From assembly GCF_009720385.1 (NCBI RefSeq), contig NZ_WARX01000014.1, positions 124,001-188,000 on the forward strand: 64,000 nucleotides of DNA. Direction: 5' to 3'. Below the pieces are notes generated by a model. That model was not told the origin of the DNA. It searched no databases and saw nothing but the letters and a program-made list of their open reading frames with translations. The stretch comes from Catellatospora vulcania (GTDB lineage Bacteria > Actinomycetota > Actinomycetes > Mycobacteriales > Micromonosporaceae). A program made the position numbers and the translations under genes. Positions 1 through 64,000 of the stretch are shown piece by piece (the first letter of the stretch is position 1; each line of letters starts with the position of its first letter).

Positions 1-1
1 T

Positions 2-406
2 CAGGAGGGCTGGCTGGACTTCGACGCCGCGATCGCGACGCCGGACCAGATGGCCAAGATCGGTCGGATCGCGCGGATCCTGGGCCCGCGCGGCCTCATG
101 CCGAACCCGAAGACCGGCACGGTCACCATGGACATCGCCAAGGCGGTCTCCGACATCAAGGGCGGAAAGATCACCTTCCGCGTGGACAAGCACTCGAACC
201 TGCACCTGATCATCGGCAAGGCGTCGTTCACTGCGGAGCAGCTGGTCGACAACTACGCCGCGGTGCTGGAGGAGGTGCTGCGGTCCAAGCCGTCGGCGTC
301 CAAGGGCAAGTACCTGAAGAAGGTCTTCGTCACCACCACGATGGGCCCCGGCATCCCGGTCGACCCCAACGTGACCCGCAACATCCAGGAGAACCCCGAG
401 TCCTGA
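2..406 (+). CDS. rplA: 50S ribosomal protein L1, 3' part
   Basis: The window opens inside this gene, so only the last 134 residues are present and the true start lies upstream. The frame is open from base 2. It reads [20 protein letters not shown], the strongly conserved RNA-binding loop of L1, and ends in QENPES. L1 binds 23S rRNA at the L1 stalk and helps release the E-site tRNA; in many bacteria it also represses its own rplK-rplA mRNA. A strong hairpin follows the stop codon, so this is the end of a rplK-rplA transcript, as expected just upstream of rplJ-rplL. The gene assignment is secure; the N-terminal half cannot be assessed. Confidence 0.97.
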
Positions 407-430
407 TCCGCCTCGCCACACTCCACCCGG

Positions 431-464
431 AAGGCCCCGCCTCGCACCCGCGAGGCGGGGCCTT
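431..464 (+). terminator. Terminator after rplA
   Basis: A perfect 14-bp stem (AAGGCCCCGCCTCG with CGAGGCGGGGCCTT) closes a 6-nt loop 25 bp after the rplA stop. The right arm is followed by CCGCTTT. This is a typical GC-rich intrinsic terminator with a poor U tract. Confidence 0.85.
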
Positions 465-519
465 CCGCTTTCCCCTCGGGACTCGGGCTCGGGACTCGGG
501 ACTCGGGCTCGGGGAGAAG

Positions 520-563
520 GAAGGGCACCTTCACATCGCTATGCGTAGAGGAAGGTGCCCTTC
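520..563. repeat. Intergenic inverted repeat, family A, copy 1
   Basis: Arms GAAGGGCACCTTC (520-532) and GAAGGTGCCCTTC (551-563) are exact inverses. The 18-nt loop contains CGCTATGCGT (537-546). A second element at 36004-36045 has the same arms and carries the reverse complement of this loop core, so the two are copies of one element in opposite orientation. Both lie between convergent genes. It could act as a bidirectional terminator or be a small repeat of the MITE/REP type. Confidence 0.8.
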
Positions 564-581
564 TTGACGTCGCCACTGGCG

Positions 582-646
582 TTGATCGCTGTTTGTGGTC
601 AGAAAGTGTGGTCCGACCGCACTTTCTGACCACAAACAGCGATCAA
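582..646. repeat. Perfect 27-bp inverted repeat, family C (TGATC-edged)
   Basis: Positions 582-608 and 620-646 are perfect inverse copies of 27 bases around an 11-nt loop. The outer end reads TTGATCGCTGTTTGTGG. Related hairpins with the same TGATC edge and a TTG(T/C)GG core occur at 11667, 40881 and, more loosely, 11584 and 59443. It lies between the convergent rplA and gntR-like genes and would fold into a very stable RNA hairpin from either strand. Confidence 0.85.
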
Positions 647-671
647 GGGCCGAAGCCGGGGTGGCCGAGCC

Positions 672-729
672 GAGCCGGCCGATCCGAGCCGGCCGATCCG
701 AGCTGAGCCGAGCCGAGCTGAGCCGAGCC
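672..729. repeat. Short tandem repeats rich in GAGCCG
   Basis: Two adjacent direct duplications are visible: a 14-mer GAGCCGGCCGATCC at 672-685 and 686-699, followed at once by a 15-mer GAGCTGAGCCGAGCC at 700-714 and 715-729. All units are built from GAGCCG/GATCCG hexamers. No coding function is apparent. Together with the two inverted repeats it fills most of the 412-bp gap between rplA and the next gene. Confidence 0.75.
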
Positions 730-818
730 GACGAGCCGGGCTGCGGCGGGCCGGGACCAGGGTCGAACCGAGGCCAGGACGTGGTCGGGGGCTGGTCGAG
801 GACTGGGCTGGGCTGGGG

Positions 819-1193
819 TCAGGGGTGGGGCCAGGCGGTGCGGATCGCGGCGAGGGCCTCGTCGAGGTCCGCGCCGAGGGTCAGGGCGGTGGTGGTGTAG
901 GTATGCGCCGCCTGTGCCAACGGCCCCCGTCGGTCCGTCGGCGGGTCGGGGGTTCGTGCGGCCACCACCGTGCCTGCCGCGCGCCGGGTGGTCACCAGCC
1001 CGGCCGCCTCCAGTTCCTGGTACGCCCGAGCCACCGTGCCGGTGGCCAGGCCCAGGTCCGCGGCGAGTTGCCGGATCGGCGGCAGGCGGTGGCCCGCCGC
1101 CAGCAGCCCGCCGTTGATCAGCGCCTCGACCTGGGCCCGGATCTGTTCGTAGGGCGGCACCGGGCCGTGCCGGATGGTGATCGTGGGGATCAC
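819..1193 (-). CDS. GntR-family (YtrA-type) transcriptional regulator
   Basis: This 124-residue protein has an N-terminal winged helix-turn-helix (about residues 11-75) with the hallmarks PPYEQIRAQVE, LPPIRQLAADLGLATGTV and YQELEAAGLV. The C-terminal tail of about 45 residues is short, as in the YtrA subgroup, which lacks a large ligand-binding domain. The GTG start at 1193 overlaps the stop of the upstream membrane protein gene by 4 bp (GTGA), so the two are translationally coupled. YtrA-type regulators usually repress the operon that carries them and a transporter or membrane protein. The double operator at 1941-2004 fits autorepression of this pair. Confidence 0.88.
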   Translation of the reverse strand: MIPTITIRHGPVPPYEQIRAQVEALINGGLLAAGHRLPPIRQLAADLGLATGTVARAYQELEAAGLVTTRRAAGTVVAARTPDPPTDRRGPLAQAAHTYTTTALTLGADLDEALAAIRTAWPHP

Positions 1194-1927
1194 GCCGCGG
1201 CCTCGGCCGGCTCCTGCTGCTGCGCGACGGCGCTCACCACGCCCGACGGACCCGGGTGGATCAGCAGGTGCAGGTAGTGCGCGAACACCAGGAACGTGGT
1301 GAGGCCAAGGGTGAGCAGGCCGAACATCCACCAGCCCCAGCCGCCGACGAAGATCAGCCAGGCGCGCTGGCTGTAGTAGAACATCGCGCCGCTGAGGGTG
1401 CCGGAGAGCAGGACCCCGGTCGTGCCGAGGACCAGCCGGGACGCCCGCCGCCGCCATGCCTCGTCCGCGGCGAGGTGCTGCGGGTCCAGCCCGGCGTGGC
1501 CGGCCTCGGCGATGCGGCGCAGCAGATGCCGGGCGAGCAGGCCCCAGCAGGCAAGGACCACGGCGGTGGGCGCCAGGCGCACCATGGCGCCGGTGGTGTG
1601 GAACTCCCCGGCTGTGGCCATGGGGTTGACGCCGATCTGCACGGCGAGCGGGGGCAGTGCCACCACCAGTGCCAGGCCCAGCCAGCGCAGTTGCGCCCGG
1701 GACCCAGGTGGCAGGTACGCGTCGACGTCGCGCGCGGTGAGTTGCGCCGTCGGCTGCCCGGATGGGGACGGCCGGGGCGACATCAGTTCGCTGACCGCGA
1801 CTCCGGCCAGCACGAACACCGCGAACAGGGGCACGGCGAGCGGGATCAGGGTGCTGTTGGCGACAGTGAAGCTCAGCGCCCCGCCCAGGACGACACCGGC
1901 CGACCGCACGTAGGCGGCTCCGTTCAT
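1190..1927 (-). CDS. Multi-pass membrane protein in a GntR-regulated pair
   Basis: This protein of 245 residues has five or six hydrophobic segments (roughly residues 8-47, 82-100, 118-140, 165-185 and 190-215). A charged, Pro-rich stretch lies around residues 48-80. No catalytic or ATP-binding motif is visible and I do not recognise a named family. The ATG at 1927 has a good ribosome-binding site (AGGGAGGT) 5 bp upstream. It is the first gene of a two-gene operon with the YtrA-type regulator. By analogy it may be a transport or cell-envelope stress protein induced by the regulator's ligand, but the function is unknown. Confidence 0.75.
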   Translation of the reverse strand: MNGAAYVRSAGVVLGGALSFTVANSTLIPLAVPLFAVFVLAGVAVSELMSPRPSPSGQPTAQLTARDVDAYLPPGSRAQLRWLGLALVVALPPLAVQIGVNPMATAGEFHTTGAMVRLAPTAVVLACWGLLARHLLRRIAEAGHAGLDPQHLAADEAWRRRASRLVLGTTGVLLSGTLSGAMFYYSQRAWLIFVGGWGWWMFGLLTLGLTTFLVFAHYLHLLIHPGPSGVVSAVAQQQEPAEAAA

Positions 1928-1940
1928 GTTGACCTCCCTG

Positions 1941-2004
1941 TTGTATCAAGCAACTGATACAAGTGAACGTCATCACTGCGTCTTGTGTCAAACGATTGAT
2001 ACAA
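1941..2004 (-). promoter_or_regulatory. Double palindromic operator of the GntR-like regulator
   Basis: Two near-identical dyads stand upstream of the membrane protein gene: TTGTATCA-N6-TGATACAA at 1941-1962 (perfect 8-bp arms) and TTGTGTCA-N6-TGATACAA at 1983-2004 (one mismatch). Their centres are 42 bp apart, four helical turns. A TTGACA hexamer on the minus strand (1991-1986) overlaps the distal site, which would let a bound repressor block RNA polymerase. The assignment to the adjacent regulator is inference from position and symmetry. Confidence 0.8.
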
Positions 2005-2159
2005 GCCAGCTCACACCACCCCCGATTTGGAGGGCGGCGACCAGGTCACGTATCGTTGCCGTCAACAGTTCCACCCAAAGACCGCTGGTCATCTGATCCG
2101 GATCACTCCGGAGCATGATCGAAGGCCCCGTCGCTCGGCAACGAGCGGACCCACGGGCG

Positions 2160-2302
2160 GCCCGCGCAGGGAAGAACGGTGAGCCTGACGGCCTCGTGCC
2201 GTGCGAAGCCCCGTGCGCCCTGCGCCGGGGCGTTTTGTTTGTCCGCTCCTGTCGAACGCCGGGTCCCGCGAGACCAGCCTGGAGTACGAGAGAGGAGGGG
2301 AC
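2160..2302 (+). promoter_or_regulatory. rplJ leader with attenuator-like hairpin
   Basis: The 5' region of rplJ has a hairpin (GCCCCG at 2208-2213 with CGGGGC at 2226-2231) followed directly by TTTTGTTT at 2233-2240. That is a textbook intrinsic terminator shape placed before, not after, a gene. In many bacteria the rplJL leader binds the L10-L12 complex and controls transcription or translation of the operon. The GGAGGGG ribosome-binding site lies at 2294-2300. I cannot confirm an L10-binding kink-turn by eye. Confidence 0.6.
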
Positions 2303-2839
2303 ATGGCGGACAAGATCCGTGCCGACAAGGCCGGCAGTGTTGCGGAGCTCACCGAGCGCTTCCGCGAGTCGAACGCCACGGTGCTCACCGAGTACCGCGG
2401 CCTGACCGTGAAGCAGCTGACCGAGCTGCGTCGTTCGCTGGGCGGTGCCGAGTACACCGTTGCCAAGAACACGCTTGCCAAGCGCGCCGCGACCGACGCC
2501 GGTCTGACCGGTCTCGACGCTCTGTTCACCGGTCCTACCGCGCTCGCCTTCGTCTCCGGCGATGTCGTCGAGGCTGCGAAGGGCCTGAAGGAGTTCGCGA
2601 AGGCGAACCCGCTGCTCGTCATCAAGGGCGGCGTCTTCGAGGGCAAGGCGATCAGCGCGGCTGAGGTCGCGAAGCTCGCCGACCTCGAGTCCCGTGAGGT
2701 CCTGCTGGCCAAGCTGGCCGGCGCGATGAAGGCAAGCATGGGCAACGCCGCGGCGCTCTTCCAGGCCCCGCTGGCGCAGGCCGTCCGTACGGTCGCCGCC
2801 CTGCAGGACAAGCGCGAGAAGGAGGGCGCCGACGCCTGA
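2303..2839 (+). CDS. rplJ: 50S ribosomal protein L10
   Basis: This protein of 178 residues starts at ATG 2303 ([20 protein letters not shown]), directly after a strong AGGAGGGG site. An in-frame upstream start exists but would add a non-conserved peptide across the leader hairpin. L10 anchors the L7/L12 dimers to 23S rRNA. The [15 protein letters not shown] and [12 protein letters not shown] segments are typical of the N-terminal globular domain. The C-terminal helix that binds L12 ends in [12 protein letters not shown]. It is co-transcribed with rplL 80 bp downstream, and expression is probably controlled at its leader. Confidence 0.97.
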
Positions 2840-2919
2840 CCGGCGTCGACGTCATCCGATCCAACCAGCTCGCGGCTGCCTGCCGCGGCATGTAGACCCG
2901 AAACGAAAGGACGCCTGAC

Positions 2920-3300
2920 ATGGCGAAGCTGAGCAGCACCGAACTCCTCGACGCGTTCAAGGAGATGACCCTGATCGAGCTCTCCGAGTTCGTGAAGCAG
3001 TTCGAGGACACCTTCGACGTGAAGGCCGCCGCGCCCGTCGCGATCGGCGCCGGCCCGACCGCGGCCGCTCCGGTCGAGGTCGAGGAGAAGGACGAGTTCG
3101 ACGTCGTCCTCGAGTCCGACGGTGGCAAGAAGATCCAGGTCATCAAGGTCGTGCGTGAGCTGACCGGCCTGGGCCTGAAGGAGGCCAAGGACGTGGTCGA
3201 GGCCGCGCCGAAGGCCATCCTCGAGAAGGCCAACAAGGAGACCGCGGAGAAGGCCAAGGCCAAGCTCGAGGCCGAGGGCGCCAAGGTCACCCTGAAGTGA
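2920..3300 (+). CDS. rplL: 50S ribosomal protein L7/L12
   Basis: This protein of 126 residues has the N-terminal dimerisation helices (residues 1-35), an Ala/Pro-rich hinge (about 36-55, [19 protein letters not shown]) and the C-terminal factor-binding domain with [21 protein letters not shown]7/L12 forms the flexible stalk that recruits EF-Tu, EF-G, IF2 and RF3, whose genes for EF-Tu and EF-G lie later in the window. The ATG at 2920 follows AAAGGACG. A strong terminator hairpin follows 45 bp after the stop and closes the rplJL unit. Confidence 0.98.
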
Positions 3301-3345
3301 TCTGAGGTCACGCCGGGCTTTACGCCAAGAGCGTGACCGCATCGA

Positions 3346-3374
3346 GGGGCGGGCATCCACGGGATGCCCGCCCC
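3346..3374 (+). terminator. Terminator after rplL
   Basis: A perfect 13-bp stem (GGGGCGGGCATCC with GGATGCCCGCCCC) has a 3-nt loop and is followed by TTGTTCTTG. It separates rplJL from rpoBC. Confidence 0.9.
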
Positions 3375-3583
3375 TTGTTCTTGCTGCACAAACGCGCAGT
3401 GATACGAACTTGACGCAGTGTTGGACACTGGAAGACGCCGCCGGGTCTTGACGTGAACGACGACGCCAGGCAGTCTTTCTTCAGTACGACCTTCCGAGTG
3501 CGTAGCGGGCGGGGTACAGAGCGTGGTGGACACCGATCTGAAGGTGGTCCCGGGCACGTTCTGCGGAAGCCTGCCGTGGGGAC

Positions 3584-3612
3584 TCGACAGCGGTCGGTGC
3601 TTCTGCTACAGT
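3584..3612 (+). promoter_or_regulatory. Probable rpoB-rpoC promoter
   Basis: TCGACA (3584-3589) and TACAGT (3607-3612) are separated by exactly 17 bp, a good match to the housekeeping sigma-factor consensus. It would give a leader of about 125 nt before the TTG start of rpoB. The rest of the 445-bp rplL-rpoB gap shows only weaker TTGACG-like hexamers at 3410 and 3448, which could be further promoters. Confidence 0.6.
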
Positions 3613-3745
3613 GCTAGTTTGCGCTGCCCTTCGACTTTCCCCCTGCCCGGAATGCCGGACGTTTTTTGACGTCGGCTCTGGACCAGGGGTTGTCGGGTTG
3701 CTCGCGTAACGGCCGTTGCACCACCGGTCCTCGGAAGGACGTATC

Positions 3746-7177
<3,432 letters not shown>

Positions 7178-7184
7178 TGTAAAA

Positions 7185-7220
7185 GGCGTCCTCCGCGCGC
7201 TCCGGCGTGTGGAGGACGCC
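7185..7220 (+). other. Hairpin between rpoB and rpoC
   Basis: GGCGTCCTCC (7185-7194) pairs perfectly with GGAGGACGCC (7211-7220) around a 16-nt loop. It is not followed by a U run, so it is more likely a processing or partial-attenuation structure than a full terminator. A hairpin with the same GGCGTCCTCC arm recurs after rpoC at 11178. Confidence 0.7.
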
Positions 7221-7271
7221 TCCGCCATCAACTGACACTGATGAAGACACGAGCAAAGAGGGACATACAAC

Positions 7272-11162
<3,891 letters not shown>

Positions 11163-11177
11163 TCGCTTGAAGTGATC

Positions 11178-11219
11178 GCGGCGTCCTCCCTGTCGTTTAC
11201 ACGGCATGGGGGACGCCGC
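11178..11219 (+). terminator. Hairpin after rpoC
   Basis: GCGGCGTCC (11178-11186) pairs with GGACGCCGC (11211-11219) just after the rpoC stop, followed by TTTCG. The loop is long (24 nt). The right arm covers the start of the next small gene (ATG 11206), so the fold could also affect its translation. Confidence 0.65.
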
Positions 11220-11559
11220 TTTCGTATCCGCACCCGCCCGGGATCCCGCCGATCCCGAGCCCGTCGCCGACAGCAAGGCCACCGCCGCCTTCGGGCTCGG
11301 CCTGCTGGCCGCGGTGACCGGCCTGGCCGTGGGCGGCATCGTGCCCGCCACGATCGCCCTGGCCCTGGCCCGCCAGGCCCGCGAGGAGCTGCACACGGGG
11401 GAGGGCTGGCGCACCGGGGCGGGCCGGGTGCTGTGGGCGGAGCGGCTGGCCTGGCTCGGCCTGGCCCTGGCCGCCCTGGCCCTGCTGGCGCTGACCGTCT
11501 GGCTGTTCCTACGCGGCGTCCGCTTCGGCACCCACGACTTCCCACCCACCATCGACTGA
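11206..11559 (+). CDS. Small hypothetical membrane protein, DUF4190-like
   Basis: This protein of 117 residues has two clear hydrophobic stretches (about residues 28-52 and 83-105) flanking a charged loop with LARQAREELHTGEGWRTGAG. This layout (two helices joined by a loop carrying ALARQAREE/TG) resembles small DUF4190 proteins of actinobacteria; I infer this, without a domain search. The ATG at 11206 sits inside the post-rpoC hairpin and no clear ribosome-binding site is visible, so the exact start is uncertain. It may be co-transcribed with rpoBC by read-through. Function unknown. Confidence 0.65.
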   Translation: MGDAAFVSAPARDPADPEPVADSKATAAFGLGLLAAVTGLAVGGIVPATIALALARQAREELHTGEGWRTGAGRVLWAERLAWLGLALAALALLALTVWLFLRGVRFGTHDFPPTID

Positions 11560-11583
11560 CCCACCGCCCCGCCCCGGTCCGTT

Positions 11584-11638
11584 GATCATGAACTTATGGC
11601 ACGGGTCGGCGGCGTGTCGCGCGCACAACTTCATGATC
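11584..11638. repeat. Imperfect inverted repeat with GATCATGAA ends
   Basis: GATCATGAA at 11584-11592 pairs with TTCATGATC at 11630-11638. Pairing continues inward with a few mismatches. It lies 25 bp after the stop of the small membrane protein gene and just before a second, perfect hairpin. I group it loosely with the TGATC-edged hairpins. Confidence 0.6.
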
Positions 11639-11666
11639 GTTCGGCGGCGGGTGCGGTGGTGCCCTG

Positions 11667-11734
11667 CATGATCTGTTTTTGTGGACGCTGGACGACCCCA
11701 GAGCGGCGTCCAGCGTCCACAAAAACAGATCATG
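11667..11734. repeat. Perfect 28-bp inverted repeat, family C
   Basis: Positions 11667-11694 and 11707-11734 are exact inverse copies of 28 bases with a 12-nt loop. The outer end reads CATGATCTGTTTTTGTGG, sharing TGATC and TTTGTGG with the element at 582. It is located between two co-directional genes and could terminate the upstream transcript. Confidence 0.85.
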
Positions 11735-11790
11735 GTCGCGGGCTGGAGGGCTGCGGGCGGGAGTAGGCGGGACGTGGCAGGATCGGCGGC

Positions 11791-12417
11791 GTGACCTATC
11801 AGCCGCCCCCGGTGCCGCAGTGGCCGTCCGTGCCCTCGGGCCAGCAGCCGCCCGCACCGCAGTGGCCGTCCACGCCGCCTCCGGCAGGCCAGTCGCCGAC
11901 CGGGCCGCCCGTGGTGACCGGGCCCGCGCCGGTGACCGGGCCGCCCGTGTTGTCCGGGCCTGCGCCGGTGACCGGGCCGCCCGTGGTGACCGGGCCGGGA
12001 CAGGTGACCGGGCCGCGGCCGGTGAACTATCCGCCGCCGGTGCGGCTGGAAGTCGTACCGGGTACGCCGTACGGGCTCGCGGTGCTGGGGGCGCCGAAGA
12101 CGGCTTCCGGAGTCGCGGCCAGTGCGCTGGTGGCCGGGGTCGGCTCGGTCCTCGTCTCGCTGGTGGTGTGGTGCTTCGGTGTAGCCGGCGCGCAGCAGGG
12201 TTGGGGAGGCCTGGTCGCCGGAGCGTTCGCGGTGCTGTCGATCCTGCTCGGGGCGGCGGGCGTGCTGCTCGGCTGGCTGGGGATGCGCCAGATCCGCCTG
12301 GCGGCGGGCAACCTGACCGGCCGTGGGGTCGCCATCGCCGGCCTGGTCTGCGGGGCGGTCGGCCTGCTGCTGGCCGCGGTCGGCCTGATCACCGCGATCG
12401 CCCTGAGTGCTGGTTGA
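11791..12417 (+). CDS. Pro-rich membrane protein with DUF4190-like C-terminus
   Basis: This protein of 208 residues starts at GTG 11791. Residues 1-85 are a low-complexity Pro/Gly/Val region containing three near-identical 12-residue units (GPPVVTGPAPVT, GPPVLSGPAPVT, GPPVVTGPGQVT). Two or three transmembrane helices follow (about 108-132, 143-168 and 183-206), with MRQIRLAAGNLTGRG between the last two, the usual DUF4190 layout. The Pro-rich part should be cytosolic and may bind partners. No enzymatic motif is present. The 3' end of the gene is part of a 47-bp tandem repeat. Function unknown. Confidence 0.78.
   Translation: MTYQPPPVPQWPSVPSGQQPPAPQWPSTPPPAGQSPTGPPVVTGPAPVTGPPVLSGPAPVTGPPVVTGPGQVTGPRPVNYPPPVRLEVVPGTPYGLAVLGAPKTASGVAASALVAGVGSVLVSLVVWCFGVAGAQQGWGGLVAGAFAVLSILLGAAGVLLGWLGMRQIRLAAGNLTGRGVAIAGLVCGAVGLLLAAVGLITAIALSAG
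11902..12009 (+). repeat. Three 36-bp in-frame repeats
   Basis: The DNA block beginning GGGCCGCCCGTG repeats with a period of 36 bp at 11902, 11938 and 11974. It encodes the three 12-residue GPPV...VT units of the Pro-rich protein. Copies differ at a few bases. Confidence 0.8.
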
Positions 12418-12521
12418 ACAACCCCGGCGGCCTGATCACCGCGATCGCCCTGAGTGCTGGTTGAACAGCCCCGGCGGCCTGATCACCGCGATCGCCTGAG
12501 CGACGGCTGAACAACTCGGCG
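12381..12521 (+). repeat. 47-bp tandem repeat across a stop codon
   Basis: The segment starting CGGCCTGATCACCGCGATCG occurs at 12381, 12428 and 12475, a period of 47 bp. The first copy encodes the end of the Pro-rich protein (LITAIALSAG stop). Copies 2 and 3 lie beyond the stop; since 47 is not a multiple of 3 they do not extend the protein. Copy 3 is partly diverged. The remaining sequence up to rpsL holds only promoter and leader elements. Confidence 0.85.
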
Positions 12522-12733
12522 GTCCGACCACTGCGGCGGTCGGCGTCGGCGCGACGGCGGTCTGCGGGAACGTTTCGGGGAGCCCGGCATGCGAGCTACC
12601 TCACGGTGCGGTATCCCGTTCGGGCCCGGGGAATCGAAGAGGTAGACTGGCTGTCGGAGTTCGCACTGACGGCGGACTGGTTGCTCGGAACGGCTGGTTG
12701 CCTCGCATCGACGAGGGGTCGGGTCACCCCGTT

Positions 12734-12763
12734 TTGACCAGTGGGCCATCGGTTCGGTACTCT
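12734..12763 (+). promoter_or_regulatory. Probable promoter of the str operon
   Basis: TTGACC (12734-12739) and TACTCT (12758-12763) are spaced by 18 bp. Transcription from here would make a leader of nearly 300 nt before rpsL, which would contain the shared 25-nt block at 12910. A weaker TAGACT hexamer at 12643 is an alternative. Confidence 0.55.
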
Positions 12764-12909
12764 TTCCCCTCGTGCCCGGGCTTGCCCGGGCCCCTCGTGC
12801 GTGCGCCGACGCGGGAGAGTCCGACCACTGGTCGGGCAACCCGCAAGCACCACGACAACGACAGACTCCGACAGCTCGAGAAATCGAGCCGCCGGGCCCG
12901 TGCGCCGGA

Positions 12910-12934
12910 CGACACGCCCGACCGCGGGGGTCGG
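12910..12934 (+). promoter_or_regulatory. Shared 25-nt leader block, rpsL copy
   Basis: The block runs CGACACGCCCGACC followed by GCGGGGGTCGG. It is identical over all 25 bases to positions 17735-17759 before rpsJ and differs at two bases from 31074-31098 before infA. CCGACC and GGTCGG in it can form a tight stem. It is 129 bp upstream of the rpsL start. Confidence 0.75.
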
Positions 12935-13063
12935 CACTTGTCGCGGATCACTCCGAGACAGCGCCGATCGCAGCAGTTCGGGCCGCATTCGCGGCCACGG
13001 CCATACATAAGTTTCCGCGGCGGGAAGCCGCGGAGAGAAAGCAAAAGGGAGCGGAGAACACCG

Positions 13064-13447
13064 GTGCCCACAATCCAGCAGCTGGTCCGCAAGGGCCGCC
13101 AGGCGAAGACGAGCAAGACCAAGACGCCGGCGCTGAAGGGGAGCCCCCAGCGGCGCGGTGTGTGCACGCGTGTGTACACCACGACGCCCAAGAAGCCGAA
13201 CTCGGCACTGCGGAAGGTCGCTCGCGTCAAGCTGAGCAGCCAGATCGAGGTCACCGCGTACATCCCGGGTGTCGGCCACAATCTGCAGGAGCACTCGATC
13301 GTGCTCGTCCGCGGCGGCCGTGTGAAGGACCTGCCCGGCGTGCGCTACAAGATCATTCGTGGTTCGCTCGACACCCAGGGTGTCCGCAACCGCAAGCAGG
13401 CGCGTAGCCGCTACGGCGCGAAGCTGGTCAAGGAAGGGAAGAAGTAA
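13064..13447 (+). CDS. rpsL: 30S ribosomal protein S12
   Basis: This protein of 127 residues starts at GTG 13064 ((M)[20 protein letters not shown]); longer in-frame starts would run through the leader and are rejected. S12 sits at the decoding centre and controls accuracy. The two regions where streptomycin-resistance changes map are wild type: [14 protein letters not shown] and [12 protein letters not shown]. The C-terminus [12 protein letters not shown] is slightly longer than the usual 123-124 residues. The stop overlaps the rpsG start by one base (TAATG), so S12 and S7 synthesis are coupled. Confidence 0.98.
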
Positions 13448-13917
13448 TGCCGCGTAAGGGCCCCGCTCCTCGTCGACCGCTGGTCGCAGACCCGGTGTAC
13501 AACTCGCCGCTGGTCACCCAGCTGGTCAACAAGATCCTGCTGGCCGGCAAGCGCCAGCTGGCCGAGCGTGTCGTGTACGGCGCGCTCGAGGGCTGCCGCG
13601 AGAAGTCCGGCACCGACCCCGTGGTGACGCTCAAGCGCGCCATGGACAACGTCAAGCCGACCCTCGAGGTCCGCAGCCGCCGTGTCGGTGGCGCGACCTA
13701 CCAGGTGCCGGTCGAGGTCCGCCCGGCTCGGGCGACCACGCTCGGGCTGCGCTGGCTGGTGACGTACTCCCGCGCCCGTCGCGAGAAGACCATGATCGAG
13801 CGGCTCATGAACGAGCTGCTCGACGCCAGCAACGGTCTGGGCGCCGCTGTCAAGCGTCGCGAGGACACGCACAAGATGGCCGAGTCCAACAAGGCCTTCG
13901 CGCACTACCGCTGGTGA
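13447..13917 (+). CDS. rpsG: 30S ribosomal protein S7
   Basis: This protein of 156 residues starts [20 protein letters not shown] and ends FAHYRW, the standard actinobacterial form. S7 nucleates assembly of the 30S head and, in E. coli, represses the str operon. The [20 protein letters not shown] segment is the conserved RNA-binding part. The gene overlaps rpsL by one base and is followed 86 bp later by fusA, with a hairpin in between that may lower or regulate read-through. Confidence 0.98.
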
Positions 13918-13922
13918 ACCAC

Positions 13923-13957
13923 GTGGAGCCGGGCCGATCCTTCGGTTCCGGCTCCAC
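13923..13957 (+). other. Hairpin between rpsG and fusA
   Basis: GTGGAGCCGG (13923-13932) pairs with CCGGCTCCAC (13948-13957). CCTTGACTTTCC follows. It may be a partial terminator or processing site inside the str operon. A fusA-proximal promoter starting at the TTGACT hexamer (13962-13967) is possible. Confidence 0.65.
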
Positions 13958-14003
13958 AACCTTGACTTTCCGGGACTGAGTCCCACTCCGAAAGGATCGT
14001 GAA

Positions 14004-16100
<2,097 letters not shown>

Positions 16101-16108
16101 CCGCGGTG

Positions 16109-16137
16109 GTGAGGCCGGCGTTTCGCGCCGGCCTCAC
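16109..16137 (+). other. Hairpin between fusA and tuf
   Basis: GTGAGGCCGGCG (16109-16120) pairs perfectly with CGCCGGCCTCAC (16126-16137) around a 5-nt loop, 9 bp after the fusA stop. There is no U tract. It probably gives partial termination or protects the fusA 3' end. Confidence 0.75.
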
Positions 16138-16261
16138 TGCGGCTGAGTTCTTCACGGTCTCAGCACAGCAAGAAAGCGCCGGCGACCCCGGCGGGCAAAG
16201 GTCCTAAGCGCCGCCTCGGCGCCGTCGGGCGAACGAATCACCAGTCCACAGGAGGACACCA

Positions 16262-17455
16262 GTGGCGAAGGCGAAGTTCGAGCGGACTAAGCCGCACGTC
16301 AACATCGGCACCATTGGTCACATCGACCACGGTAAGACGACGCTGACGGCGGCCATCACTAAGGTCCTGCACGACAAGTTCCCGGCACTCAACCCGTACA
16401 CCCCTTTCGATGAGATCGACAAGGCGCCGGAGGAGAAGGCTCGTGGTATCACGATCTCCATCGCGCACGTCGAGTACCAGACCGAGAGCCGGCACTACGC
16501 GCACGTTGACTGCCCGGGTCACGCTGACTACATCAAGAACATGATCACCGGTGCCGCCCAGATGGACGGCGCGATCCTGGTGGTCGCCGCTACCGACGGC
16601 CCGATGCCGCAGACCCGCGAGCACGTGCTGCTCGCCCGTCAGGTCGGCGTGCCCTACATCGTCGTGGCGCTCAACAAGAGCGACATGGTTGACGATGAGG
16701 AGCTCCTGGAGCTGGTCGAGCTCGAGATCCGCGAGCTGCTGTCGAACCAGGAGTACCCGGGTGACGACCTGCCGGTCGTCCGGGTCTCCGCGCTGAAGGC
16801 GCTCGAGGGCGACCCGAAGTGGTCCGAGGCGCTCATGGGCCTGATGGACGCGGTCGACTCCGCGATCCCGCAGCCCGAGCGTGAGGTCGACAAGCCGTTC
16901 CTCATGCCGATCGAGGACGTTTTCACGATCACCGGTCGTGGCACCGTCGTCACCGGTCGCGCCGAGCGCGGCATCCTCAAGCCGAACGAGGAGGTCGAGA
17001 TCGTCGGTATTCGCGAGAAGTCGATGAAGACCACCTGCACCGGCATCGAGATGTTCCGCAAGCTGCTCGACGAGGCCCGCGCGGGTGAGAACGTCGGTCT
17101 GCTGCTGCGTGGCATCAAGCGCGAGGACGTCGAGCGCGGCATGGTCGTGGTCAAGCCCGGCACGACCACCCCGCACACGGAGTTCGAGGCGTCGGTCTAC
17201 ATCCTCTCCAAGGAGGAGGGTGGCCGTCACACCCCGTTCTTCCAGAACTACCGGCCGCAGTTCTACTTCCGCACCACCGACGTCACCGGTGTCGTCACGC
17301 TGCCCGAGGGCACCGAGATGGTCATGCCCGGCGACAACGTCGAGATGTCCGTGAAGCTCATCCAGCCGATCGCCATGGAGGAGACCCTCCGTTTCGCGAT
17401 CCGCGAGGGTGGCCGCACGGTCGGTGCCGGCCGAGTCACCAAGATCACCAAGTGA
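16262..17455 (+). CDS. tuf: Elongation factor Tu
   Basis: This protein of 397 residues starts at GTG 16262 with AGGAGGACACC just upstream. GTPase motifs: [10 protein letters not shown] at residues 19-28 (Ile replaces the commoner Val), [12 protein letters not shown], and NKSD in [10 protein letters not shown]. The C-terminal barrel domains end in [10 protein letters not shown]-Tu delivers aminoacyl-tRNA to the ribosome and is the target of kirromycin and GE2270-type antibiotics. It is the last str-operon gene and is followed at once by a strong terminator. Confidence 0.98.
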
Positions 17456-17460
17456 TCACC

Positions 17461-17492
17461 GCGGGCGCCCCGCTTTCGGGTGGGGCGCCCGC
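17461..17492 (+). terminator. Terminator of the str operon
   Basis: An 11-bp perfect stem GCGGGCGCCCC / GGGGCGCCCGC with a 10-nt loop starts 5 bp after the tuf stop. ACCTTTACAT follows. Confidence 0.85.
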
Positions 17493-17545
17493 ACCTTTAC
17501 ATGTACGCAGGCCGGGCCCGTTTTAGTGAGCCTAGGCACCCTGAT

Positions 17546-17575
17546 TTCACAATGGCGTACCCGATACGGCATAAT
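17546..17575 (+). promoter_or_regulatory. Probable promoter of the S10 operon
   Basis: TTCACA (17546-17551) and CATAAT (17570-17575) are spaced by 18 bp. CATAAT is the best -10 match in this 370-bp gap. The leader would be about 245 nt and would include the 25-nt shared block. Confidence 0.55.
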
Positions 17576-17734
17576 GAACAGGTTGCGTTGCGACCAGTCG
17601 CGCCCAGTGGGTGTGCCGTGTCGCGTGACGTGGGGGTCTTCGGGCCTCTGACGTGAAGCTCCTGTGATCGGGCTTGATGCCCGCTGAGCCAAGGCAAATG
17701 ACCTTTTAATAGGGAATCAGTCTGGTTCAGCGCG

Positions 17735-17759
17735 CGACACGCCCGACCGCGGGGGTCGG
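17735..17759 (+). promoter_or_regulatory. Shared 25-nt leader block, rpsJ copy
   Basis: This is identical in all 25 positions to 12910-12934 before rpsL (CGACACGCCCGACC then GCGGGGGTCGG). It ends 66 bp upstream of the rpsJ start codon. The inner CCGACC...GGTCGG can form a stem. No such block is seen before rplJ, rpoB, secY or rplM. Confidence 0.75.
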
Positions 17760-17825
17760 ACAGGGGGCAGGCCCCACCGTCTGCCGCCGCAGGTAGCGGC
17801 TTGAGAGAAGGAAACAGAAGCCACC

Positions 17826-18134
17826 ATGGCGGGACAGAAGATCCGCATCCGGCTCAAGGCCTACGACCACGAGGTCGTCGACTCCTCGGCACGGAAGATC
17901 GTCGAGACGGTGACCCGTACGGGTGCTCAGGTCGCAGGGCCGGTGCCACTGCCCACGGAGATCAACCGTTTCTGCGTGATCCGTTCGCCGCACAAGTACA
18001 AGGACTCGCGCGAGCACTTCGAGATGCGCACGCACAAGCGTCTGATCGACATCATCGACCCGACCCCGAAGACGGTCGACTCGCTCATGCGACTCGATCT
18101 GCCGGCTGGCGTCGACATCGAGATCAAGCTGTAG
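17826..18134 (+). CDS. rpsJ: 30S ribosomal protein S10
   Basis: This protein of 102 residues, starting [20 protein letters not shown], matches the family length. It contains [20 protein letters not shown] and [16 protein letters not shown], the loop that reaches the 30S A-site region. S10 also acts with NusB in rRNA antitermination. It is the first gene of the 11-gene S10 operon and has the ribosome-binding site AGAAGGAAAC. rplC follows after 11 bp. Confidence 0.98.
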
Positions 18135-18145
18135 GGACCGGACTG

Positions 18146-18808
18146 ATGGACAGGCAAGTTAAGGGCATCCTGGGCGCCAAGCTCGGCATGACTCAGGTCT
18201 GGGACAACAACAAAGTCGTCCCCGTGACCGTGGTGCAGGCCGGCCCGTGCGTCGTCACCCAGGTTCGTACCACTGAGAAGGACGGCTACGAGGCCGTCCA
18301 GCTGGCTTTCGGCGCGATCAACCCGCGCAAGGTGAGCCAGCCCAAGGCGGGCCACTTCGCCAAGGCGAACGTCGCGCCCCGTCGGCACATCGTCGAGCTG
18401 CGCACCACCGACGCCGGCTCGTACGAGCTCGGCCAGGAGGTCACCGTCTCCACGTTCGCGGCCGGTCAGGCCATCGACGTGACGGGCAAGACCAAGGGCA
18501 AGGGTTTCGCCGGTGTCATGAAGCGCCACGGCTTCCACGGCCTCAAGGCCAGCCACGGCGTCGAGCGCAAGCACCGCTCGCCCGGTTCGATCGGCGCTTG
18601 CGCCACGCCGGGTCGCGTGTTCAAGGGCGTCCGCATGGCCGGCCGCATGGGTGGCGTGCGCTACACCGCGCCCGGCCTCACCGTGCACGCCATCGACACC
18701 GAGAACAACCTGCTGCTCGTGAAGGGCGCCATCCCGGGCCCCAAGGGTGCGCTGGTGCTCGTTCGTAGCGCCGCGAAGACGAAGAAGAAGGGTGGTGCCT
18801 CGAAGTGA
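18146..18808 (+). CDS. rplC: 50S ribosomal protein L3
   Basis: This protein of 220 residues starts at ATG 18146 ([20 protein letters not shown]); the frame is open further upstream but that part overlaps rpsJ. The conserved loop that reaches the peptidyl-transferase centre is seen as HGSHSPGSIG-like [19 protein letters not shown]. The highly basic C-terminus ends [10 protein letters not shown]. The stop overlaps the GTG start of rplD by 4 bp. Confidence 0.97.
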
Positions 18809-19449
18809 CCACGGTTGACGTGATCAGTGCTGAGGGCGCCAAGGCCGGCTCCGTCGAGCTGCCCGCCGAGATCTTCGATGTGCAGGCGAACATCTCGCTG
18901 ATGCACCAGGTCGTGGTGGCCCAGCTGGCCGCCGCGCGCCAGGGCACGCACAAGACGAAGCGTCGCGGCGAGGTCGCCGGTGGCGGCAAGAAGCCGTACA
19001 AGCAGAAGGGCACCGGTCGCGCCCGTCAGGGCTCGATCCGCGCCCCGCAGTTCGCCGGCGGTGGCGTCGTCCACGGCCCGCAGCCGCGTGACTACAGCCA
19101 GCGGACCCCGAAGAAGATGAAGGCCGCCGCCCTGCGCGGTGCCCTGTCGGACCGGGCCCGCAACGGCCTGCTGCACGTGGTCGACGCGTTCGTGACCGGC
19201 GAGAAGCCGTCGACGAAGGCCGCCCTGGCCACGATCCAGAAGGTCGCGGGCGACGCCCCGCGCGTGCTGGTCGTGCTCGGCGCCAACGACGAGGTCAACT
19301 GGGTGAGCCTGCGCAACGTGCCGCAGGTGCACCTGATCGAGGCCGGGCAGCTCAACACGTACGACGTGCTCGTCAGCGACGCGGTGGTCTTCACCACCGA
19401 GGCGCTCGAGGAGTTCCTGGGCGTGCCCGCTGAGGAGGGTTCCAAGTGA
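18805..19449 (+). CDS. rplD: 50S ribosomal protein L4
   Basis: This protein of 214 residues starts at GTG 18805, overlapping rplC (GTGA). The long internal loop [20 protein letters not shown] with [14 protein letters not shown] lines the exit tunnel, and its residues are those where macrolide-resistance changes are known in other bacteria. In E. coli L4 represses the S10 operon by binding its leader; whether this happens here is not known. It overlaps rplW by 4 bp. Confidence 0.97.
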
Positions 19450-19748
19450 CGACGATTGCCGACCCGCGCGACATCATCGTCGCTCCGGTGGTCTCGGAGA
19501 AGAGCTACGGCGAGCTCAACCGCAACTGGTACACCTTCCTGGTGCACCCGGACGCGAACAAGACCGAAATCAAGATCGCTATTCAGCAGATCTTCAATGT
19601 TCGGGTGCTGACGGTGAACACGCTCAACCGCGAGGGCAAGCGCAAGCGCACCCGCACCGGCTGGGGTCAGCGCAAGGCGACGAAGCGCGCGATGGTGAAG
19701 CTCGCCGAAGGCGACCGCATCGAAGCCTTCGGCGGACCGGTGAGCTGA
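19446..19748 (+). CDS. rplW: 50S ribosomal protein L23
   Basis: This protein of 100 residues starts at GTG 19446, coupled to rplD. It contains [21 protein letters not shown] and [20 protein letters not shown], the standard L23 core. L23 sits at the tunnel exit and is the docking point for trigger factor and SRP. The protein ends [10 protein letters not shown], and rplB follows after 13 bp. Confidence 0.97.
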
Positions 19749-19761
19749 GGGGTATAAGACA

Positions 19762-20601
19762 ATGGGTATCCGTAAGTACAAGCCGACGACGCCCGGTCGC
19801 CGTGGCTCCAGCGTCGCCGACTTCACCGAGGTCACCCGGTCGACGCCGGAGAAGTCGCTGGTCGTTCCGCTGCCGAAGAAGGGCGGTCGTAACGTTCACG
19901 GCCGCATCACCACGCGGCACCAGGGCGGCGGCCACAAGCGTCAGTACCGGCTGATCGACTTCACTCGGGTGGGCAAGGACGGCGTGCCGGCCAAGGTCGC
20001 GCACATCGAGTACGACCCCAACCGCACCGCGCGCATCGCGCTGCTGCACTACGTCGACGGCGAGAAGCGCTACATCATCGCGCCGAAGGACCTGAAGCAG
20101 GGCGACGCGGTCGAGTCGGGCCCCGGGGCCGACATCAAGCCGGGCAACAACCTGCCGCTGCGCAACATCCCGGTCGGTACGACCGTGCACTGCGTGGAGC
20201 TGCGTCCGGGTGGCGGCGCCAAGCTGGCCCGCTCGGCCGGCGTCGGCATCCAGCTGCTGGGCCGCGAGGAGGACTACGCCACGCTGCGTATGCCTTCTGG
20301 CGAGATCCGCAAGGTGGACGTCCGCTGCCGCGCGACGGTCGGCGAGATCGGCAACGCCGAGCAGTCGAACATCAACTGGGGCAAGGCTGGTCGTATGCGG
20401 TGGAAGGGCAAGCGCCCGACCGTCCGTGGTGTCGCCATGAACCCGGTCGACCACCCGCACGGTGGTGGTGAGGGCAAGACCTCCGGTGGTCGCCACCCGG
20501 TGAACCCGGCTGGTAAGCCCGAGGGTCGTACCCGCCGCAAGGGCCAGGCGAGCGACAAGCTGATCGTCCGCCGCCGCTACGCCACCCGCAAGCGCGGGTA
20601 A
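19762..20601 (+). CDS. rplB: 50S ribosomal protein L2
   Basis: This protein of 279 residues starts [20 protein letters not shown]. It carries the conserved [17 protein letters not shown] stretch, whose His residue lies close to the peptidyl-transferase centre, and the basic end [11 protein letters not shown]2 is a primary 23S rRNA binder needed for subunit association. Spacing on both sides is short (13 and 16 bp), consistent with one transcript. Confidence 0.98.
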
Positions 20602-20617
20602 TAGGGAGAGCTGACAG

Positions 20618-20899
20618 ATGCCTCGCAGCCTGAAGAAGGGCCCCTTCATCGACGACCACCTGCTCAAGAAGGTGGAAGTGCAGAACGAAAAGGGCACCAA
20701 GAACGTCATCAAGACCTGGTCGCGGCGTTCGACGATCATCCCGGACATGCTGGGCCACACGATCGCCGTGCACGACGGGCGCAAGCACGTCCCGGTGTTC
20801 GTGTCGGAGGCGATGGTCGGGCACAAGCTCGGCGAGTTCGCGCTGACCCGCACGTTCAAGGGTCACGAGAAGGACGACCGGAAGAGTCGCCGTCGCTGA
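20618..20899 (+). CDS. rpsS: 30S ribosomal protein S19
   Basis: This protein of 93 residues starts [20 protein letters not shown]. It contains the conserved [24 protein letters not shown] and the [16 protein letters not shown] segment that binds 16S rRNA in the 30S head with S13. Family length is normal. A 34-bp gap with GATTTAGGGGAAAC leads to rplV. Confidence 0.98.
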
Positions 20900-20933
20900 C
20901 GGCGGACCGTAATAAGGATTTAGGGGAAACACG

Positions 20934-21407
20934 ATGCCTACGAATGACGCGCAGGCCGCGCCGGGCGCCCGTGCGGTCGCCCGCCACGTGCGCCTGTCCG
21001 CCAGCAAGGCGCGCCGTGTGGTCAACCTCGTCCGCGGTCTGCCCGCGAAGGAGGCACTGACGGTGCTCCAGTTCGCTCCGCAGGCGGCTAGCGAGCCGGT
21101 CTACAAGGTGCTGGCCAGCGCTATCGCCAACGCTGAGAACAACGAGCGTCTCGACCCGGACGCGCTGCTGGTCAGCGCTGCCTACGTGGACGAGGGCCCG
21201 ACGCTGAAGCGGTTCCGGCCGCGGGCGCAGGGCCGGGCTTACCGGATCCGCAAGCGCACCTGCCACATCACCGTCGAGGTGGAGGCAGTCGCGCCGAAGG
21301 CTCCGGTCCGCAAGGCCACCGCCGCCGCCAAGGCGACGCCGGCCAAGGCCACCAAGGCCGCAGCGAAGCCCGAGGTTGAGGCCGCCGAGCAGGAGGAGAC
21401 CAAGTAA
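20934..21407 (+). CDS. rplV: 50S ribosomal protein L22, C-terminally extended
   Basis: This protein of 157 residues has the L22 core at residues 10-125 ([20 protein letters not shown] ... [20 protein letters not shown]). The beta-hairpin loop with [15 protein letters not shown] lines the exit tunnel. A low-complexity Ala/Lys/Glu tail of about 30 residues follows; such tails are common in high-GC actinobacteria and vary in length. The stop shares one base with the rpsC start. Confidence 0.97.
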
Positions 21408-22237
21408 TGGGTCAGAAAGTCCACCCGATTGGGTTCCGGCTCGGCATCTCGACCGACTGGAAGTCCCGCTGGTACGCCGACAAGCTCTACAAGGACTACA
21501 TCGGCGAGGACGTCGCGATCCGCCGCATGATGGCCAAGGGCCTCGAGCGCGCCGGTATCTCGAAGGTCGAGATCGAGCGCACCCGTGACAAGGTCCGCAT
21601 CGACATCCACACCGCCCGGCCGGGCATCGTCATCGGCCGGAAGGGTGCGGAGGCCGAGCGCCTGCGCGGTGAGCTCGAGAAGCTCACCAAGAAGCAGGTC
21701 CAGCTGAACATCCTCGAGGTCAAGAACCCCGAGTCGGATGCGCAGCTGGTCTCGCAGGGCATCGCCGAGCAGCTCTCGGGCCGCGTGGCGTTCCGCCGGG
21801 CGATGCGCAAGGCGATCCAGTCGGCCATGAAGAACCCGATGGTCAAGGGCATCCGTGTCCAGGTCTCGGGCCGCCTCGGCGGTGCTGAGATGAGCCGCAC
21901 GGAGTTCTACCGTGAGGGTCGCGTGCCGCTGCACACGCTGCGCGCCAACATCGAGTACGGCTTCTTCGAGGCCCGTACGACCTTCGGCCGCATCGGCGTG
22001 AAGGTCTGGATCTACAAGGGTGACGCCGTGCCGGGTCGCGAGACCCCGGCTGAGGCTCCGGGCCGCCAGCGCCGTGAAGGCCGTGGCGGCGAGCGGTCCG
22101 AGCGACCGCGCCGTGGCCGTTCGGGTGCCACCGGCACGACCGGTGCAGGCACCGAGGCCGGCCGTGCGGCCGCCGCGGAGCTCACCAAGGACAACGCCGA
22201 CGTGGCTCCGGCCGCGCCGGTTGAGCAGGAGGGCTGA
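21407..22237 (+). CDS. rpsC: 30S ribosomal protein S3, C-terminally extended
   Basis: This protein of 276 residues has the N-terminal KH domain ([20 protein letters not shown]) and the C-terminal domain with [20 protein letters not shown] and [17 protein letters not shown]. From about residue 220 it continues in a Gly/Arg/Ala-rich tail absent from short S3 proteins. S3 lies at the mRNA entry channel and helps unwind mRNA. It overlaps rplV by one base and precedes rplP by 3 bp. Confidence 0.97.
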
Positions 22238-22240
22238 ACA

Positions 22241-22666
22241 ATGCTGATGCCGCGTAAGCCTCCGAATGGCTTCCGCAAGCCGCACCACCCCGACCGTTCC
22301 GGTCGGAGCAAGGGCGGCAACCGGGTGGTGTTCGGCGAGTTCGGCATCCAGGCGCTCGAGCCGGCGTACGTCACCAACCGGCAGATCGAGTCGGCGCGTA
22401 TCGCCATGACCCGTCACATCAAGCGTGGTGGCAAGGTCTGGATCACGGTCTTCCCGGACCAGGCCCTGACCAAGAAGCCCGCCGAGACCCGCATGGGTTC
22501 CGGTAAGGGTTCGCCCGAGTGGTGGGTGGCGAACGTCAAGCCGGGACGCGTTCTCTTCGAGATGGCGTTCCCGAACGAGGAGATTGCTCGTGAGGCCATG
22601 CGCCGCGCGATCCACAAGCTCCCGATGAAGTGCCGAATCGTGAAGCGCGAAGTGGGTGAGGCGTGA
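22241..22666 (+). CDS. rplP: 50S ribosomal protein L16
   Basis: This protein of 141 residues starts [20 protein letters not shown]. It includes the conserved [37 protein letters not shown] and the [11 protein letters not shown] end. L16 organises the A-site finger region and is the target of avilamycin/evernimicin-type resistance in other species. The chosen ATG at 22241 matches the usual MLxPRK N-terminus. The stop overlaps the rpmC start. Confidence 0.97.
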
Positions 22667-22896
22667 TGGCAGCCGGTACCAAGGCAGCCGAGCTGCGCGA
22701 GAGTTCCGCTGAGGAACTGGTCGCGAAGCTGCGGGAGGCCAAGGCGGAGCTGTTCAACCTCCGCGTCCAGGGTGCGACCGGGCAGCTCGACAACAACCGT
22801 CGGCTGGACGTCGTCCGTCGGGAGATCGCCCGGATCTACACGATCATGCGCGAGCGTGAGCTTGGGCTCTCTGCCGCGCCTACTGAGGTGGCGTAG
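22666..22896 (+). CDS. rpmC: 50S ribosomal protein L29
   Basis: This protein of 76 residues starts at ATG 22666 ([20 protein letters not shown]), which shares its A with the rplP stop (TGATG). A GTG one codon upstream would add only a Met. Helical L29 signatures [20 protein letters not shown] and [17 protein letters not shown] are present. L29 forms part of the trigger-factor docking site with L23. Confidence 0.96.
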
Positions 22897-22901
22897 GGAA
22901 C

Positions 22902-23180
22902 ATGAGCGAGACCAACGAGAACGCAGTCGACCGGAACCGGCGTAAGGTACGCGAGGGCCTGGTCGTCAGCGACAAGATGGACAAGACCGTCGTCGTGGCG
23001 GTCGAGGACCGGGTCAAGCACTCGCTGTACGGCAAGGTTCTGCGCCGTAGCAGCAAGCTGAAGGCGCACGACGAGCAGAACGCGTGCGGCATCGGTGACC
23101 GGGTGCTGCTCATGGAGACCCGTCCGCTGTCCGCCACCAAGCGGTGGCGGGTCGTGGAGATCCTCGAGAAGGCCAAGTGA
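22902..23180 (+). CDS. rpsQ: 30S ribosomal protein S17
   Basis: This protein of 92 residues has the S17 OB-fold signature [20 protein letters not shown] and [20 protein letters not shown]. The first 15 residues ([15 protein letters not shown]) are an actinobacterial extension. It is the last gene of the S10 cluster; a 170-bp gap with several hairpins separates it from rplN. Confidence 0.97.
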
Positions 23181-23181
23181 C

Positions 23182-23218
23182 CCTGCCTCCGGCAGGTTCG
23201 CCGGCCGCCTAGCGGCCG
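23182..23218 (+). other. Tandem hairpins between rpsQ and rplN
   Basis: Two compact stems follow each other: CCTGCC-TCC-GGCAGG (23182-23196) and CGGCCGC-CTA-GCGGCCG (23202-23218). The rest of the 170-bp gap is G/C-rich with further pairing potential. It marks the junction between S10 and spc genes and may be a processing or attenuation site. No clear promoter was seen. Confidence 0.6.
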
Positions 23219-23350
23219 AAGATCAGATAGCCGGCCGGGGCGCCCTGAGGGGCGTTCCGGGCGGTTCGAGTTCCGCCAGGCTCCGCCCGCACAGTACGGG
23301 TCCCCCCGCAACCGGGCGGGCGGAGAACCGGCAGACATACAGGAGTTGAC

Positions 23351-23719
23351 GTGATCCAGCAGGAGTCGCGACTGCGAGTCGCCGACAACACGGGTGCCCG
23401 GGAGATTCTGTGCATCCGCGTTCTCGGTGGTTCGGGTCGGCGCTACGCGAGCATCGGCGACGTCATCGTGGCCACCGTCAAGGACGCCATCCCCGGTGCC
23501 GGTGTGAAGAAGGGTGACGTCGTCAAGGCGGTCATCGTTCGCACCGTCAAGGAGCGGCGCCGTCCGGACGGCTCGTACATCCGCTTCGACGAGAACGCCG
23601 CCGTCATCATCAAGGACGGTGGCGACCCGCGCGGTACCCGCATCTTCGGCCCGGTTGGCCGTGAGCTGCGGGACAAGCGCTTCATGAAGATCATCAGCCT
23701 TGCCCCGGAGGTGTTGTGA
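23351..23719 (+). CDS. rplN: 50S ribosomal protein L14
   Basis: This protein of 122 residues starts at GTG 23351 ([20 protein letters not shown]) after AGGAGTTGAC. The family signature [17 protein letters not shown] followed by [20 protein letters not shown] is complete. L14 contacts the 30S subunit at bridge B8 and is the binding site of the silencing factor RsfS. It is the first gene of the spc operon and overlaps or abuts rplX. Confidence 0.98.
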
Positions 23720-23721
23720 CC

Positions 23722-24033
23722 ATGAAGGTCAAGAAGGGCGACAAGGTCAAGGTCATCGCCGGCCGGGACAAGGGCAAGGAGGGTACGGTCATCGCGGCCT
23801 ACCCCCGGACCGAGAAGATCCTGGTCGAAGGCGTTAACCGGATCACCAAGCACGAGAAGATCCGTACCACCCAGCGTGGCGCCAAGACCGGCGGCATCAT
23901 CACCCAGGAGGCGCCGATCCACGTCTCCAACGTGATGGTCGTCGAGGACGGCCAGCCCGTCCGGGTCGGCTACAAGATCGACGAGAACGGCGTGAAGACT
24001 CGCGTCTCCCGTCGCACCGGCAAGGAGCTGTGA
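23722..24033 (+). CDS. rplX: 50S ribosomal protein L24
   Basis: This protein of 103 residues starts at ATG 23722 ([20 protein letters not shown]), which fits the family's usual M-K-x-K-K start; a GTG at 23716 overlapping the rplN stop is a possible alternative adding two residues. The KOW motif is in [21 protein letters not shown]24 is an early assembly protein at the tunnel exit. The stop shares one base with rplE. Confidence 0.96.
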
Positions 24034-24602
24034 TGACGACGGCGACCGAGACCAAGACGCTGCCGCGTCTCAAGGAGCGTTACCGCGCCGAGGTTGTCGG
24101 CCAGCTGCGCGAGCAGTTCGGCTTCGGCAACCCGATGCAGGTGCCGGGCCTGGTGAAGATCGTGGTCAACATGGGCGTCGGCGAGGCGGCCCGTGACTCG
24201 AAGAAGATCGACGGTGCGGTCAAGGACCTCACCGCGATCACCGGCCAGAAGCCGCTGATCCGCAAGGCCACCAAGTCCATCGCGCAGTTCAAGCTGCGTG
24301 AGGGCATGCCGATCGGCGCGAAGGTGACCCTGCGCGGCGACCGGATGTGGGAGTTCCTGGACCGGCTGCTGTCCATCGCGCTGCCGCGTATCCGCGACTT
24401 CCGCGGTCTGGACGGGCGCAAGCTCGACGGTCACGGCAACTACACCTTCGGTCTGACCGAGCAGTCGGTCTTCCACGAGATCGACCAGGACCGGATCGAT
24501 GCGGTCCGCGGCATGGACATCACGCTGGTGACCACTGCCAAGACCGACGATGAGGGCCGGGCGCTGCTCAAGCTCCTGGGCTTCCCGTTCAAGGAGAACT
24601 GA
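24033..24602 (+). CDS. rplE: 50S ribosomal protein L5
   Basis: This protein of 189 residues starts at ATG 24033 ([20 protein letters not shown]). It contains [40 protein letters not shown] and the FPHEID-like [19 protein letters not shown]5 binds 5S rRNA and contacts P-site tRNA. It shares one base with the rplX stop and precedes rpsN by 4 bp. Confidence 0.97.
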
Positions 24603-24606
24603 GCAC

Positions 24607-24792
24607 ATGGCGAAGAAGGCGCTGATCATCAAGGCTGCGGCCAAGCCGAAGTTCGCGGTGCGCGCGTACACCCGGTGCCAGAAGTGCGGTCGGCCGAAGG
24701 CCGTCTACCGCAAGTTCGGGCTCTGCCGGGTCTGTGTTCGGGAGATGGCCCACCGCGGTGAGCTTCCCGGCGTGTCCAAGGCTTCCTGGTAA
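24607..24792 (+). CDS. rpsN: 30S ribosomal protein S14, zinc-binding type
   Basis: This short protein of 61 residues starts [20 protein letters not shown]. The zinc ribbon [20 protein letters not shown] (two CxxC pairs) is intact, so this is the Zn-dependent S14 and not the longer zinc-free paralogue that many actinobacteria keep elsewhere under Zur control. The start is fixed by the short 4-bp gap from rplE. A hairpin (CCCGGTG-TGA-CACCGGG, 24819-24835) lies between it and rpsH. Confidence 0.96.
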
Positions 24793-24862
24793 ATCCAAGG
24801 CTTCCCCTTCGCCGTAGGCCCGGTGTGACACCGGGAACCGCGGCGAGAAAGGCTGATAAACA

Positions 24863-25270
24863 ATGACGATGACCGACCCGATTGCAGACATGCTCACGCG
24901 TCTGCGCAACGCCAACCAGGCGTACCACGACCGGGTGGCGATGCCCTACTCGAAGATCAAGGCGAACGTCGCCGAGGTTCTCAAGGCCGAGGGCTACATC
25001 GCCGCCTGGGCTGTCGAGGAGCCCGCCGAGGGTGCCGTCGGCAAGAGCCTGATCGTCGAACTGAAGTTCGGCCCGAACCGGGAGCGGAGCCTGGCCGGCA
25101 TCCGGCGTGTCTCCAAGCCCGGCCTGCGGGTTTACGCCAAGTCCCCGGAGCTGCCGCGTGTTCTCGGCGGTCTGGGTGTGGCGATTATTTCGACGTCTCA
25201 GGGGCTGCTCACCGACCGGCAGGCCCGTAAGCGCGGGGTGGGCGGGGAAGTCCTCGCCTACGTCTGGTGA
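24863..25270 (+). CDS. rpsH: 30S ribosomal protein S8
   Basis: This protein of 135 residues starts [20 protein letters not shown]. The family's [20 protein letters not shown] and the end [11 protein letters not shown] are typical. S8 binds helix 21 of 16S rRNA and in E. coli represses the spc operon by binding near rplE. The ribosome-binding site is GAGAAAGG. ATG 24869 is an equally plausible start two codons in. Confidence 0.97.
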
Positions 25271-25282
25271 GGAAGGTCTGCA

Positions 25283-25834
25283 ATGTCGCGAATCGGACGT
25301 AAGCCGATCCCGGTGCCTTCCGGCGTCGAGATCACCATCGATGGCCAGACCATCAAGGTCAAGGGCCCCAAGGGCGAGCTTCAGCACACGCTGAGCGAGC
25401 CGATCATCGCCGAGCGCGGTGAGAGCGGCGAGCTGCTCGTCACCCGCCCGAACGACGAGCGTCGTGCCAAGGAGCTGCACGGTCTCTCGCGTACCCTGGT
25501 CGCCAACATGATCGTCGGCGTCACCGAGGGCTACAAGAAGAGCCTGGAGATCAACGGCACCGGTTACCGTGTCACCGCCAAGGGTTCGGAGCTCGAGTTC
25601 GCGCTCGGCTTCTCGCACCCCGTCGTGGTGGCGCCGCCGGCCGGGATCACCTTCGCGGTGGAGCGGCCGACGCTGTTCCACATCTCCGGCATCGACAAGC
25701 AGCTTGTCGGTGAGATCGCCGCCAACATCCGGAAGATCCGCCCGCCGGAGCCCTACAAGGGCAAGGGCGTCAAGTACCAGGGCGAGGTCATCCGCCGCAA
25801 GGCCGGTAAGGCTGGAAAGGCAGGTAAGAAGTGA
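25283..25834 (+). CDS. rplF: 50S ribosomal protein L6
   Basis: This protein of 183 residues starts [20 protein letters not shown]. It contains two repeated L6 domains and the C-terminal signature [20 protein letters not shown]6 lies near the sarcin-ricin loop and the factor-binding site. The Lys/Gly-rich end ([12 protein letters not shown]) and the 4-bp overlap with rplR complete the picture. Confidence 0.98.
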
Positions 25835-26220
25835 CCGCCACGCTGCTCAAGCGCCGCAACGGCGTCGCCGCCAAGCGGGCCGTCGGCAAGGCGCGTCGGC
25901 ACTTCCGCATCCGCCGGAACCTCAGCGGCACCGCTGAGCGCCCCCGTCTGGTCGTCACCCGCTCGCTGCGCCACATCTGGGTTCAGATCGTGGACGACAC
26001 CAAGGGTCACACCGTGGTGTCCGCCTCGAGCATGGACGCCTCGATCAAGGGCGCCGAGGGCGACAAGAGCGCCATCGCCGGCAAGGTGGGCGCTCTGCTC
26101 GCCGACCGGGCGAAGGCCGCCGGTATCACCAAGGTCGTCTTCGACCGCGGTGGCAACCGCTACGCGGGCCGCATCGCGGCTCTGGCGGACGCCGCACGCG
26201 GTGCTGGACTCGAGTTCTAG
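25831..26220 (+). CDS. rplR: 50S ribosomal protein L18
   Basis: This protein of 129 residues starts at GTG 25831, overlapping rplF. It contains [20 protein letters not shown], which begins the conserved 5S-binding domain, and [21 protein letters not shown]18 with L5 forms the 5S rRNA particle of the central protuberance. Family length is normal. Confidence 0.97.
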
Positions 26221-26237
26221 GAAAGGTGGCTGGGATA

Positions 26238-26864
26238 ATGCCAGGACCACAACGCCGGGGCACGGGTTCCGGTAGCAGTGAGGGCGGCGACCGCGGTGGT
26301 CGCGAGCGCCGTGGCCGCGGCGATGGCCGTGGCAACGCGCCGGTCGAGAAGACCCCGCATCTCGAGCGGGTCGTCACGATCAACCGTGTTGCCAAGGTCG
26401 TCAAGGGCGGTCGGCGCTTCAGCTTCACCGCGCTCGTGATCGTCGGCGACGGCGAGGGCAACGTGGGCGTCGGCTACGGCAAGGCCAAGGAGGTGCCCGC
26501 GGCGATCGCCAAGGGTGTCGAGGAGGCCAAGAAGCACTTCTTCCGGGTTCCCCGGATCGGCTCCACCATCCCGCACCCCGTGCAGGGTGAGGCGGCGGCC
26601 GGTGTGGTGCTGCTCAAGCCGGCCAGCGCCGGTACCGGTGTCATCGCCGGCGGCCCGGTGCGTGCCGTGCTGGAGTGCGTGGGCATCCACGACGTGCTCT
26701 CGAAGAGCCTCGGCTCCTCGAACCCGATCAACATCGTGCACGCCACGGTCGCCGCGCTGAAGATGCTGGAGTCCCCGGAGGCCATCGCGGCTCGCCGTGG
26801 GCTGCCGGTCGAGGACGTCGCGCCGGCCGCGCTGCTGGCCGCGCGTGCGGGAGCGGGTGCGTAA
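26238..26864 (+). CDS. rpsE: 30S ribosomal protein S5
   Basis: This protein of 208 residues begins at ATG 26238 ([20 protein letters not shown]); an upstream in-frame GTG (26226) overlaps the GAAAGG ribosome-binding site and is rejected. A Gly/Arg-rich N-terminal tail of about 40 residues precedes the double-stranded-RNA-binding fold with [20 protein letters not shown] and [21 protein letters not shown]5 shapes the mRNA entry site and is a site of spectinomycin-resistance changes in other bacteria. Confidence 0.97.
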
Positions 26865-26866
26865 CC

Positions 26867-27049
26867 ATGGCACGTTTGAAGGTCACCCAGTTGCGGTCCG
26901 ACATCGGGCGCAAGCGCAACCAGCGCGAGTCGCTGCGTTCGCTCGGTCTCAAGCGGATCAACGACGTGGTGGTGAAAGAGGACCGTCCCGAGATTCGGGG
27001 CATGATCTTCGCGGTCAGCCACCTCGTGAAGGTCGAGGAGGTTGAGTAA
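26867..27049 (+). CDS. rpmD: 50S ribosomal protein L30
   Basis: This protein of 60 residues starts [20 protein letters not shown] and contains [20 protein letters not shown], the standard short bacterial L30. The ATG is 2 bp after the rpsE stop and the stop shares one base with rplO (TAATG). The longer in-frame reading upstream overlaps rpsE and is not used. Confidence 0.96.
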
Positions 27050-27492
27050 TGACGATCAAGATCCACCACCTCCGCCCGGCGCCCGGTGCGAAGACCGCCA
27101 AGACCCGCGTGGGTCGTGGTGAGGGTTCCAAGGGCAAGACCGCCGGTCGCGGTACCAAGGGTACGAAGGCCCGCTACCAGGTGAAGCCGTCGTTTGAGGG
27201 TGGGCAGATGCCTATCCACATGCGGCTTCCGAAGATGAAGGGCTTCCGGAACAAGTTCAAGGTCGTGTTCCAGGTCGTGAACCTGGACCGGCTCGCCGAG
27301 CTGTTCCCCAACGGCGGCCAGGTCGGCCCGCTGGAGCTGGCCGAGGCCGGTGCCGTCCGCAAGGGCCACCCGGTCAAGGTGCTCGGCACCGGCGAGCTGG
27401 GCGGCGTGAAGCTCCAGGTGACGGCGCACGGTTTCAGCGCCTCCGCCAAGGAGAAGATCGCAGCCGCCGGCGGCTCCGTGACGGAGCTGTAA
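27049..27492 (+). CDS. rplO: 50S ribosomal protein L15
   Basis: This protein of 147 residues starts [20 protein letters not shown]. The Gly/Lys-rich N-terminal extension [20 protein letters not shown] penetrates 23S rRNA. The C-terminal part holds [20 protein letters not shown] and FSASAKEKI. It is the last ribosomal gene of the spc cluster. A 14-bp perfect hairpin follows, separating it from secY, which here has its own leader. Confidence 0.98.
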
Positions 27493-27506
27493 GCGACAGT
27501 CGCAGA

Positions 27507-27540
27507 CGTGGCGCCCGACCGACCTTGGTCGGGCGCCACG
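27507..27540 (+). terminator. Strong hairpin after rplO
   Basis: CGTGGCGCCCGACC (27507-27520) pairs perfectly with GGTCGGGCGCCACG (27527-27540) around a 6-nt loop. A U tract is missing. In this lineage such stems commonly end transcripts. The remaining part of the 313-bp gap before secY holds a weak promoter candidate (CTGACC-N18-TAGAGT, 27637-27666). Confidence 0.75.
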
Positions 27541-27805
27541 CTCGGCTTCCGGGTTCTGTGGGCAAGATGCAGGTCGTTGCCACTGGGCACGAGCGCTGCC
27601 AAGGCCTAGGCTGGCACAGATATGTGCCGCGCAGACCTGACCGTTGAGGGTCGGGACTGTTAGAGTCCGATCCCAGCTACGCGTAAACTGCGCGTGGCGC
27701 GGTGAAGGCCGACCGTAATGGTCACGGCTCAGCCGAACCAAGTCATCTGTCCCGCCCCTTACACGACAGCCACCGGCCCCCGGTGCCGCGCGCAGGAGGA
27801 AGAAG

Positions 27806-29134
27806 TTGCTCTCCGCTTTTGTCAGTGCGTTCAAGACGCCTGACCTGCGCAAGAAGATTCTGTTCACGCTCGGGATCATCGCGCTCTATCGCCTCGGTGC
27901 CACGCTGCCCAGCCCCGGTGTCTCGTACGGGAACGTGCAGAAGTGCATCACCGCCATGGAGTCGGGTGCCGAGAGCGGCGTCTTCACGCTCCTTAACCTC
28001 TTCTCCGGCGGCGCTCTGCTGTCCCTGTCGGTCTTCGCGCTCGGCATCATGCCGTACATCACGGCGTCGATCATCCTGCAGCTGCTCACCGTGGTCATCC
28101 CGCGCCTGGAGCAGCTCCGCAAGGAGGGCCAGTCCGGCCAGGCGAAGATCACCCAGTACACCCGCTACCTGACCCTGGGCCTGGCCGTCCTGCAGTCCTC
28201 GGCCTTCGTGGCCCTGGCCCGCTCCGGCCAGCTGTTCCAGGGCGCGTGCGACGCGTTCCCGATCGTGCCGAACACCCAGATGCCGCAGTGGGTCACGCTG
28301 ACCGCGCTCGTCGTCACCATGACCGCCGGCACCGGCGTCGTGATGTGGCTCGGTGAGCTCATCACCGACCGCGGCGTGGGCAACGGCATGTCCGTCCTGA
28401 TCTTCACCTCCATCGCCGCCCGCCTCCCCAGTGAGGGCTGGCAGCTGAAGGAGTCCAAGGGCTGGTGGGGTTTCGTCGGCGTGCTCGCGCTCGTCGTCGT
28501 GGTCATCGCGCTGGTGGTGTACATCGAGCAGGCGCAGCGCCGCATCCCGGTGCAGTACGCCAAGCGCATGGTCGGCCGCCGTATGTACGGCGGAACGTCG
28601 ACCTACATCCCGCTGAAGGTCAACCAGGCGGGTGTCATCCCGGTCATCTTCGCGTCGTCGCTGCTCTACCTGCCCACGCTGGCTCTGCAGTTCATGAACC
28701 AGAACGACCCGGGCAAGGTCCAGATCTGGCTGCGCGACTACCTGACCGACCCCAGCAAGTGGAGCTACATCCTGCTCTACTTCCTGATGATCATCTTCTT
28801 CACGTACTTCTACGTCTCGATCACGTTCAACCCGACCGAGATCGCGGACAACATGAAGAAGTACGGCGGCTTCGTGCCGGGTATCCGGCCGGGCAAGCCC
28901 ACCGCCGACTACCTCGACTTCATCCTGAGCCGGATCACCCTGCCGGGCGCGTTCTACCTCGGCATCATCGCGATCCTGCCGAACATGTTCTTCATCTGGC
29001 TGGACTCCCAGGCCTACCAGAACTTCCCCTTCGGCGGCACCGCGGTGCTGATCATGGTGGGTGTGGGTCTGGAGACCGTCAAGCAGATCGAGAGCCAGCT
29101 CATGCAGCGCAGCTACGAGGGATTCCTTCGATGA
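27806..29134 (+). CDS. secY: Preprotein translocase subunit SecY
   Basis: This is the channel subunit of the Sec translocase in the plasma membrane, 442 residues with about ten transmembrane helices. The start is TTG 27806 ((M)LSAFVSAFKTPDLRKKILFT), preceded by AGGAGGA. The plug and lateral-gate regions are intact, with GGALLSLSVFALGIMPYITA and the cytosolic loop RRIPVQYAKRMVGRRMYGG. The end is [12 protein letters not shown]. The stop overlaps a 24-codon ORF that leads into adk, so secY, the small ORF, adk and probably map are one unit. Secreted proteins such as the chitinase at 40963 depend on it. Confidence 0.98.
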   Translation: MLSAFVSAFKTPDLRKKILFTLGIIALYRLGATLPSPGVSYGNVQKCITAMESGAESGVFTLLNLFSGGALLSLSVFALGIMPYITASIILQLLTVVIPRLEQLRKEGQSGQAKITQYTRYLTLGLAVLQSSAFVALARSGQLFQGACDAFPIVPNTQMPQWVTLTALVVTMTAGTGVVMWLGELITDRGVGNGMSVLIFTSIAARLPSEGWQLKESKGWWGFVGVLALVVVVIALVVYIEQAQRRIPVQYAKRMVGRRMYGGTSTYIPLKVNQAGVIPVIFASSLLYLPTLALQFMNQNDPGKVQIWLRDYLTDPSKWSYILLYFLMIIFFTYFYVSITFNPTEIADNMKKYGGFVPGIRPGKPTADYLDFILSRITLPGAFYLGIIAILPNMFFIWLDSQAYQNFPFGGTAVLIMVGVGLETVKQIESQLMQRSYEGFLR

Positions 29135-29205
29135 GCCAGCGGGCGCAGCGGATCGGCGGCGCGTTCTCGCGCCGCCGGTTCGCCGGTTTTAGTGAGGTGT
29201 CGTGA
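29131..29205 (+). CDS. 24-residue bridging ORF between secY and adk
   Basis: ATG 29131 overlaps the secY stop (ATGA). The frame reads [20 protein letters not shown] then SEVS and ends with a TGA that shares its last base with the adk start (TGATG). The peptide is strongly basic and Ser/Arg-rich. Both junctions are the kind used for translational coupling, so ribosomes could pass from secY through this ORF to adk. Whether the peptide itself has a role is unknown; it may only carry ribosomes across a 70-bp gap. It is too short for a family call. Confidence 0.45.
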
Positions 29206-29858
29206 TGAGGCTGGTGCTGGTGGGTCCGCCCGGCGCGGGCAAGGGGACGCAGGCGGAGTTCATCGCCTCGCACCTGTCCGTGCCGAAGATCTCGACGGGT
29301 GACATCTTCCGGGCCAACGTCTCGCAGGGCACCCCGCTGGGCCTGGAGGCCAAGCGCTACATGGACTCGGGCGGCCTGGTGCCGGACGAGGTCACCATCA
29401 ACATGGTGCGCGGCCGGCTGGCCGAGGCCGACGCCGCCGACGGCTTCCTGCTCGACGGGTTCCCGCGCACCGTGCCACAGGCCGTGGCGCTGGACAAGAT
29501 GCTCGCCGACACGGGCGCGAACCTGGACCTGGTGCTGGAGCTCATCGTCGACAACGACGAGGTCATCCGGCGCCTGTCCGGTCGGCGCACCTGCCATGGC
29601 TGCGGCAAGATCTGGCACATCGAGTTCGACGCGGTGAGCCGCGAGAACCTGTGCGACCGCTGCGGCGGCGAGCTCTACCAGCGCGACGACGACAAGGCCG
29701 AGACGATCGCGGAGCGGCTCAAGGTGTACGCCCGCGACACCGCCCCCCTGGTCGACCACTACGGCGCACAGGGCCGCCTGGTCGGGATCGACGCCACCGG
29801 CCCGGTGGAGGACGTCACCGAGCGGGCCATCAACGAGCTGCGCTCGTTCAGCGCGTAA
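29205..29858 (+). CDS. adk: Adenylate kinase
   Basis: This enzyme catalyses ATP + AMP to 2 ADP in the cytosol. It has 217 residues, starting at ATG 29205 ([19 protein letters not shown]); the GTG one codon upstream is an alternative. The P-loop GPPGAGKGT is at residues 7-15, DGFPRT follows, and the LID domain is the long form with four cysteines (Cys130, 133, 150 and 153), so it should bind structural zinc. It lies between secY and map, the arrangement usual in actinobacteria. Confidence 0.98.
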
Positions 29859-30095
29859 CATTGCCTGGCGCTCGGCGGTGGGGCCGGCGCCTGCGGGAAC
29901 AGCCACTGCACTCGCTGGACGCGGCCGACCGGTGACGGTCGGGCCCGCGCTCGGGCGACGGCATGTTGTCGCCGTCCACAGGACGGCGGACGGCTCGCCC
30001 CGCGGACGTGCGGCGACGAAAGCGCCGGACGGTCCCCGCCGGGCAGGAAACGCCCGGTCGGACCGGGCCGGCGGGGAAAGGCAACGGCCGAGCAC
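29859..30095. other. Intergenic region adk-map
   Basis: These 237 bp of GC-rich sequence carry no convincing ORF, repeat or strong terminator. A CGGGCG-rich stretch at 30015-30075 can form weak stems. A map promoter could lie here but I see no clear hexamer pair. Confidence 0.5.
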
Positions 30096-30920
30096 ATGGG
30101 CATCGAGATCAAGACGCCGGAGCAGCTGCACCTGATGCGCGCTGCGGGGCTGGTGGTGGCCGCGGCGCTGGCGGCGGCCCGTGAGGCGGTCAAGCCCGGG
30201 GTCAGCACCGCTGAGCTGGACGCCGTCGCCGAGGACGTGATCCGGTCGCACGGGGCTGTCCCGTCGTTCAAGGGCTACCACGGCTTCCCCGGCACCATCT
30301 GCTCGTCGGTGAACGAGCAGATCGTGCACACCATCCCCAACCCCAAGCACGTGCTGGCCGAGGGCGACCTGATCTCGATCGACTGCGGGGCGATCCTGAA
30401 CGGCTGGCACGGCGACGCGGCGATCACCGTCGGGGTCGGCGAGACCCGGCCCGACCTGCTGCGTATGGCGGAGGTGGCCGAGGACTCGATGTGGGCCGGC
30501 ATCGCCGCCGCCGCGCGCGGGGTGCGTTCTGGCACCGGCCGGCTGACCGACATCTCGTGGGCAGTGGAATCGGCGGTGCGCAAGGCGCCCCGCAAGTACG
30601 GCATCGTCAAGGGGTACGGCGGCCACGGCATCGGCACCGCCATGCACCAGGATCCGCACATCCACAACCACGGCCGCCCCGGGCGCGGCCCGCAGCTGAT
30701 CCCCGGCATGGCGCTGGCCATCGAACCGATGATCACCATGGGCTCGGCCCGCACCGCGGAACTCAACGACGGCTGGACTGTGGTGACCACCGACGGCTCG
30801 CACGCCGCCCACGTCGAACACTCGATCGGCCTGTTCGAGGACGGGGTATGGGTCCTCACCGCCGTCGACGGCGGCCGAGCCCGCCTCGGCGACCTCCTCA
30901 CCTCCGCCGCCACCGCCTGA
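30096..30920 (+). CDS. map: Methionine aminopeptidase, type I
   Basis: This enzyme removes the initiator Met from nascent proteins. It has 274 residues and starts MGIEIKTPEQLHLMRAAGLV. The type I metal-site stretches are seen in order: ISIDCGAILNGWHGDAAIT (two Asp), GYGGHGIGTAMHQDPHIHN (His), AIEPMIT (Glu) and VEHSIGLFEDG (Glu). There is no N-terminal SH3-binding or zinc-finger extension, so it is the short housekeeping form. It lies downstream of adk with a gap, and a perfect-palindrome hairpin follows. Confidence 0.97.
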   Translation: MGIEIKTPEQLHLMRAAGLVVAAALAAAREAVKPGVSTAELDAVAEDVIRSHGAVPSFKGYHGFPGTICSSVNEQIVHTIPNPKHVLAEGDLISIDCGAILNGWHGDAAITVGVGETRPDLLRMAEVAEDSMWAGIAAAARGVRSGTGRLTDISWAVESAVRKAPRKYGIVKGYGGHGIGTAMHQDPHIHNHGRPGRGPQLIPGMALAIEPMITMGSARTAELNDGWTVVTTDGSHAAHVEHSIGLFEDGVWVLTAVDGGRARLGDLLTSAATA

Positions 30921-30969
30921 CCTCCCAGCCCCCGCCCCGCCCGCCCCGCCCGCCCGCCCCGCACGGCCC

Positions 30970-31032
30970 CGCAACTCTTAAAGAGTTGCGGGCTCGTAGG
31001 GCGTCTGTAGGCGCGACTCTTTAAGAGTTGCG
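30970..31032. repeat. Inverted repeat, family B, copy 1
   Basis: Arms 30970-30990 and 31012-31032 are 21 bp with one mismatch; the left arm, CGCAACTCTT-A-AAGAGTTGCG, is itself a perfect palindrome. The outer end CGCAACTCTTAAAGA is identical to the element after thiC at 48577. It lies 49 bp after the map stop and may act as a terminator. Confidence 0.85.
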
Positions 31033-31073
31033 CCCGGAGACGGGGCCGGTCGGGGAGTGGCGAGTGTGTGGTC

Positions 31074-31098
31074 CGACACTCCCGGCCGCGGGGGTCGG
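31074..31098 (+). promoter_or_regulatory. Shared 25-nt leader block, infA copy
   Basis: CGACACTCCCGGCC followed by GCGGGGGTCGG matches the rpsL and rpsJ leader blocks at 23 of 25 positions. It lies 183 bp upstream of infA. Here a GTGTCG at 31110-31115 could also pair with the CGACAC at its 5' end. Confidence 0.65.
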
Positions 31099-31106
31099 GG
31101 GGTGGT

Positions 31107-31136
31107 TTGGTGTCGATGCCGAGGTGGGCGTAGACT
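31107..31136 (+). promoter_or_regulatory. Possible infA promoter
   Basis: TTGGTG (31107-31112) and TAGACT (31131-31136) are 18 bp apart. The site is just downstream of the shared leader block; if it is the true promoter, the block would lie upstream of transcription instead of in the RNA. Confidence 0.45.
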
Positions 31137-31281
31137 GGTCAATCGGCGCACCGCGTCCACTCCGCCATGCTCCCCGCGCTTCGGGGGTCGGGCGGAACCG
31201 CGGCTGGCGCGATCCGGTCCTACCGGGTCGTGATGGACCAGGTGAGCCGACCCATTCACCCTATGTCAGGTAGCGGAGGAT

Positions 31282-31503
31282 ATGCCGAAGAAGGACGGGG
31301 CCATCGAGATCGAGGGCCGAGTTATCGAGCCACTCCCGAACGCAATGTTCCGGGTCGAGCTCGCTAACGGCCACAAGGTCTTGGCCCACATCAGCGGCAA
31401 GATGCGTCAGCACTACATTCGCATCCTGCCCGAGGACCGGGTCGTCGTCGAGCTCTCGCCGTACGATCTCACCCGCGGGCGGATCGTCTACCGCTACAAG
31501 TAA
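31282..31503 (+). CDS. infA: Translation initiation factor IF-1
   Basis: This protein of 73 residues has the complete S1/OB fold: [20 protein letters not shown], then [20 protein letters not shown] and the invariant [22 protein letters not shown]-1 blocks the A site during initiation. Residue 2 is Pro where Ala is common. GTAGCGGAGGAT provides the ribosome-binding site. It starts the alpha operon (infA-rpmJ-rpsM-rpsK-rpsD-rpoA-rplQ). Confidence 0.98.
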
Positions 31504-31589
31504 TCGAACTGACTCCACCGGGGTGAGTCCGTGTCCGTCTTTCCCTGGCTCGACGCTGTGCGGGCCGGGAATAGCAGCAAAGGCGAGCC

Positions 31590-31703
31590 GTGAAGGTCAA
31601 GCCGAGTGTCAAGAAGATCTGCAACAAGTGCCGCGTCATTCGCCGGCACGGCCGGGTCATGATCATTTGTGACGACCCGCGCCACAAGCAGCGCCAGGGC
31701 TGA
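31590..31703 (+). CDS. rpmJ: 50S ribosomal protein L36, zinc form
   Basis: This protein of 37 residues starts at GTG 31590: [20 protein letters not shown], then [17 protein letters not shown]. The Cys-x2-Cys-x12-Cys-x4-His zinc site is intact (the C+ form). It is shorter than most ORF cut-offs and easy to miss. It lies between infA and rpsM as in most actinobacteria. Confidence 0.95.
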
Positions 31704-31820
31704 TTCGGCTCCTGGCAACGCCTGTCGTTGCAGCATCACCAGCAATAGCTCGTTCCAGCCGCGGGAACGCTCCGACTTGTCGGACAGCTCTGCGGATCAA
31801 CCCCCGGTCGGAGGCCGGGG

Positions 31821-31840
31821 CCCCACCTGGGCAGGTGGGG
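31821..31840 (+). other. Hairpin in the rpmJ-rpsM gap
   Basis: CCCCACCTG pairs with CAGGTGGGG around two bases, preceded by a second GC-rich stem starting at 31801 (CCCCCGG with CCGGGG). Together they lie 45 bp before rpsM and could regulate S13 or mark an mRNA processing site. Confidence 0.6.
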
Positions 31841-31886
31841 GATGGATCGGGCGCAGACCTCCGCAAGCTACGAGGAGCAGCCCACC

Positions 31887-32267
31887 ATGGCACGTCTCGT
31901 CGGCGTTGATCTCCCCCGCGAAAAGCGGCTGGAGATCGCGCTTACCTACGTTTACGGCATCGGCCGCACCCGCTCGGCGCAGCTCTGCTCCGCCACGGGC
32001 ATCGACCCGAACAAGCGGGCGAAGGACCTCACCGACGAAGAGGTCGTTCAGCTTCGTGACTACATCGAAGCGAACTTCAAGGTTGAAGGTGACCTGCGCC
32101 GCGAGGTCGCCGCTGACATCCGCCGCAAGGTGGAGATCGGTTGCTACGAGGGCATCCGGCACCGCAAGGGCCTGCCTGTCCGTGGACAGCGCACTCGCAC
32201 GAACGCTCGTACCCGCAAGGGCCCGAAGCGCACCGTGGCCGGCAAGAAGAAGGCCGGCAAGAAGTAA
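31887..32267 (+). CDS. rpsM: 30S ribosomal protein S13
   Basis: This protein of 126 residues starts [20 protein letters not shown]; an upstream in-frame ATG (31842) overlaps the hairpin and adds a non-conserved peptide. [20 protein letters not shown] is the conserved basic C-terminal region that reaches P-site tRNA, and KKAGKK ends it. S13 forms the head-to-50S bridge with L5. Confidence 0.97.
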
Positions 32268-32311
32268 GCCTGTCCCGCTAGCAATCGCATCTAGAAGGAG
32301 CGCATAAAGAT

Positions 32312-32719
32312 ATGCCACCCAAGGCACGCGCTGGGGCCGCTGTAAAGAAGGTCCGGCGTAAAGAACGCAAGAACGTCTCCCACGGGCAGGCGCACATCAA
32401 GAGCACGTTCAACAACACCATCGTGTCCATCACGGACCCGACCGGTGCTGTGATCTCGTGGGCCTCCGCCGGCCAGGTCGGCTTCAAGGGCTCGCGTAAG
32501 TCGACTCCGTTCGCCGCCCAGCTGGCCGCCGAGGCCGCCGCGCGTCGCGCGATGGAGCACGGCATGCGCAAGGTCGACGTGTTCGTCAAGGGTCCGGGCT
32601 CTGGCCGTGAGACCGCCATCCGTTCGCTGACCGCTGCCGGTCTCGAGGTCGGGCAGATCTCCGACGTCACGCCGCAGCCGCACAACGGATGCCGTCCGCC
32701 CAAGCGTCGCCGGGTCTAA
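32312..32719 (+). CDS. rpsK: 30S ribosomal protein S11
   Basis: This protein of 135 residues contains [38 protein letters not shown] and the end [16 protein letters not shown], all family hallmarks. S11 lies at the platform beside the E site. The 44-bp gap from rpsM carries the ribosome-binding site AGAAGGAGC. Confidence 0.98.
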
Positions 32720-32733
32720 GGGGAGATTGAAAG

Positions 32734-33360
32734 ATGGCTCGTTACACCGGCGCTGACTGCCGCCGTTGCCGTCGTGAGAAGGTCAAGCTGTTCCTCAAGG
32801 GCAGCAAGTGCGATGGGCCCAAGTGCCCGTTCGAGTCGCGCCCCTTCCCGCCCGGCCAGCACGGCCGCGGTCGTACCAAGGAGTCCGAGTACCTGCTGCA
32901 GCTTCGTGAGAAGCAGAAGGCCCGTCGTATCTACGGCGTGCTGGAGAAGCAGTTCCGCGGCTACTACGAAGAGGCCAACCGCAAGTCGGGCAAGACGGGT
33001 GAGGTTCTGCTGCAGATCCTCGAGTCGCGCCTCGACAACGTGGTCTACCGGGCCGGCCTGGCCAAGTCCCGTGACCACGCCCGTCAGGTCGTGAAGCACG
33101 GTCACTTCCTGGTCAACGGCAAGAAGGTCGACATCCCGTCGTACCGCGTCACCGAGCACGACATCGTCGAGGTCCGGGGCAAGTCCCGCGAGCTCACGCC
33201 GTTCGTGGTGGCGCAGGCGGAGGCCGGCTCTCGCGGCGTTCCGGCCTGGCTGGAGGTCATCCCCAGCCAGTTCAAGGTCCTCGTGCACTCGCTGCCCGCC
33301 CGCCAGGTGATCGACACCCAGGTCCAGGAGCAGCTGATCGTCGAGCTCTACTCCAAGTAG
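32734..33360 (+). CDS. rpsD: 30S ribosomal protein S4
   Basis: This protein of 208 residues starts [20 protein letters not shown]. The N-terminal part retains cysteines ([20 protein letters not shown] and CPFES), the zinc-ribbon-type S4. The S4 RNA-binding fold includes [20 protein letters not shown] and [21 protein letters not shown]4 nucleates 30S assembly and in E. coli represses the alpha operon. A 90-bp gap with a small hairpin precedes rpoA. Confidence 0.98.
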
Positions 33361-33450
33361 TAGTGCTCTGGCCGGTGCGGCGTCATGCCGCACCGGCCGC
33401 CGTTACGCGTGGCGTCAAATAGTGGGCGCCCAACGTATAGGAGTTCACCA

Positions 33451-34473
33451 GTGCTTATCTCTCAGCGGCCGACTCTCACCGAAGAGTCGATCAACGAGAC
33501 CCGCTCCCGGTTCACCATCGAGCCGCTCGAGCCCGGGTTCGGCTACACCCTCGGCAACTCGCTGCGTCGTACGCTGCTCAGCTCCATCCCGGGCGCGGCC
33601 GTCACCAGCATCAAGATCGACGGTGTGCTGCACGAGTTCACCACGATCCCCGGTGTCAAGGAGGACGTGGTCGAGCTGGTCATGAACGTCAAGGACCTGT
33701 GCGTCTCGTCGGAGCACGACGAGCCGGTCAGCATGTACCTGCGCAAGCAGGGCCCTGGCGACGTGACCGCCGGCGACATCCAGCCCCCGGCCGGTGTCTC
33801 CGTGCACAACCCGGACCTGAAGCTCGCCACCCTGAACGGCAAGGGCCGGCTCGACATGGAGCTGACCGTCGAGCGGGGCCGGGGCTACGTCACGGCGGCG
33901 CAGAACAAGAACGCCGGCGCCGAGATCGGCCGCATCCCGGTCGACTCGATCTACTCGCCGGTGCTCAAGGTGACGTACCGCGTCGAGGCGACCCGTGTCG
34001 AGCAGCGCACCGACTTCGACCGTCTGATCATCGACGTCGAGTCGAAGGCGTCCATCTCGCCGCGGACCGCGCTGGCGTCGGCCGGTTCCACCCTGGTGGA
34101 GCTGTTCGGCCTGTGCCGTGAGCTGGACGAGACCGCCGAGGGCATCGACATCGGCCCGTCGCCGCAGGACGCGCAGCTCGCTGCCGACCTGGCGCTGCCG
34201 ATCGAGGAGCTGGACCTGACCGTCCGCTCCTACAACTGCCTCAAGCGCGAGGGCATCAACTCCGTCGGTGAGCTCATCGGGCGCACCGAGGCGGACCTGC
34301 TCGACATAAGGAATTTCGGGCAGAAGTCCATCGACGAGGTGAAGATGAAGCTCGCCGGGATGGGTCTGGGGCTGAAGGACTCGGCTCCGAACTTCGACCC
34401 GGCTCACGTCGTGGACTCCTACGGCGACGCCGATTACGACACTGACGACTACCGCGAGACCGAGCAGCTGTAA
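33451..34473 (+). CDS. rpoA: DNA-directed RNA polymerase subunit alpha
   Basis: This protein of 340 residues starts at GTG 33451 ([20 protein letters not shown]) after TAGGAG; the longer upstream reading is a run-on. The N-terminal dimerisation domain has [20 protein letters not shown]. The C-terminal domain, which binds UP elements and activators, has [20 protein letters not shown] and [21 protein letters not shown] short acidic tail follows ([15 protein letters not shown]). It completes the core polymerase with rpoB and rpoC. Confidence 0.98.
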
Positions 34474-34515
34474 CCAACCTGCCTCGGCAGCTCGGATAGA
34501 CATCAAGGAGCACCA

Positions 34516-35004
34516 ATGCCCACGCCCACCAAGGGTCCCCGCCTCGGGGGCAGCCCCGCGCACGAGCAGCTGATCCTGGCCAACCTGGCCACGGCGCTGT
34601 TCAAGCACGGCCGGATCACCACCACCGAGACCAAGGCCAAGCGGCTGCGCCCGCTGGCCGAGCGTCTCATCACCAAGGCCAAGCGGGACGACCTCGCGGC
34701 TCGCCGCGACGTCCGTAAGACGATCGGCGAGCGGGACACCTTCGTGGCCCTGTTCGAGCAGATCGCGCCGCGCTTCGCGAACCGTCCGGGTGGCTACACC
34801 CGGATCGTGAAGACCGGCCCGCGCAAGGGTGACGCCGCTCCTATGGCGATCATCGAGCTGGTCGAGGCGCTTGAGGTGGCGGCGCCCGCGGCGCCGGCGA
34901 AGGCTGCCAAGGCCCAGGCCAAGAAGGCTGCGCAGGAGGACAAGGTCGCCGTCCTGTCCGGCGAGGCCGACGAAGCCGCCGACGAGGCTGCTGACAAGGC
35001 CTGA
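34516..35004 (+). CDS. rplQ: 50S ribosomal protein L17, C-terminally extended
   Basis: This protein of 162 residues has the L17 core at residues 1-118 ([60 protein letters not shown]). It is followed by an Ala/Lys then Ala/Glu/Asp-rich tail of about 45 residues typical of high-GC actinobacteria. L17 lies at the tunnel exit. It is the last ribosomal gene of the alpha operon; truA follows 130 bp later. Confidence 0.97.
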
Positions 35005-35134
35005 CGTTCCACTGGTCGGAGCTCCTCTTCCGCTGCTCACGCAGCCGGGAGGGGAGCTTCGCCATATCCGCGGGCGTTTCGCCTGCGTCGACGCCGTCGC
35101 GGGGCGATCCCGGGCGGTAGAGGAGGAGCAGGAG

Positions 35135-35995
35135 ATGGCGCGGGTACGGCTGGACGTCGGTTACGACGGCACGGACTTCTCCGGTTGGGCGGCGCAGCCG
35201 GGCCGTCGCACCGTCGCGGGGGTGCTGCTGGCCGAGTTGGAGAAGGTGTTCGGGCCGGGCAATCCGACCGGGTTGACCGTGGCCGGCCGTACCGACGCCG
35301 GGGTGCACGCGACCGGTCAGGTGTGCCACGTCGAGCTGCCTGACGAACGCTGGCAGGCGCTCGCCCCGACGCTGGTGCGCCGGCTCGCCGGGCTGCTGCC
35401 CGGGGACGTGCGGGTGTGGTCCGCGCGCGAGGTCCCGGCGGCCTTCGACGCGCGGTTCTCGGCCCTGTGGCGGCGCTACGAGTACCGGGTGACCGACACC
35501 GAGGCGGGTCCGAGCCCGCTGCGCCGCCGCGACACCCTGTTCTGGCTGCGTCCGCTGGACTCCGACCGGCTCAACGCGGCCGCGGCGGGGCTGTGCGGGG
35601 AGCATGATTTCGCGGCGTTCTGCAAGCGCAAGGAGCACGCGACCACCATCCGGCACATCACCAGGATGTCGTGGCGGCGCGAGCCGGACGGGGTGCTGGT
35701 GGCGACGGTGCAGGCCGACGCGTTCTGCCAGGCGATGGTGCGCAGCCTGGTCGGGGCGATGTTGACGGTCGGCGACGGCCGCCGCGAGCCGGACTGGCCG
35801 GCCTCCCTGCTGACCCGTACCGAGCGGGTCAGCGATGTGCTGGTCGCCCCGGCGCACGGGCTGAACCTGATCGCCGTGGGCTACCCGGACGAGGCGGAGT
35901 TCGCGGCCCGCGCCCAGCAGACCCGGAACCTGCGCGGCGTGCCCGCCGGCCTGCGTACGGCCGACGCCGCATCTCCGCAGCTCACCGACGGGTAG
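35135..35995 (+). CDS. truA: tRNA pseudouridine synthase A
   Basis: This enzyme makes pseudouridine at positions 38-40 of tRNA anticodon arms. It has 286 residues and starts at ATG 35135 (MARVRLDVGYDGTDFSGWAA) with AGGAGGAGCAGG upstream; the longer upstream reading overlaps rplQ in another frame. The catalytic Asp54 is in VAGRTDAGVHATGQV. Further family blocks are RRYEYRVTD, FWLRPLD, and DAFCQAMVRSLVGAMLTVGD. Its location after rplQ is the standard actinobacterial order. A family A inverted repeat follows. Confidence 0.96.
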   Translation: MARVRLDVGYDGTDFSGWAAQPGRRTVAGVLLAELEKVFGPGNPTGLTVAGRTDAGVHATGQVCHVELPDERWQALAPTLVRRLAGLLPGDVRVWSAREVPAAFDARFSALWRRYEYRVTDTEAGPSPLRRRDTLFWLRPLDSDRLNAAAAGLCGEHDFAAFCKRKEHATTIRHITRMSWRREPDGVLVATVQADAFCQAMVRSLVGAMLTVGDGRREPDWPASLLTRTERVSDVLVAPAHGLNLIAVGYPDEAEFAARAQQTRNLRGVPAGLRTADAASPQLTDG

Positions 35996-36003
35996 ACGTT
36001 AAC

Positions 36004-36045
36004 AAGGGCACCTTCTACAACGCATAGCGTTAAGAAGGTGCCCTT
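36004..36045. repeat. Intergenic inverted repeat, family A, copy 2
   Basis: Arms AAGGGCACCTTCT (36004-36016) and AGAAGGTGCCCTT (36033-36045) are exact inverses. The loop contains AACGC-ATA-GCGTT, and its core ACGCATAGCG is the reverse complement of the loop core at 537-546. It lies between the convergent truA and the Pro-rich protein gene and could terminate both. Confidence 0.85.
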
Positions 36046-36057
36046 CCTTTGTTCTCG

Positions 36058-37641
36058 TCAGTTGGTGGCTGAGGGGGCGGGGGCGGGGGTGGCGTCGGGG
36101 GAGATGGGGTCGCTGGCGCGGTCTTCGAGGACCTTGCCGCGGAGGTAGAACTCGATCACGTCGAAGAGGATCTGCTTGGCGAACGGGTCGCCGATCGGGA
36201 TCTCACCGCCGTCGGACCGGGCGATCACGCAGTAGACGAGGTAGTGGCCGCGGATGTTCCAGCCGGCGTGGGTCGAGGCCAGGGCCAGCGGCTTGGTGAT
36301 GCTCTTCTTGGCCTGGCGGTCGGGGGCGTACCCGAGGAAGCGCCCCTTGCCCTCGTCCACGATCGGCTTGATCGCCTCGTACGCCTTCTCCGCGTTGGCG
36401 ACCGTGTCCAGGTTCACGATGCCGCCGGTCACCAGGTAGGCCCCGTTGGGGGAGCGCATGGTGCCGCGCACCACCTGGGAGCAGCCCAGGTCCGTGATCA
36501 GTTTGCTGATCTGGCCGCTGGCGGCCGCTCGGCAGTCGGTCAGCACCTGCGGCTTGATGACCGTGTAGACCTCGGTCGGCTTCTTCGGGTCGATGACGAT
36601 CTGCTTGCCGGGGAAGACCTCGTTCGCGGTGAGCGGCTTCGGGTCGACCTCGCGCGTGGTGATGTCGATGGGGGTGGCGGTCGGCGGCGGCGAGCTGTTG
36701 GCCTGCGCGCCGGTGCCCTTCTTCTCGTCCAGCACCATGAGGAACGAGCCGACGCCGCACACGGTCAGCACGGCCAGCACGCCGAGCACGCTCAGCGCCT
36801 TCTTCCAGCGGCTGGACATGTTCGGGTGCGGTGCGAGCCGCTGCCAGCCGGCGGCCACGCCGGGCTCGCCCGCGGCGGCCGGGCGCGGCCCGGTGCGCCG
36901 CGGCGGAGGCGGTGGGGGCGGCGGAGCGACAGTGGGTCGGGTGGGCGGCGGCGGCACGACACGCACCGGCATGGCCGGGTTCGGCGCGGTGCGCGGCGGC
37001 ATGCCGGGACGGCCGGGCGCGCCGACGGCAGGGGACACCGGAGTCGCCGGCGGCGCGGAACGCTGCCGAGGCTCGGTGACGTTGCGGCGGGGCGGGGCCG
37101 CCGGGGGGCCGCCTGGCGCGAATCCGCGGCGCATGGTGGGTGGAGGGTCCTCGACGCCCCGTGGACGCGCCAGCGCCCCGTTACGGGCACCGGGCGGCTC
37201 GCCCGGCACGTTGCGCCGGGGTGGTTCGCCTACCCGCGGCTCGCCGCGGCGCGGCGGCTCGTATCCGTGCGGCGCCGCCGGGGTGCGGGCCCCCGGGGCG
37301 AGGCCGGGGCCTTGGCCGCGGGGCGGCTGCGCCGGCGGCACGGGACGTCCGCCGGCCCGGCCCGGCGTGACGCCGGGGTGCTCGTGCGGGGGTTTGCGCT
37401 CCACGAAGCCGTCGAACCGGTCGGGGTTCTGCGGCGGGTCTGGTGCGCGCCGCCGGCCTGTTCCGCCGCCGGCTCCCGTCCGGCTTGGTGACTCAGAGTC
37501 ATGGGCGCTGTCGCGTAGTGACCCGCGCCGACCGGCGCCCGTGTCCCCGGGTAAGCGGGGATCGGGCGTCTCTCTGTCACGCGGATCACGACGGGAAGGT
37601 GGCGTCCAGTCCCCCGAACCGGTGCCGTAGCCGTGAGCCAT
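36058..37641 (-). CDS. Pro-rich single-pass membrane protein
   Basis: This protein of 527 residues starts at ATG 37641 (MAHGYGTGSGDWTPPSRRDP). Residues 1-270 are a disordered, charged Pro/Arg/Gly region ending in a run of prolines. One transmembrane helix follows (about 281-303, LSVLGVLAVLTVCGVGSFLM), then an extracytoplasmic domain of about 210 residues with two cysteines (LTDCRAAA and LGCSQVV) that may pair. A third cysteine is in the LVYCVIA stretch. No known catalytic motif is visible; the shape resembles actinobacterial septum- or envelope-associated proteins of unknown function. Its start is only about 14 bp from the start of the divergent methyltransferase gene. A longer start (37674) would overlap that gene. 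Confidence 0.75.
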   Translation of the reverse strand: MAHGYGTGSGDWTPPSRRDPRDRETPDPRLPGDTGAGRRGSLRDSAHDSESPSRTGAGGGTGRRRAPDPPQNPDRFDGFVERKPPHEHPGVTPGRAGGRPVPPAQPPRGQGPGLAPGARTPAAPHGYEPPRRGEPRVGEPPRRNVPGEPPGARNGALARPRGVEDPPPTMRRGFAPGGPPAAPPRRNVTEPRQRSAPPATPVSPAVGAPGRPGMPPRTAPNPAMPVRVVPPPPTRPTVAPPPPPPPPRRTGPRPAAAGEPGVAAGWQRLAPHPNMSSRWKKALSVLGVLAVLTVCGVGSFLMVLDEKKGTGAQANSSPPPTATPIDITTREVDPKPLTANEVFPGKQIVIDPKKPTEVYTVIKPQVLTDCRAAASGQISKLITDLGCSQVVRGTMRSPNGAYLVTGGIVNLDTVANAEKAYEAIKPIVDEGKGRFLGYAPDRQAKKSITKPLALASTHAGWNIRGHYLVYCVIARSDGGEIPIGDPFAKQILFDVIEFYLRGKVLEDRASDPISPDATPAPAPSATN

Positions 37642-37654
37642 GTCGCACAGCGTA

Positions 37655-38335
37655 ATGGACGACACAGTCGCCAATAACCCTGCGGCCGTCGAGTCCGTCC
37701 GTTCGGGGGAGAATGTGCGGGTGGGCGAGCATTACTTCACTGCGGAGCCGGGCGCGTCGGCGCGCCCGCGCGAGGTCGTTTTCAACATCGAGGGTCAGGA
37801 GTATGACCTGGTGGCAGCGGGTGGGGTCTTCTCGGCGACCCGGCTCGACCCCGGCACGACCGTGCTGCTGAAGAAGGGTGAGCTGCCGGGCGCGGCGGTC
37901 ACCGGAAATTTTCTGGACCTCGGCTGCGGGTACGGCCCGATCACCATGGTCCTGGCCACCCGGGCTCCGCAGGCCGCCATCTGGGCGATCGACGTCAACT
38001 CGCGTGCCCGCGAGCTGACCGAGGAGAACGCGCAGCGGCTGAACGTGGCCGACCGGGTGCGCGTCGCCGAGCCCGACGGGGTGCCGGCCGAGGTCGAGTT
38101 CGCGCAGATCTGGTCCAACCCGCCGATCCGGGTCGGCAAGGAGGAGCTGCACCAGCTGCTGCTGCGCTGGCTGCCGCGCCTTGCCCCCGGCGGCACGGCC
38201 TGGCTGGTCGTCGCCAAGCACAAGGGTGCGGACTCGCTGCAGCAGTGGCTGGCCGCCCAGGGCTGGCAGGCTGACCGGCACGCCAGCGGGTCGGGCTTCC
38301 GGGTGCTGAAAGTGACTCGCCCTCAAGCTGCCTGA
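37655..38335 (+). CDS. RsmC-like class I SAM-dependent methyltransferase
   Basis: This protein of 226 residues (from ATG 37655; ATG 37640 is a possible alternative) has the methyltransferase small domain: motif I FLDLGCGYGPITMVLA, acidic loop WAIDVNSRARELT, and the catalytic-type motif IV WSNPPIRVG (NPP[FY]-like, here NPPI). Such proteins modify guanine N2 in 16S/23S rRNA (RsmC/RlmG family). It lacks the N-terminal duplicated half of E. coli RsmC. It is divergently oriented from the Pro-rich protein gene with almost no gap, so their control regions lie inside each other's 5' ends. The exact rRNA target is unknown. Confidence 0.82.
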   Translation: MDDTVANNPAAVESVRSGENVRVGEHYFTAEPGASARPREVVFNIEGQEYDLVAAGGVFSATRLDPGTTVLLKKGELPGAAVTGNFLDLGCGYGPITMVLATRAPQAAIWAIDVNSRARELTEENAQRLNVADRVRVAEPDGVPAEVEFAQIWSNPPIRVGKEELHQLLLRWLPRLAPGGTAWLVVAKHKGADSLQQWLAAQGWQADRHASGSGFRVLKVTRPQAA

Positions 38336-38352
38336 TCAGGCACTATTCCGGC

Positions 38353-40086
38353 GTGGGATATGTGGATGTGGCCGGCGTGGCGTACACGCTGCCGGACGGG
38401 CGTGAACTCTTCTCCGACGTGTCGTTCCGCGTCGGCGAAGGGGCCAAGGTGGCCCTGGTCGGCCCGAACGGCGCGGGCAAGACGACGCTGCTGCGGATGG
38501 TCTCCGGCGACCTGCCGGTGACCGTCGGCGGCATCGCGCGCTCGGGCGGCCTGGGGGTCATGCGCCAGTTCATCGGCATGCTCGGCTCCTCGGCGGCGAC
38601 CGGCGCGCCCGGTGGCGCGGAGATGACGCTGGCCGAGATGGCACTGGGACTTGTCGAGCCGCGCCTGCAGGCCGCCGGCGCACGCCTGGTCAAGGCGGAG
38701 CAGGCGATGCGGGTGGCGGATTCCCGGGGCAAGCTGACCAGCAGCGCCCAGCAGGCGCAGCTGCGCTACGCGGAGGCCCTGTCGGCGTACGGCGAGGCGG
38801 GCGGCTACGAGGCCGAGGTGCTCTTCGACACCGTCGCCACGCTGATCCTCGACCTGTCCTGGGACGAGTGCCGGGACAGGCCGGTGCGCACCCTGTCCGG
38901 CGGCCAGCAGAAACGCTTCGCGCTGGAGCTGCTGCTGCGCGGTGGGGACGAGGTGCTGCTGCTCGACGAGCCGGACAACTTCCTCGACGTGCCCGCCAAG
39001 CGGTGGCTGGAGCAGCGGCTGCGCGAGTCGAAGAAGTCCGTGCTGTACGTCTCGCACGATCGGGAGCTGCTCAACCAGACCGCCGACCGGGTGGTCGCGG
39101 TCGAGGGCGGCAGCGCCTGGACGCACGTCGGCTCGTTCGCGGCGTGGCACGAGGCGCGGGTGGCCCGGCACGACAGCATGGAGGAGCGCCGCCGCCGCTG
39201 GGACGAGGAGCACGAGAAGCTGCGCACGCTCATGCTGATGTACAAGCAGAAGGCGGCGTACAACGACGGCCTCGCCTCGCGCTACCAGGCCGCGCAGACC
39301 CGGCTGCGCAAGTTCGAGGAGGCCGGCCAGCCGCCGCTGCCGCCCAAGGACCAGCAGATCCAGATGCGGCTCAAGGGCTCGCGCACCGGCAAGCGCGCGG
39401 TCATCTGCGAGCAGCTGGAGTTGGAGAACCTCACTTTCCCGTTCGACCTGGAGCTCTGGTACGGCGACCGCCTGGCGGTGCTCGGCGCGAACGGCACCGG
39501 CAAGTCGCACTTTCTGCGCCTGCTGGCGCAGAGCGGGGAGCACAGTCTGCGGCTGCTGGCGCACGGGGGCGGCGAGGAGGCCGGGCGCTCGGCCGACGGC
39601 GCGACACACGCGAAGGTGAAGCACACGGGTGTCGCCCGGCTGGGCGCGCGGGTCGTGCCCGGCCACTTCTCGCAGACCCACGACCGGCCCGACCTGGCCG
39701 GCAAGGAGCTGATCGACATCCTGTGGCGCGGTGATTCGCACCGGCCGTCACTGGCCCGCGAAGCCGCGTACAAGGTGCTCGACCGGTATGAGCTGGCCAA
39801 GCAGGGCGAGCAGCGCTTCGGCACGCTGTCCGGCGGGCAGCAGGCCCGGTTCCTGGTGCTGCTGCTGGAGCTGAGCGGCGTCACCCTGCTCCTGCTCGAC
39901 GAGCCCACCGACAACCTGGACCTGGCCAGTGCGGAGGCCTTGGAGCAGGGCCTGCTCGGCTTCGAGGGCACCGTCGTGGCGGTCACCCACGACCGCTGGT
40001 TCACCCGGAGTTTCGACCGCTTCCTGCTGTTCCAGAGCGACGGCGAAGTGGTGGAGACCCCCGAGCCCGTCTGGGACGTCCGTTGA
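38353..40086 (+). CDS. ABC-F family ATPase
   Basis: This protein of 577 residues has two ATPase domains and no membrane segment, the ABC-F layout. First domain: Walker A GPNGAGKTT at residues 37-45, signature LSGGQQKRF from residue 181, Walker B LLLDEPDNFLD near 202-212. Second: Walker A GANGTGKS at 378-385, LSGGQQARF, and DEPTDNLD from residue 516. The domains are linked by a charged helical region (about 265-345). ABC-F proteins act on ribosomes, in translation rescue or antibiotic protection. The start is GTG 38353, 17 bp after the methyltransferase stop, so the two may be co-transcribed. The specific role is open. Confidence 0.88.
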   Translation: MGYVDVAGVAYTLPDGRELFSDVSFRVGEGAKVALVGPNGAGKTTLLRMVSGDLPVTVGGIARSGGLGVMRQFIGMLGSSAATGAPGGAEMTLAEMALGLVEPRLQAAGARLVKAEQAMRVADSRGKLTSSAQQAQLRYAEALSAYGEAGGYEAEVLFDTVATLILDLSWDECRDRPVRTLSGGQQKRFALELLLRGGDEVLLLDEPDNFLDVPAKRWLEQRLRESKKSVLYVSHDRELLNQTADRVVAVEGGSAWTHVGSFAAWHEARVARHDSMEERRRRWDEEHEKLRTLMLMYKQKAAYNDGLASRYQAAQTRLRKFEEAGQPPLPPKDQQIQMRLKGSRTGKRAVICEQLELENLTFPFDLELWYGDRLAVLGANGTGKSHFLRLLAQSGEHSLRLLAHGGGEEAGRSADGATHAKVKHTGVARLGARVVPGHFSQTHDRPDLAGKELIDILWRGDSHRPSLAREAAYKVLDRYELAKQGEQRFGTLSGGQQARFLVLLLELSGVTLLLLDEPTDNLDLASAEALEQGLLGFEGTVVAVTHDRWFTRSFDRFLLFQSDGEVVETPEPVWDVR

Positions 40087-40229
40087 GCTGACCTCGCCGC
40101 CAGCTTGTCTGCGGGCGGCGGGGCGCGTCTCCCGGGCTGGGAGCGCACCGGCGACGATGGCACGATTTCGGCGATCGGTGGCAACCATGCCACTCGTCAT
40201 GATCGTCGGCCGCCCGCAGGATGAACGGC

Positions 40230-40823
40230 ATGAGTGACGCACCCCGCGGTCGTACCGCCGCCTTCGACGTTCTGGCCACCGGATACACCAGCTCGACCGG
40301 GCCCGGCGTGGCCGCGACCGTCTCGCTGGTGCGCGACGGCGACCTGCGCATCGTGTTCGACCCGGGGATGGTCGCGCACCCCTCGGTCATCCTCGACGCG
40401 CTCGCCGCGCTCGGGCTCGCGGCGCACGACGTCACCGACGTCGTGCTCAGCCACCACCACCCGGACAACGTCATGAACGCCGGGCTGTTCGCCGGGGCGC
40501 GGATGCACGACCACAAGGCGATCTACGAGGGCCACGGCTGGACCGACCGGGATGCCGAGGGCTACGCCTTCTCCGACTCCGTACGGCTGCTCAGCACGCC
40601 GGGTCACAGCCACGAGGACATCACGCTGCTCGCCGGTACGCCGGAGGGCGTCGTGGCGCTCGCCGGCGACCTGTGGTGGCGGGCCGACGGGCCGGCCGAC
40701 GACCCCGTCGCGCCGGACCGCGACCAGCTTCGCGCGAGCCGGGAGCGGGTGCTGGCGGTGGCCGACCTGGTGGTCCCGGGCCACGGCGCCCCGTTCACGC
40801 CGCACAGCGGCACGCCCCGCTGA
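40230..40823 (+). CDS. MBL-fold metal-dependent hydrolase
   Basis: This protein of 197 residues (ATG 40230, AGGA 9 bp upstream; ATG 40221 alternative) has the metallo-beta-lactamase fold motifs in order: LSHHHPDN, STPGHSHED, ALAGDLWW and VPGHGAPF. In the usual HxHxDH motif the last His is Asn here (H-H-H-P-D-N), so one zinc ligand is changed. Such single-domain proteins include MBLAC1-like enzymes; the substrate cannot be inferred. It is probably a stand-alone gene. A long hairpin separates it from the convergent chitinase gene. Confidence 0.82.
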   Translation: MSDAPRGRTAAFDVLATGYTSSTGPGVAATVSLVRDGDLRIVFDPGMVAHPSVILDALAALGLAAHDVTDVVLSHHHPDNVMNAGLFAGARMHDHKAIYEGHGWTDRDAEGYAFSDSVRLLSTPGHSHEDITLLAGTPEGVVALAGDLWWRADGPADDPVAPDRDQLRASRERVLAVADLVVPGHGAPFTPHSGTPR

Positions 40824-40880
40824 CTTGCGCGGCGTCCCTCGGCGCGCGGGCCGGTGGTGTTCGGCGGGGCGCGCGCCGGT

Positions 40881-40947
40881 GGTGATCGGCGCTTGCGGTC
40901 AGGAAGCGCGGCTGCGCCGCAGATCCTGAGCACAAGCGCCGATCACC
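40881..40947. repeat. Extended hairpin, family C
   Basis: GGTGATCGGCGCTTG (40881-40895) pairs perfectly with CAAGCGCCGATCACC (40933-40947). Inside, TCAGGA pairs with TCCTGA and GCGGC with GCCGC. The left arm reads TGATCGGCGCTTGCGGTCAG, matching the element at 582 at most positions. It lies between convergent genes and probably terminates both. Confidence 0.8.
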
Positions 40948-40962
40948 GTTGCCGCCCGGGGG

Positions 40963-42285
40963 TCAGTTCAGACCGTTGTGGATGGCGGTGGTCAGCTCGC
41001 CGGTGGGGGTGTCGCCGTCGAGGGACCAGGCCATGGTGCCGCCCAGGCCGTTGGCCTTGACGTACGCCGTCTTCTGGGCGATGACCTGCGGGGTGTCGTA
41101 GGACCAGAGGGCGCCGCCGCCGTACTTCCAGGACGCGCCCGCGACCGGGTCGTAGAAGACGGGGCCCTGCTTGGCGATGACCTTCTTGTAGTCCTCGACG
41201 CCGTCCTCGTAGGCGCCCCGGGCCGGGCCGCTCGCCGGCTGGTAGAGGCCGTTGTTCGCGGTGCCGACACCGGTCCAGCCGCGGCCGTAGTACGGGATGC
41301 CGACCACGATCTTGTTCGCCGGTGCGCCCTGGGCGCGGTAGGTGTCCACGGCCAGGTCCACGCTGAACGGCGACGACGGCGTGGAGTAGAGGTTCGCCTG
41401 GTGCCCGGTTACCGGGTCCCACGCGCCGACCAGGTCGTATCCCTGGACGGTGGCGAAGTCGAGGTGGGAGAACAGCGACGCCGTCTCGATCCCGGCGTTG
41501 ATCTTCGCGGGGTCCGCGGGCAGGAACGCGCTGAGCGAGTAGGTCCGGCCGACCTGCGCGCCGTACGCGTCGAGCTGGCTGCGGAACTCGGCGGCCAGCA
41601 ACGTGTAGTTGTGCCTGTCCTCGGGCCGCACCACGTTGCCGGTGTTGCCCTCGGAGGCGGGCCACTCCCAGTCCAGGTCGAAGCCGTCGAACACGCCGGC
41701 CGCGCTGCCCGCGCCGCCGTGCGGCGAGGTGCCGATGAAGGGCAGGTTGCCCTTGATGAACATGTCGATGCAGCTGGCGACCATGGCCTGGCGCGAGGCC
41801 GGGGTGAGCGCGGCGTCGGAGAAGTACTTCGACCAGGTCCAGCCCCCGAGTGACAGCTGGATCTTCAGGTGCGGGTACATCGCCTTGAGTTTGCGCAGCT
41901 GGTGGAAGTTGCCGGCCAGTGGCTGGCTCACCACGTCGCCGACGCCGTCGACGGACTCGCCCGACTTGAAGCGCTTCTGGTAGTCGGCCCAGGCGTCGCC
42001 GACGCCGGCCTCGTTCGCCTCGAGGCAGCGGCCGTCGGCGCCGACGTTGGCGAACGCGTAGTTGATGTGCGTCAGTTTCGCGGCCATCCCGGAGGTGTGC
42101 AGGTTCTTCACCAGGAAGTTGCGGCGGTAGATGCCCCACTGGACGAAGTAGCCGACCTTGACGTACCCGGCGGCCGCGGCAGCGGCCCCGGCGGTGACGG
42201 GAGCAGGGGCAGCCTGAGCTGGTGTGGAGGCGGCGGCGACGGTGCTGCCCAGGAGGAGGGCGACGAGGGCGATGCGGGATCTCAT
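40963..42285 (-). CDS. Secreted GH18 chitinase
   Basis: This protein of 440 residues has a Sec signal peptide at residues 1-26 (MRSRIALVALLLGSTVAAAS ... AQA). The single glycoside hydrolase 18 domain has the catalytic DGFDLDWEWP at residues 200-209 (proton donor Glu207), the SLGGW strand, and the closing GTMAWSLDGD. There is no carbohydrate-binding or fibronectin module, so it resembles a compact ChiC/ChiD-like exochitinase. GH18 enzymes cleave chitin by substrate-assisted retention. No DasR-type operator was spotted upstream. It is transcribed alone, convergent to the MBL gene. Confidence 0.94.
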   Translation of the reverse strand: MRSRIALVALLLGSTVAAASTPAQAAPAPVTAGAAAAAAGYVKVGYFVQWGIYRRNFLVKNLHTSGMAAKLTHINYAFANVGADGRCLEANEAGVGDAWADYQKRFKSGESVDGVGDVVSQPLAGNFHQLRKLKAMYPHLKIQLSLGGWTWSKYFSDAALTPASRQAMVASCIDMFIKGNLPFIGTSPHGGAGSAAGVFDGFDLDWEWPASEGNTGNVVRPEDRHNYTLLAAEFRSQLDAYGAQVGRTYSLSAFLPADPAKINAGIETASLFSHLDFATVQGYDLVGAWDPVTGHQANLYSTPSSPFSVDLAVDTYRAQGAPANKIVVGIPYYGRGWTGVGTANNGLYQPASGPARGAYEDGVEDYKKVIAKQGPVFYDPVAGASWKYGGGALWSYDTPQVIAQKTAYVKANGLGGTMAWSLDGDTPTGELTTAIHNGLN

Positions 42286-42401
42286 ACCGATTCAAAGTAA
42301 TTGTAAAGACTTTTCACAGAATCAGTGATCTGGATGAGCCGATGTAGACGGCGGCTGTCACGGAGGGGCCCGTCCCATTCACCGATGAGAATCGATAGGG
42401 T

Positions 42402-43034
42402 ATGCGTATGGCGCTGGGGAGACTCCATCTGATCACCGACGGCAGGCCCGGACGGGACCCGGTGGCCCTGGTGCGGGCCGCGTTGAGCGTGGCCACGCCG
42501 GACCTGGTCATCCAGTTCCGGCCGGCGGACGACTGGACCGACCGGCTCGCGTACGAGCTGGCCAATCAGATCGTCGCGCTGTGCCGCCCGGTCGGGATTC
42601 CGGTGCTGGTCAACGATCGGTTGCACGTCGCGCTCGCGACGGGGGCCGCAGGCGGGCACGTGGGCGCGGACGACCTGCCGGTGTCGGCGGCCCGGCGGCT
42701 GCTCGGCCCCGCCGCGGTGCTCGGCGCGACGTCCCGCCTGCCCGCGACCGCCCTGCGCGCGGTCGGCGACGGGGCGGACTACCTGGGCGTCGGCCCCTGC
42801 TACGCGACGTCCACGAAGGATGGACTGCCGGTGTCGATCGGCCCCGAGGGCCTGCGCGCCGTGGCCCGCCAGTGCGCGGGCACCCCGATCATCGCGATCG
42901 GCGGCATCACCGCTGCCCGCGTACCCGAACTGCTCGCCGCCGGGGCCCACGGCGTCGCCGTCATCGGCGCGGTCTCCGACGCCGCCGACCCCGCCCGCGC
43001 CGTCGCCGCCCTCCTCACCGCCGTCACCTCCTGA
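42402..43034 (+). CDS. thiE: Thiamine-phosphate synthase ThiE
   Basis: This enzyme couples HMP-PP with thiazole phosphate to form thiamine phosphate. It has 210 residues. Seen: LVNDRLHVAL, GGHVGADDLPV, the pyrophosphate-binding YLGVGPCYATSTKDGLP, IIAIGGI and AVIGAVSDAADP. The usual QxREK motif is changed to IQFRPADD, so the second basic residue is missing; whether this weakens activity is unknown. It lies outside the riboswitch operon, divergent from the chitinase gene by 116 bp, and ends before a strong hairpin. A second, TenI-like paralogue sits in the operon at 45417. Confidence 0.85.
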   Translation: MRMALGRLHLITDGRPGRDPVALVRAALSVATPDLVIQFRPADDWTDRLAYELANQIVALCRPVGIPVLVNDRLHVALATGAAGGHVGADDLPVSAARRLLGPAAVLGATSRLPATALRAVGDGADYLGVGPCYATSTKDGLPVSIGPEGLRAVARQCAGTPIIAIGGITAARVPELLAAGAHGVAVIGAVSDAADPARAVAALLTAVTS

Positions 43035-43069
43035 CCCACCCGCCACCGCCGTCCCCACCCCCGATCGAC

Positions 43070-43131
43070 CGCAGTTTCGGGGAAACTGCGGTAAACGGGG
43101 GTCCTGAATCGACAGTTTCCCCGAAACTGCG
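43070..43131. repeat. Inverted repeat whose arms are palindromes
   Basis: CGCAGTTTCGGGGAAACTG (43070-43088) and its exact inverse (43113-43131) form a 19-bp stem. Each arm also holds CAGTTTC-GGG-GAAACTG or its complement, so it can fold on itself. The RNA can therefore form one long hairpin or two small ones. It follows thiE by 35 bp and precedes the TPP riboswitch. Confidence 0.85.
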
Positions 43132-43300
43132 AAAGCCGTCGGCTACGCGCGGACCAGCGCGCGGTGGTGTGGGCGGAGTGTGGCGAGGGTCGCGGTGGGC
43201 GAGGGGTGGGTTGCCTCGGGGTGCGGACGGGGTTACGCTCCCGACAGTCGTCACGGACGGCAACACACCTGTAACGCGTGAACCACATTGGAACCAAGAA

Positions 43301-43393
43301 CCCCACGGGAGCCCGGTGAACCGGGCTGAGAGGGGAGCTGATTCTCGCTCCCGACCGTAGAACCTGATCCGGGTAATGCCGGCGCAGGGAGGA
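43301..43393 (+). promoter_or_regulatory. TPP riboswitch (THI element)
   Basis: The conserved core is complete: CTGAGA at 43326-43331 in the P2-P3 loop, a P3a-type hairpin GGGAGC...GCTCCC, then AACCTGATC and GGGTAATGCCGGCG CAGGGA. It binds thiamine pyrophosphate and lowers expression. The AGGGAGGAGG that ends the element is also the ribosome-binding site of thiO, 5-6 bp before its GTG, so control is most simply translational. It is the only such element seen and would govern the whole thi operon. Confidence 0.93.
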
Positions 43394-43400
43394 GGCCGCG

Positions 43401-48551
<5,151 letters not shown>

Positions 48552-48576
48552 CCCGCCGCCCCCTCCGCTCTTCCGC

Positions 48577-48639
48577 CGCAACTCTTAAAGACTCGCCGCC
48601 TCACGACAGTCGTGAGGCCGCGAGTCTTTAAGAGTTGCG
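48577..48639. repeat. Inverted repeat, family B, copy 2
   Basis: Arms 48577-48607 and 48609-48639 are 31 bp with one mismatch and only one unpaired central base. The outer sequence CGCAACTCTTAAAGA is the same as at 30970. It lies 25 bp after the thiC stop, before a convergent gene, and should terminate the thi operon. Confidence 0.88.
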
Positions 48640-48718
48640 CGAGGGATGGGGCGGCGGCCGCGGGCCGCGCGGGGTGGGGTGGGGCGGCGGGCTTGGGCCG
48701 CGCGGGGTGGGGTGAGGG

Positions 48719-49591
48719 TCAGAGGATGCCGGGGCGGCGGGGGGCCAGGGCGATGACGGAGGAGACGATGAGGCCGACGATGACGGCGATCATCGCGCCG
48801 AGGTAGGCGTCGGCCTGGTCGGTGAGGGCGCGGGAGATGCCGGGGCCGCCGATGACGTACGCCATCGCGACCGGCAGCGGGCCGACCGCCCCGGACAGCG
48901 CGATCAGCAGCCGTGACCGGCCCACGTGCCGGGCGACCAGGCCGCAGGCCAGCGCCACCAGCAGTGCGATCACCGGCATCGAGAACGAGGCCCGGGGGAT
49001 CGGCTGCAGGCCGCTGATGTCGAGCACGCCCAGCCGCATCGGGTCGTAGTACTCGCCCATCGCGTCGCGGTTGCGCCCGAACTCGGTGGTGTCCAGGTAG
49101 GACAGGATGGCCAGCAGCCACACCGCGCCGGTGCAGGCCCACAGGTTGGCCGACAGCGGCATCCGGCCCACCGCCAGCAATGCCACGAACAGGCCCGCGA
49201 CGACCCCGGCGGCCACCGCGATCGCGGCGGTCAGCTCCGGGTCGAACGTCGCGCTGAGCCGGGCGTACTGCGCCGGCTGCAACGTCAGCGGGAAGGCGGC
49301 CGCCGCCGCGCCGAGCGCCGCGGCCAGCGCGGTCACGATGCGCACCGCCGCCCCGATGCGCCGGCGGTCGCGCAGGGCCAGCCCGGCCGCGAAGGTCGCC
49401 CCGCCGGCCACGGCCACGATGGTGAACCACACCACCCAGGTCAGCTGCAGGTTCCAGTCATTGTCGGTGCCCGCCGTGAACTCGCGGTCCAGGCGCAGCA
49501 CATCGAGTCCATAAACGACGCCGAACTGGGCGGCCCCGACCAGCGCCGCCATGCCGAACGCCGCTGCCAGCAGCCTTCCCCAGAAACGCAT
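48719..49591 (-). CDS. Hypothetical multi-pass membrane protein
   Basis: This protein of 290 residues (ATG 49591, GTG 49594 alternative) has seven or so hydrophobic helices (about residues 8-28, 52-72, 85-105, 121-143, 150-167, 208-228 and 258-280). An extracytoplasmic-looking loop contains DTTEFGRNRDAMGEYYDPMR. No enzymatic motif is visible and I do not recognise the family; it looks lineage-specific. It is followed on the + strand side by the thiC terminator and lies 28 bp from the start-distal end of the hemD-like gene, in the same direction. Confidence 0.7.
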   Translation of the reverse strand: MRFWGRLLAAAFGMAALVGAAQFGVVYGLDVLRLDREFTAGTDNDWNLQLTWVVWFTIVAVAGGATFAAGLALRDRRRIGAAVRIVTALAAALGAAAAAFPLTLQPAQYARLSATFDPELTAAIAVAAGVVAGLFVALLAVGRMPLSANLWACTGAVWLLAILSYLDTTEFGRNRDAMGEYYDPMRLGVLDISGLQPIPRASFSMPVIALLVALACGLVARHVGRSRLLIALSGAVGPLPVAMAYVIGGPGISRALTDQADAYLGAMIAVIVGLIVSSVIALAPRRPGIL

Positions 49592-49621
49592 CACGCGGGG
49601 ACCATACGTCCGTTGGCGGTT

Positions 49622-50707
49622 TCAGTCCACCGGCAGTCGGTAGCCACGTTTGACCACCGTCTGGACGAATGCGGGATCGCCCAGACCGGCACGCAGCCGA
49701 GCCACGGCCATCTCCACTGCGTGCTCGTCGGCGCCGCGCGGCAGCGCGGGCAGCAGCGAGGCCCGCGAGCGCACCTTGCCAGGCATCGACGCCAGCGCCC
49801 GCAGCACCGCCATCGGGGCCGGGGCCAGCGGACGCAGCTCGCCGTCGACCATCGCGGCGTGGCCGCGCAGGGTCAGCTGGTGCTCGGCGACCTGCAGGGT
49901 GACCGCGCGCCGGGGCAGCTCGTCGGCGATCGCACGGACCAGCGCGCCCAGCCGGGCCCGCGCCGGGGCGATCACCGGGATGCCGTGCCTGATCAGCGGC
50001 GCGGCCGTCACCGGCCCGACGCACGCGGCGACCACGTCGGCCCGCAGCGCCTCCAGGACAGCGTCCCCGCCCGGCCCGGCGGCCGCCAGCAGCGCGCCGA
50101 CAGCCGGGGCCGAGGTGAAGGTGATGGCGTCTACCAGGCGGTTCGAGACCAGGTCGACGAGCCGGTGCAGCGGAGCCGAGTCCAGCGGCGGCGCCCAGCG
50201 GTAGACGGGCACCTCGATGACCTCGGCGCCGGCGGCCCGCAGCGAGGCGCAGAACTCCGGCTGCTGGTCGCCGTGCAGCTGCACGGCGACGGTCAGCCCG
50301 CCCACGCCGCGTTTGAGCAGGTGGGCCAGGCACTCGTCGCAGCTTTCCGAGTCCGGCGACCACTGGTCGTGCAGGCCCGCCGCGCGCACCGCGCCGCGCG
50401 CCTTCGGGCCGCGGGCCACGATGTACGCCTCGGCCAGCACCGCCCGCAGCGGGTCGGCCAGGCCCCAGCCCTCGGCGGCCTCCAACCAGCCGCGCATGCC
50501 GATGCCGGTGTTGGCCACGACCACGTCGGGTGGCGTGTCCAGGCACCGCCGGGTGGCCTCGCGCAGCTGGGAGTCGTCGTGCAGCGGCACGATGCGCAAC
50601 GCGGGGGCGATGACGACCCGCGCGCCGCGCCGCTCCAGCAGCGCGGCGAGCTCGTCGCGCCGCCGGTCGGCGGTGACCCCGACCGTGAACCCCGCAAGTT
50701 CGGTCAT
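49622..50707 (-). CDS. Uroporphyrinogen-III synthase with winged-helix C-terminus
   Basis: This protein of 361 residues has two parts. Residues 1-255 resemble HemD (FTVGVTADRRRDELAALLER, VVVANTGIGMRGWLEAAEGW, VDAITFTSAPAVGALL, AACVGPVTAAPLIRHG). Residues 265-361 resemble an OmpR/PhoB-type DNA-binding domain (LTLRGHAAMVDGELRPLAPA, PMAVLRALASMPGKVRSRAS, VQTVVKRGYRLPVD). HemD makes the uroporphyrinogen III needed for siroheme, the cofactor of the adjacent NirB. The winged helix suggests a regulatory role, and such fusions are known next to actinobacterial nitrite reductase genes. Whether the enzymatic half is active is open. Confidence 0.85.
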   Translation of the reverse strand: MTELAGFTVGVTADRRRDELAALLERRGARVVIAPALRIVPLHDDSQLREATRRCLDTPPDVVVANTGIGMRGWLEAAEGWGLADPLRAVLAEAYIVARGPKARGAVRAAGLHDQWSPDSESCDECLAHLLKRGVGGLTVAVQLHGDQQPEFCASLRAAGAEVIEVPVYRWAPPLDSAPLHRLVDLVSNRLVDAITFTSAPAVGALLAAAGPGGDAVLEALRADVVAACVGPVTAAPLIRHGIPVIAPARARLGALVRAIADELPRRAVTLQVAEHQLTLRGHAAMVDGELRPLAPAPMAVLRALASMPGKVRSRASLLPALPRGADEHAVEMAVARLRAGLGDPAFVQTVVKRGYRLPVD

Positions 50708-50753
50708 GACCGGTCCCCGCTCCGCGCGGCCCGGTCATGGCCCGCCCGCCACC

Positions 50754-50850
50754 TGATGACCTCGCTGCGCTCGGTCATGACACGGCCGAGCTTCGCTCTG
50801 CCGCGTCATGGCGGCTGAGCCTGCTGATGACCTCGCTGCGCTCGATCATG
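50754..50850. repeat. Two 26-bp direct repeats before the hemD-like gene
   Basis: TGATGACCTCGCTGCGCTCG followed by GTCATG at 50754-50779 recurs at 50825-50850 with one mismatch (A for G). The second copy overlaps the end of nirD. Read on the minus strand both spell a possible MTERSEVI/MIERSEVI peptide start. They fill the gap between nirD and the hemD-like gene. Confidence 0.8.
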
Positions 50851-51196
50851 GTCTTTCCACAGCCACTTCGACCGTGTCCCCGTTGCAGCGGATGGGGTAC
50901 GTCGGCACGGCCACCCCGCTCACGTCCAGGCACTCGCCGGTGCGCAGGTCGTACACCTGCTTGTGCAGCGGGGACGCGACGGTGGGGGCGTCGCCGCGGG
51001 TGCCGACGATGCCGCGCGACATCACCTGCGCGCCCGCGATCGGGTCGCGGTTGCCGATGGCGAACAGCTCGCCGGAGAAGGTACGGAAGATCGCGATCTG
51101 GACGCCGTCGACGAGTGCGGCCACGCCGCGCTCGGCCTCCAGCCGGGTGTACGAGCAGATCGCCGTCCAGGTGACGGTCATGGTCGCCGTGGTCAT
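50846..51196 (-). CDS. nirD: Nitrite reductase (NADH) small subunit
   Basis: This protein of 116 residues, starting MTTATMTVTWTAICSYTRLE, has the Rieske-like fold but lacks the Cys/His cluster ligands, as usual for NirD. GELFAIGNRDPIAGAQVMSR and SPLHKQVYDLRTGECLDVSG are typical. It partners NirB in reducing nitrite to ammonium in the cytosol. The start overlaps the nirB stop by 4 bp (ATGA). Its 3' end runs into a 26-bp repeat copy. Confidence 0.95.
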   Translation of the reverse strand: MTTATMTVTWTAICSYTRLEAERGVAALVDGVQIAIFRTFSGELFAIGNRDPIAGAQVMSRGIVGTRGDAPTVASPLHKQVYDLRTGECLDVSGVAVPTYPIRCNGDTVEVAVERP

Positions 51197-53682
51197 CGGG
51201 CACCTCCCAGGGTTACCGGCACCGGACCACGGGCAGGGATCTTCTGCCCGCGTTCGACCTCGAAGCTGATGTCGGGGTCGGGCGTGCCCGGTGCGTTGAC
51301 GAACGAGACGAAACGAGCGAGGCGCTGCGGGTCCTGCAGCGTGGCCTGCCACTCGTCGGCGTACGACCCGACGTGGCGGGCCATCTGCGCGTCGAGTTCG
51401 GCGCACAGTCCCAGCGCGTCGTCGACGATGACGGCACGCAGGTGGTCGAGACCGCCCTCCATGGCCTCCAGCCAGGCGGCGGTGCGCTGCAGCCGGTCGG
51501 CGGTGCGGATGTAGTACATGAGGAACCGGTCGATGGTGCGGATCAGCTCCTCGGTGCTGACGTCGGTCAGGAACAGGTCCGCGTGCCGGGGCCGGAATCC
51601 GCCGTTGCCGGCGACGTACAGGTTCCAGCCCTTCTCGGTGGCGATGATGCCGAAGTCCTTGCTGCGGGCCTCGGCGCACTCGCGGGCGCAGCCGCTGACC
51701 GCCGACTTGAGCTTGTGCGGGGCGCGCAGGCCCCGGTAGCGCAGCTCCAGCTCGATGGCCAGGCCGACGGAGTCCTGCACGCCGTAGCGGCACCAGGTCT
51801 CGCCGACGCAGCTCTTCACCGTGCGCAGCGCCTTGCCGTACGCGTGCCCGGACTCGAAGCCCGCGTCGACCAGGCGGTGCCAGATCTCCGGCAGCTGCTC
51901 GACCCGTGCACCGAACAGGTCGATGCGCTGCCCGCCCGTGATCTTCGTATAGAGCCCGAAGTCGCGGGCCACCTCGCCGATCACGATCAGCTTCTCGGGG
52001 GTGATCTCGCCACCGGGGATGCGCGGGACCACCGAGTACGTCCCGTCGCGCTGGATGTTGGCGAGGAAGTGGTCGTTGGTGTCCTGCAGCGCTGCTTCCT
52101 CGCCGTCGAGGATGTAGCCGCTGTTGGTCACGGCCAGGATCGACGCGATCGCCGGCTTGCAGATGTCGCAGCCCCGACCGGTCCCGTGCGCGGCCACCAG
52201 CTCCGTGAACGAGCGGATGCCGCGTACCCGGATGATGTCGAACAGCTCCTGGCGCGAGTAGGTGAAGTGCTCGCACAGCGCCTTGGACTGCACCACGCCG
52301 CCCGCGGCCAGCAGCTGCTTGAGCAGCGGCACGCACGACCCGCAGCCGGAGCCCGCCTTGGTGCAGGCCTTCAGGCCGGGCACGTCGGTGCAGCCGCCCG
52401 CGATCGCGTCGGTGATGTGGTCCTTGGTCACCGCGTGACAGGAGCACACTTGCGCCGTGCCCGGCAGTTCCGCCTTCGGTGACCCGTCCCCGGCCGGGGC
52501 TAGCAGCGCCAGCGGCGGTCCGGGCAGCGGCCCGCCGAGCGAGGCCCGCAGCGTCGGGTACGCGCTGGCATCACCGACGAGCACGCCCCCGAGCAGCGTC
52601 TTCGCGTCGTCGGTGAGCAGCAGCTTCGCGTACACGCCGGTGACCTGGTCGGTGACGACCACGTCGAGCCCGTCGGCGAACGGGGTGCCGAAGCTGGCCA
52701 CGTCCACGCCGAGCAGTTTGAGCTTGGTGGAGGTGTCGGGGCGGGTCATCGTCGCCTCGCCGCCGGTCAGCCGGTCGGCGACCACCTCGGCCATCGCGTA
52801 CCCGGGCGCGACCAGGCCGTAGCAGACCCCGTCGCCGGAGTCGACCGACAGCGCGGCGCACTCGCCGATCGCCCACACCGCCGGGTCGGCGGTCGCGCAC
52901 GCGGCGTCGACCGTGAAACCGCCGCGCGGGCCGCGGACCAGCCCGGCCGGCTCGGCCAGCTCGTCACGCGGCCGGATGCCCGCCGCGACCACGACCACGT
53001 CGACGTCGAGCGAGCCGCCGTCGTTGAACAGCATCTGCCGGACACCGTCCGCGTCACCCGTGAGCCCGGCGCAGCCGCGACCCGTGTGCACGGTGACGCC
53101 CAGGGCCTCGATGTGCCGCCGCAGCACCGCGCCGCCACCCTCGTCGACCTGCAGCGGCATGAGCCGCGGCGCGAACTCGACGACGTGCGTGGTGATGCCG
53201 AGCAGCTTCAGCGCGTTCGCGGCCTCCAGGCCGAGCAGGCCGCCGCCGAGCACCGCGCCGATCTTCCGGCCGCCCGCCGTCGCCCAGTCCTTGAGCGCGG
53301 CGAGGTCGTCGAGGGTGCGGTAGACGAACACGCCGGGCAGGTCGGCCCCCGCGATCGGCGGCACGAACGCCCGCGAGCCGGTGGCCAGCACCAGCGCGTC
53401 GTACGGCGTCTCGCCGGACGCGCTGTGCACGACCTTCCGGTCACGGTCGATCCCGGTGACGGCCTCGTTCAGCCGCACCGCGACCCCGTCGGGCGCGCCG
53501 CCCAGGTGCAGCGCTCCGGCGTCGTAGTCGTCGAACCAGGCCGACAGCCGGACCCGGTCGTAGGCCGGGCGGTCCTCCTCGGCCAGCACGGTCACCGACC
53601 AGCCGTCCGCGGCCCGCTCGGCGAACGCCTCCAGGAACCGCTGCGCCACCATGCCGTACCCGGCGACAACGAGCTTCTTCAT
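51193..53682 (-). CDS. nirB: Nitrite reductase (NADH) large subunit
   Basis: This protein of 829 residues starts at ATG 53682 (MKKLVVAGYGMVAQRFLEAF). The order is an FAD/NAD-binding domain (residues 1-300, GAVLGGGLLGLEAANALKLL), a BFD-type [2Fe-2S] region (Cys413 and Cys415 in VCSCHAV; CGSC near 448), then the sulfite/nitrite reductase half. Siroheme-[4Fe-4S] ligands are Cys625, Cys631, Cys665 and Cys669. It catalyses six-electron reduction of nitrite to ammonium with NAD(P)H. It is the second-last enzyme of the nitrate assimilation operon and needs siroheme, hence the hemD-like neighbour. Confidence 0.97.
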   Translation of the reverse strand: MKKLVVAGYGMVAQRFLEAFAERAADGWSVTVLAEEDRPAYDRVRLSAWFDDYDAGALHLGGAPDGVAVRLNEAVTGIDRDRKVVHSASGETPYDALVLATGSRAFVPPIAGADLPGVFVYRTLDDLAALKDWATAGGRKIGAVLGGGLLGLEAANALKLLGITTHVVEFAPRLMPLQVDEGGGAVLRRHIEALGVTVHTGRGCAGLTGDADGVRQMLFNDGGSLDVDVVVVAAGIRPRDELAEPAGLVRGPRGGFTVDAACATADPAVWAIGECAALSVDSGDGVCYGLVAPGYAMAEVVADRLTGGEATMTRPDTSTKLKLLGVDVASFGTPFADGLDVVVTDQVTGVYAKLLLTDDAKTLLGGVLVGDASAYPTLRASLGGPLPGPPLALLAPAGDGSPKAELPGTAQVCSCHAVTKDHITDAIAGGCTDVPGLKACTKAGSGCGSCVPLLKQLLAAGGVVQSKALCEHFTYSRQELFDIIRVRGIRSFTELVAAHGTGRGCDICKPAIASILAVTNSGYILDGEEAALQDTNDHFLANIQRDGTYSVVPRIPGGEITPEKLIVIGEVARDFGLYTKITGGQRIDLFGARVEQLPEIWHRLVDAGFESGHAYGKALRTVKSCVGETWCRYGVQDSVGLAIELELRYRGLRAPHKLKSAVSGCARECAEARSKDFGIIATEKGWNLYVAGNGGFRPRHADLFLTDVSTEELIRTIDRFLMYYIRTADRLQRTAAWLEAMEGGLDHLRAVIVDDALGLCAELDAQMARHVGSYADEWQATLQDPQRLARFVSFVNAPGTPDPDISFEVERGQKIPARGPVPVTLGGAR

Positions 53683-53684
53683 GA

Positions 53685-55175
53685 TCAAGACACCCCCACA
53701 CTGTCTGAGGTGGACAGCCACCCGACGATGCCGTCAACCGCGTCCTTGCAGCTGCCGCAGCCGGTGGTGGCGCGAGTACGGGCGACGACGTCGTCGAGCG
53801 AGCGGGCGCCGGAGCGCCAGCAGCGCACCAGCGCGCCCTTGGTGACCGTGTTGCACTGGCACACGGTGGCGTTGTCGGGCATGAGCGCGGGCGTGGTCGT
53901 GGCGACCGGCGCGTCCACGCCGCCCAGGGACCGCCCGAGCAGCAGCGCGCGCCGGTCGCGCGGCACCAGGCCCTTGCGGTCGAAGAGCTGGATGACCTGG
54001 CCGACGCTGGGGTTGTCGCCCAGCATCACCGCGCCGGTCAGCCGGTCGTCGCGGATGACCAGCCGGGCGTACGTGCCCCGGGCCGGGTCGGCGAAGCTGA
54101 CGTCCTCGCAGGCGGCGTCGGGTTGCAGGCTGCCCATCGCGGCCAGGTCGATGCCGGAGGCCTTCAGCCGGGTGACCGGCGAACTCGGCACGTACACCGC
54201 GTCGGGGTCGACGCCGGTGAGCCGGGCGGCCAGCACCCTGGCCTGCTCCCAGGCGGGCGCGACCAGCCCGCCGACGACCTCGCCGAACTGGGCGCAGTCG
54301 CCGAGGGCCGAGATGCGCCGGTCCGAGGTGGCCAGGCGCTCGTCGATCACGATGCCGCGCTCCACGCGCAGCCCCGCCGCGCGGGCCAGGCTCGTCTCGG
54401 CGCGTACCCCGCAGGCCAGCACCAGCAGGTCGGCCCGCAGGTTACGGTCGTCCAGCCGCAGCGTCACGCCGTCGTCGTCGGCGCTCACCCCGGTCGCGGA
54501 CGAGGCCAGGTGCACAGCCACGCCCAGCTCGGCGAGCGTGCGCACCAGCACGGCGCTGGCGCCGGTGTCGAGCTGGCGCTCCATCAGGTGGCCGACGCCG
54601 TGCACGACCTCGACGGCCAGCCCGCGCCCGGCCAGCCCGCGGGCGGCCTCCAGCCCGAGCAGCCCGCCGCCGAGCACGAGGGCGGTGCGCGCGCCCTGCG
54701 CGGCGTCGAGGATGCGGCGGCAGTCCTCCAGCGTCCGGAACGTGGCCACCCGCGGGTGCGGCTGCGCCAGTCCCGGGATCGGCGGCACGATCGCCTGCGA
54801 CCCGGTGGCCAGCACCAGGTGGTCGTAGCTCAGCTCCTCGCCGCCGTCGAGGGTGACGGTGCGGGCGGCCCGGTCGATGGCGGTGACGCTCACCCCGGTG
54901 CGGGTCTTCACCCCGTGCCCGGCGGCCTCGGTCAGCGTGATGTCGGTTTCGCCGTGCTTACCGGCCAGCACGCTGGACAGCAGGATGCGGTTGTAGGCCC
55001 GGTGCGGCTCCGCGCCGAGCACGGTGACCTCGACGCCGGGGGCGGCGGACAGCTCTGTCGCCAGCCGGGCGCCGGCCATGCCGTACCCGACGACGATCAC
55101 GTGGTCAGGGGAGGTGCGGGGTCGCTCGGCAGGCGGCATGGCTGAGCCAGGCCGCGCGGTGTTGCCAGGGTTCAT
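53685..55175 (-). CDS. FAD-dependent electron-transfer protein with BFD domain
   Basis: This protein of 496 residues starts MNPGNTARPGSAMPPAERPR. It has an FAD/NAD(P) oxidoreductase core (VIVVGYGMAGARLATELSAA; ALVLGGGLLGLEAARGLAGR; ISALGDCAQFGEV) and a C-terminal BFD-like [2Fe-2S] domain (VCQCNTVTKG ... TGCGSCKDAVD). It is 2 bp from nirB and overlaps the nitrate reductase gene by 4 bp. The shape fits the NasB/NasC-type subunit that passes NADH electrons to the assimilatory nitrate reductase. It resembles the N-terminal half of NirB, suggesting an old duplication. Confidence 0.85.
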   Translation of the reverse strand: MNPGNTARPGSAMPPAERPRTSPDHVIVVGYGMAGARLATELSAAPGVEVTVLGAEPHRAYNRILLSSVLAGKHGETDITLTEAAGHGVKTRTGVSVTAIDRAARTVTLDGGEELSYDHLVLATGSQAIVPPIPGLAQPHPRVATFRTLEDCRRILDAAQGARTALVLGGGLLGLEAARGLAGRGLAVEVVHGVGHLMERQLDTGASAVLVRTLAELGVAVHLASSATGVSADDDGVTLRLDDRNLRADLLVLACGVRAETSLARAAGLRVERGIVIDERLATSDRRISALGDCAQFGEVVGGLVAPAWEQARVLAARLTGVDPDAVYVPSSPVTRLKASGIDLAAMGSLQPDAACEDVSFADPARGTYARLVIRDDRLTGAVMLGDNPSVGQVIQLFDRKGLVPRDRRALLLGRSLGGVDAPVATTTPALMPDNATVCQCNTVTKGALVRCWRSGARSLDDVVARTRATTGCGSCKDAVDGIVGWLSTSDSVGVS

Positions 55176-57358
55176 GGTGTCACCGGCTCGATTCGTACGG
55201 CACAGACCTTGAACTCCGGCATCCGTGAGATCGGGTCCAACGCGTCGCCGGTGAGCGAGTTGGCCCGGCCCGTGCCGGAGTAGTGGAAGGGCGCGAAGAG
55301 GGTGTCGGGTCGGATCGTGGTGACGACGCGGGCGGGCGCGATCATCTCGCCGCGGCGGCTGAGCACCCGCACCGTGGCGCCGTCGTCGATGCCGAGCCGC
55401 TCGGCCAGATCCGGGTGCAGCTCGACGAACGGCCCGCCGGGCAGCGCCGCGATGCGGCGGGTCTGCGCGCCGGACTGGTACTGCGCCAGCACCCGCCCCG
55501 TGGTGAGGTAGAGCGGGTACTCGGCGTCGATCTCCTCGGCCACCGGCCGGTGCTCCACCGCGATCAAGCGGGCGCGACCGTCCGGGGTCGGGAAGCCTTC
55601 TTCGAAGAGCCGCGGCGTGCCTGCCCGGTCCGCTGCGGGGCAGGGCCAGAAAACACCGTTCTCGGCGTCCACCCGCTCCCACGTGACGCCTGCGTAATCG
55701 GCCACCCCACCAGCGGTGGCACGCCGCAGCTCCTCGAAGACGGCGTACGGGTCGGCGGAGAACCCGCCGGACCGTTCGCCACCGGTGACGGAGCTACCGT
55801 CCCCGGTTCGGCCGAGCCGGGAGGCCAGCTCGGCCATCACCGCCAGATCCGTCCCTATCCCTGGCGGTGGCTTGCGAAGGGCACGGCGCCGCAGCACCCG
55901 GCCCTCCAGATTGGTCATGGTGCCGTCTTCCTCGGCCCACTGTGCCACGGGAAGCACCACATCGGCGATGGCCGCGGTCTCGCTCAGCACGAAGTCACAG
56001 ACAATTAACAGATCCAGCGACCGCAGTCGCTCGGTGATCCGGGCCGCGCGGGGCGCGGACACCACCGGGTTGGAGCCGAACACCAGCATCGCCTTCGGCC
56101 CGCCTGGCTGCCCCAGCGCGTCGAGCAGCTCGTACGCGGACAGGCCGGGGCCGGGCAGGCTGTCCGGGTCGACGCCCCACACGGCGGCGACGTGCGCCCG
56201 CGCGGCCGGGTCGTCGATCCTCCGGTAGCCGGGCAGCTGGTCGGCCTTCTGTCCGTGCTCGCGTCCGCCCTGGCCGTTGCCCTGCCCGGTGAGGCAGCCG
56301 TAGCCGGAGCCGGGACGCCCCGGCAGTCCGAGCGCCAGTGCCAGGTTGATGAAGGCGGTGACCGTGTCCACGCCCTTGGCGTGCTGCTCGGCCCCGCGCG
56401 CGGTCAGGATGATCGCGCGGTCGGCACTCGCCAGCGCCCGCGCGGTGGCTTCCAGATCCGCGACCGGCACCCCGGTGAGCAGCTCCACCCGGGCGGGCCA
56501 GTAGCCCGCAGCGGTCTTGCGGACCGCGTCCCAGCCGGTGGTGCGCTCGGCCAGGTAGGCCGGGTCGGTCAGGCCCTCGGCGACCACGATGTGCAGCAGG
56601 CCCAGGGCCAGTGCCAGGTCGGTGCCGGGGGTGGGTTGCAGGTGCAGGGTGGCGGCGCGCGCGGTCGGCGTGGCCCGCGGGTCCACCACGATCTGGGTGC
56701 CGCCGCGCTGGCGCTGCTCGGTGAGGTAGCGCGCGAACGGCGGCATGGTCTCGGCGACGTTCGCGCCGATCAGCAGCAGGGTGTCGGCCTCGGCGATGTC
56801 GGCCATCGGAAAGGGCAGGCCGCGGTCGATGCCGAAGGCGCGGTTGCCGGCGGCCGCGGCGGAGCTCATGCAGAAGCGGCCGTTGTAGTCGATGTTCGCG
56901 GTGCGCAGCGCGACCCGGGCGAACTTGCCCAGCGTGTACGCCTTCTCGTTGGTGAGGCCGCCGCCGCCGAACACCGCGACCGCGTCGCGGCCGTGCGCGT
57001 CCTGCACCCGGCGGATGCCGTCGACGATGAAGTCGTACGCCTCGTCCCAGGTCGCGGGCCGGCCTTTGATCAGTGGGGTGGTCAGCCGCTCCGGGTGGTC
57101 CAGCAGCTCGGCCGAGGTCCAGCCCTTCTGGCAGAGCCCACCACGGTTGGTCGGGAAGTCACGCGCGCCGACCTCCACCCGCCCGTCCGGCGTCTCCCGC
57201 AGCGTCATTCCGCATTGCAGTGCGCAGTAAGGGCAGTGGGTGGCGACCTCACGCGCGGACCCGAGCATCGGCAATGCCGTTACTCGAGTGGCGGGTGGGG
57301 CCGAGGGGGTCATAGGCGAAATCCTGCGGTCCGGGAGTTTCGCCGGGACGTCCCCCAT
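55172..57358 (-). CDS. nasA: Assimilatory nitrate reductase catalytic subunit
   Basis: This molybdopterin oxidoreductase has 728 residues from ATG 57358; ATG 57313, with a better AGGA site, would give 713. The N-terminal [4Fe-4S] motif is HCPYCALQCGM (Cys42, Cys45, Cys49) with a fourth Cys in GGLCQKGW. The Mo-bis-MGD domain has GNRAFGIDRGLPFPM, LLIGANVAETMPPFARYL, and NGQGGREHGQKADQLPGYR. The C-terminal dinucleotide-binding domain has LTTGRVLAQYQSGAQTRR and YSGTGRANSLTGDALDP. There is no signal peptide, so it acts in the cytosol. It is the first gene of the nas-nir operon. Confidence 0.94.
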   Translation of the reverse strand: MGDVPAKLPDRRISPMTPSAPPATRVTALPMLGSAREVATHCPYCALQCGMTLRETPDGRVEVGARDFPTNRGGLCQKGWTSAELLDHPERLTTPLIKGRPATWDEAYDFIVDGIRRVQDAHGRDAVAVFGGGGLTNEKAYTLGKFARVALRTANIDYNGRFCMSSAAAAGNRAFGIDRGLPFPMADIAEADTLLLIGANVAETMPPFARYLTEQRQRGGTQIVVDPRATPTARAATLHLQPTPGTDLALALGLLHIVVAEGLTDPAYLAERTTGWDAVRKTAAGYWPARVELLTGVPVADLEATARALASADRAIILTARGAEQHAKGVDTVTAFINLALALGLPGRPGSGYGCLTGQGNGQGGREHGQKADQLPGYRRIDDPAARAHVAAVWGVDPDSLPGPGLSAYELLDALGQPGGPKAMLVFGSNPVVSAPRAARITERLRSLDLLIVCDFVLSETAAIADVVLPVAQWAEEDGTMTNLEGRVLRRRALRKPPPGIGTDLAVMAELASRLGRTGDGSSVTGGERSGGFSADPYAVFEELRRATAGGVADYAGVTWERVDAENGVFWPCPAADRAGTPRLFEEGFPTPDGRARLIAVEHRPVAEEIDAEYPLYLTTGRVLAQYQSGAQTRRIAALPGGPFVELHPDLAERLGIDDGATVRVLSRRGEMIAPARVVTTIRPDTLFAPFHYSGTGRANSLTGDALDPISRMPEFKVCAVRIEPVTP

Positions 57359-57519
57359 GTTTCCAACCTGCTAAGAGCACCGCACGTCGGGCGCGAAAGC
57401 GCTGTTGGTGACGGTGTCCCGCGCCGAAGGGCCCGCCGGGGAAGGCGTTTTACGGGGTCAGCCGTCCAGTGACGGTGATGATCGTCCGAATGGTCGATTA
57501 TCCCATCCGGGCGCTTACG

Positions 57520-57535
57520 GTTACGATGACGTCAC
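57520..57535. promoter_or_regulatory. Possible GlnR box upstream of nasA
   Basis: GTTAC-GATGAC-GTCAC has the GTnAC-N6-GnnAC pattern of actinobacterial GlnR boxes and lies 162 bp before the nasA start, in the 273-bp gap to the mazE-like gene. GlnR is known to activate nitrate assimilation genes in actinomycetes. This match is by eye and short, so it is tentative. Confidence 0.4.
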
Positions 57536-57631
57536 AGTGCGTAAAAGGGCTCAGAACGGGCGATTATCACTCACGCAACTGGCATGAAGAACAGGATGAC
57601 TCGTGGTCACACCGGGCGTAATCTAATCGGC

Positions 57632-57892
57632 ATGACTGCCAAAGTGACGCTGTCCTTCACGGACGAGACGATTGAGGAAGCGCGCCGGTACGCCGAGCGC
57701 GACGGGCTGTCGCTGTCGGCTTGGATGGACCAAGCCGCGCGGGAGAAGGCCCTGAGGGAACTGTTCACCGCGCACGCTGACGTGGTGCGCCGGGCCGGCG
57801 TAGACCGGCTGGAGAAGAACGCGCTGGACGATGAGCGCGAAGTCGAATTGGTACGCCTGGAACTGTCAGGACGGGGGCGGCGTGCTGCGTAG
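57632..57892 (+). CDS. Antitoxin-like protein of a MazF module
   Basis: This protein of 86 residues starts at ATG 57632 (MTAKVTLSFTDETIEEARRY). The N-terminal part TAKVTLSFTDETIEEARRYA and LSLSAWMDQAAREKAL looks like a ribbon-helix-helix DNA-binding fold; the charged C-terminal part (RAGVDRLEKNALDDEREVEL) would wrap the toxin. It overlaps the MazF-like gene by 11 bp, the usual antitoxin-first coupling. It is transcribed away from nasA. Family by inference only. Confidence 0.7.
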   Translation: MTAKVTLSFTDETIEEARRYAERDGLSLSAWMDQAAREKALRELFTAHADVVRRAGVDRLEKNALDDEREVELVRLELSGRGRRAA

Positions 57893-58175
57893 AGGCGAGA
57901 TCTGGCGTATCGACGGGGCCCGGGAAAGGCTCGGCCTGGTCATCAGCTCGGATGTGTACAACAGCACCGATGTGCCGATCGTCATCGTCGCGGAGGTCGT
58001 CGAGGAGGACGAGCTCCGCGACTCGCCGCTGGCGGTGCCGATGGGCGAGCTGATCATCATGCCCGACCGGGTGTCGTCACCCATGAAGAAGTGGTTCACC
58101 GACATGGTGGACGTCGTCGACACCGACACGATGCGCAAGGTCGGCCGGGCCTTGCGCATCATCCAGGACCTCTAG
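57882..58175 (+). CDS. MazF/PemK-like toxin (endoribonuclease)
   Basis: This protein of 97 residues starts at GTG 57882 ((M)LRRGEIWRIDGARERLGLVI). LRRGEIWRID, then GLVISSDVYNSTDVPIVIVA and the C-terminal MRKVGRALRIIQDL are the MazF/PemK pattern. These toxins cut mRNA at short sequences. The N-terminal Arg-Gly-Glu-Ile-Trp is the conserved core. It is coupled to the upstream antitoxin by an 11-bp overlap. The end overlaps the convergent marR-like gene by 4 bp. Confidence 0.85.
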   Translation: MLRRGEIWRIDGARERLGLVISSDVYNSTDVPIVIVAEVVEEDELRDSPLAVPMGELIIMPDRVSSPMKKWFTDMVDVVDTDTMRKVGRALRIIQDL

Positions 58176-58681
58176 TCCCCCGGGCAGTCGCCCTCTTCCC
58201 TGGGGCACTGCTCGCGCATCGAGGTGTGCAGCGGAGTGAACAGCTCCGTCAGCTGCGCCAGCTGCTGCGGGGTCAGCCGGTCGATGAAGATCGAGCGCAC
58301 CAGCTCGACGTGATGCGGCGCGACCCGCTGTATCGTCTCCCACCCCGCGTCGGTGAGCACGGCGAACTGCCCCCGCCGGTCGGACGGGCAGCTCTGCCGG
58401 CGCACCAGCCCGGCGCGCTCCATCCGGGTGATCTGGTGTGACAGCCGGCTCTTCTCCAGCAGCATCGACTGGGCCAGCTCCGACATGCGCAGGCGCCGGT
58501 CCGGCGCCTCGGACAGGCTCACCAGCACCCCGTAGTCGGTGCCCGAGAGGTCGTGCTGGGCCATTCCGCGCTCAAGCTCTGCCATCACCAGCTTCGCCGT
58601 GGTGATGAAACTGCGCCATGCCGCCTGCTCCGGCTCGGTCAGCCAGGGGACGGCCGTCGTCTGGGTTGCGGTGGTCGCCAT
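58172..58681 (-). CDS. MarR-family transcriptional regulator
   Basis: This protein of 169 residues has a winged helix at about residues 45-120: YGVLVSLSEAPDRRLRMSEL, SMLLEKSRLSHQITRMERAG and the wing RRQSCPSDRRGQFAVLTDAG. Cysteines (RRQSCP; MREQCPREEGDCPGD) might sense oxidants or electrophiles, as in OhrR-type relatives. It is downstream of the rutE-like gene in the same direction, separated by a strong terminator, and is likely to control it. A palindrome at 59370 is a candidate operator. Confidence 0.88.
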   Translation of the reverse strand: MATTATQTTAVPWLTEPEQAAWRSFITTAKLVMAELERGMAQHDLSGTDYGVLVSLSEAPDRRLRMSELAQSMLLEKSRLSHQITRMERAGLVRRQSCPSDRRGQFAVLTDAGWETIQRVAPHHVELVRSIFIDRLTPQQLAQLTELFTPLHTSMREQCPREEGDCPGD

Positions 58682-58694
58682 GAGTCACACCCTA

Positions 58695-58724
58695 GAGGGG
58701 TGGGGACAGCGGTCCCCACCCCTC
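58695..58724 (-). terminator. Terminator after the rutE-like gene
   Basis: A 13-bp perfect stem GAGGGGTGGGGAC / GTCCCCACCCCTC has a 4-nt loop, located between the stop of the nitroreductase gene and the start of the MarR gene (both minus strand). Confidence 0.8.
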
Positions 58725-58734
58725 ATCGTCTTGG

Positions 58735-59328
58735 TCAGGCCGTCTTTACGACATCGTCGTAGTCGAGCCGCGGGTTGCGGTCGAACCAGGCGCCCTCGCC
58801 CGGCTTGCCGATGTTCACCACGGCCAGCACCTTGTGCTCGCCGTCGGCGAAGAACTCCTTCTCGATGCCGGTCGCGTCGAAGCCGGTCATCGGGCCGGCG
58901 GCCAGCCCGGCCGCGCGTACGCCGAGGATGAAGTAGCCCACCTGCAGCGCGCCGTTGAACTGCGCCGTGTTCGCGCGGGCGGCGTCGTCACCGGTGAACC
59001 AGTCCCGGATGCCGGGGGCGTGCGGGAAGGTGCGGTCGAACTTGTCGTGGAAGTTCGTGTCCGCGGCGAGGATCGCGACCAGCGGAGCCTTGCCGGTCTT
59101 CTCCTTGTTACCGTCGGCCATCTGCTCGACCAGGCGCTCACGGGCCTGCTCGGAGCGCACCAGCACGACCCGCAGCGGCTGCATGTTGAGCGAGGTCGGG
59201 GCGTACTTGACGAGGTCGTAGATCGCCCGCACCTGCTCGTCGGTCACCGGCTCGTCGGTGAAGGTGTTGGCGGTGCGCGCGCTGCGGAACAGCAGGTCCT
59301 GCGCGTGGTTGTCGAGAACGAGCGACAT
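58735..59328 (-). CDS. RutE-like nitroreductase (malonic semialdehyde reductase)
   Basis: This FMN-binding protein of 197 residues has RSARTANTFTDEPVTDEQVR, DLVKYAPTSLNMQPLRVVLV (flavin-binding), and GPMTGFDATGIEKEFFADGE. The pattern matches RutE/HadB-type members of the nitroreductase family, which reduce malonic semialdehyde to 3-hydroxypropionate in E. coli. No other rut genes are nearby, so the natural substrate here may differ. It is a single gene with its own upstream palindrome and probably MarR control. Confidence 0.88.
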   Translation of the reverse strand: MSLVLDNHAQDLLFRSARTANTFTDEPVTDEQVRAIYDLVKYAPTSLNMQPLRVVLVRSEQARERLVEQMADGNKEKTGKAPLVAILAADTNFHDKFDRTFPHAPGIRDWFTGDDAARANTAQFNGALQVGYFILGVRAAGLAAGPMTGFDATGIEKEFFADGEHKVLAVVNIGKPGEGAWFDRNPRLDYDDVVKTA

Positions 59329-59369
59329 TGTGTTTCCTCCGAAGTCGGTCTGGCCAGGTCAGCCACCTG

Positions 59370-59385
59370 TCACCAACTTTGGTGA
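59370..59385 (-). promoter_or_regulatory. Candidate MarR operator
   Basis: TCACCAA-CT-TTGGTGA is a perfect 7-bp dyad, 42 bp upstream of the rutE-like start. MarR-family regulators bind 16-20 bp dyads of this kind. The link is inferred from position. Confidence 0.6.
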
Positions 59386-59442
59386 ACCTTCAACTATTTC
59401 GCAAGCACCGCCACTGTGGCGTACCCGACACCGACATCCCTC

Positions 59443-59521
59443 TTGATCAGCGGATTTGCCAGGCAACCGGGCGTATCCCTGCTCAAGATACGCACACCTG
59501 CCTGGCAAGTCGGGCGATCAA
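59443..59521. repeat. Multi-stem hairpin at the toxin gene end, family C-like
   Basis: TTGATC (59443-59448) pairs with GATCAA (59516-59521). TTGCCAGGCA (59456-59465) pairs with TGCCTGGCAA (59499-59508), and GCGTATC (59471-59477) with GATACGC (59487-59493). The right end overlaps the TGA stop of the RelE-like toxin gene. Its TGATC edge links it to the hairpins at 582, 11667 and 40881. Confidence 0.7.
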
Positions 59522-59820
59522 AGGCGCCACGGTCGACCGAAGATGTCGTGCGAGCCGATGCGGCGCCAGATGATGTGCGGACCAGGCTGGCCGGGCAGCT
59601 CCGCGCCGTACTGGAACGTGGCGCGGCCGTCGGGTGCCCAGGTCAGTTCCCAGATGTCGTCGTGGCCGGACATCTGCTTCACGCGCAGCCCTTTGCGGAA
59701 CTCCCCGGTCCGCAGATCGTGCACGAAGTGGCCGACGGCCTGCCGGAAGAGCGCCTTCTCGGCCTCGGTCAGCCGCTTGTAGTCGTGGAAGAAGCTGTCC
59801 AACTGGTCGTGTGTCGGCAT
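59518..59820 (-). CDS. RelE-superfamily toxin
   Basis: This protein of 100 residues starts at ATG 59820 (MPTHDQLDSFFHDYKRLTEA). AEKALFRQAVGHFVHDLRTG, GLRVKQMSGHDDIWELTW and the strand IIWRRIGSHDIFGRP resemble RelE/YhaV-type mRNA interferases (a helix pair followed by a beta-sheet with basic residues). The start shares its A with the stop of the upstream AbrB-type antitoxin gene, so the two are coupled. PrlF-YhaV of E. coli offers a precedent for this pairing. The 3' end is overlapped by a hairpin. Confidence 0.8.
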   Translation of the reverse strand: MPTHDQLDSFFHDYKRLTEAEKALFRQAVGHFVHDLRTGEFRKGLRVKQMSGHDDIWELTWAPDGRATFQYGAELPGQPGPHIIWRRIGSHDIFGRPWRL

Positions 59821-60179
59821 CAGGCGCCGTCCAGCGAGGCCAGGAACTCCTCGTCGCTTCCGTATCGGGTGAATCGGCCGGCCGCGAGGTCGGCGTCGGC
59901 CTCGGCTTCGCGGGCCTGCCACTGCGGCAAGTGGAACCACTCCTGGTCACGGGGCACGAGCGCCGCCGGAGTGAGCACGATGCTGCCGTCGCGGACAGAG
60001 ACGATCACCTGATCGCCCTCCTCCAACTGCAGCTGGTCGCGTACCGCTTGGGGAATGGTCACGCCACCCTTGGCGCGCAGGGTGGCGGTCAGCCCGCGGT
60101 TGCGGGCGGCCCGCCGTTCGGCACGTTTCGCCCCGGCGCGACTGCGATCGGAGTCCTGGTCGTGCTGGACATCACTCAT
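59820..60179 (-). CDS. AbrB/MazE-type antitoxin
   Basis: This protein of 119 residues starts MSDVQHDQDSDRSRAGAKRA. A basic N-terminal tail (AKRAERRAARNRG) is followed by a SpoVT-AbrB swapped-hairpin domain (TATLRAKGGVTIPQAVRDQL, LEEGDQVIVSVRDGSIVLTP) and an acidic C-terminal part (EADADLAAGRFTRYGSDEEF) expected to bind the toxin. It precedes the RelE-like toxin and overlaps it by one base. It lies 98 bp after narK in the same direction, with a terminator between. Confidence 0.85.
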   Translation of the reverse strand: MSDVQHDQDSDRSRAGAKRAERRAARNRGLTATLRAKGGVTIPQAVRDQLQLEEGDQVIVSVRDGSIVLTPAALVPRDQEWFHLPQWQAREAEADADLAAGRFTRYGSDEEFLASLDGA

Positions 60180-60229
60180 TCAGAAAGTCTGACAGACGGA
60201 AAATCCATCCGGTAGTGGGCGGAGAAATG

Positions 60230-60259
60230 CCCCGACCCCGGAGGCGGCCGGGATCGGGG
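60230..60259 (-). terminator. Terminator after narK
   Basis: CCCCGACCCCGG (60230-60241) pairs with CCGGGATCGGGG (60248-60259) with a bulge. On the minus strand the hairpin is followed by CATTTCTCC. It separates narK from the downstream toxin-antitoxin genes. Confidence 0.7.
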
Positions 60260-60277
60260 CGGGGAGGAACCGGGGTG

Positions 60278-61621
60278 TCAGACGCCCGCGTGGGCGAGGC
60301 TGGGGGCCTGGGTGACCAGGACGCGGCGGCGCAGGTAGCACCACCAGGTGACGGCCAGGCAGGTGCCGTACATCACCGCGAACCAGCCGAAGGCCGTGCC
60401 GATGCCGCCGGTCGCGTTGATCGAGTCACTGATGGCCCGGGGCAGGTAGAAGCCGCCCAGCGCGCCGACCGCGCCGGCGATGCCCAGCGTGGCCGCCGAC
60501 TCCCGCTTCGCGGTGGCCAGGTCGGGGGACGTGGCCGCGAAGATCGCAGGGATCATGCGGTAGGTCGACCCGTTGCCGGCCCCGGCCGCCGTGAACAGCA
60601 CCAGGAACGCGGCGAGGAAGCCGGCCATGTTCTTGGCCTGGACCGCGGTGATGACGCCGTACGAGCCGAGGCCCATCACCACGAAGCAGGCCGCGGTGAC
60701 CCGGGCCCCGCCGACCTTGTCCGACAGCCAGCCGCCGAACGGTCGCGACAGCGAGCCGACGAGCGGGCCGGTGAAGGCCAGGGTGATCGTCGCCGCGCCC
60801 AGGTGGGCGGTCGGCGCCTGCGGGAACTGCAGCTTGAGCACCAGCGGGAAGGCGGCCGAGTAGCCCAGGAACGAGCCGAAGGTGCCGATGTAGAGGAAGG
60901 ACATGATCCAGGTGTGCGCCCGCTTGACCGTGGCGAACTGTGCCTTCAGCGGCGACTTCGCCACCTCCAGGTTGTTCATGAACAGGCGGGCGCAGAGCGC
61001 GGCGGCCAGCACCAGCGGCAGCCACATGAGCCCGCCGTACACCAGCCCGAACGACAGCGCGATCGGCACCACGAGCTGCATCACGCTGATGCCGAGGTTG
61101 CCGCCGGCCGCGTTCAGGCCGAGTGCGGTGCCCTTCTCCTTCTCCGGGTAGAAGAAGGAGATGTTGGTCATGGAGGAGGCGAAGTTGCCGCCGCCCAGGC
61201 CCGCCGTCGCCGCGATGAGCAGCACCGCCCAGTACGGCGGCTTGGCCGTGACCGCGAACACCATGCCCGCGATCGGGATCAGCAGCAGCAGCGCGCTGAT
61301 CATGGTCCAGGTGCGGCCGCCGAACCGGGTGACCGCGAAGGTGTACGGGATGCGCATCACCGCGCCGATCAGGTTCGGCAGCGCGACCAGCCAGAACTTC
61401 TGGTCGACGGTGAACGGGAAGGCGGTGGCCGGCATCGCCACCACCACGACGCTCCAGAGCGTCCACACCGAGAACCCGAGGTGCTCGGCGAAGATGGAGA
61501 AGACCAGGTTCCGCCGGGCGACACGGCGGCCGGTGGAGGCCCAGAACTGCGGGTCCTCGGGGTCCCAGGTGCTGATCGCGGCGGGCTTCGGTGCCGGCGG
61601 CGCAGGCGCGATGGCGGTCAT
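60278..61621 (-). CDS. narK: Nitrate/nitrite transporter NarK
   Basis: This major-facilitator transporter has 447 residues and about 12 transmembrane helices. The chosen start is ATG 61621 (MTAIAPAPPAPKPAAISTWD); a longer open frame runs to 61939 but is not supported. Both nitrate signature motifs are present: AGLGGGNFASSMTNISFFYP in helix 5 and TAAGAGNGSTYRMIPAIF in helix 11, each with the Gly-rich face and Asn typical of NarK. It supplies nitrate to the NasA reductase encoded 3 kb away on the same strand, and may export nitrite. The upstream region has a GlnR-box-like sequence. Confidence 0.95.
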   Translation of the reverse strand: MTAIAPAPPAPKPAAISTWDPEDPQFWASTGRRVARRNLVFSIFAEHLGFSVWTLWSVVVVAMPATAFPFTVDQKFWLVALPNLIGAVMRIPYTFAVTRFGGRTWTMISALLLLIPIAGMVFAVTAKPPYWAVLLIAATAGLGGGNFASSMTNISFFYPEKEKGTALGLNAAGGNLGISVMQLVVPIALSFGLVYGGLMWLPLVLAAALCARLFMNNLEVAKSPLKAQFATVKRAHTWIMSFLYIGTFGSFLGYSAAFPLVLKLQFPQAPTAHLGAATITLAFTGPLVGSLSRPFGGWLSDKVGGARVTAACFVVMGLGSYGVITAVQAKNMAGFLAAFLVLFTAAGAGNGSTYRMIPAIFAATSPDLATAKRESAATLGIAGAVGALGGFYLPRAISDSINATGGIGTAFGWFAVMYGTCLAVTWWCYLRRRVLVTQAPSLAHAGV

Positions 61622-61630
61622 GGCCAGCAA

Positions 61631-61646
61631 GTTACGAACATGTGAT
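61631..61646. promoter_or_regulatory. GlnR-box-like sequence before narK
   Basis: GTTAC-GAACAT-GTGAT lies 10-25 bp before the narK ATG. It matches the GTnAC-N6-GnnA(C/T) shape of the box before nasA. The site is so close to the start codon that it might instead act by blocking RNA polymerase or be coincidental. Confidence 0.35.
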
Positions 61647-61771
61647 TGCCATGTTGTTCCGTCGCGCGTACCCGTGGTGTGAACCCTGCCGCACCGCGCG
61701 ACCCCGATCGCTGTGAGCCGGCGGCGGGAAAACGGACATCGGATCGCATACCACAGTGCAAGCAGGCCGTT

Positions 61772-61801
61772 TTGACCTCGCCGGGAGGCACCGGGTATCG
61801 T
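61772..61801 (+). promoter_or_regulatory. Probable rplM-rpsI promoter
   Basis: TTGACC (61772-61777) and TATCGT (61796-61801) are spaced by 18 bp, the same -35 and spacing as the rpsL candidate. The leader would be about 160 nt. The rest of the 347-bp narK-rplM gap shows no gene. Confidence 0.5.
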
Positions 61802-61968
61802 TAGCGGCTGTTGTGCGAGAGGTGGCGCCGAGCCGGTACTCCTGATGCTCAGGTAGGCTTGTCGTTCGCGCGCCGGTCCGTTTGCGACCGGCCGGCATCG
61901 CAGAATCCGTTGATCGTGGGCAGTTTCGCCCGCGGTCACACAGACCTACGACGAGACAAGGTAGACCT

Positions 61969-62412
61969 GTGCGTACGTACAGCCCGAAGCCGGGTGAGAT
62001 CGAGCGTCAGTGGCACGTTATCGACGCTTCTGACGTCGTGCTGGGCCGGCTCGCCACCCACACCGCCAACCTTCTGCGCGGTAAGCACAAGCCGACTTTC
62101 GCGCCGCACGTCGACACCGGCGACTTTGTGGTCATCATCAACGCCGGCAAGGTTGCCCTGACCGGCAACAAGCGCGCGACCAAGATCGCTTACCGGCACT
62201 CCGGTTACCCGGGCGGCCTCAAGCAGATCGGCTACGACGAGCTGCTCACCAAGCGTCCCGAGCGGGCGATCGAGCTGGCCGTCAAGGGCATGATCCCCCA
62301 CAACAAGCTGGGCCGTCAGATCATGTCGAAGCTGAAGGTCTACGCTGGCGCGGAGCACCCGCACGCGGCGCAGCAGCCCGTGCCGTTCGAACTCAAGCAG
62401 ATCGCGCAGTGA
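61969..62412 (+). CDS. rplM: 50S ribosomal protein L13
   Basis: This protein of 147 residues starts at GTG 61969 ((M)[20 protein letters not shown]); upstream in-frame starts extend into the leader and are rejected. [40 protein letters not shown] and [20 protein letters not shown] are the L13 signature. L13 is an early 50S assembly protein. It forms a two-gene unit with rpsI 20 bp downstream. Confidence 0.97.
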
Positions 62413-62432
62413 GCGCGGACGAAGGAATCACC

Positions 62433-62924
62433 ATGACCGACACTTCCGTGCCGACCCAGGCCGTGGTCGAGGCTGAGGCTGAGGCCTCGGTCGCCACCGC
62501 CGTCGCTGTCAAGCCGGCCACCCCGAAGTTCAAGGGTGACCGCCCGATCCAGACCGTGGGCCGCCGCAAGCAGGCCATCGTCCGGGTGCGTCTGATCCCG
62601 GGCACCGGCAAGATCACCTGCAACGGCCAGGAGCTGGAGAAGTACTTCCCCAGCAAGGTCGCGCAGCAGTCGGTGCGGGAGCCGCTGGTCACCGCTGAGA
62701 AGACCGAGGGTCTCGACATCATCGCCAACCTGCGTGGCGGTGGCATCAGCGGCCAGGCCGGCGCGCTGCGTCTGGCGATCGCGCGCGCCCTGTGCGAGCT
62801 CGACATCGACGACCGCCCGGCGCTGAAGAAGGCCGGCTTCCTCACTCGTGACGCCCGCGTCACGGAGAGCAAGAAGTACGGTCTCAAGAAGGCCCGTAAG
62901 GCCCCGCAGTACTCCAAGCGTTGA
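62433..62924 (+). CDS. rpsI: 30S ribosomal protein S9
   Basis: This protein of 163 residues starts at ATG 62433 ([20 protein letters not shown]) with GAAGGAATCACC upstream; a GTG at 62409 overlapping rplM is the alternative. An acidic/Ala-rich N-terminal extension of about 35 residues precedes the S9 core ([40 protein letters not shown]). The C-terminal tail [17 protein letters not shown] reaches the P-site tRNA anticodon loop. Confidence 0.97.
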
Positions 62925-62940
62925 TCGCTGTCTGCTGATC

Positions 62941-62984
62941 GGCCGGGCACGCTCCTGCTTCACGGCGGGAATGCGTGCCCGGCC
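62941..62984 (+). terminator. Terminator after rpsI
   Basis: GGCCGGGCACGC (62941-62952) pairs perfectly with GCGTGCCCGGCC (62973-62984) and is followed by TTTCGACTTT. It closes the rplM-rpsI unit. Confidence 0.85.
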
Positions 62985-63061
62985 TTTCGACTTTGGCCCG
63001 TCATCCGTGGGCCGGGTCGTCTCGAACCCCTCCTTTCGCACCCCACAGAAAGGGCCACCGA

Positions 63062-64000
63062 ATGGCACGCCTTTTCGGCACCGACGGCGTACGCGGTCTG
63101 GCCAACGCGGACCTCAGCCCCGAGCTCGCACTCTCGCTGGCTGTCGCCGCGGCGCACACCCTGCCCGACCCTGATCGCGAGCAGCCGCCGCTGGTGGTGG
63201 TCGGCCGCGACCCCCGGGCCAGTGGGGAGATGCTCGAGGCGGCCGTGGTCGCGGGCCTGGCCAGTGCCGGCGCGAACGTGGTGCGGGTCGGGGTGCTGCC
63301 GACGCCCGGCGTGGCCTACCTGACCGCCGAGGTGCGGGCGGACTTCGGCGTGATGATCTCCGCCAGTCACAACCCGATGCCGGACAACGGCATCAAGTTC
63401 TTCGCCGCCGGCGGGCACAAGCTGACCGATGAGCAGGAGGACGCCATCGAGGCCGCGCTCGGCGCGACCTGGACGCGGCCCACCGGAGCGTCGGTCGGGC
63501 GGGTGCACGACCTGCTGGACGGGGCCGAGCACTACGCCACGCACCTGGTGGAGGCCACCGGCCACCCGCTCGCCGGGATCAAGGTCGTGGTCGACTGCGC
63601 GCACGGCGCGGCCAGCGACGTGGCGCCCGAGGCGTTCCGCGAGGCCGGGGCCGAGGTCATCGCCATCAACGCCGAGCCCGACGGTCTCAACATCAACGAC
63701 GAGTGCGGCGCGACCCACCTGGGGCCGCTGAAGGCGGCCGTGGTCGAGCACGGAGCCCACCTGGGCATCGCGGTCGACGGCGACGCCGACCGGTGCCTGG
63801 CGGTCGACGCGTCCGGGGCCGAGGTGGACGGCGACCAGATCATGGCGATCCTCGCGCTGGCCATGCGCGACGCGGGCACGCTGGTCAACGACACCCTGGT
63901 CGCGACCGTCATGAGCAACCTCGGGCTGCGCATCGCCATGCGCGAGGCCGGCATCACCCTGGTCGAGACCAAGGTCGGCGACAGGTACGTGCTGGAGGAG
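63062..64000 (+). CDS. glmM: Phosphoglucosamine mutase, 5' part
   Basis: This enzyme interconverts glucosamine-6-P and glucosamine-1-P for peptidoglycan precursors. The window ends after 313 codons with the frame still open, so the C-terminal part is missing. [20 protein letters not shown] is the family N-terminus; the phosphoserine is Ser102 in [17 protein letters not shown], and the metal-binding loop is [16 protein letters not shown]. Its location after rplM-rpsI is the standard actinobacterial order. Confidence 0.97.

What the first reader, a model, noticed from the sequence alone, without database searches (positions are those of the whole stretch)
12910..31098. One 25-nt block shared by the rpsL, rpsJ and infA leaders
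Positions 12910-12934 and 17735-17759 are identical over 25 bases, and 31074-31098 matches at 23 of 25. They lie upstream of three separate translation operons (str, S10, alpha) at different distances (129, 66 and 183 bp), so this is not simple duplication of a neighbouring gene start. I do not recall a named RNA family for it. The inner CCGACC/GGTCGG can pair. A common regulator, RNA or DNA based, for ribosome synthesis is a reasonable guess.
Basis: seen in the sequence. Interest (0 to 1): 0.78.

Follow-up and report, generated by a model that had tools for sequence, protein, structure and literature searches.

The report
WhiA binding sites at ribosomal operons
The repeated 25-letter block is very probably a landing site on the DNA for WhiA, a bacterial gene regulator, placed in front of genes that build the ribosome; it is strongly conserved across a large bacterial class, but a shorter form of it was already described in front of one of these operons.

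Summary
In detail: two identical 25-mers and one 23/25 match precede rpsL, rpsJ and infA, and the 8.83-Mb genome has no further site within 3 mismatches. The block is conserved in front of rpsL and/or rpsJ in much of the class, on the sense strand. It has two parts: GACACRCC, then GG(G/A)(T/C)CGG after a spacer of 9 nt. GACACRCC fits the published WhiA site GAYACRCY of the rpsJ operon (Fisunov 2024). A WhiA ChIP peak lies 75 bp before rpsJ in Streptomyces venezuelae (Bush 2013); the block centre lies 74-93 bp before rpsJ in 7 named Streptomyces. The genome carries a three-domain whiA. The proposed hairpin shows no covariation, and the infA copy lies upstream of its apparent promoter. So this is most likely a two-part WhiA DNA operator, not an RNA element. 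Known: WhiA at rpsJ and infA, and the core at rpsJ in most whiA-bearing species examined. Apparently unreported in what I could read: the rpsL site, the two-part 25-bp form, the genus-level infA copy. Against: rpsL is not in Bush's selected target table, and named Streptomyces infA leaders lack the block although WhiA binds there. The sign of regulation is unsettled.

The parts
12910..12934 (+). Block 1, rpsL leader: WhiA-type core GACACGCC (12911-12918) and downstream half GGGTCGG (12928-12934)
   Evidence: conserved in relatives with sharp borders
17735..17759 (+). Block 2, rpsJ leader, identical to block 1; core GACACGCC (17736-17743), downstream half 17753-17759
   Evidence: block centre 79 nt before rpsJ, against 75 bp for the WhiA ChIP peak at S. 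venezuelae rpsJ (Bush 2013 Table 1, passage)
31074..31098 (+). Block 3, infA upstream region, 23/25; core GACACTCC (7 of 8 letters of GAYACRCY)
   Evidence: seen in 10 of 11 genomes of the genus (6 read, 4 inferred from the spacing to rpsJ; the list was cut), and upstream of infA only in the window among 53 pooled infA leaders
12734..12763 (+). Likely rpsL promoter TTGACC-N18-TACTCT; block 1 would begin near +140
   Evidence: conserved in relatives; not found by the strict sigma-70 scan; no transcript start was mapped
17546..17575 (+). Likely rpsJ promoter TTCACA-N18-CATAAT; block 2 would begin near +150
   Evidence: (10 of 12, shuffles mean 0.0), conserved within the genus
31107..31136 (+). 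Likely infA promoter TTGGTG-N18-TAGACT; block 3 lies upstream, near -69 to -45
   Evidence: (region conserved in six genus members); not found by the strict scan
13064..13438 (+). rpsL (ribosomal protein S12)
   Evidence: PF00164
17826..18134 (+). rpsJ (ribosomal protein S10)
   Evidence: PF00338
31282..31503 (+). infA (IF-1)
   Evidence: PF01176

Best explanation
The block is a two-part DNA operator for WhiA, a protein with LAGLIDADG homing-endonuclease-like domains and a C-terminal HTH domain. Shown here: conservation, position, orientation, mostly fixed spacing, lack of hairpin covariation, presence of whiA. Inferred: the HTH domain reads GACACRCC and the endonuclease-like domain touches the half GG(G/A)(T/C)CGG that follows a 9-nt spacer, by analogy with core and auxiliary motif in Mycoplasma. 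Inferred: at rpsL and rpsJ WhiA sits about 140-155 bp downstream of the transcript start, in the leader, and modulates output of the str and S10 operons; at infA it sits just upstream of the promoter. Direction not settled: repression in Mycoplasma, lower expression in a Streptomyces whiA mutant. Regulation by growth or energy (ATP) state is taken over from the Mycoplasma work and untested here.
For: Core: among 77 sites in rpsL/rpsJ/infA leaders (picked for at most 4 mismatches to the window block, which inflates invariance) ACAC and CCCG are invariant and the G before ACAC is 76 of 77; 2 of the 3 window copies fit GAYACRCY fully. Published: WhiA binds GAYACRCY at the rpsJ operon, with EMSA, knockdown and reporter data in Mycoplasma gallisepticum; the core is said to occur upstream of rpsJ in the majority of whiA-bearing species, Actinobacteria being among the groups named (PMC11701221: abstract, passages, sections 18, 20, 24). 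In Mollicutes too the site lies downstream of the transcript start (about 22-40 nt). In vivo: WhiA ChIP peaks 75 bp before rpsJ and 173 bp before infA in S. venezuelae (PMC3781837 Table 1, passage); block centre 74 (S. narbonensis) to 93 bp before rpsJ in 7 of 7 named Streptomyces. Geometry: of 131 GACAC[AGT]CC cores in rpsL/rpsJ leaders 101 have the downstream half after exactly 9 nt. Position: profile score above 18 in 57 of 61 rpsL and 64 of 96 rpsJ leaders, 0 of 96 rplC, 0 of 64 rpsG, 0 of 37 rplN, 0 of 37 rpsH, 0 antisense. whiA with three Pfam domains is in this genome. A tuberculosis network paper lists WhiA among eight regulators of rpsJ-rpsQ and neighbouring genes (PMC6868718, passage).
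Against: rpsL is not in Bush 2013 Table 1 ('selected' targets), although 7 of 7 named Streptomyces have the block centred 62-63 bp before rpsL; the full table was not available. infA is a strong WhiA ChIP target in S. venezuelae, yet 7 of 7 named Streptomyces have no block (best 9 or more mismatches in 500 nt) and no GACAC within 320 bp of infA, so the block is not needed for WhiA there. rpsH, another ChIP target, has the block in 0 of 37 pooled leaders. The infA copy has T where GAYACRCY has R. Presence of whiA says nothing about the block: 54 of 54 genomes had it, including 30 chosen for lacking a strict match. The downstream half differs in sequence from the Mycoplasma auxiliary motif (GTTGT), and 28 of 131 cores lack it. 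No binding was measured.
Confidence: 0.82

Rival explanations
1. An RNA leader element: the block acts in the mRNA, as a hairpin or protein-binding site for r-protein feedback or antitermination.
For: At rpsL and rpsJ it lies in the likely transcribed leader, never found antisense. A loose, uncalibrated promoter pattern matched in 36 of 39 rpsL and 7 of 37 rpsJ leaders, in all 43 only upstream of the block. A 6-bp hairpin can be drawn in the rpsL and rpsJ copies.
Against: No covariation, two pairs broken in 16-19 of 43 sequences; no Rfam match; the infA copy lies upstream of its apparent promoter; WhiA evidence from other groups fits the same letters.
Confidence: 0.1
2. An operator for another DNA-binding protein or a pausing element read by a NusG-type factor, with the GACAC match a coincidence.
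For: The site is longer (about 28 nt) and more invariant than the published GACAC sites; rpsL is not a tabulated WhiA target; the transcribed position recalls ops-like elements (recalled, not tested).
Against: Would need coincidence of the 8-letter core, gene (rpsJ) and ChIP position with WhiA.
Confidence: 0.07
3. A short conserved leader peptide (one frame reads D-T-P-D-R-G-G-R).
For: Two variable positions (7 and 13) are third codon positions in that frame; in the window's rpsL leader this frame is open upstream and holds a GTG.
Against: Other variable positions (15, 18, 21) are second codon positions and the flanks are not conserved; in the window's rpsJ leader no ATG, GTG or TTG lies between the last in-frame stop and the block.
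Confidence: 0.01

Closest known systems
WhiA site GAYACRCY + auxiliary motif at the rpsJ operon (Mollicutes; Fisunov 2024, PMC11701221)
   Same: Core letters, gene, order core-then-auxiliary, position downstream of the transcript start
   Different: Downstream half is GG(G/A)(T/C)CGG instead of GTTGT; likely about 150 nt from the start instead of 22-40; extra copies at rpsL and, in this genus, infA
WhiA GACAC sites of Streptomyces venezuelae (Bush 2013, PMC3781837)
   Same: GACAC; rpsJ and infA are ChIP targets at similar distances (75 and 173 bp)
   Different: MEME there found only GACAC, at about 70% of targets; no downstream half was reported in the passages seen; the named Streptomyces infA leaders have no block
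Ribosomal leader RNAs (e.g. L31 and L17 leaders of Actinobacteria, PMC7247131)
   Same: Associated with r-protein genes
   Different: Those are structured RNAs; the block shows no supported pairing; the part of the table I saw (cut at its end) lists no actinobacterial S12 or S10 leader

Membership tests
WhiA operator | GACAC core | tested here: met
   all 3 window copies; 77 of 77 ACAC, 76 of 77 with preceding G among the selected sites
WhiA operator | 8-letter core GAYACRCY | tested here: met
   met at rpsL and rpsJ; the infA copy has 7 of 8 letters (GACACTCC)
WhiA operator | second contact motif downstream of the core | tested here: inconclusive
   a conserved half follows after exactly 9 nt in 101 of 131 cores, but its sequence differs from Mollicutes GTTGT and contact by WhiA is not shown
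WhiA operator | whiA gene in the genome | tested here: met
   G000 C12, three Pfam domains
WhiA operator | WhiA occupancy in vivo at the block | tested here: inconclusive
   rpsJ: published peak 75 bp, block centre 74-93 bp in 7 named Streptomyces, S. venezuelae itself not among them; rpsL not in the selected table
WhiA operator | WhiA-dependent expression through the site | not testable with these tools
   -
r-protein leader RNA | conserved secondary structure with covariation | tested here: not met
r-protein leader RNA | match to a known RNA family | tested here: not met

The most novel reading that the evidence does not exclude
The most conserved WhiA target in the whole class is not a sporulation or division promoter but a 25-bp two-part operator inside the leaders of the str and S10 operons. 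WhiA would then be first of all a regulator of ribosome synthesis (perhaps reading ATP, as proposed in Mycoplasma), with the Streptomyces sporulation regulon a later addition using the bare GACAC core plus WhiB.
Probability: 0.4. Interest if true: 0.72.

Novelty: new member of a known kind. Interest (0 to 1): 0.5.

Why it matters
In S. venezuelae about 15,000 GACAC pentamers exist and only a small part is bound; the authors say further specificity determinants must exist (PMC3781837, PMC4850268, passages). A long two-part site with fixed spacing is a testable candidate for one, and it points to a shared role of WhiA in ribosome synthesis outside sporulation.

Tried and rejected
Hairpin in the block: rejected. 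First hairpin pattern searched with a wrong loop length: useless. Rfam: nothing. Co-occurrence of block and whiA: no power, whiA in 54 of 54. Extra site between whiA and gap in this genome: among 13 other whiA loci 10 gave a gap hit; within 500 bp upstream of gap one of the 10 has a GATACGCC and four have a bare GACAC, none the longer form. Weak profile hits outside the class: 18 of 221 genomes, best E 6.4e-4; the six loci held have none of seven translation genes within the fetched 1.5 kb on either side. Seven weak extra hits inside the class were fetched: five, from one family of the order (f8; G021, G034, G043, G060, G067), precede rpsL; two (G297, G275) lie in long reading frames and look unrelated. 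'Lacking' genomes: of 30 without a strict match, 27 gave an rpsJ locus; 8 of these do have the block at rpsJ, 3 have only the core GACACGCCCGGG, 1 has a core match that looks like part of a tRNA gene (own reading), 15 have no GAYACRCY within 400 nt; rpsL was not checked in these.

Papers: seen as search listings only unless named with passages or sections. PMC11701221: abstract, passages, sections 18, 20, 24. PMC3781837: passages and section 13. PMC4850268, PMC7247131, PMC8470358, PMC2904383, PMC3087709, PMC8653842, PMC6868718, PMC8044303: passages. Kaiser and Stoddard 2011 only as quoted there. No supplement could be read, so Fisunov's figure S3B (which may show the actinobacterial motif) and Bush's full target table are unseen. 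'Unreported' rests on searches; seven papers hold both WhiA and rpsL and, apart from PMC8653842 (passages on another question), were seen as listings only.

Full report
Observation. The 25-mer at 12910 and 17735 is identical, that at 31074 differs at two positions. The genome of 8.83 Mb has exactly these three sites at up to three mismatches, none on the other strand, and none for the reversed control. A profile of the block gives the same three at E<0.01 in this genome.

Spread. In a sample of 200 genomes of the order, 150 have at least one match at up to three mismatches; the reversed control matches in 11 of 200 genomes (control rows counted by eye). Of the 30 matches whose surroundings came with that search, 28 precede rpsL and 1 precedes rpsJ; one is unrelated. 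A wider class sample gave 282 of 296, but with a looser pattern that also hits by chance, as its control columns show. With the profile, in a phylum sample of 246 genomes, 24 class members have strong hits (E 4.7e-5 or better) and one listed class member has none; 184 further genomes without a match were not listed, and I take them to lie outside the class because the list runs by kinship. Outside the class 18 of 221 have a hit, best E 6.4e-4, which looks like chance; this search used stricter filters that lose weak matches. So the two-part form seems to be a feature of this class within the phylum; other phyla were not searched.

Context. I pooled the window, 59 regions chosen because they held a match (one useless 20-base stretch dropped) and 40 regions chosen by infA; one genome (G004) occurs twice. 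Counting leaders with at least 250 nt and a profile score above 18 within 350 nt: block in 57 of 61 rpsL, 64 of 96 rpsJ, 1 of 53 infA (the window's own), 0 of 64 rpsG, 0 of 96 rplC, 0 of 37 rplN, 0 of 37 rpsH, never antisense. Of 61 regions with both rpsL and rpsJ leaders, 26 have both blocks, 31 only rpsL, 4 only rpsJ, none neither. The choice of regions inflates these rates; the contrast between genes does not depend on it.

Anatomy. Over 77 sites, picked for at most four mismatches to the window block, the conserved stretch is about GNGCGACACRCCCGACCKCGKGGRYCGG, with sharp borders. ACAC and CCCG are invariant in this set. In 101 of 131 GACAC[AGT]CC cores of rpsL/rpsJ leaders, GG(G/A)(T/C)CG follows after exactly 9 nt; 28 lack it within 26 nt, 2 have another spacing. 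A fixed spacing without base-pair covariation suits one protein touching two DNA patches.

Not a hairpin. On 43 distinct sequences the six-pair helix CCGACC/GGTCGG has 82.2% of cells paired, no more than shuffles (429 of 500 at least as high), and covariation at the shuffled level; two inner pairs are open in 19 and 16 sequences. It does pair more than versions slid by 1 to 3 columns, which is expected of a structure drawn from these sequences.

Position. A conserved TTGACC-TACTCT lies upstream of the rpsL block in this genus and relatives, and TTCACA-N18-CATAAT upstream of the rpsJ block, so both blocks are probably transcribed, near +140 and +150. The strict scan finds only the rpsJ promoter. 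At infA the order is reversed: the block comes first and a TTGGTG-N18-TAGACT, in a region conserved in six genus members, follows. No transcript start was mapped. A block that occurs on either side of a promoter suits DNA binding better than RNA.

Identification. GACAC is the binding motif of WhiA in Streptomyces, and infA and rpsJ were among its ChIP-seq targets, with peaks 173 and 75 bp from the start codons; these targets were lower in the whiA mutant (PMC3781837, passages and section 13). In Mycoplasma gallisepticum WhiA binds GAYACRCY downstream of the rpsJ transcript start and represses the operon; both core and auxiliary motif are needed; ATP releases the auxiliary contact (PMC11701221). 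The same paper says that the core occurs upstream of rpsJ in the majority of species that kept whiA, Actinobacteria being among the groups it names, and that some clades have their own downstream motif. The window's rpsJ and rpsL blocks contain GACACGCC. I reached seven named Streptomyces through a published primer stretch; S. venezuelae itself was not among the 59 records listed. Their rpsJ block centres lie 74 (S. narbonensis), 86, 89, 89, 90, 91 and 93 bp before the start, against 75 bp for the S. venezuelae peak.

What does not fit. Those seven Streptomyces have no block and no GACAC within 320 bp of infA, though WhiA binds infA in S. venezuelae; rpsL, which has the block, is not in the printed table; rpsH, which is in it, has no block in 37 pooled leaders. 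The genus-level infA copy (10 of 11 genomes, a cut list; six read directly, four placed by their spacing to rpsJ) departs from GAYACRCY by one letter. whiA is everywhere, so gene and site cannot be correlated. Some genera lack the block at rpsJ or keep only the core.

Mechanism. Most likely WhiA anchors on the core and its endonuclease-like domain on the downstream half, early in the transcribed part of the str and S10 operons. In Mycoplasma the authors conclude that WhiA acts on initiation rather than elongation, since a site about a kilobase from the promoter had only a very weak effect; with the block some 150 bp downstream here, either could apply. Direction remains open.

Status. The rpsJ site is already in print as a core motif; infA is a known WhiA target in Streptomyces. 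The rpsL site and the class-wide two-part form are additions as far as the searches show; supplements were not readable.

Noticed in passing
L151:5691-5940 (+) and the same place in L141-L152: In family f31, genus g76 (Streptomyces by leader motifs shared with named Streptomyces) the rpsJ leader upstream of the block forms a conserved structured RNA candidate of about 155 columns: 49 pairs, 98.4% of cells paired, covariation score above all 500 shuffles, but pairs changed on both sides reached by 32 of 500, and only 12 related sequences; no Rfam match at E<=1. Possibly an unlisted S10-operon leader, separate from the block.
   Followed up: partly
L309, L312, L316 (genus g114 of family f46): rpsJ leaders keep the core GACACGCCCGGG but not the usual downstream half: natural variants for testing the role of the second half.
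   Followed up: partly
L128, between whiA and gap (about 1069-1051 on the minus strand): GCGACACGCCCGAAGCGGG between whiA and gap in the window's genome; no such longer form upstream of gap in the 10 other loci with a gap hit.
   Followed up: partly
window 30969-31033: Two palindromic stretches of the type GCAACTCTTAAAGAGTTGC just upstream of the infA block; similar ones in some genus members.
   Followed up: no
window 11898-12042 and 12381-12522: Tandem repeats of 36/72 bp and of 47 bp (3.1 copies) upstream of rpsL.
   Followed up: no
window 43295-43407: TPP riboswitch, RF00059, 65.4 bits.
   Followed up: no
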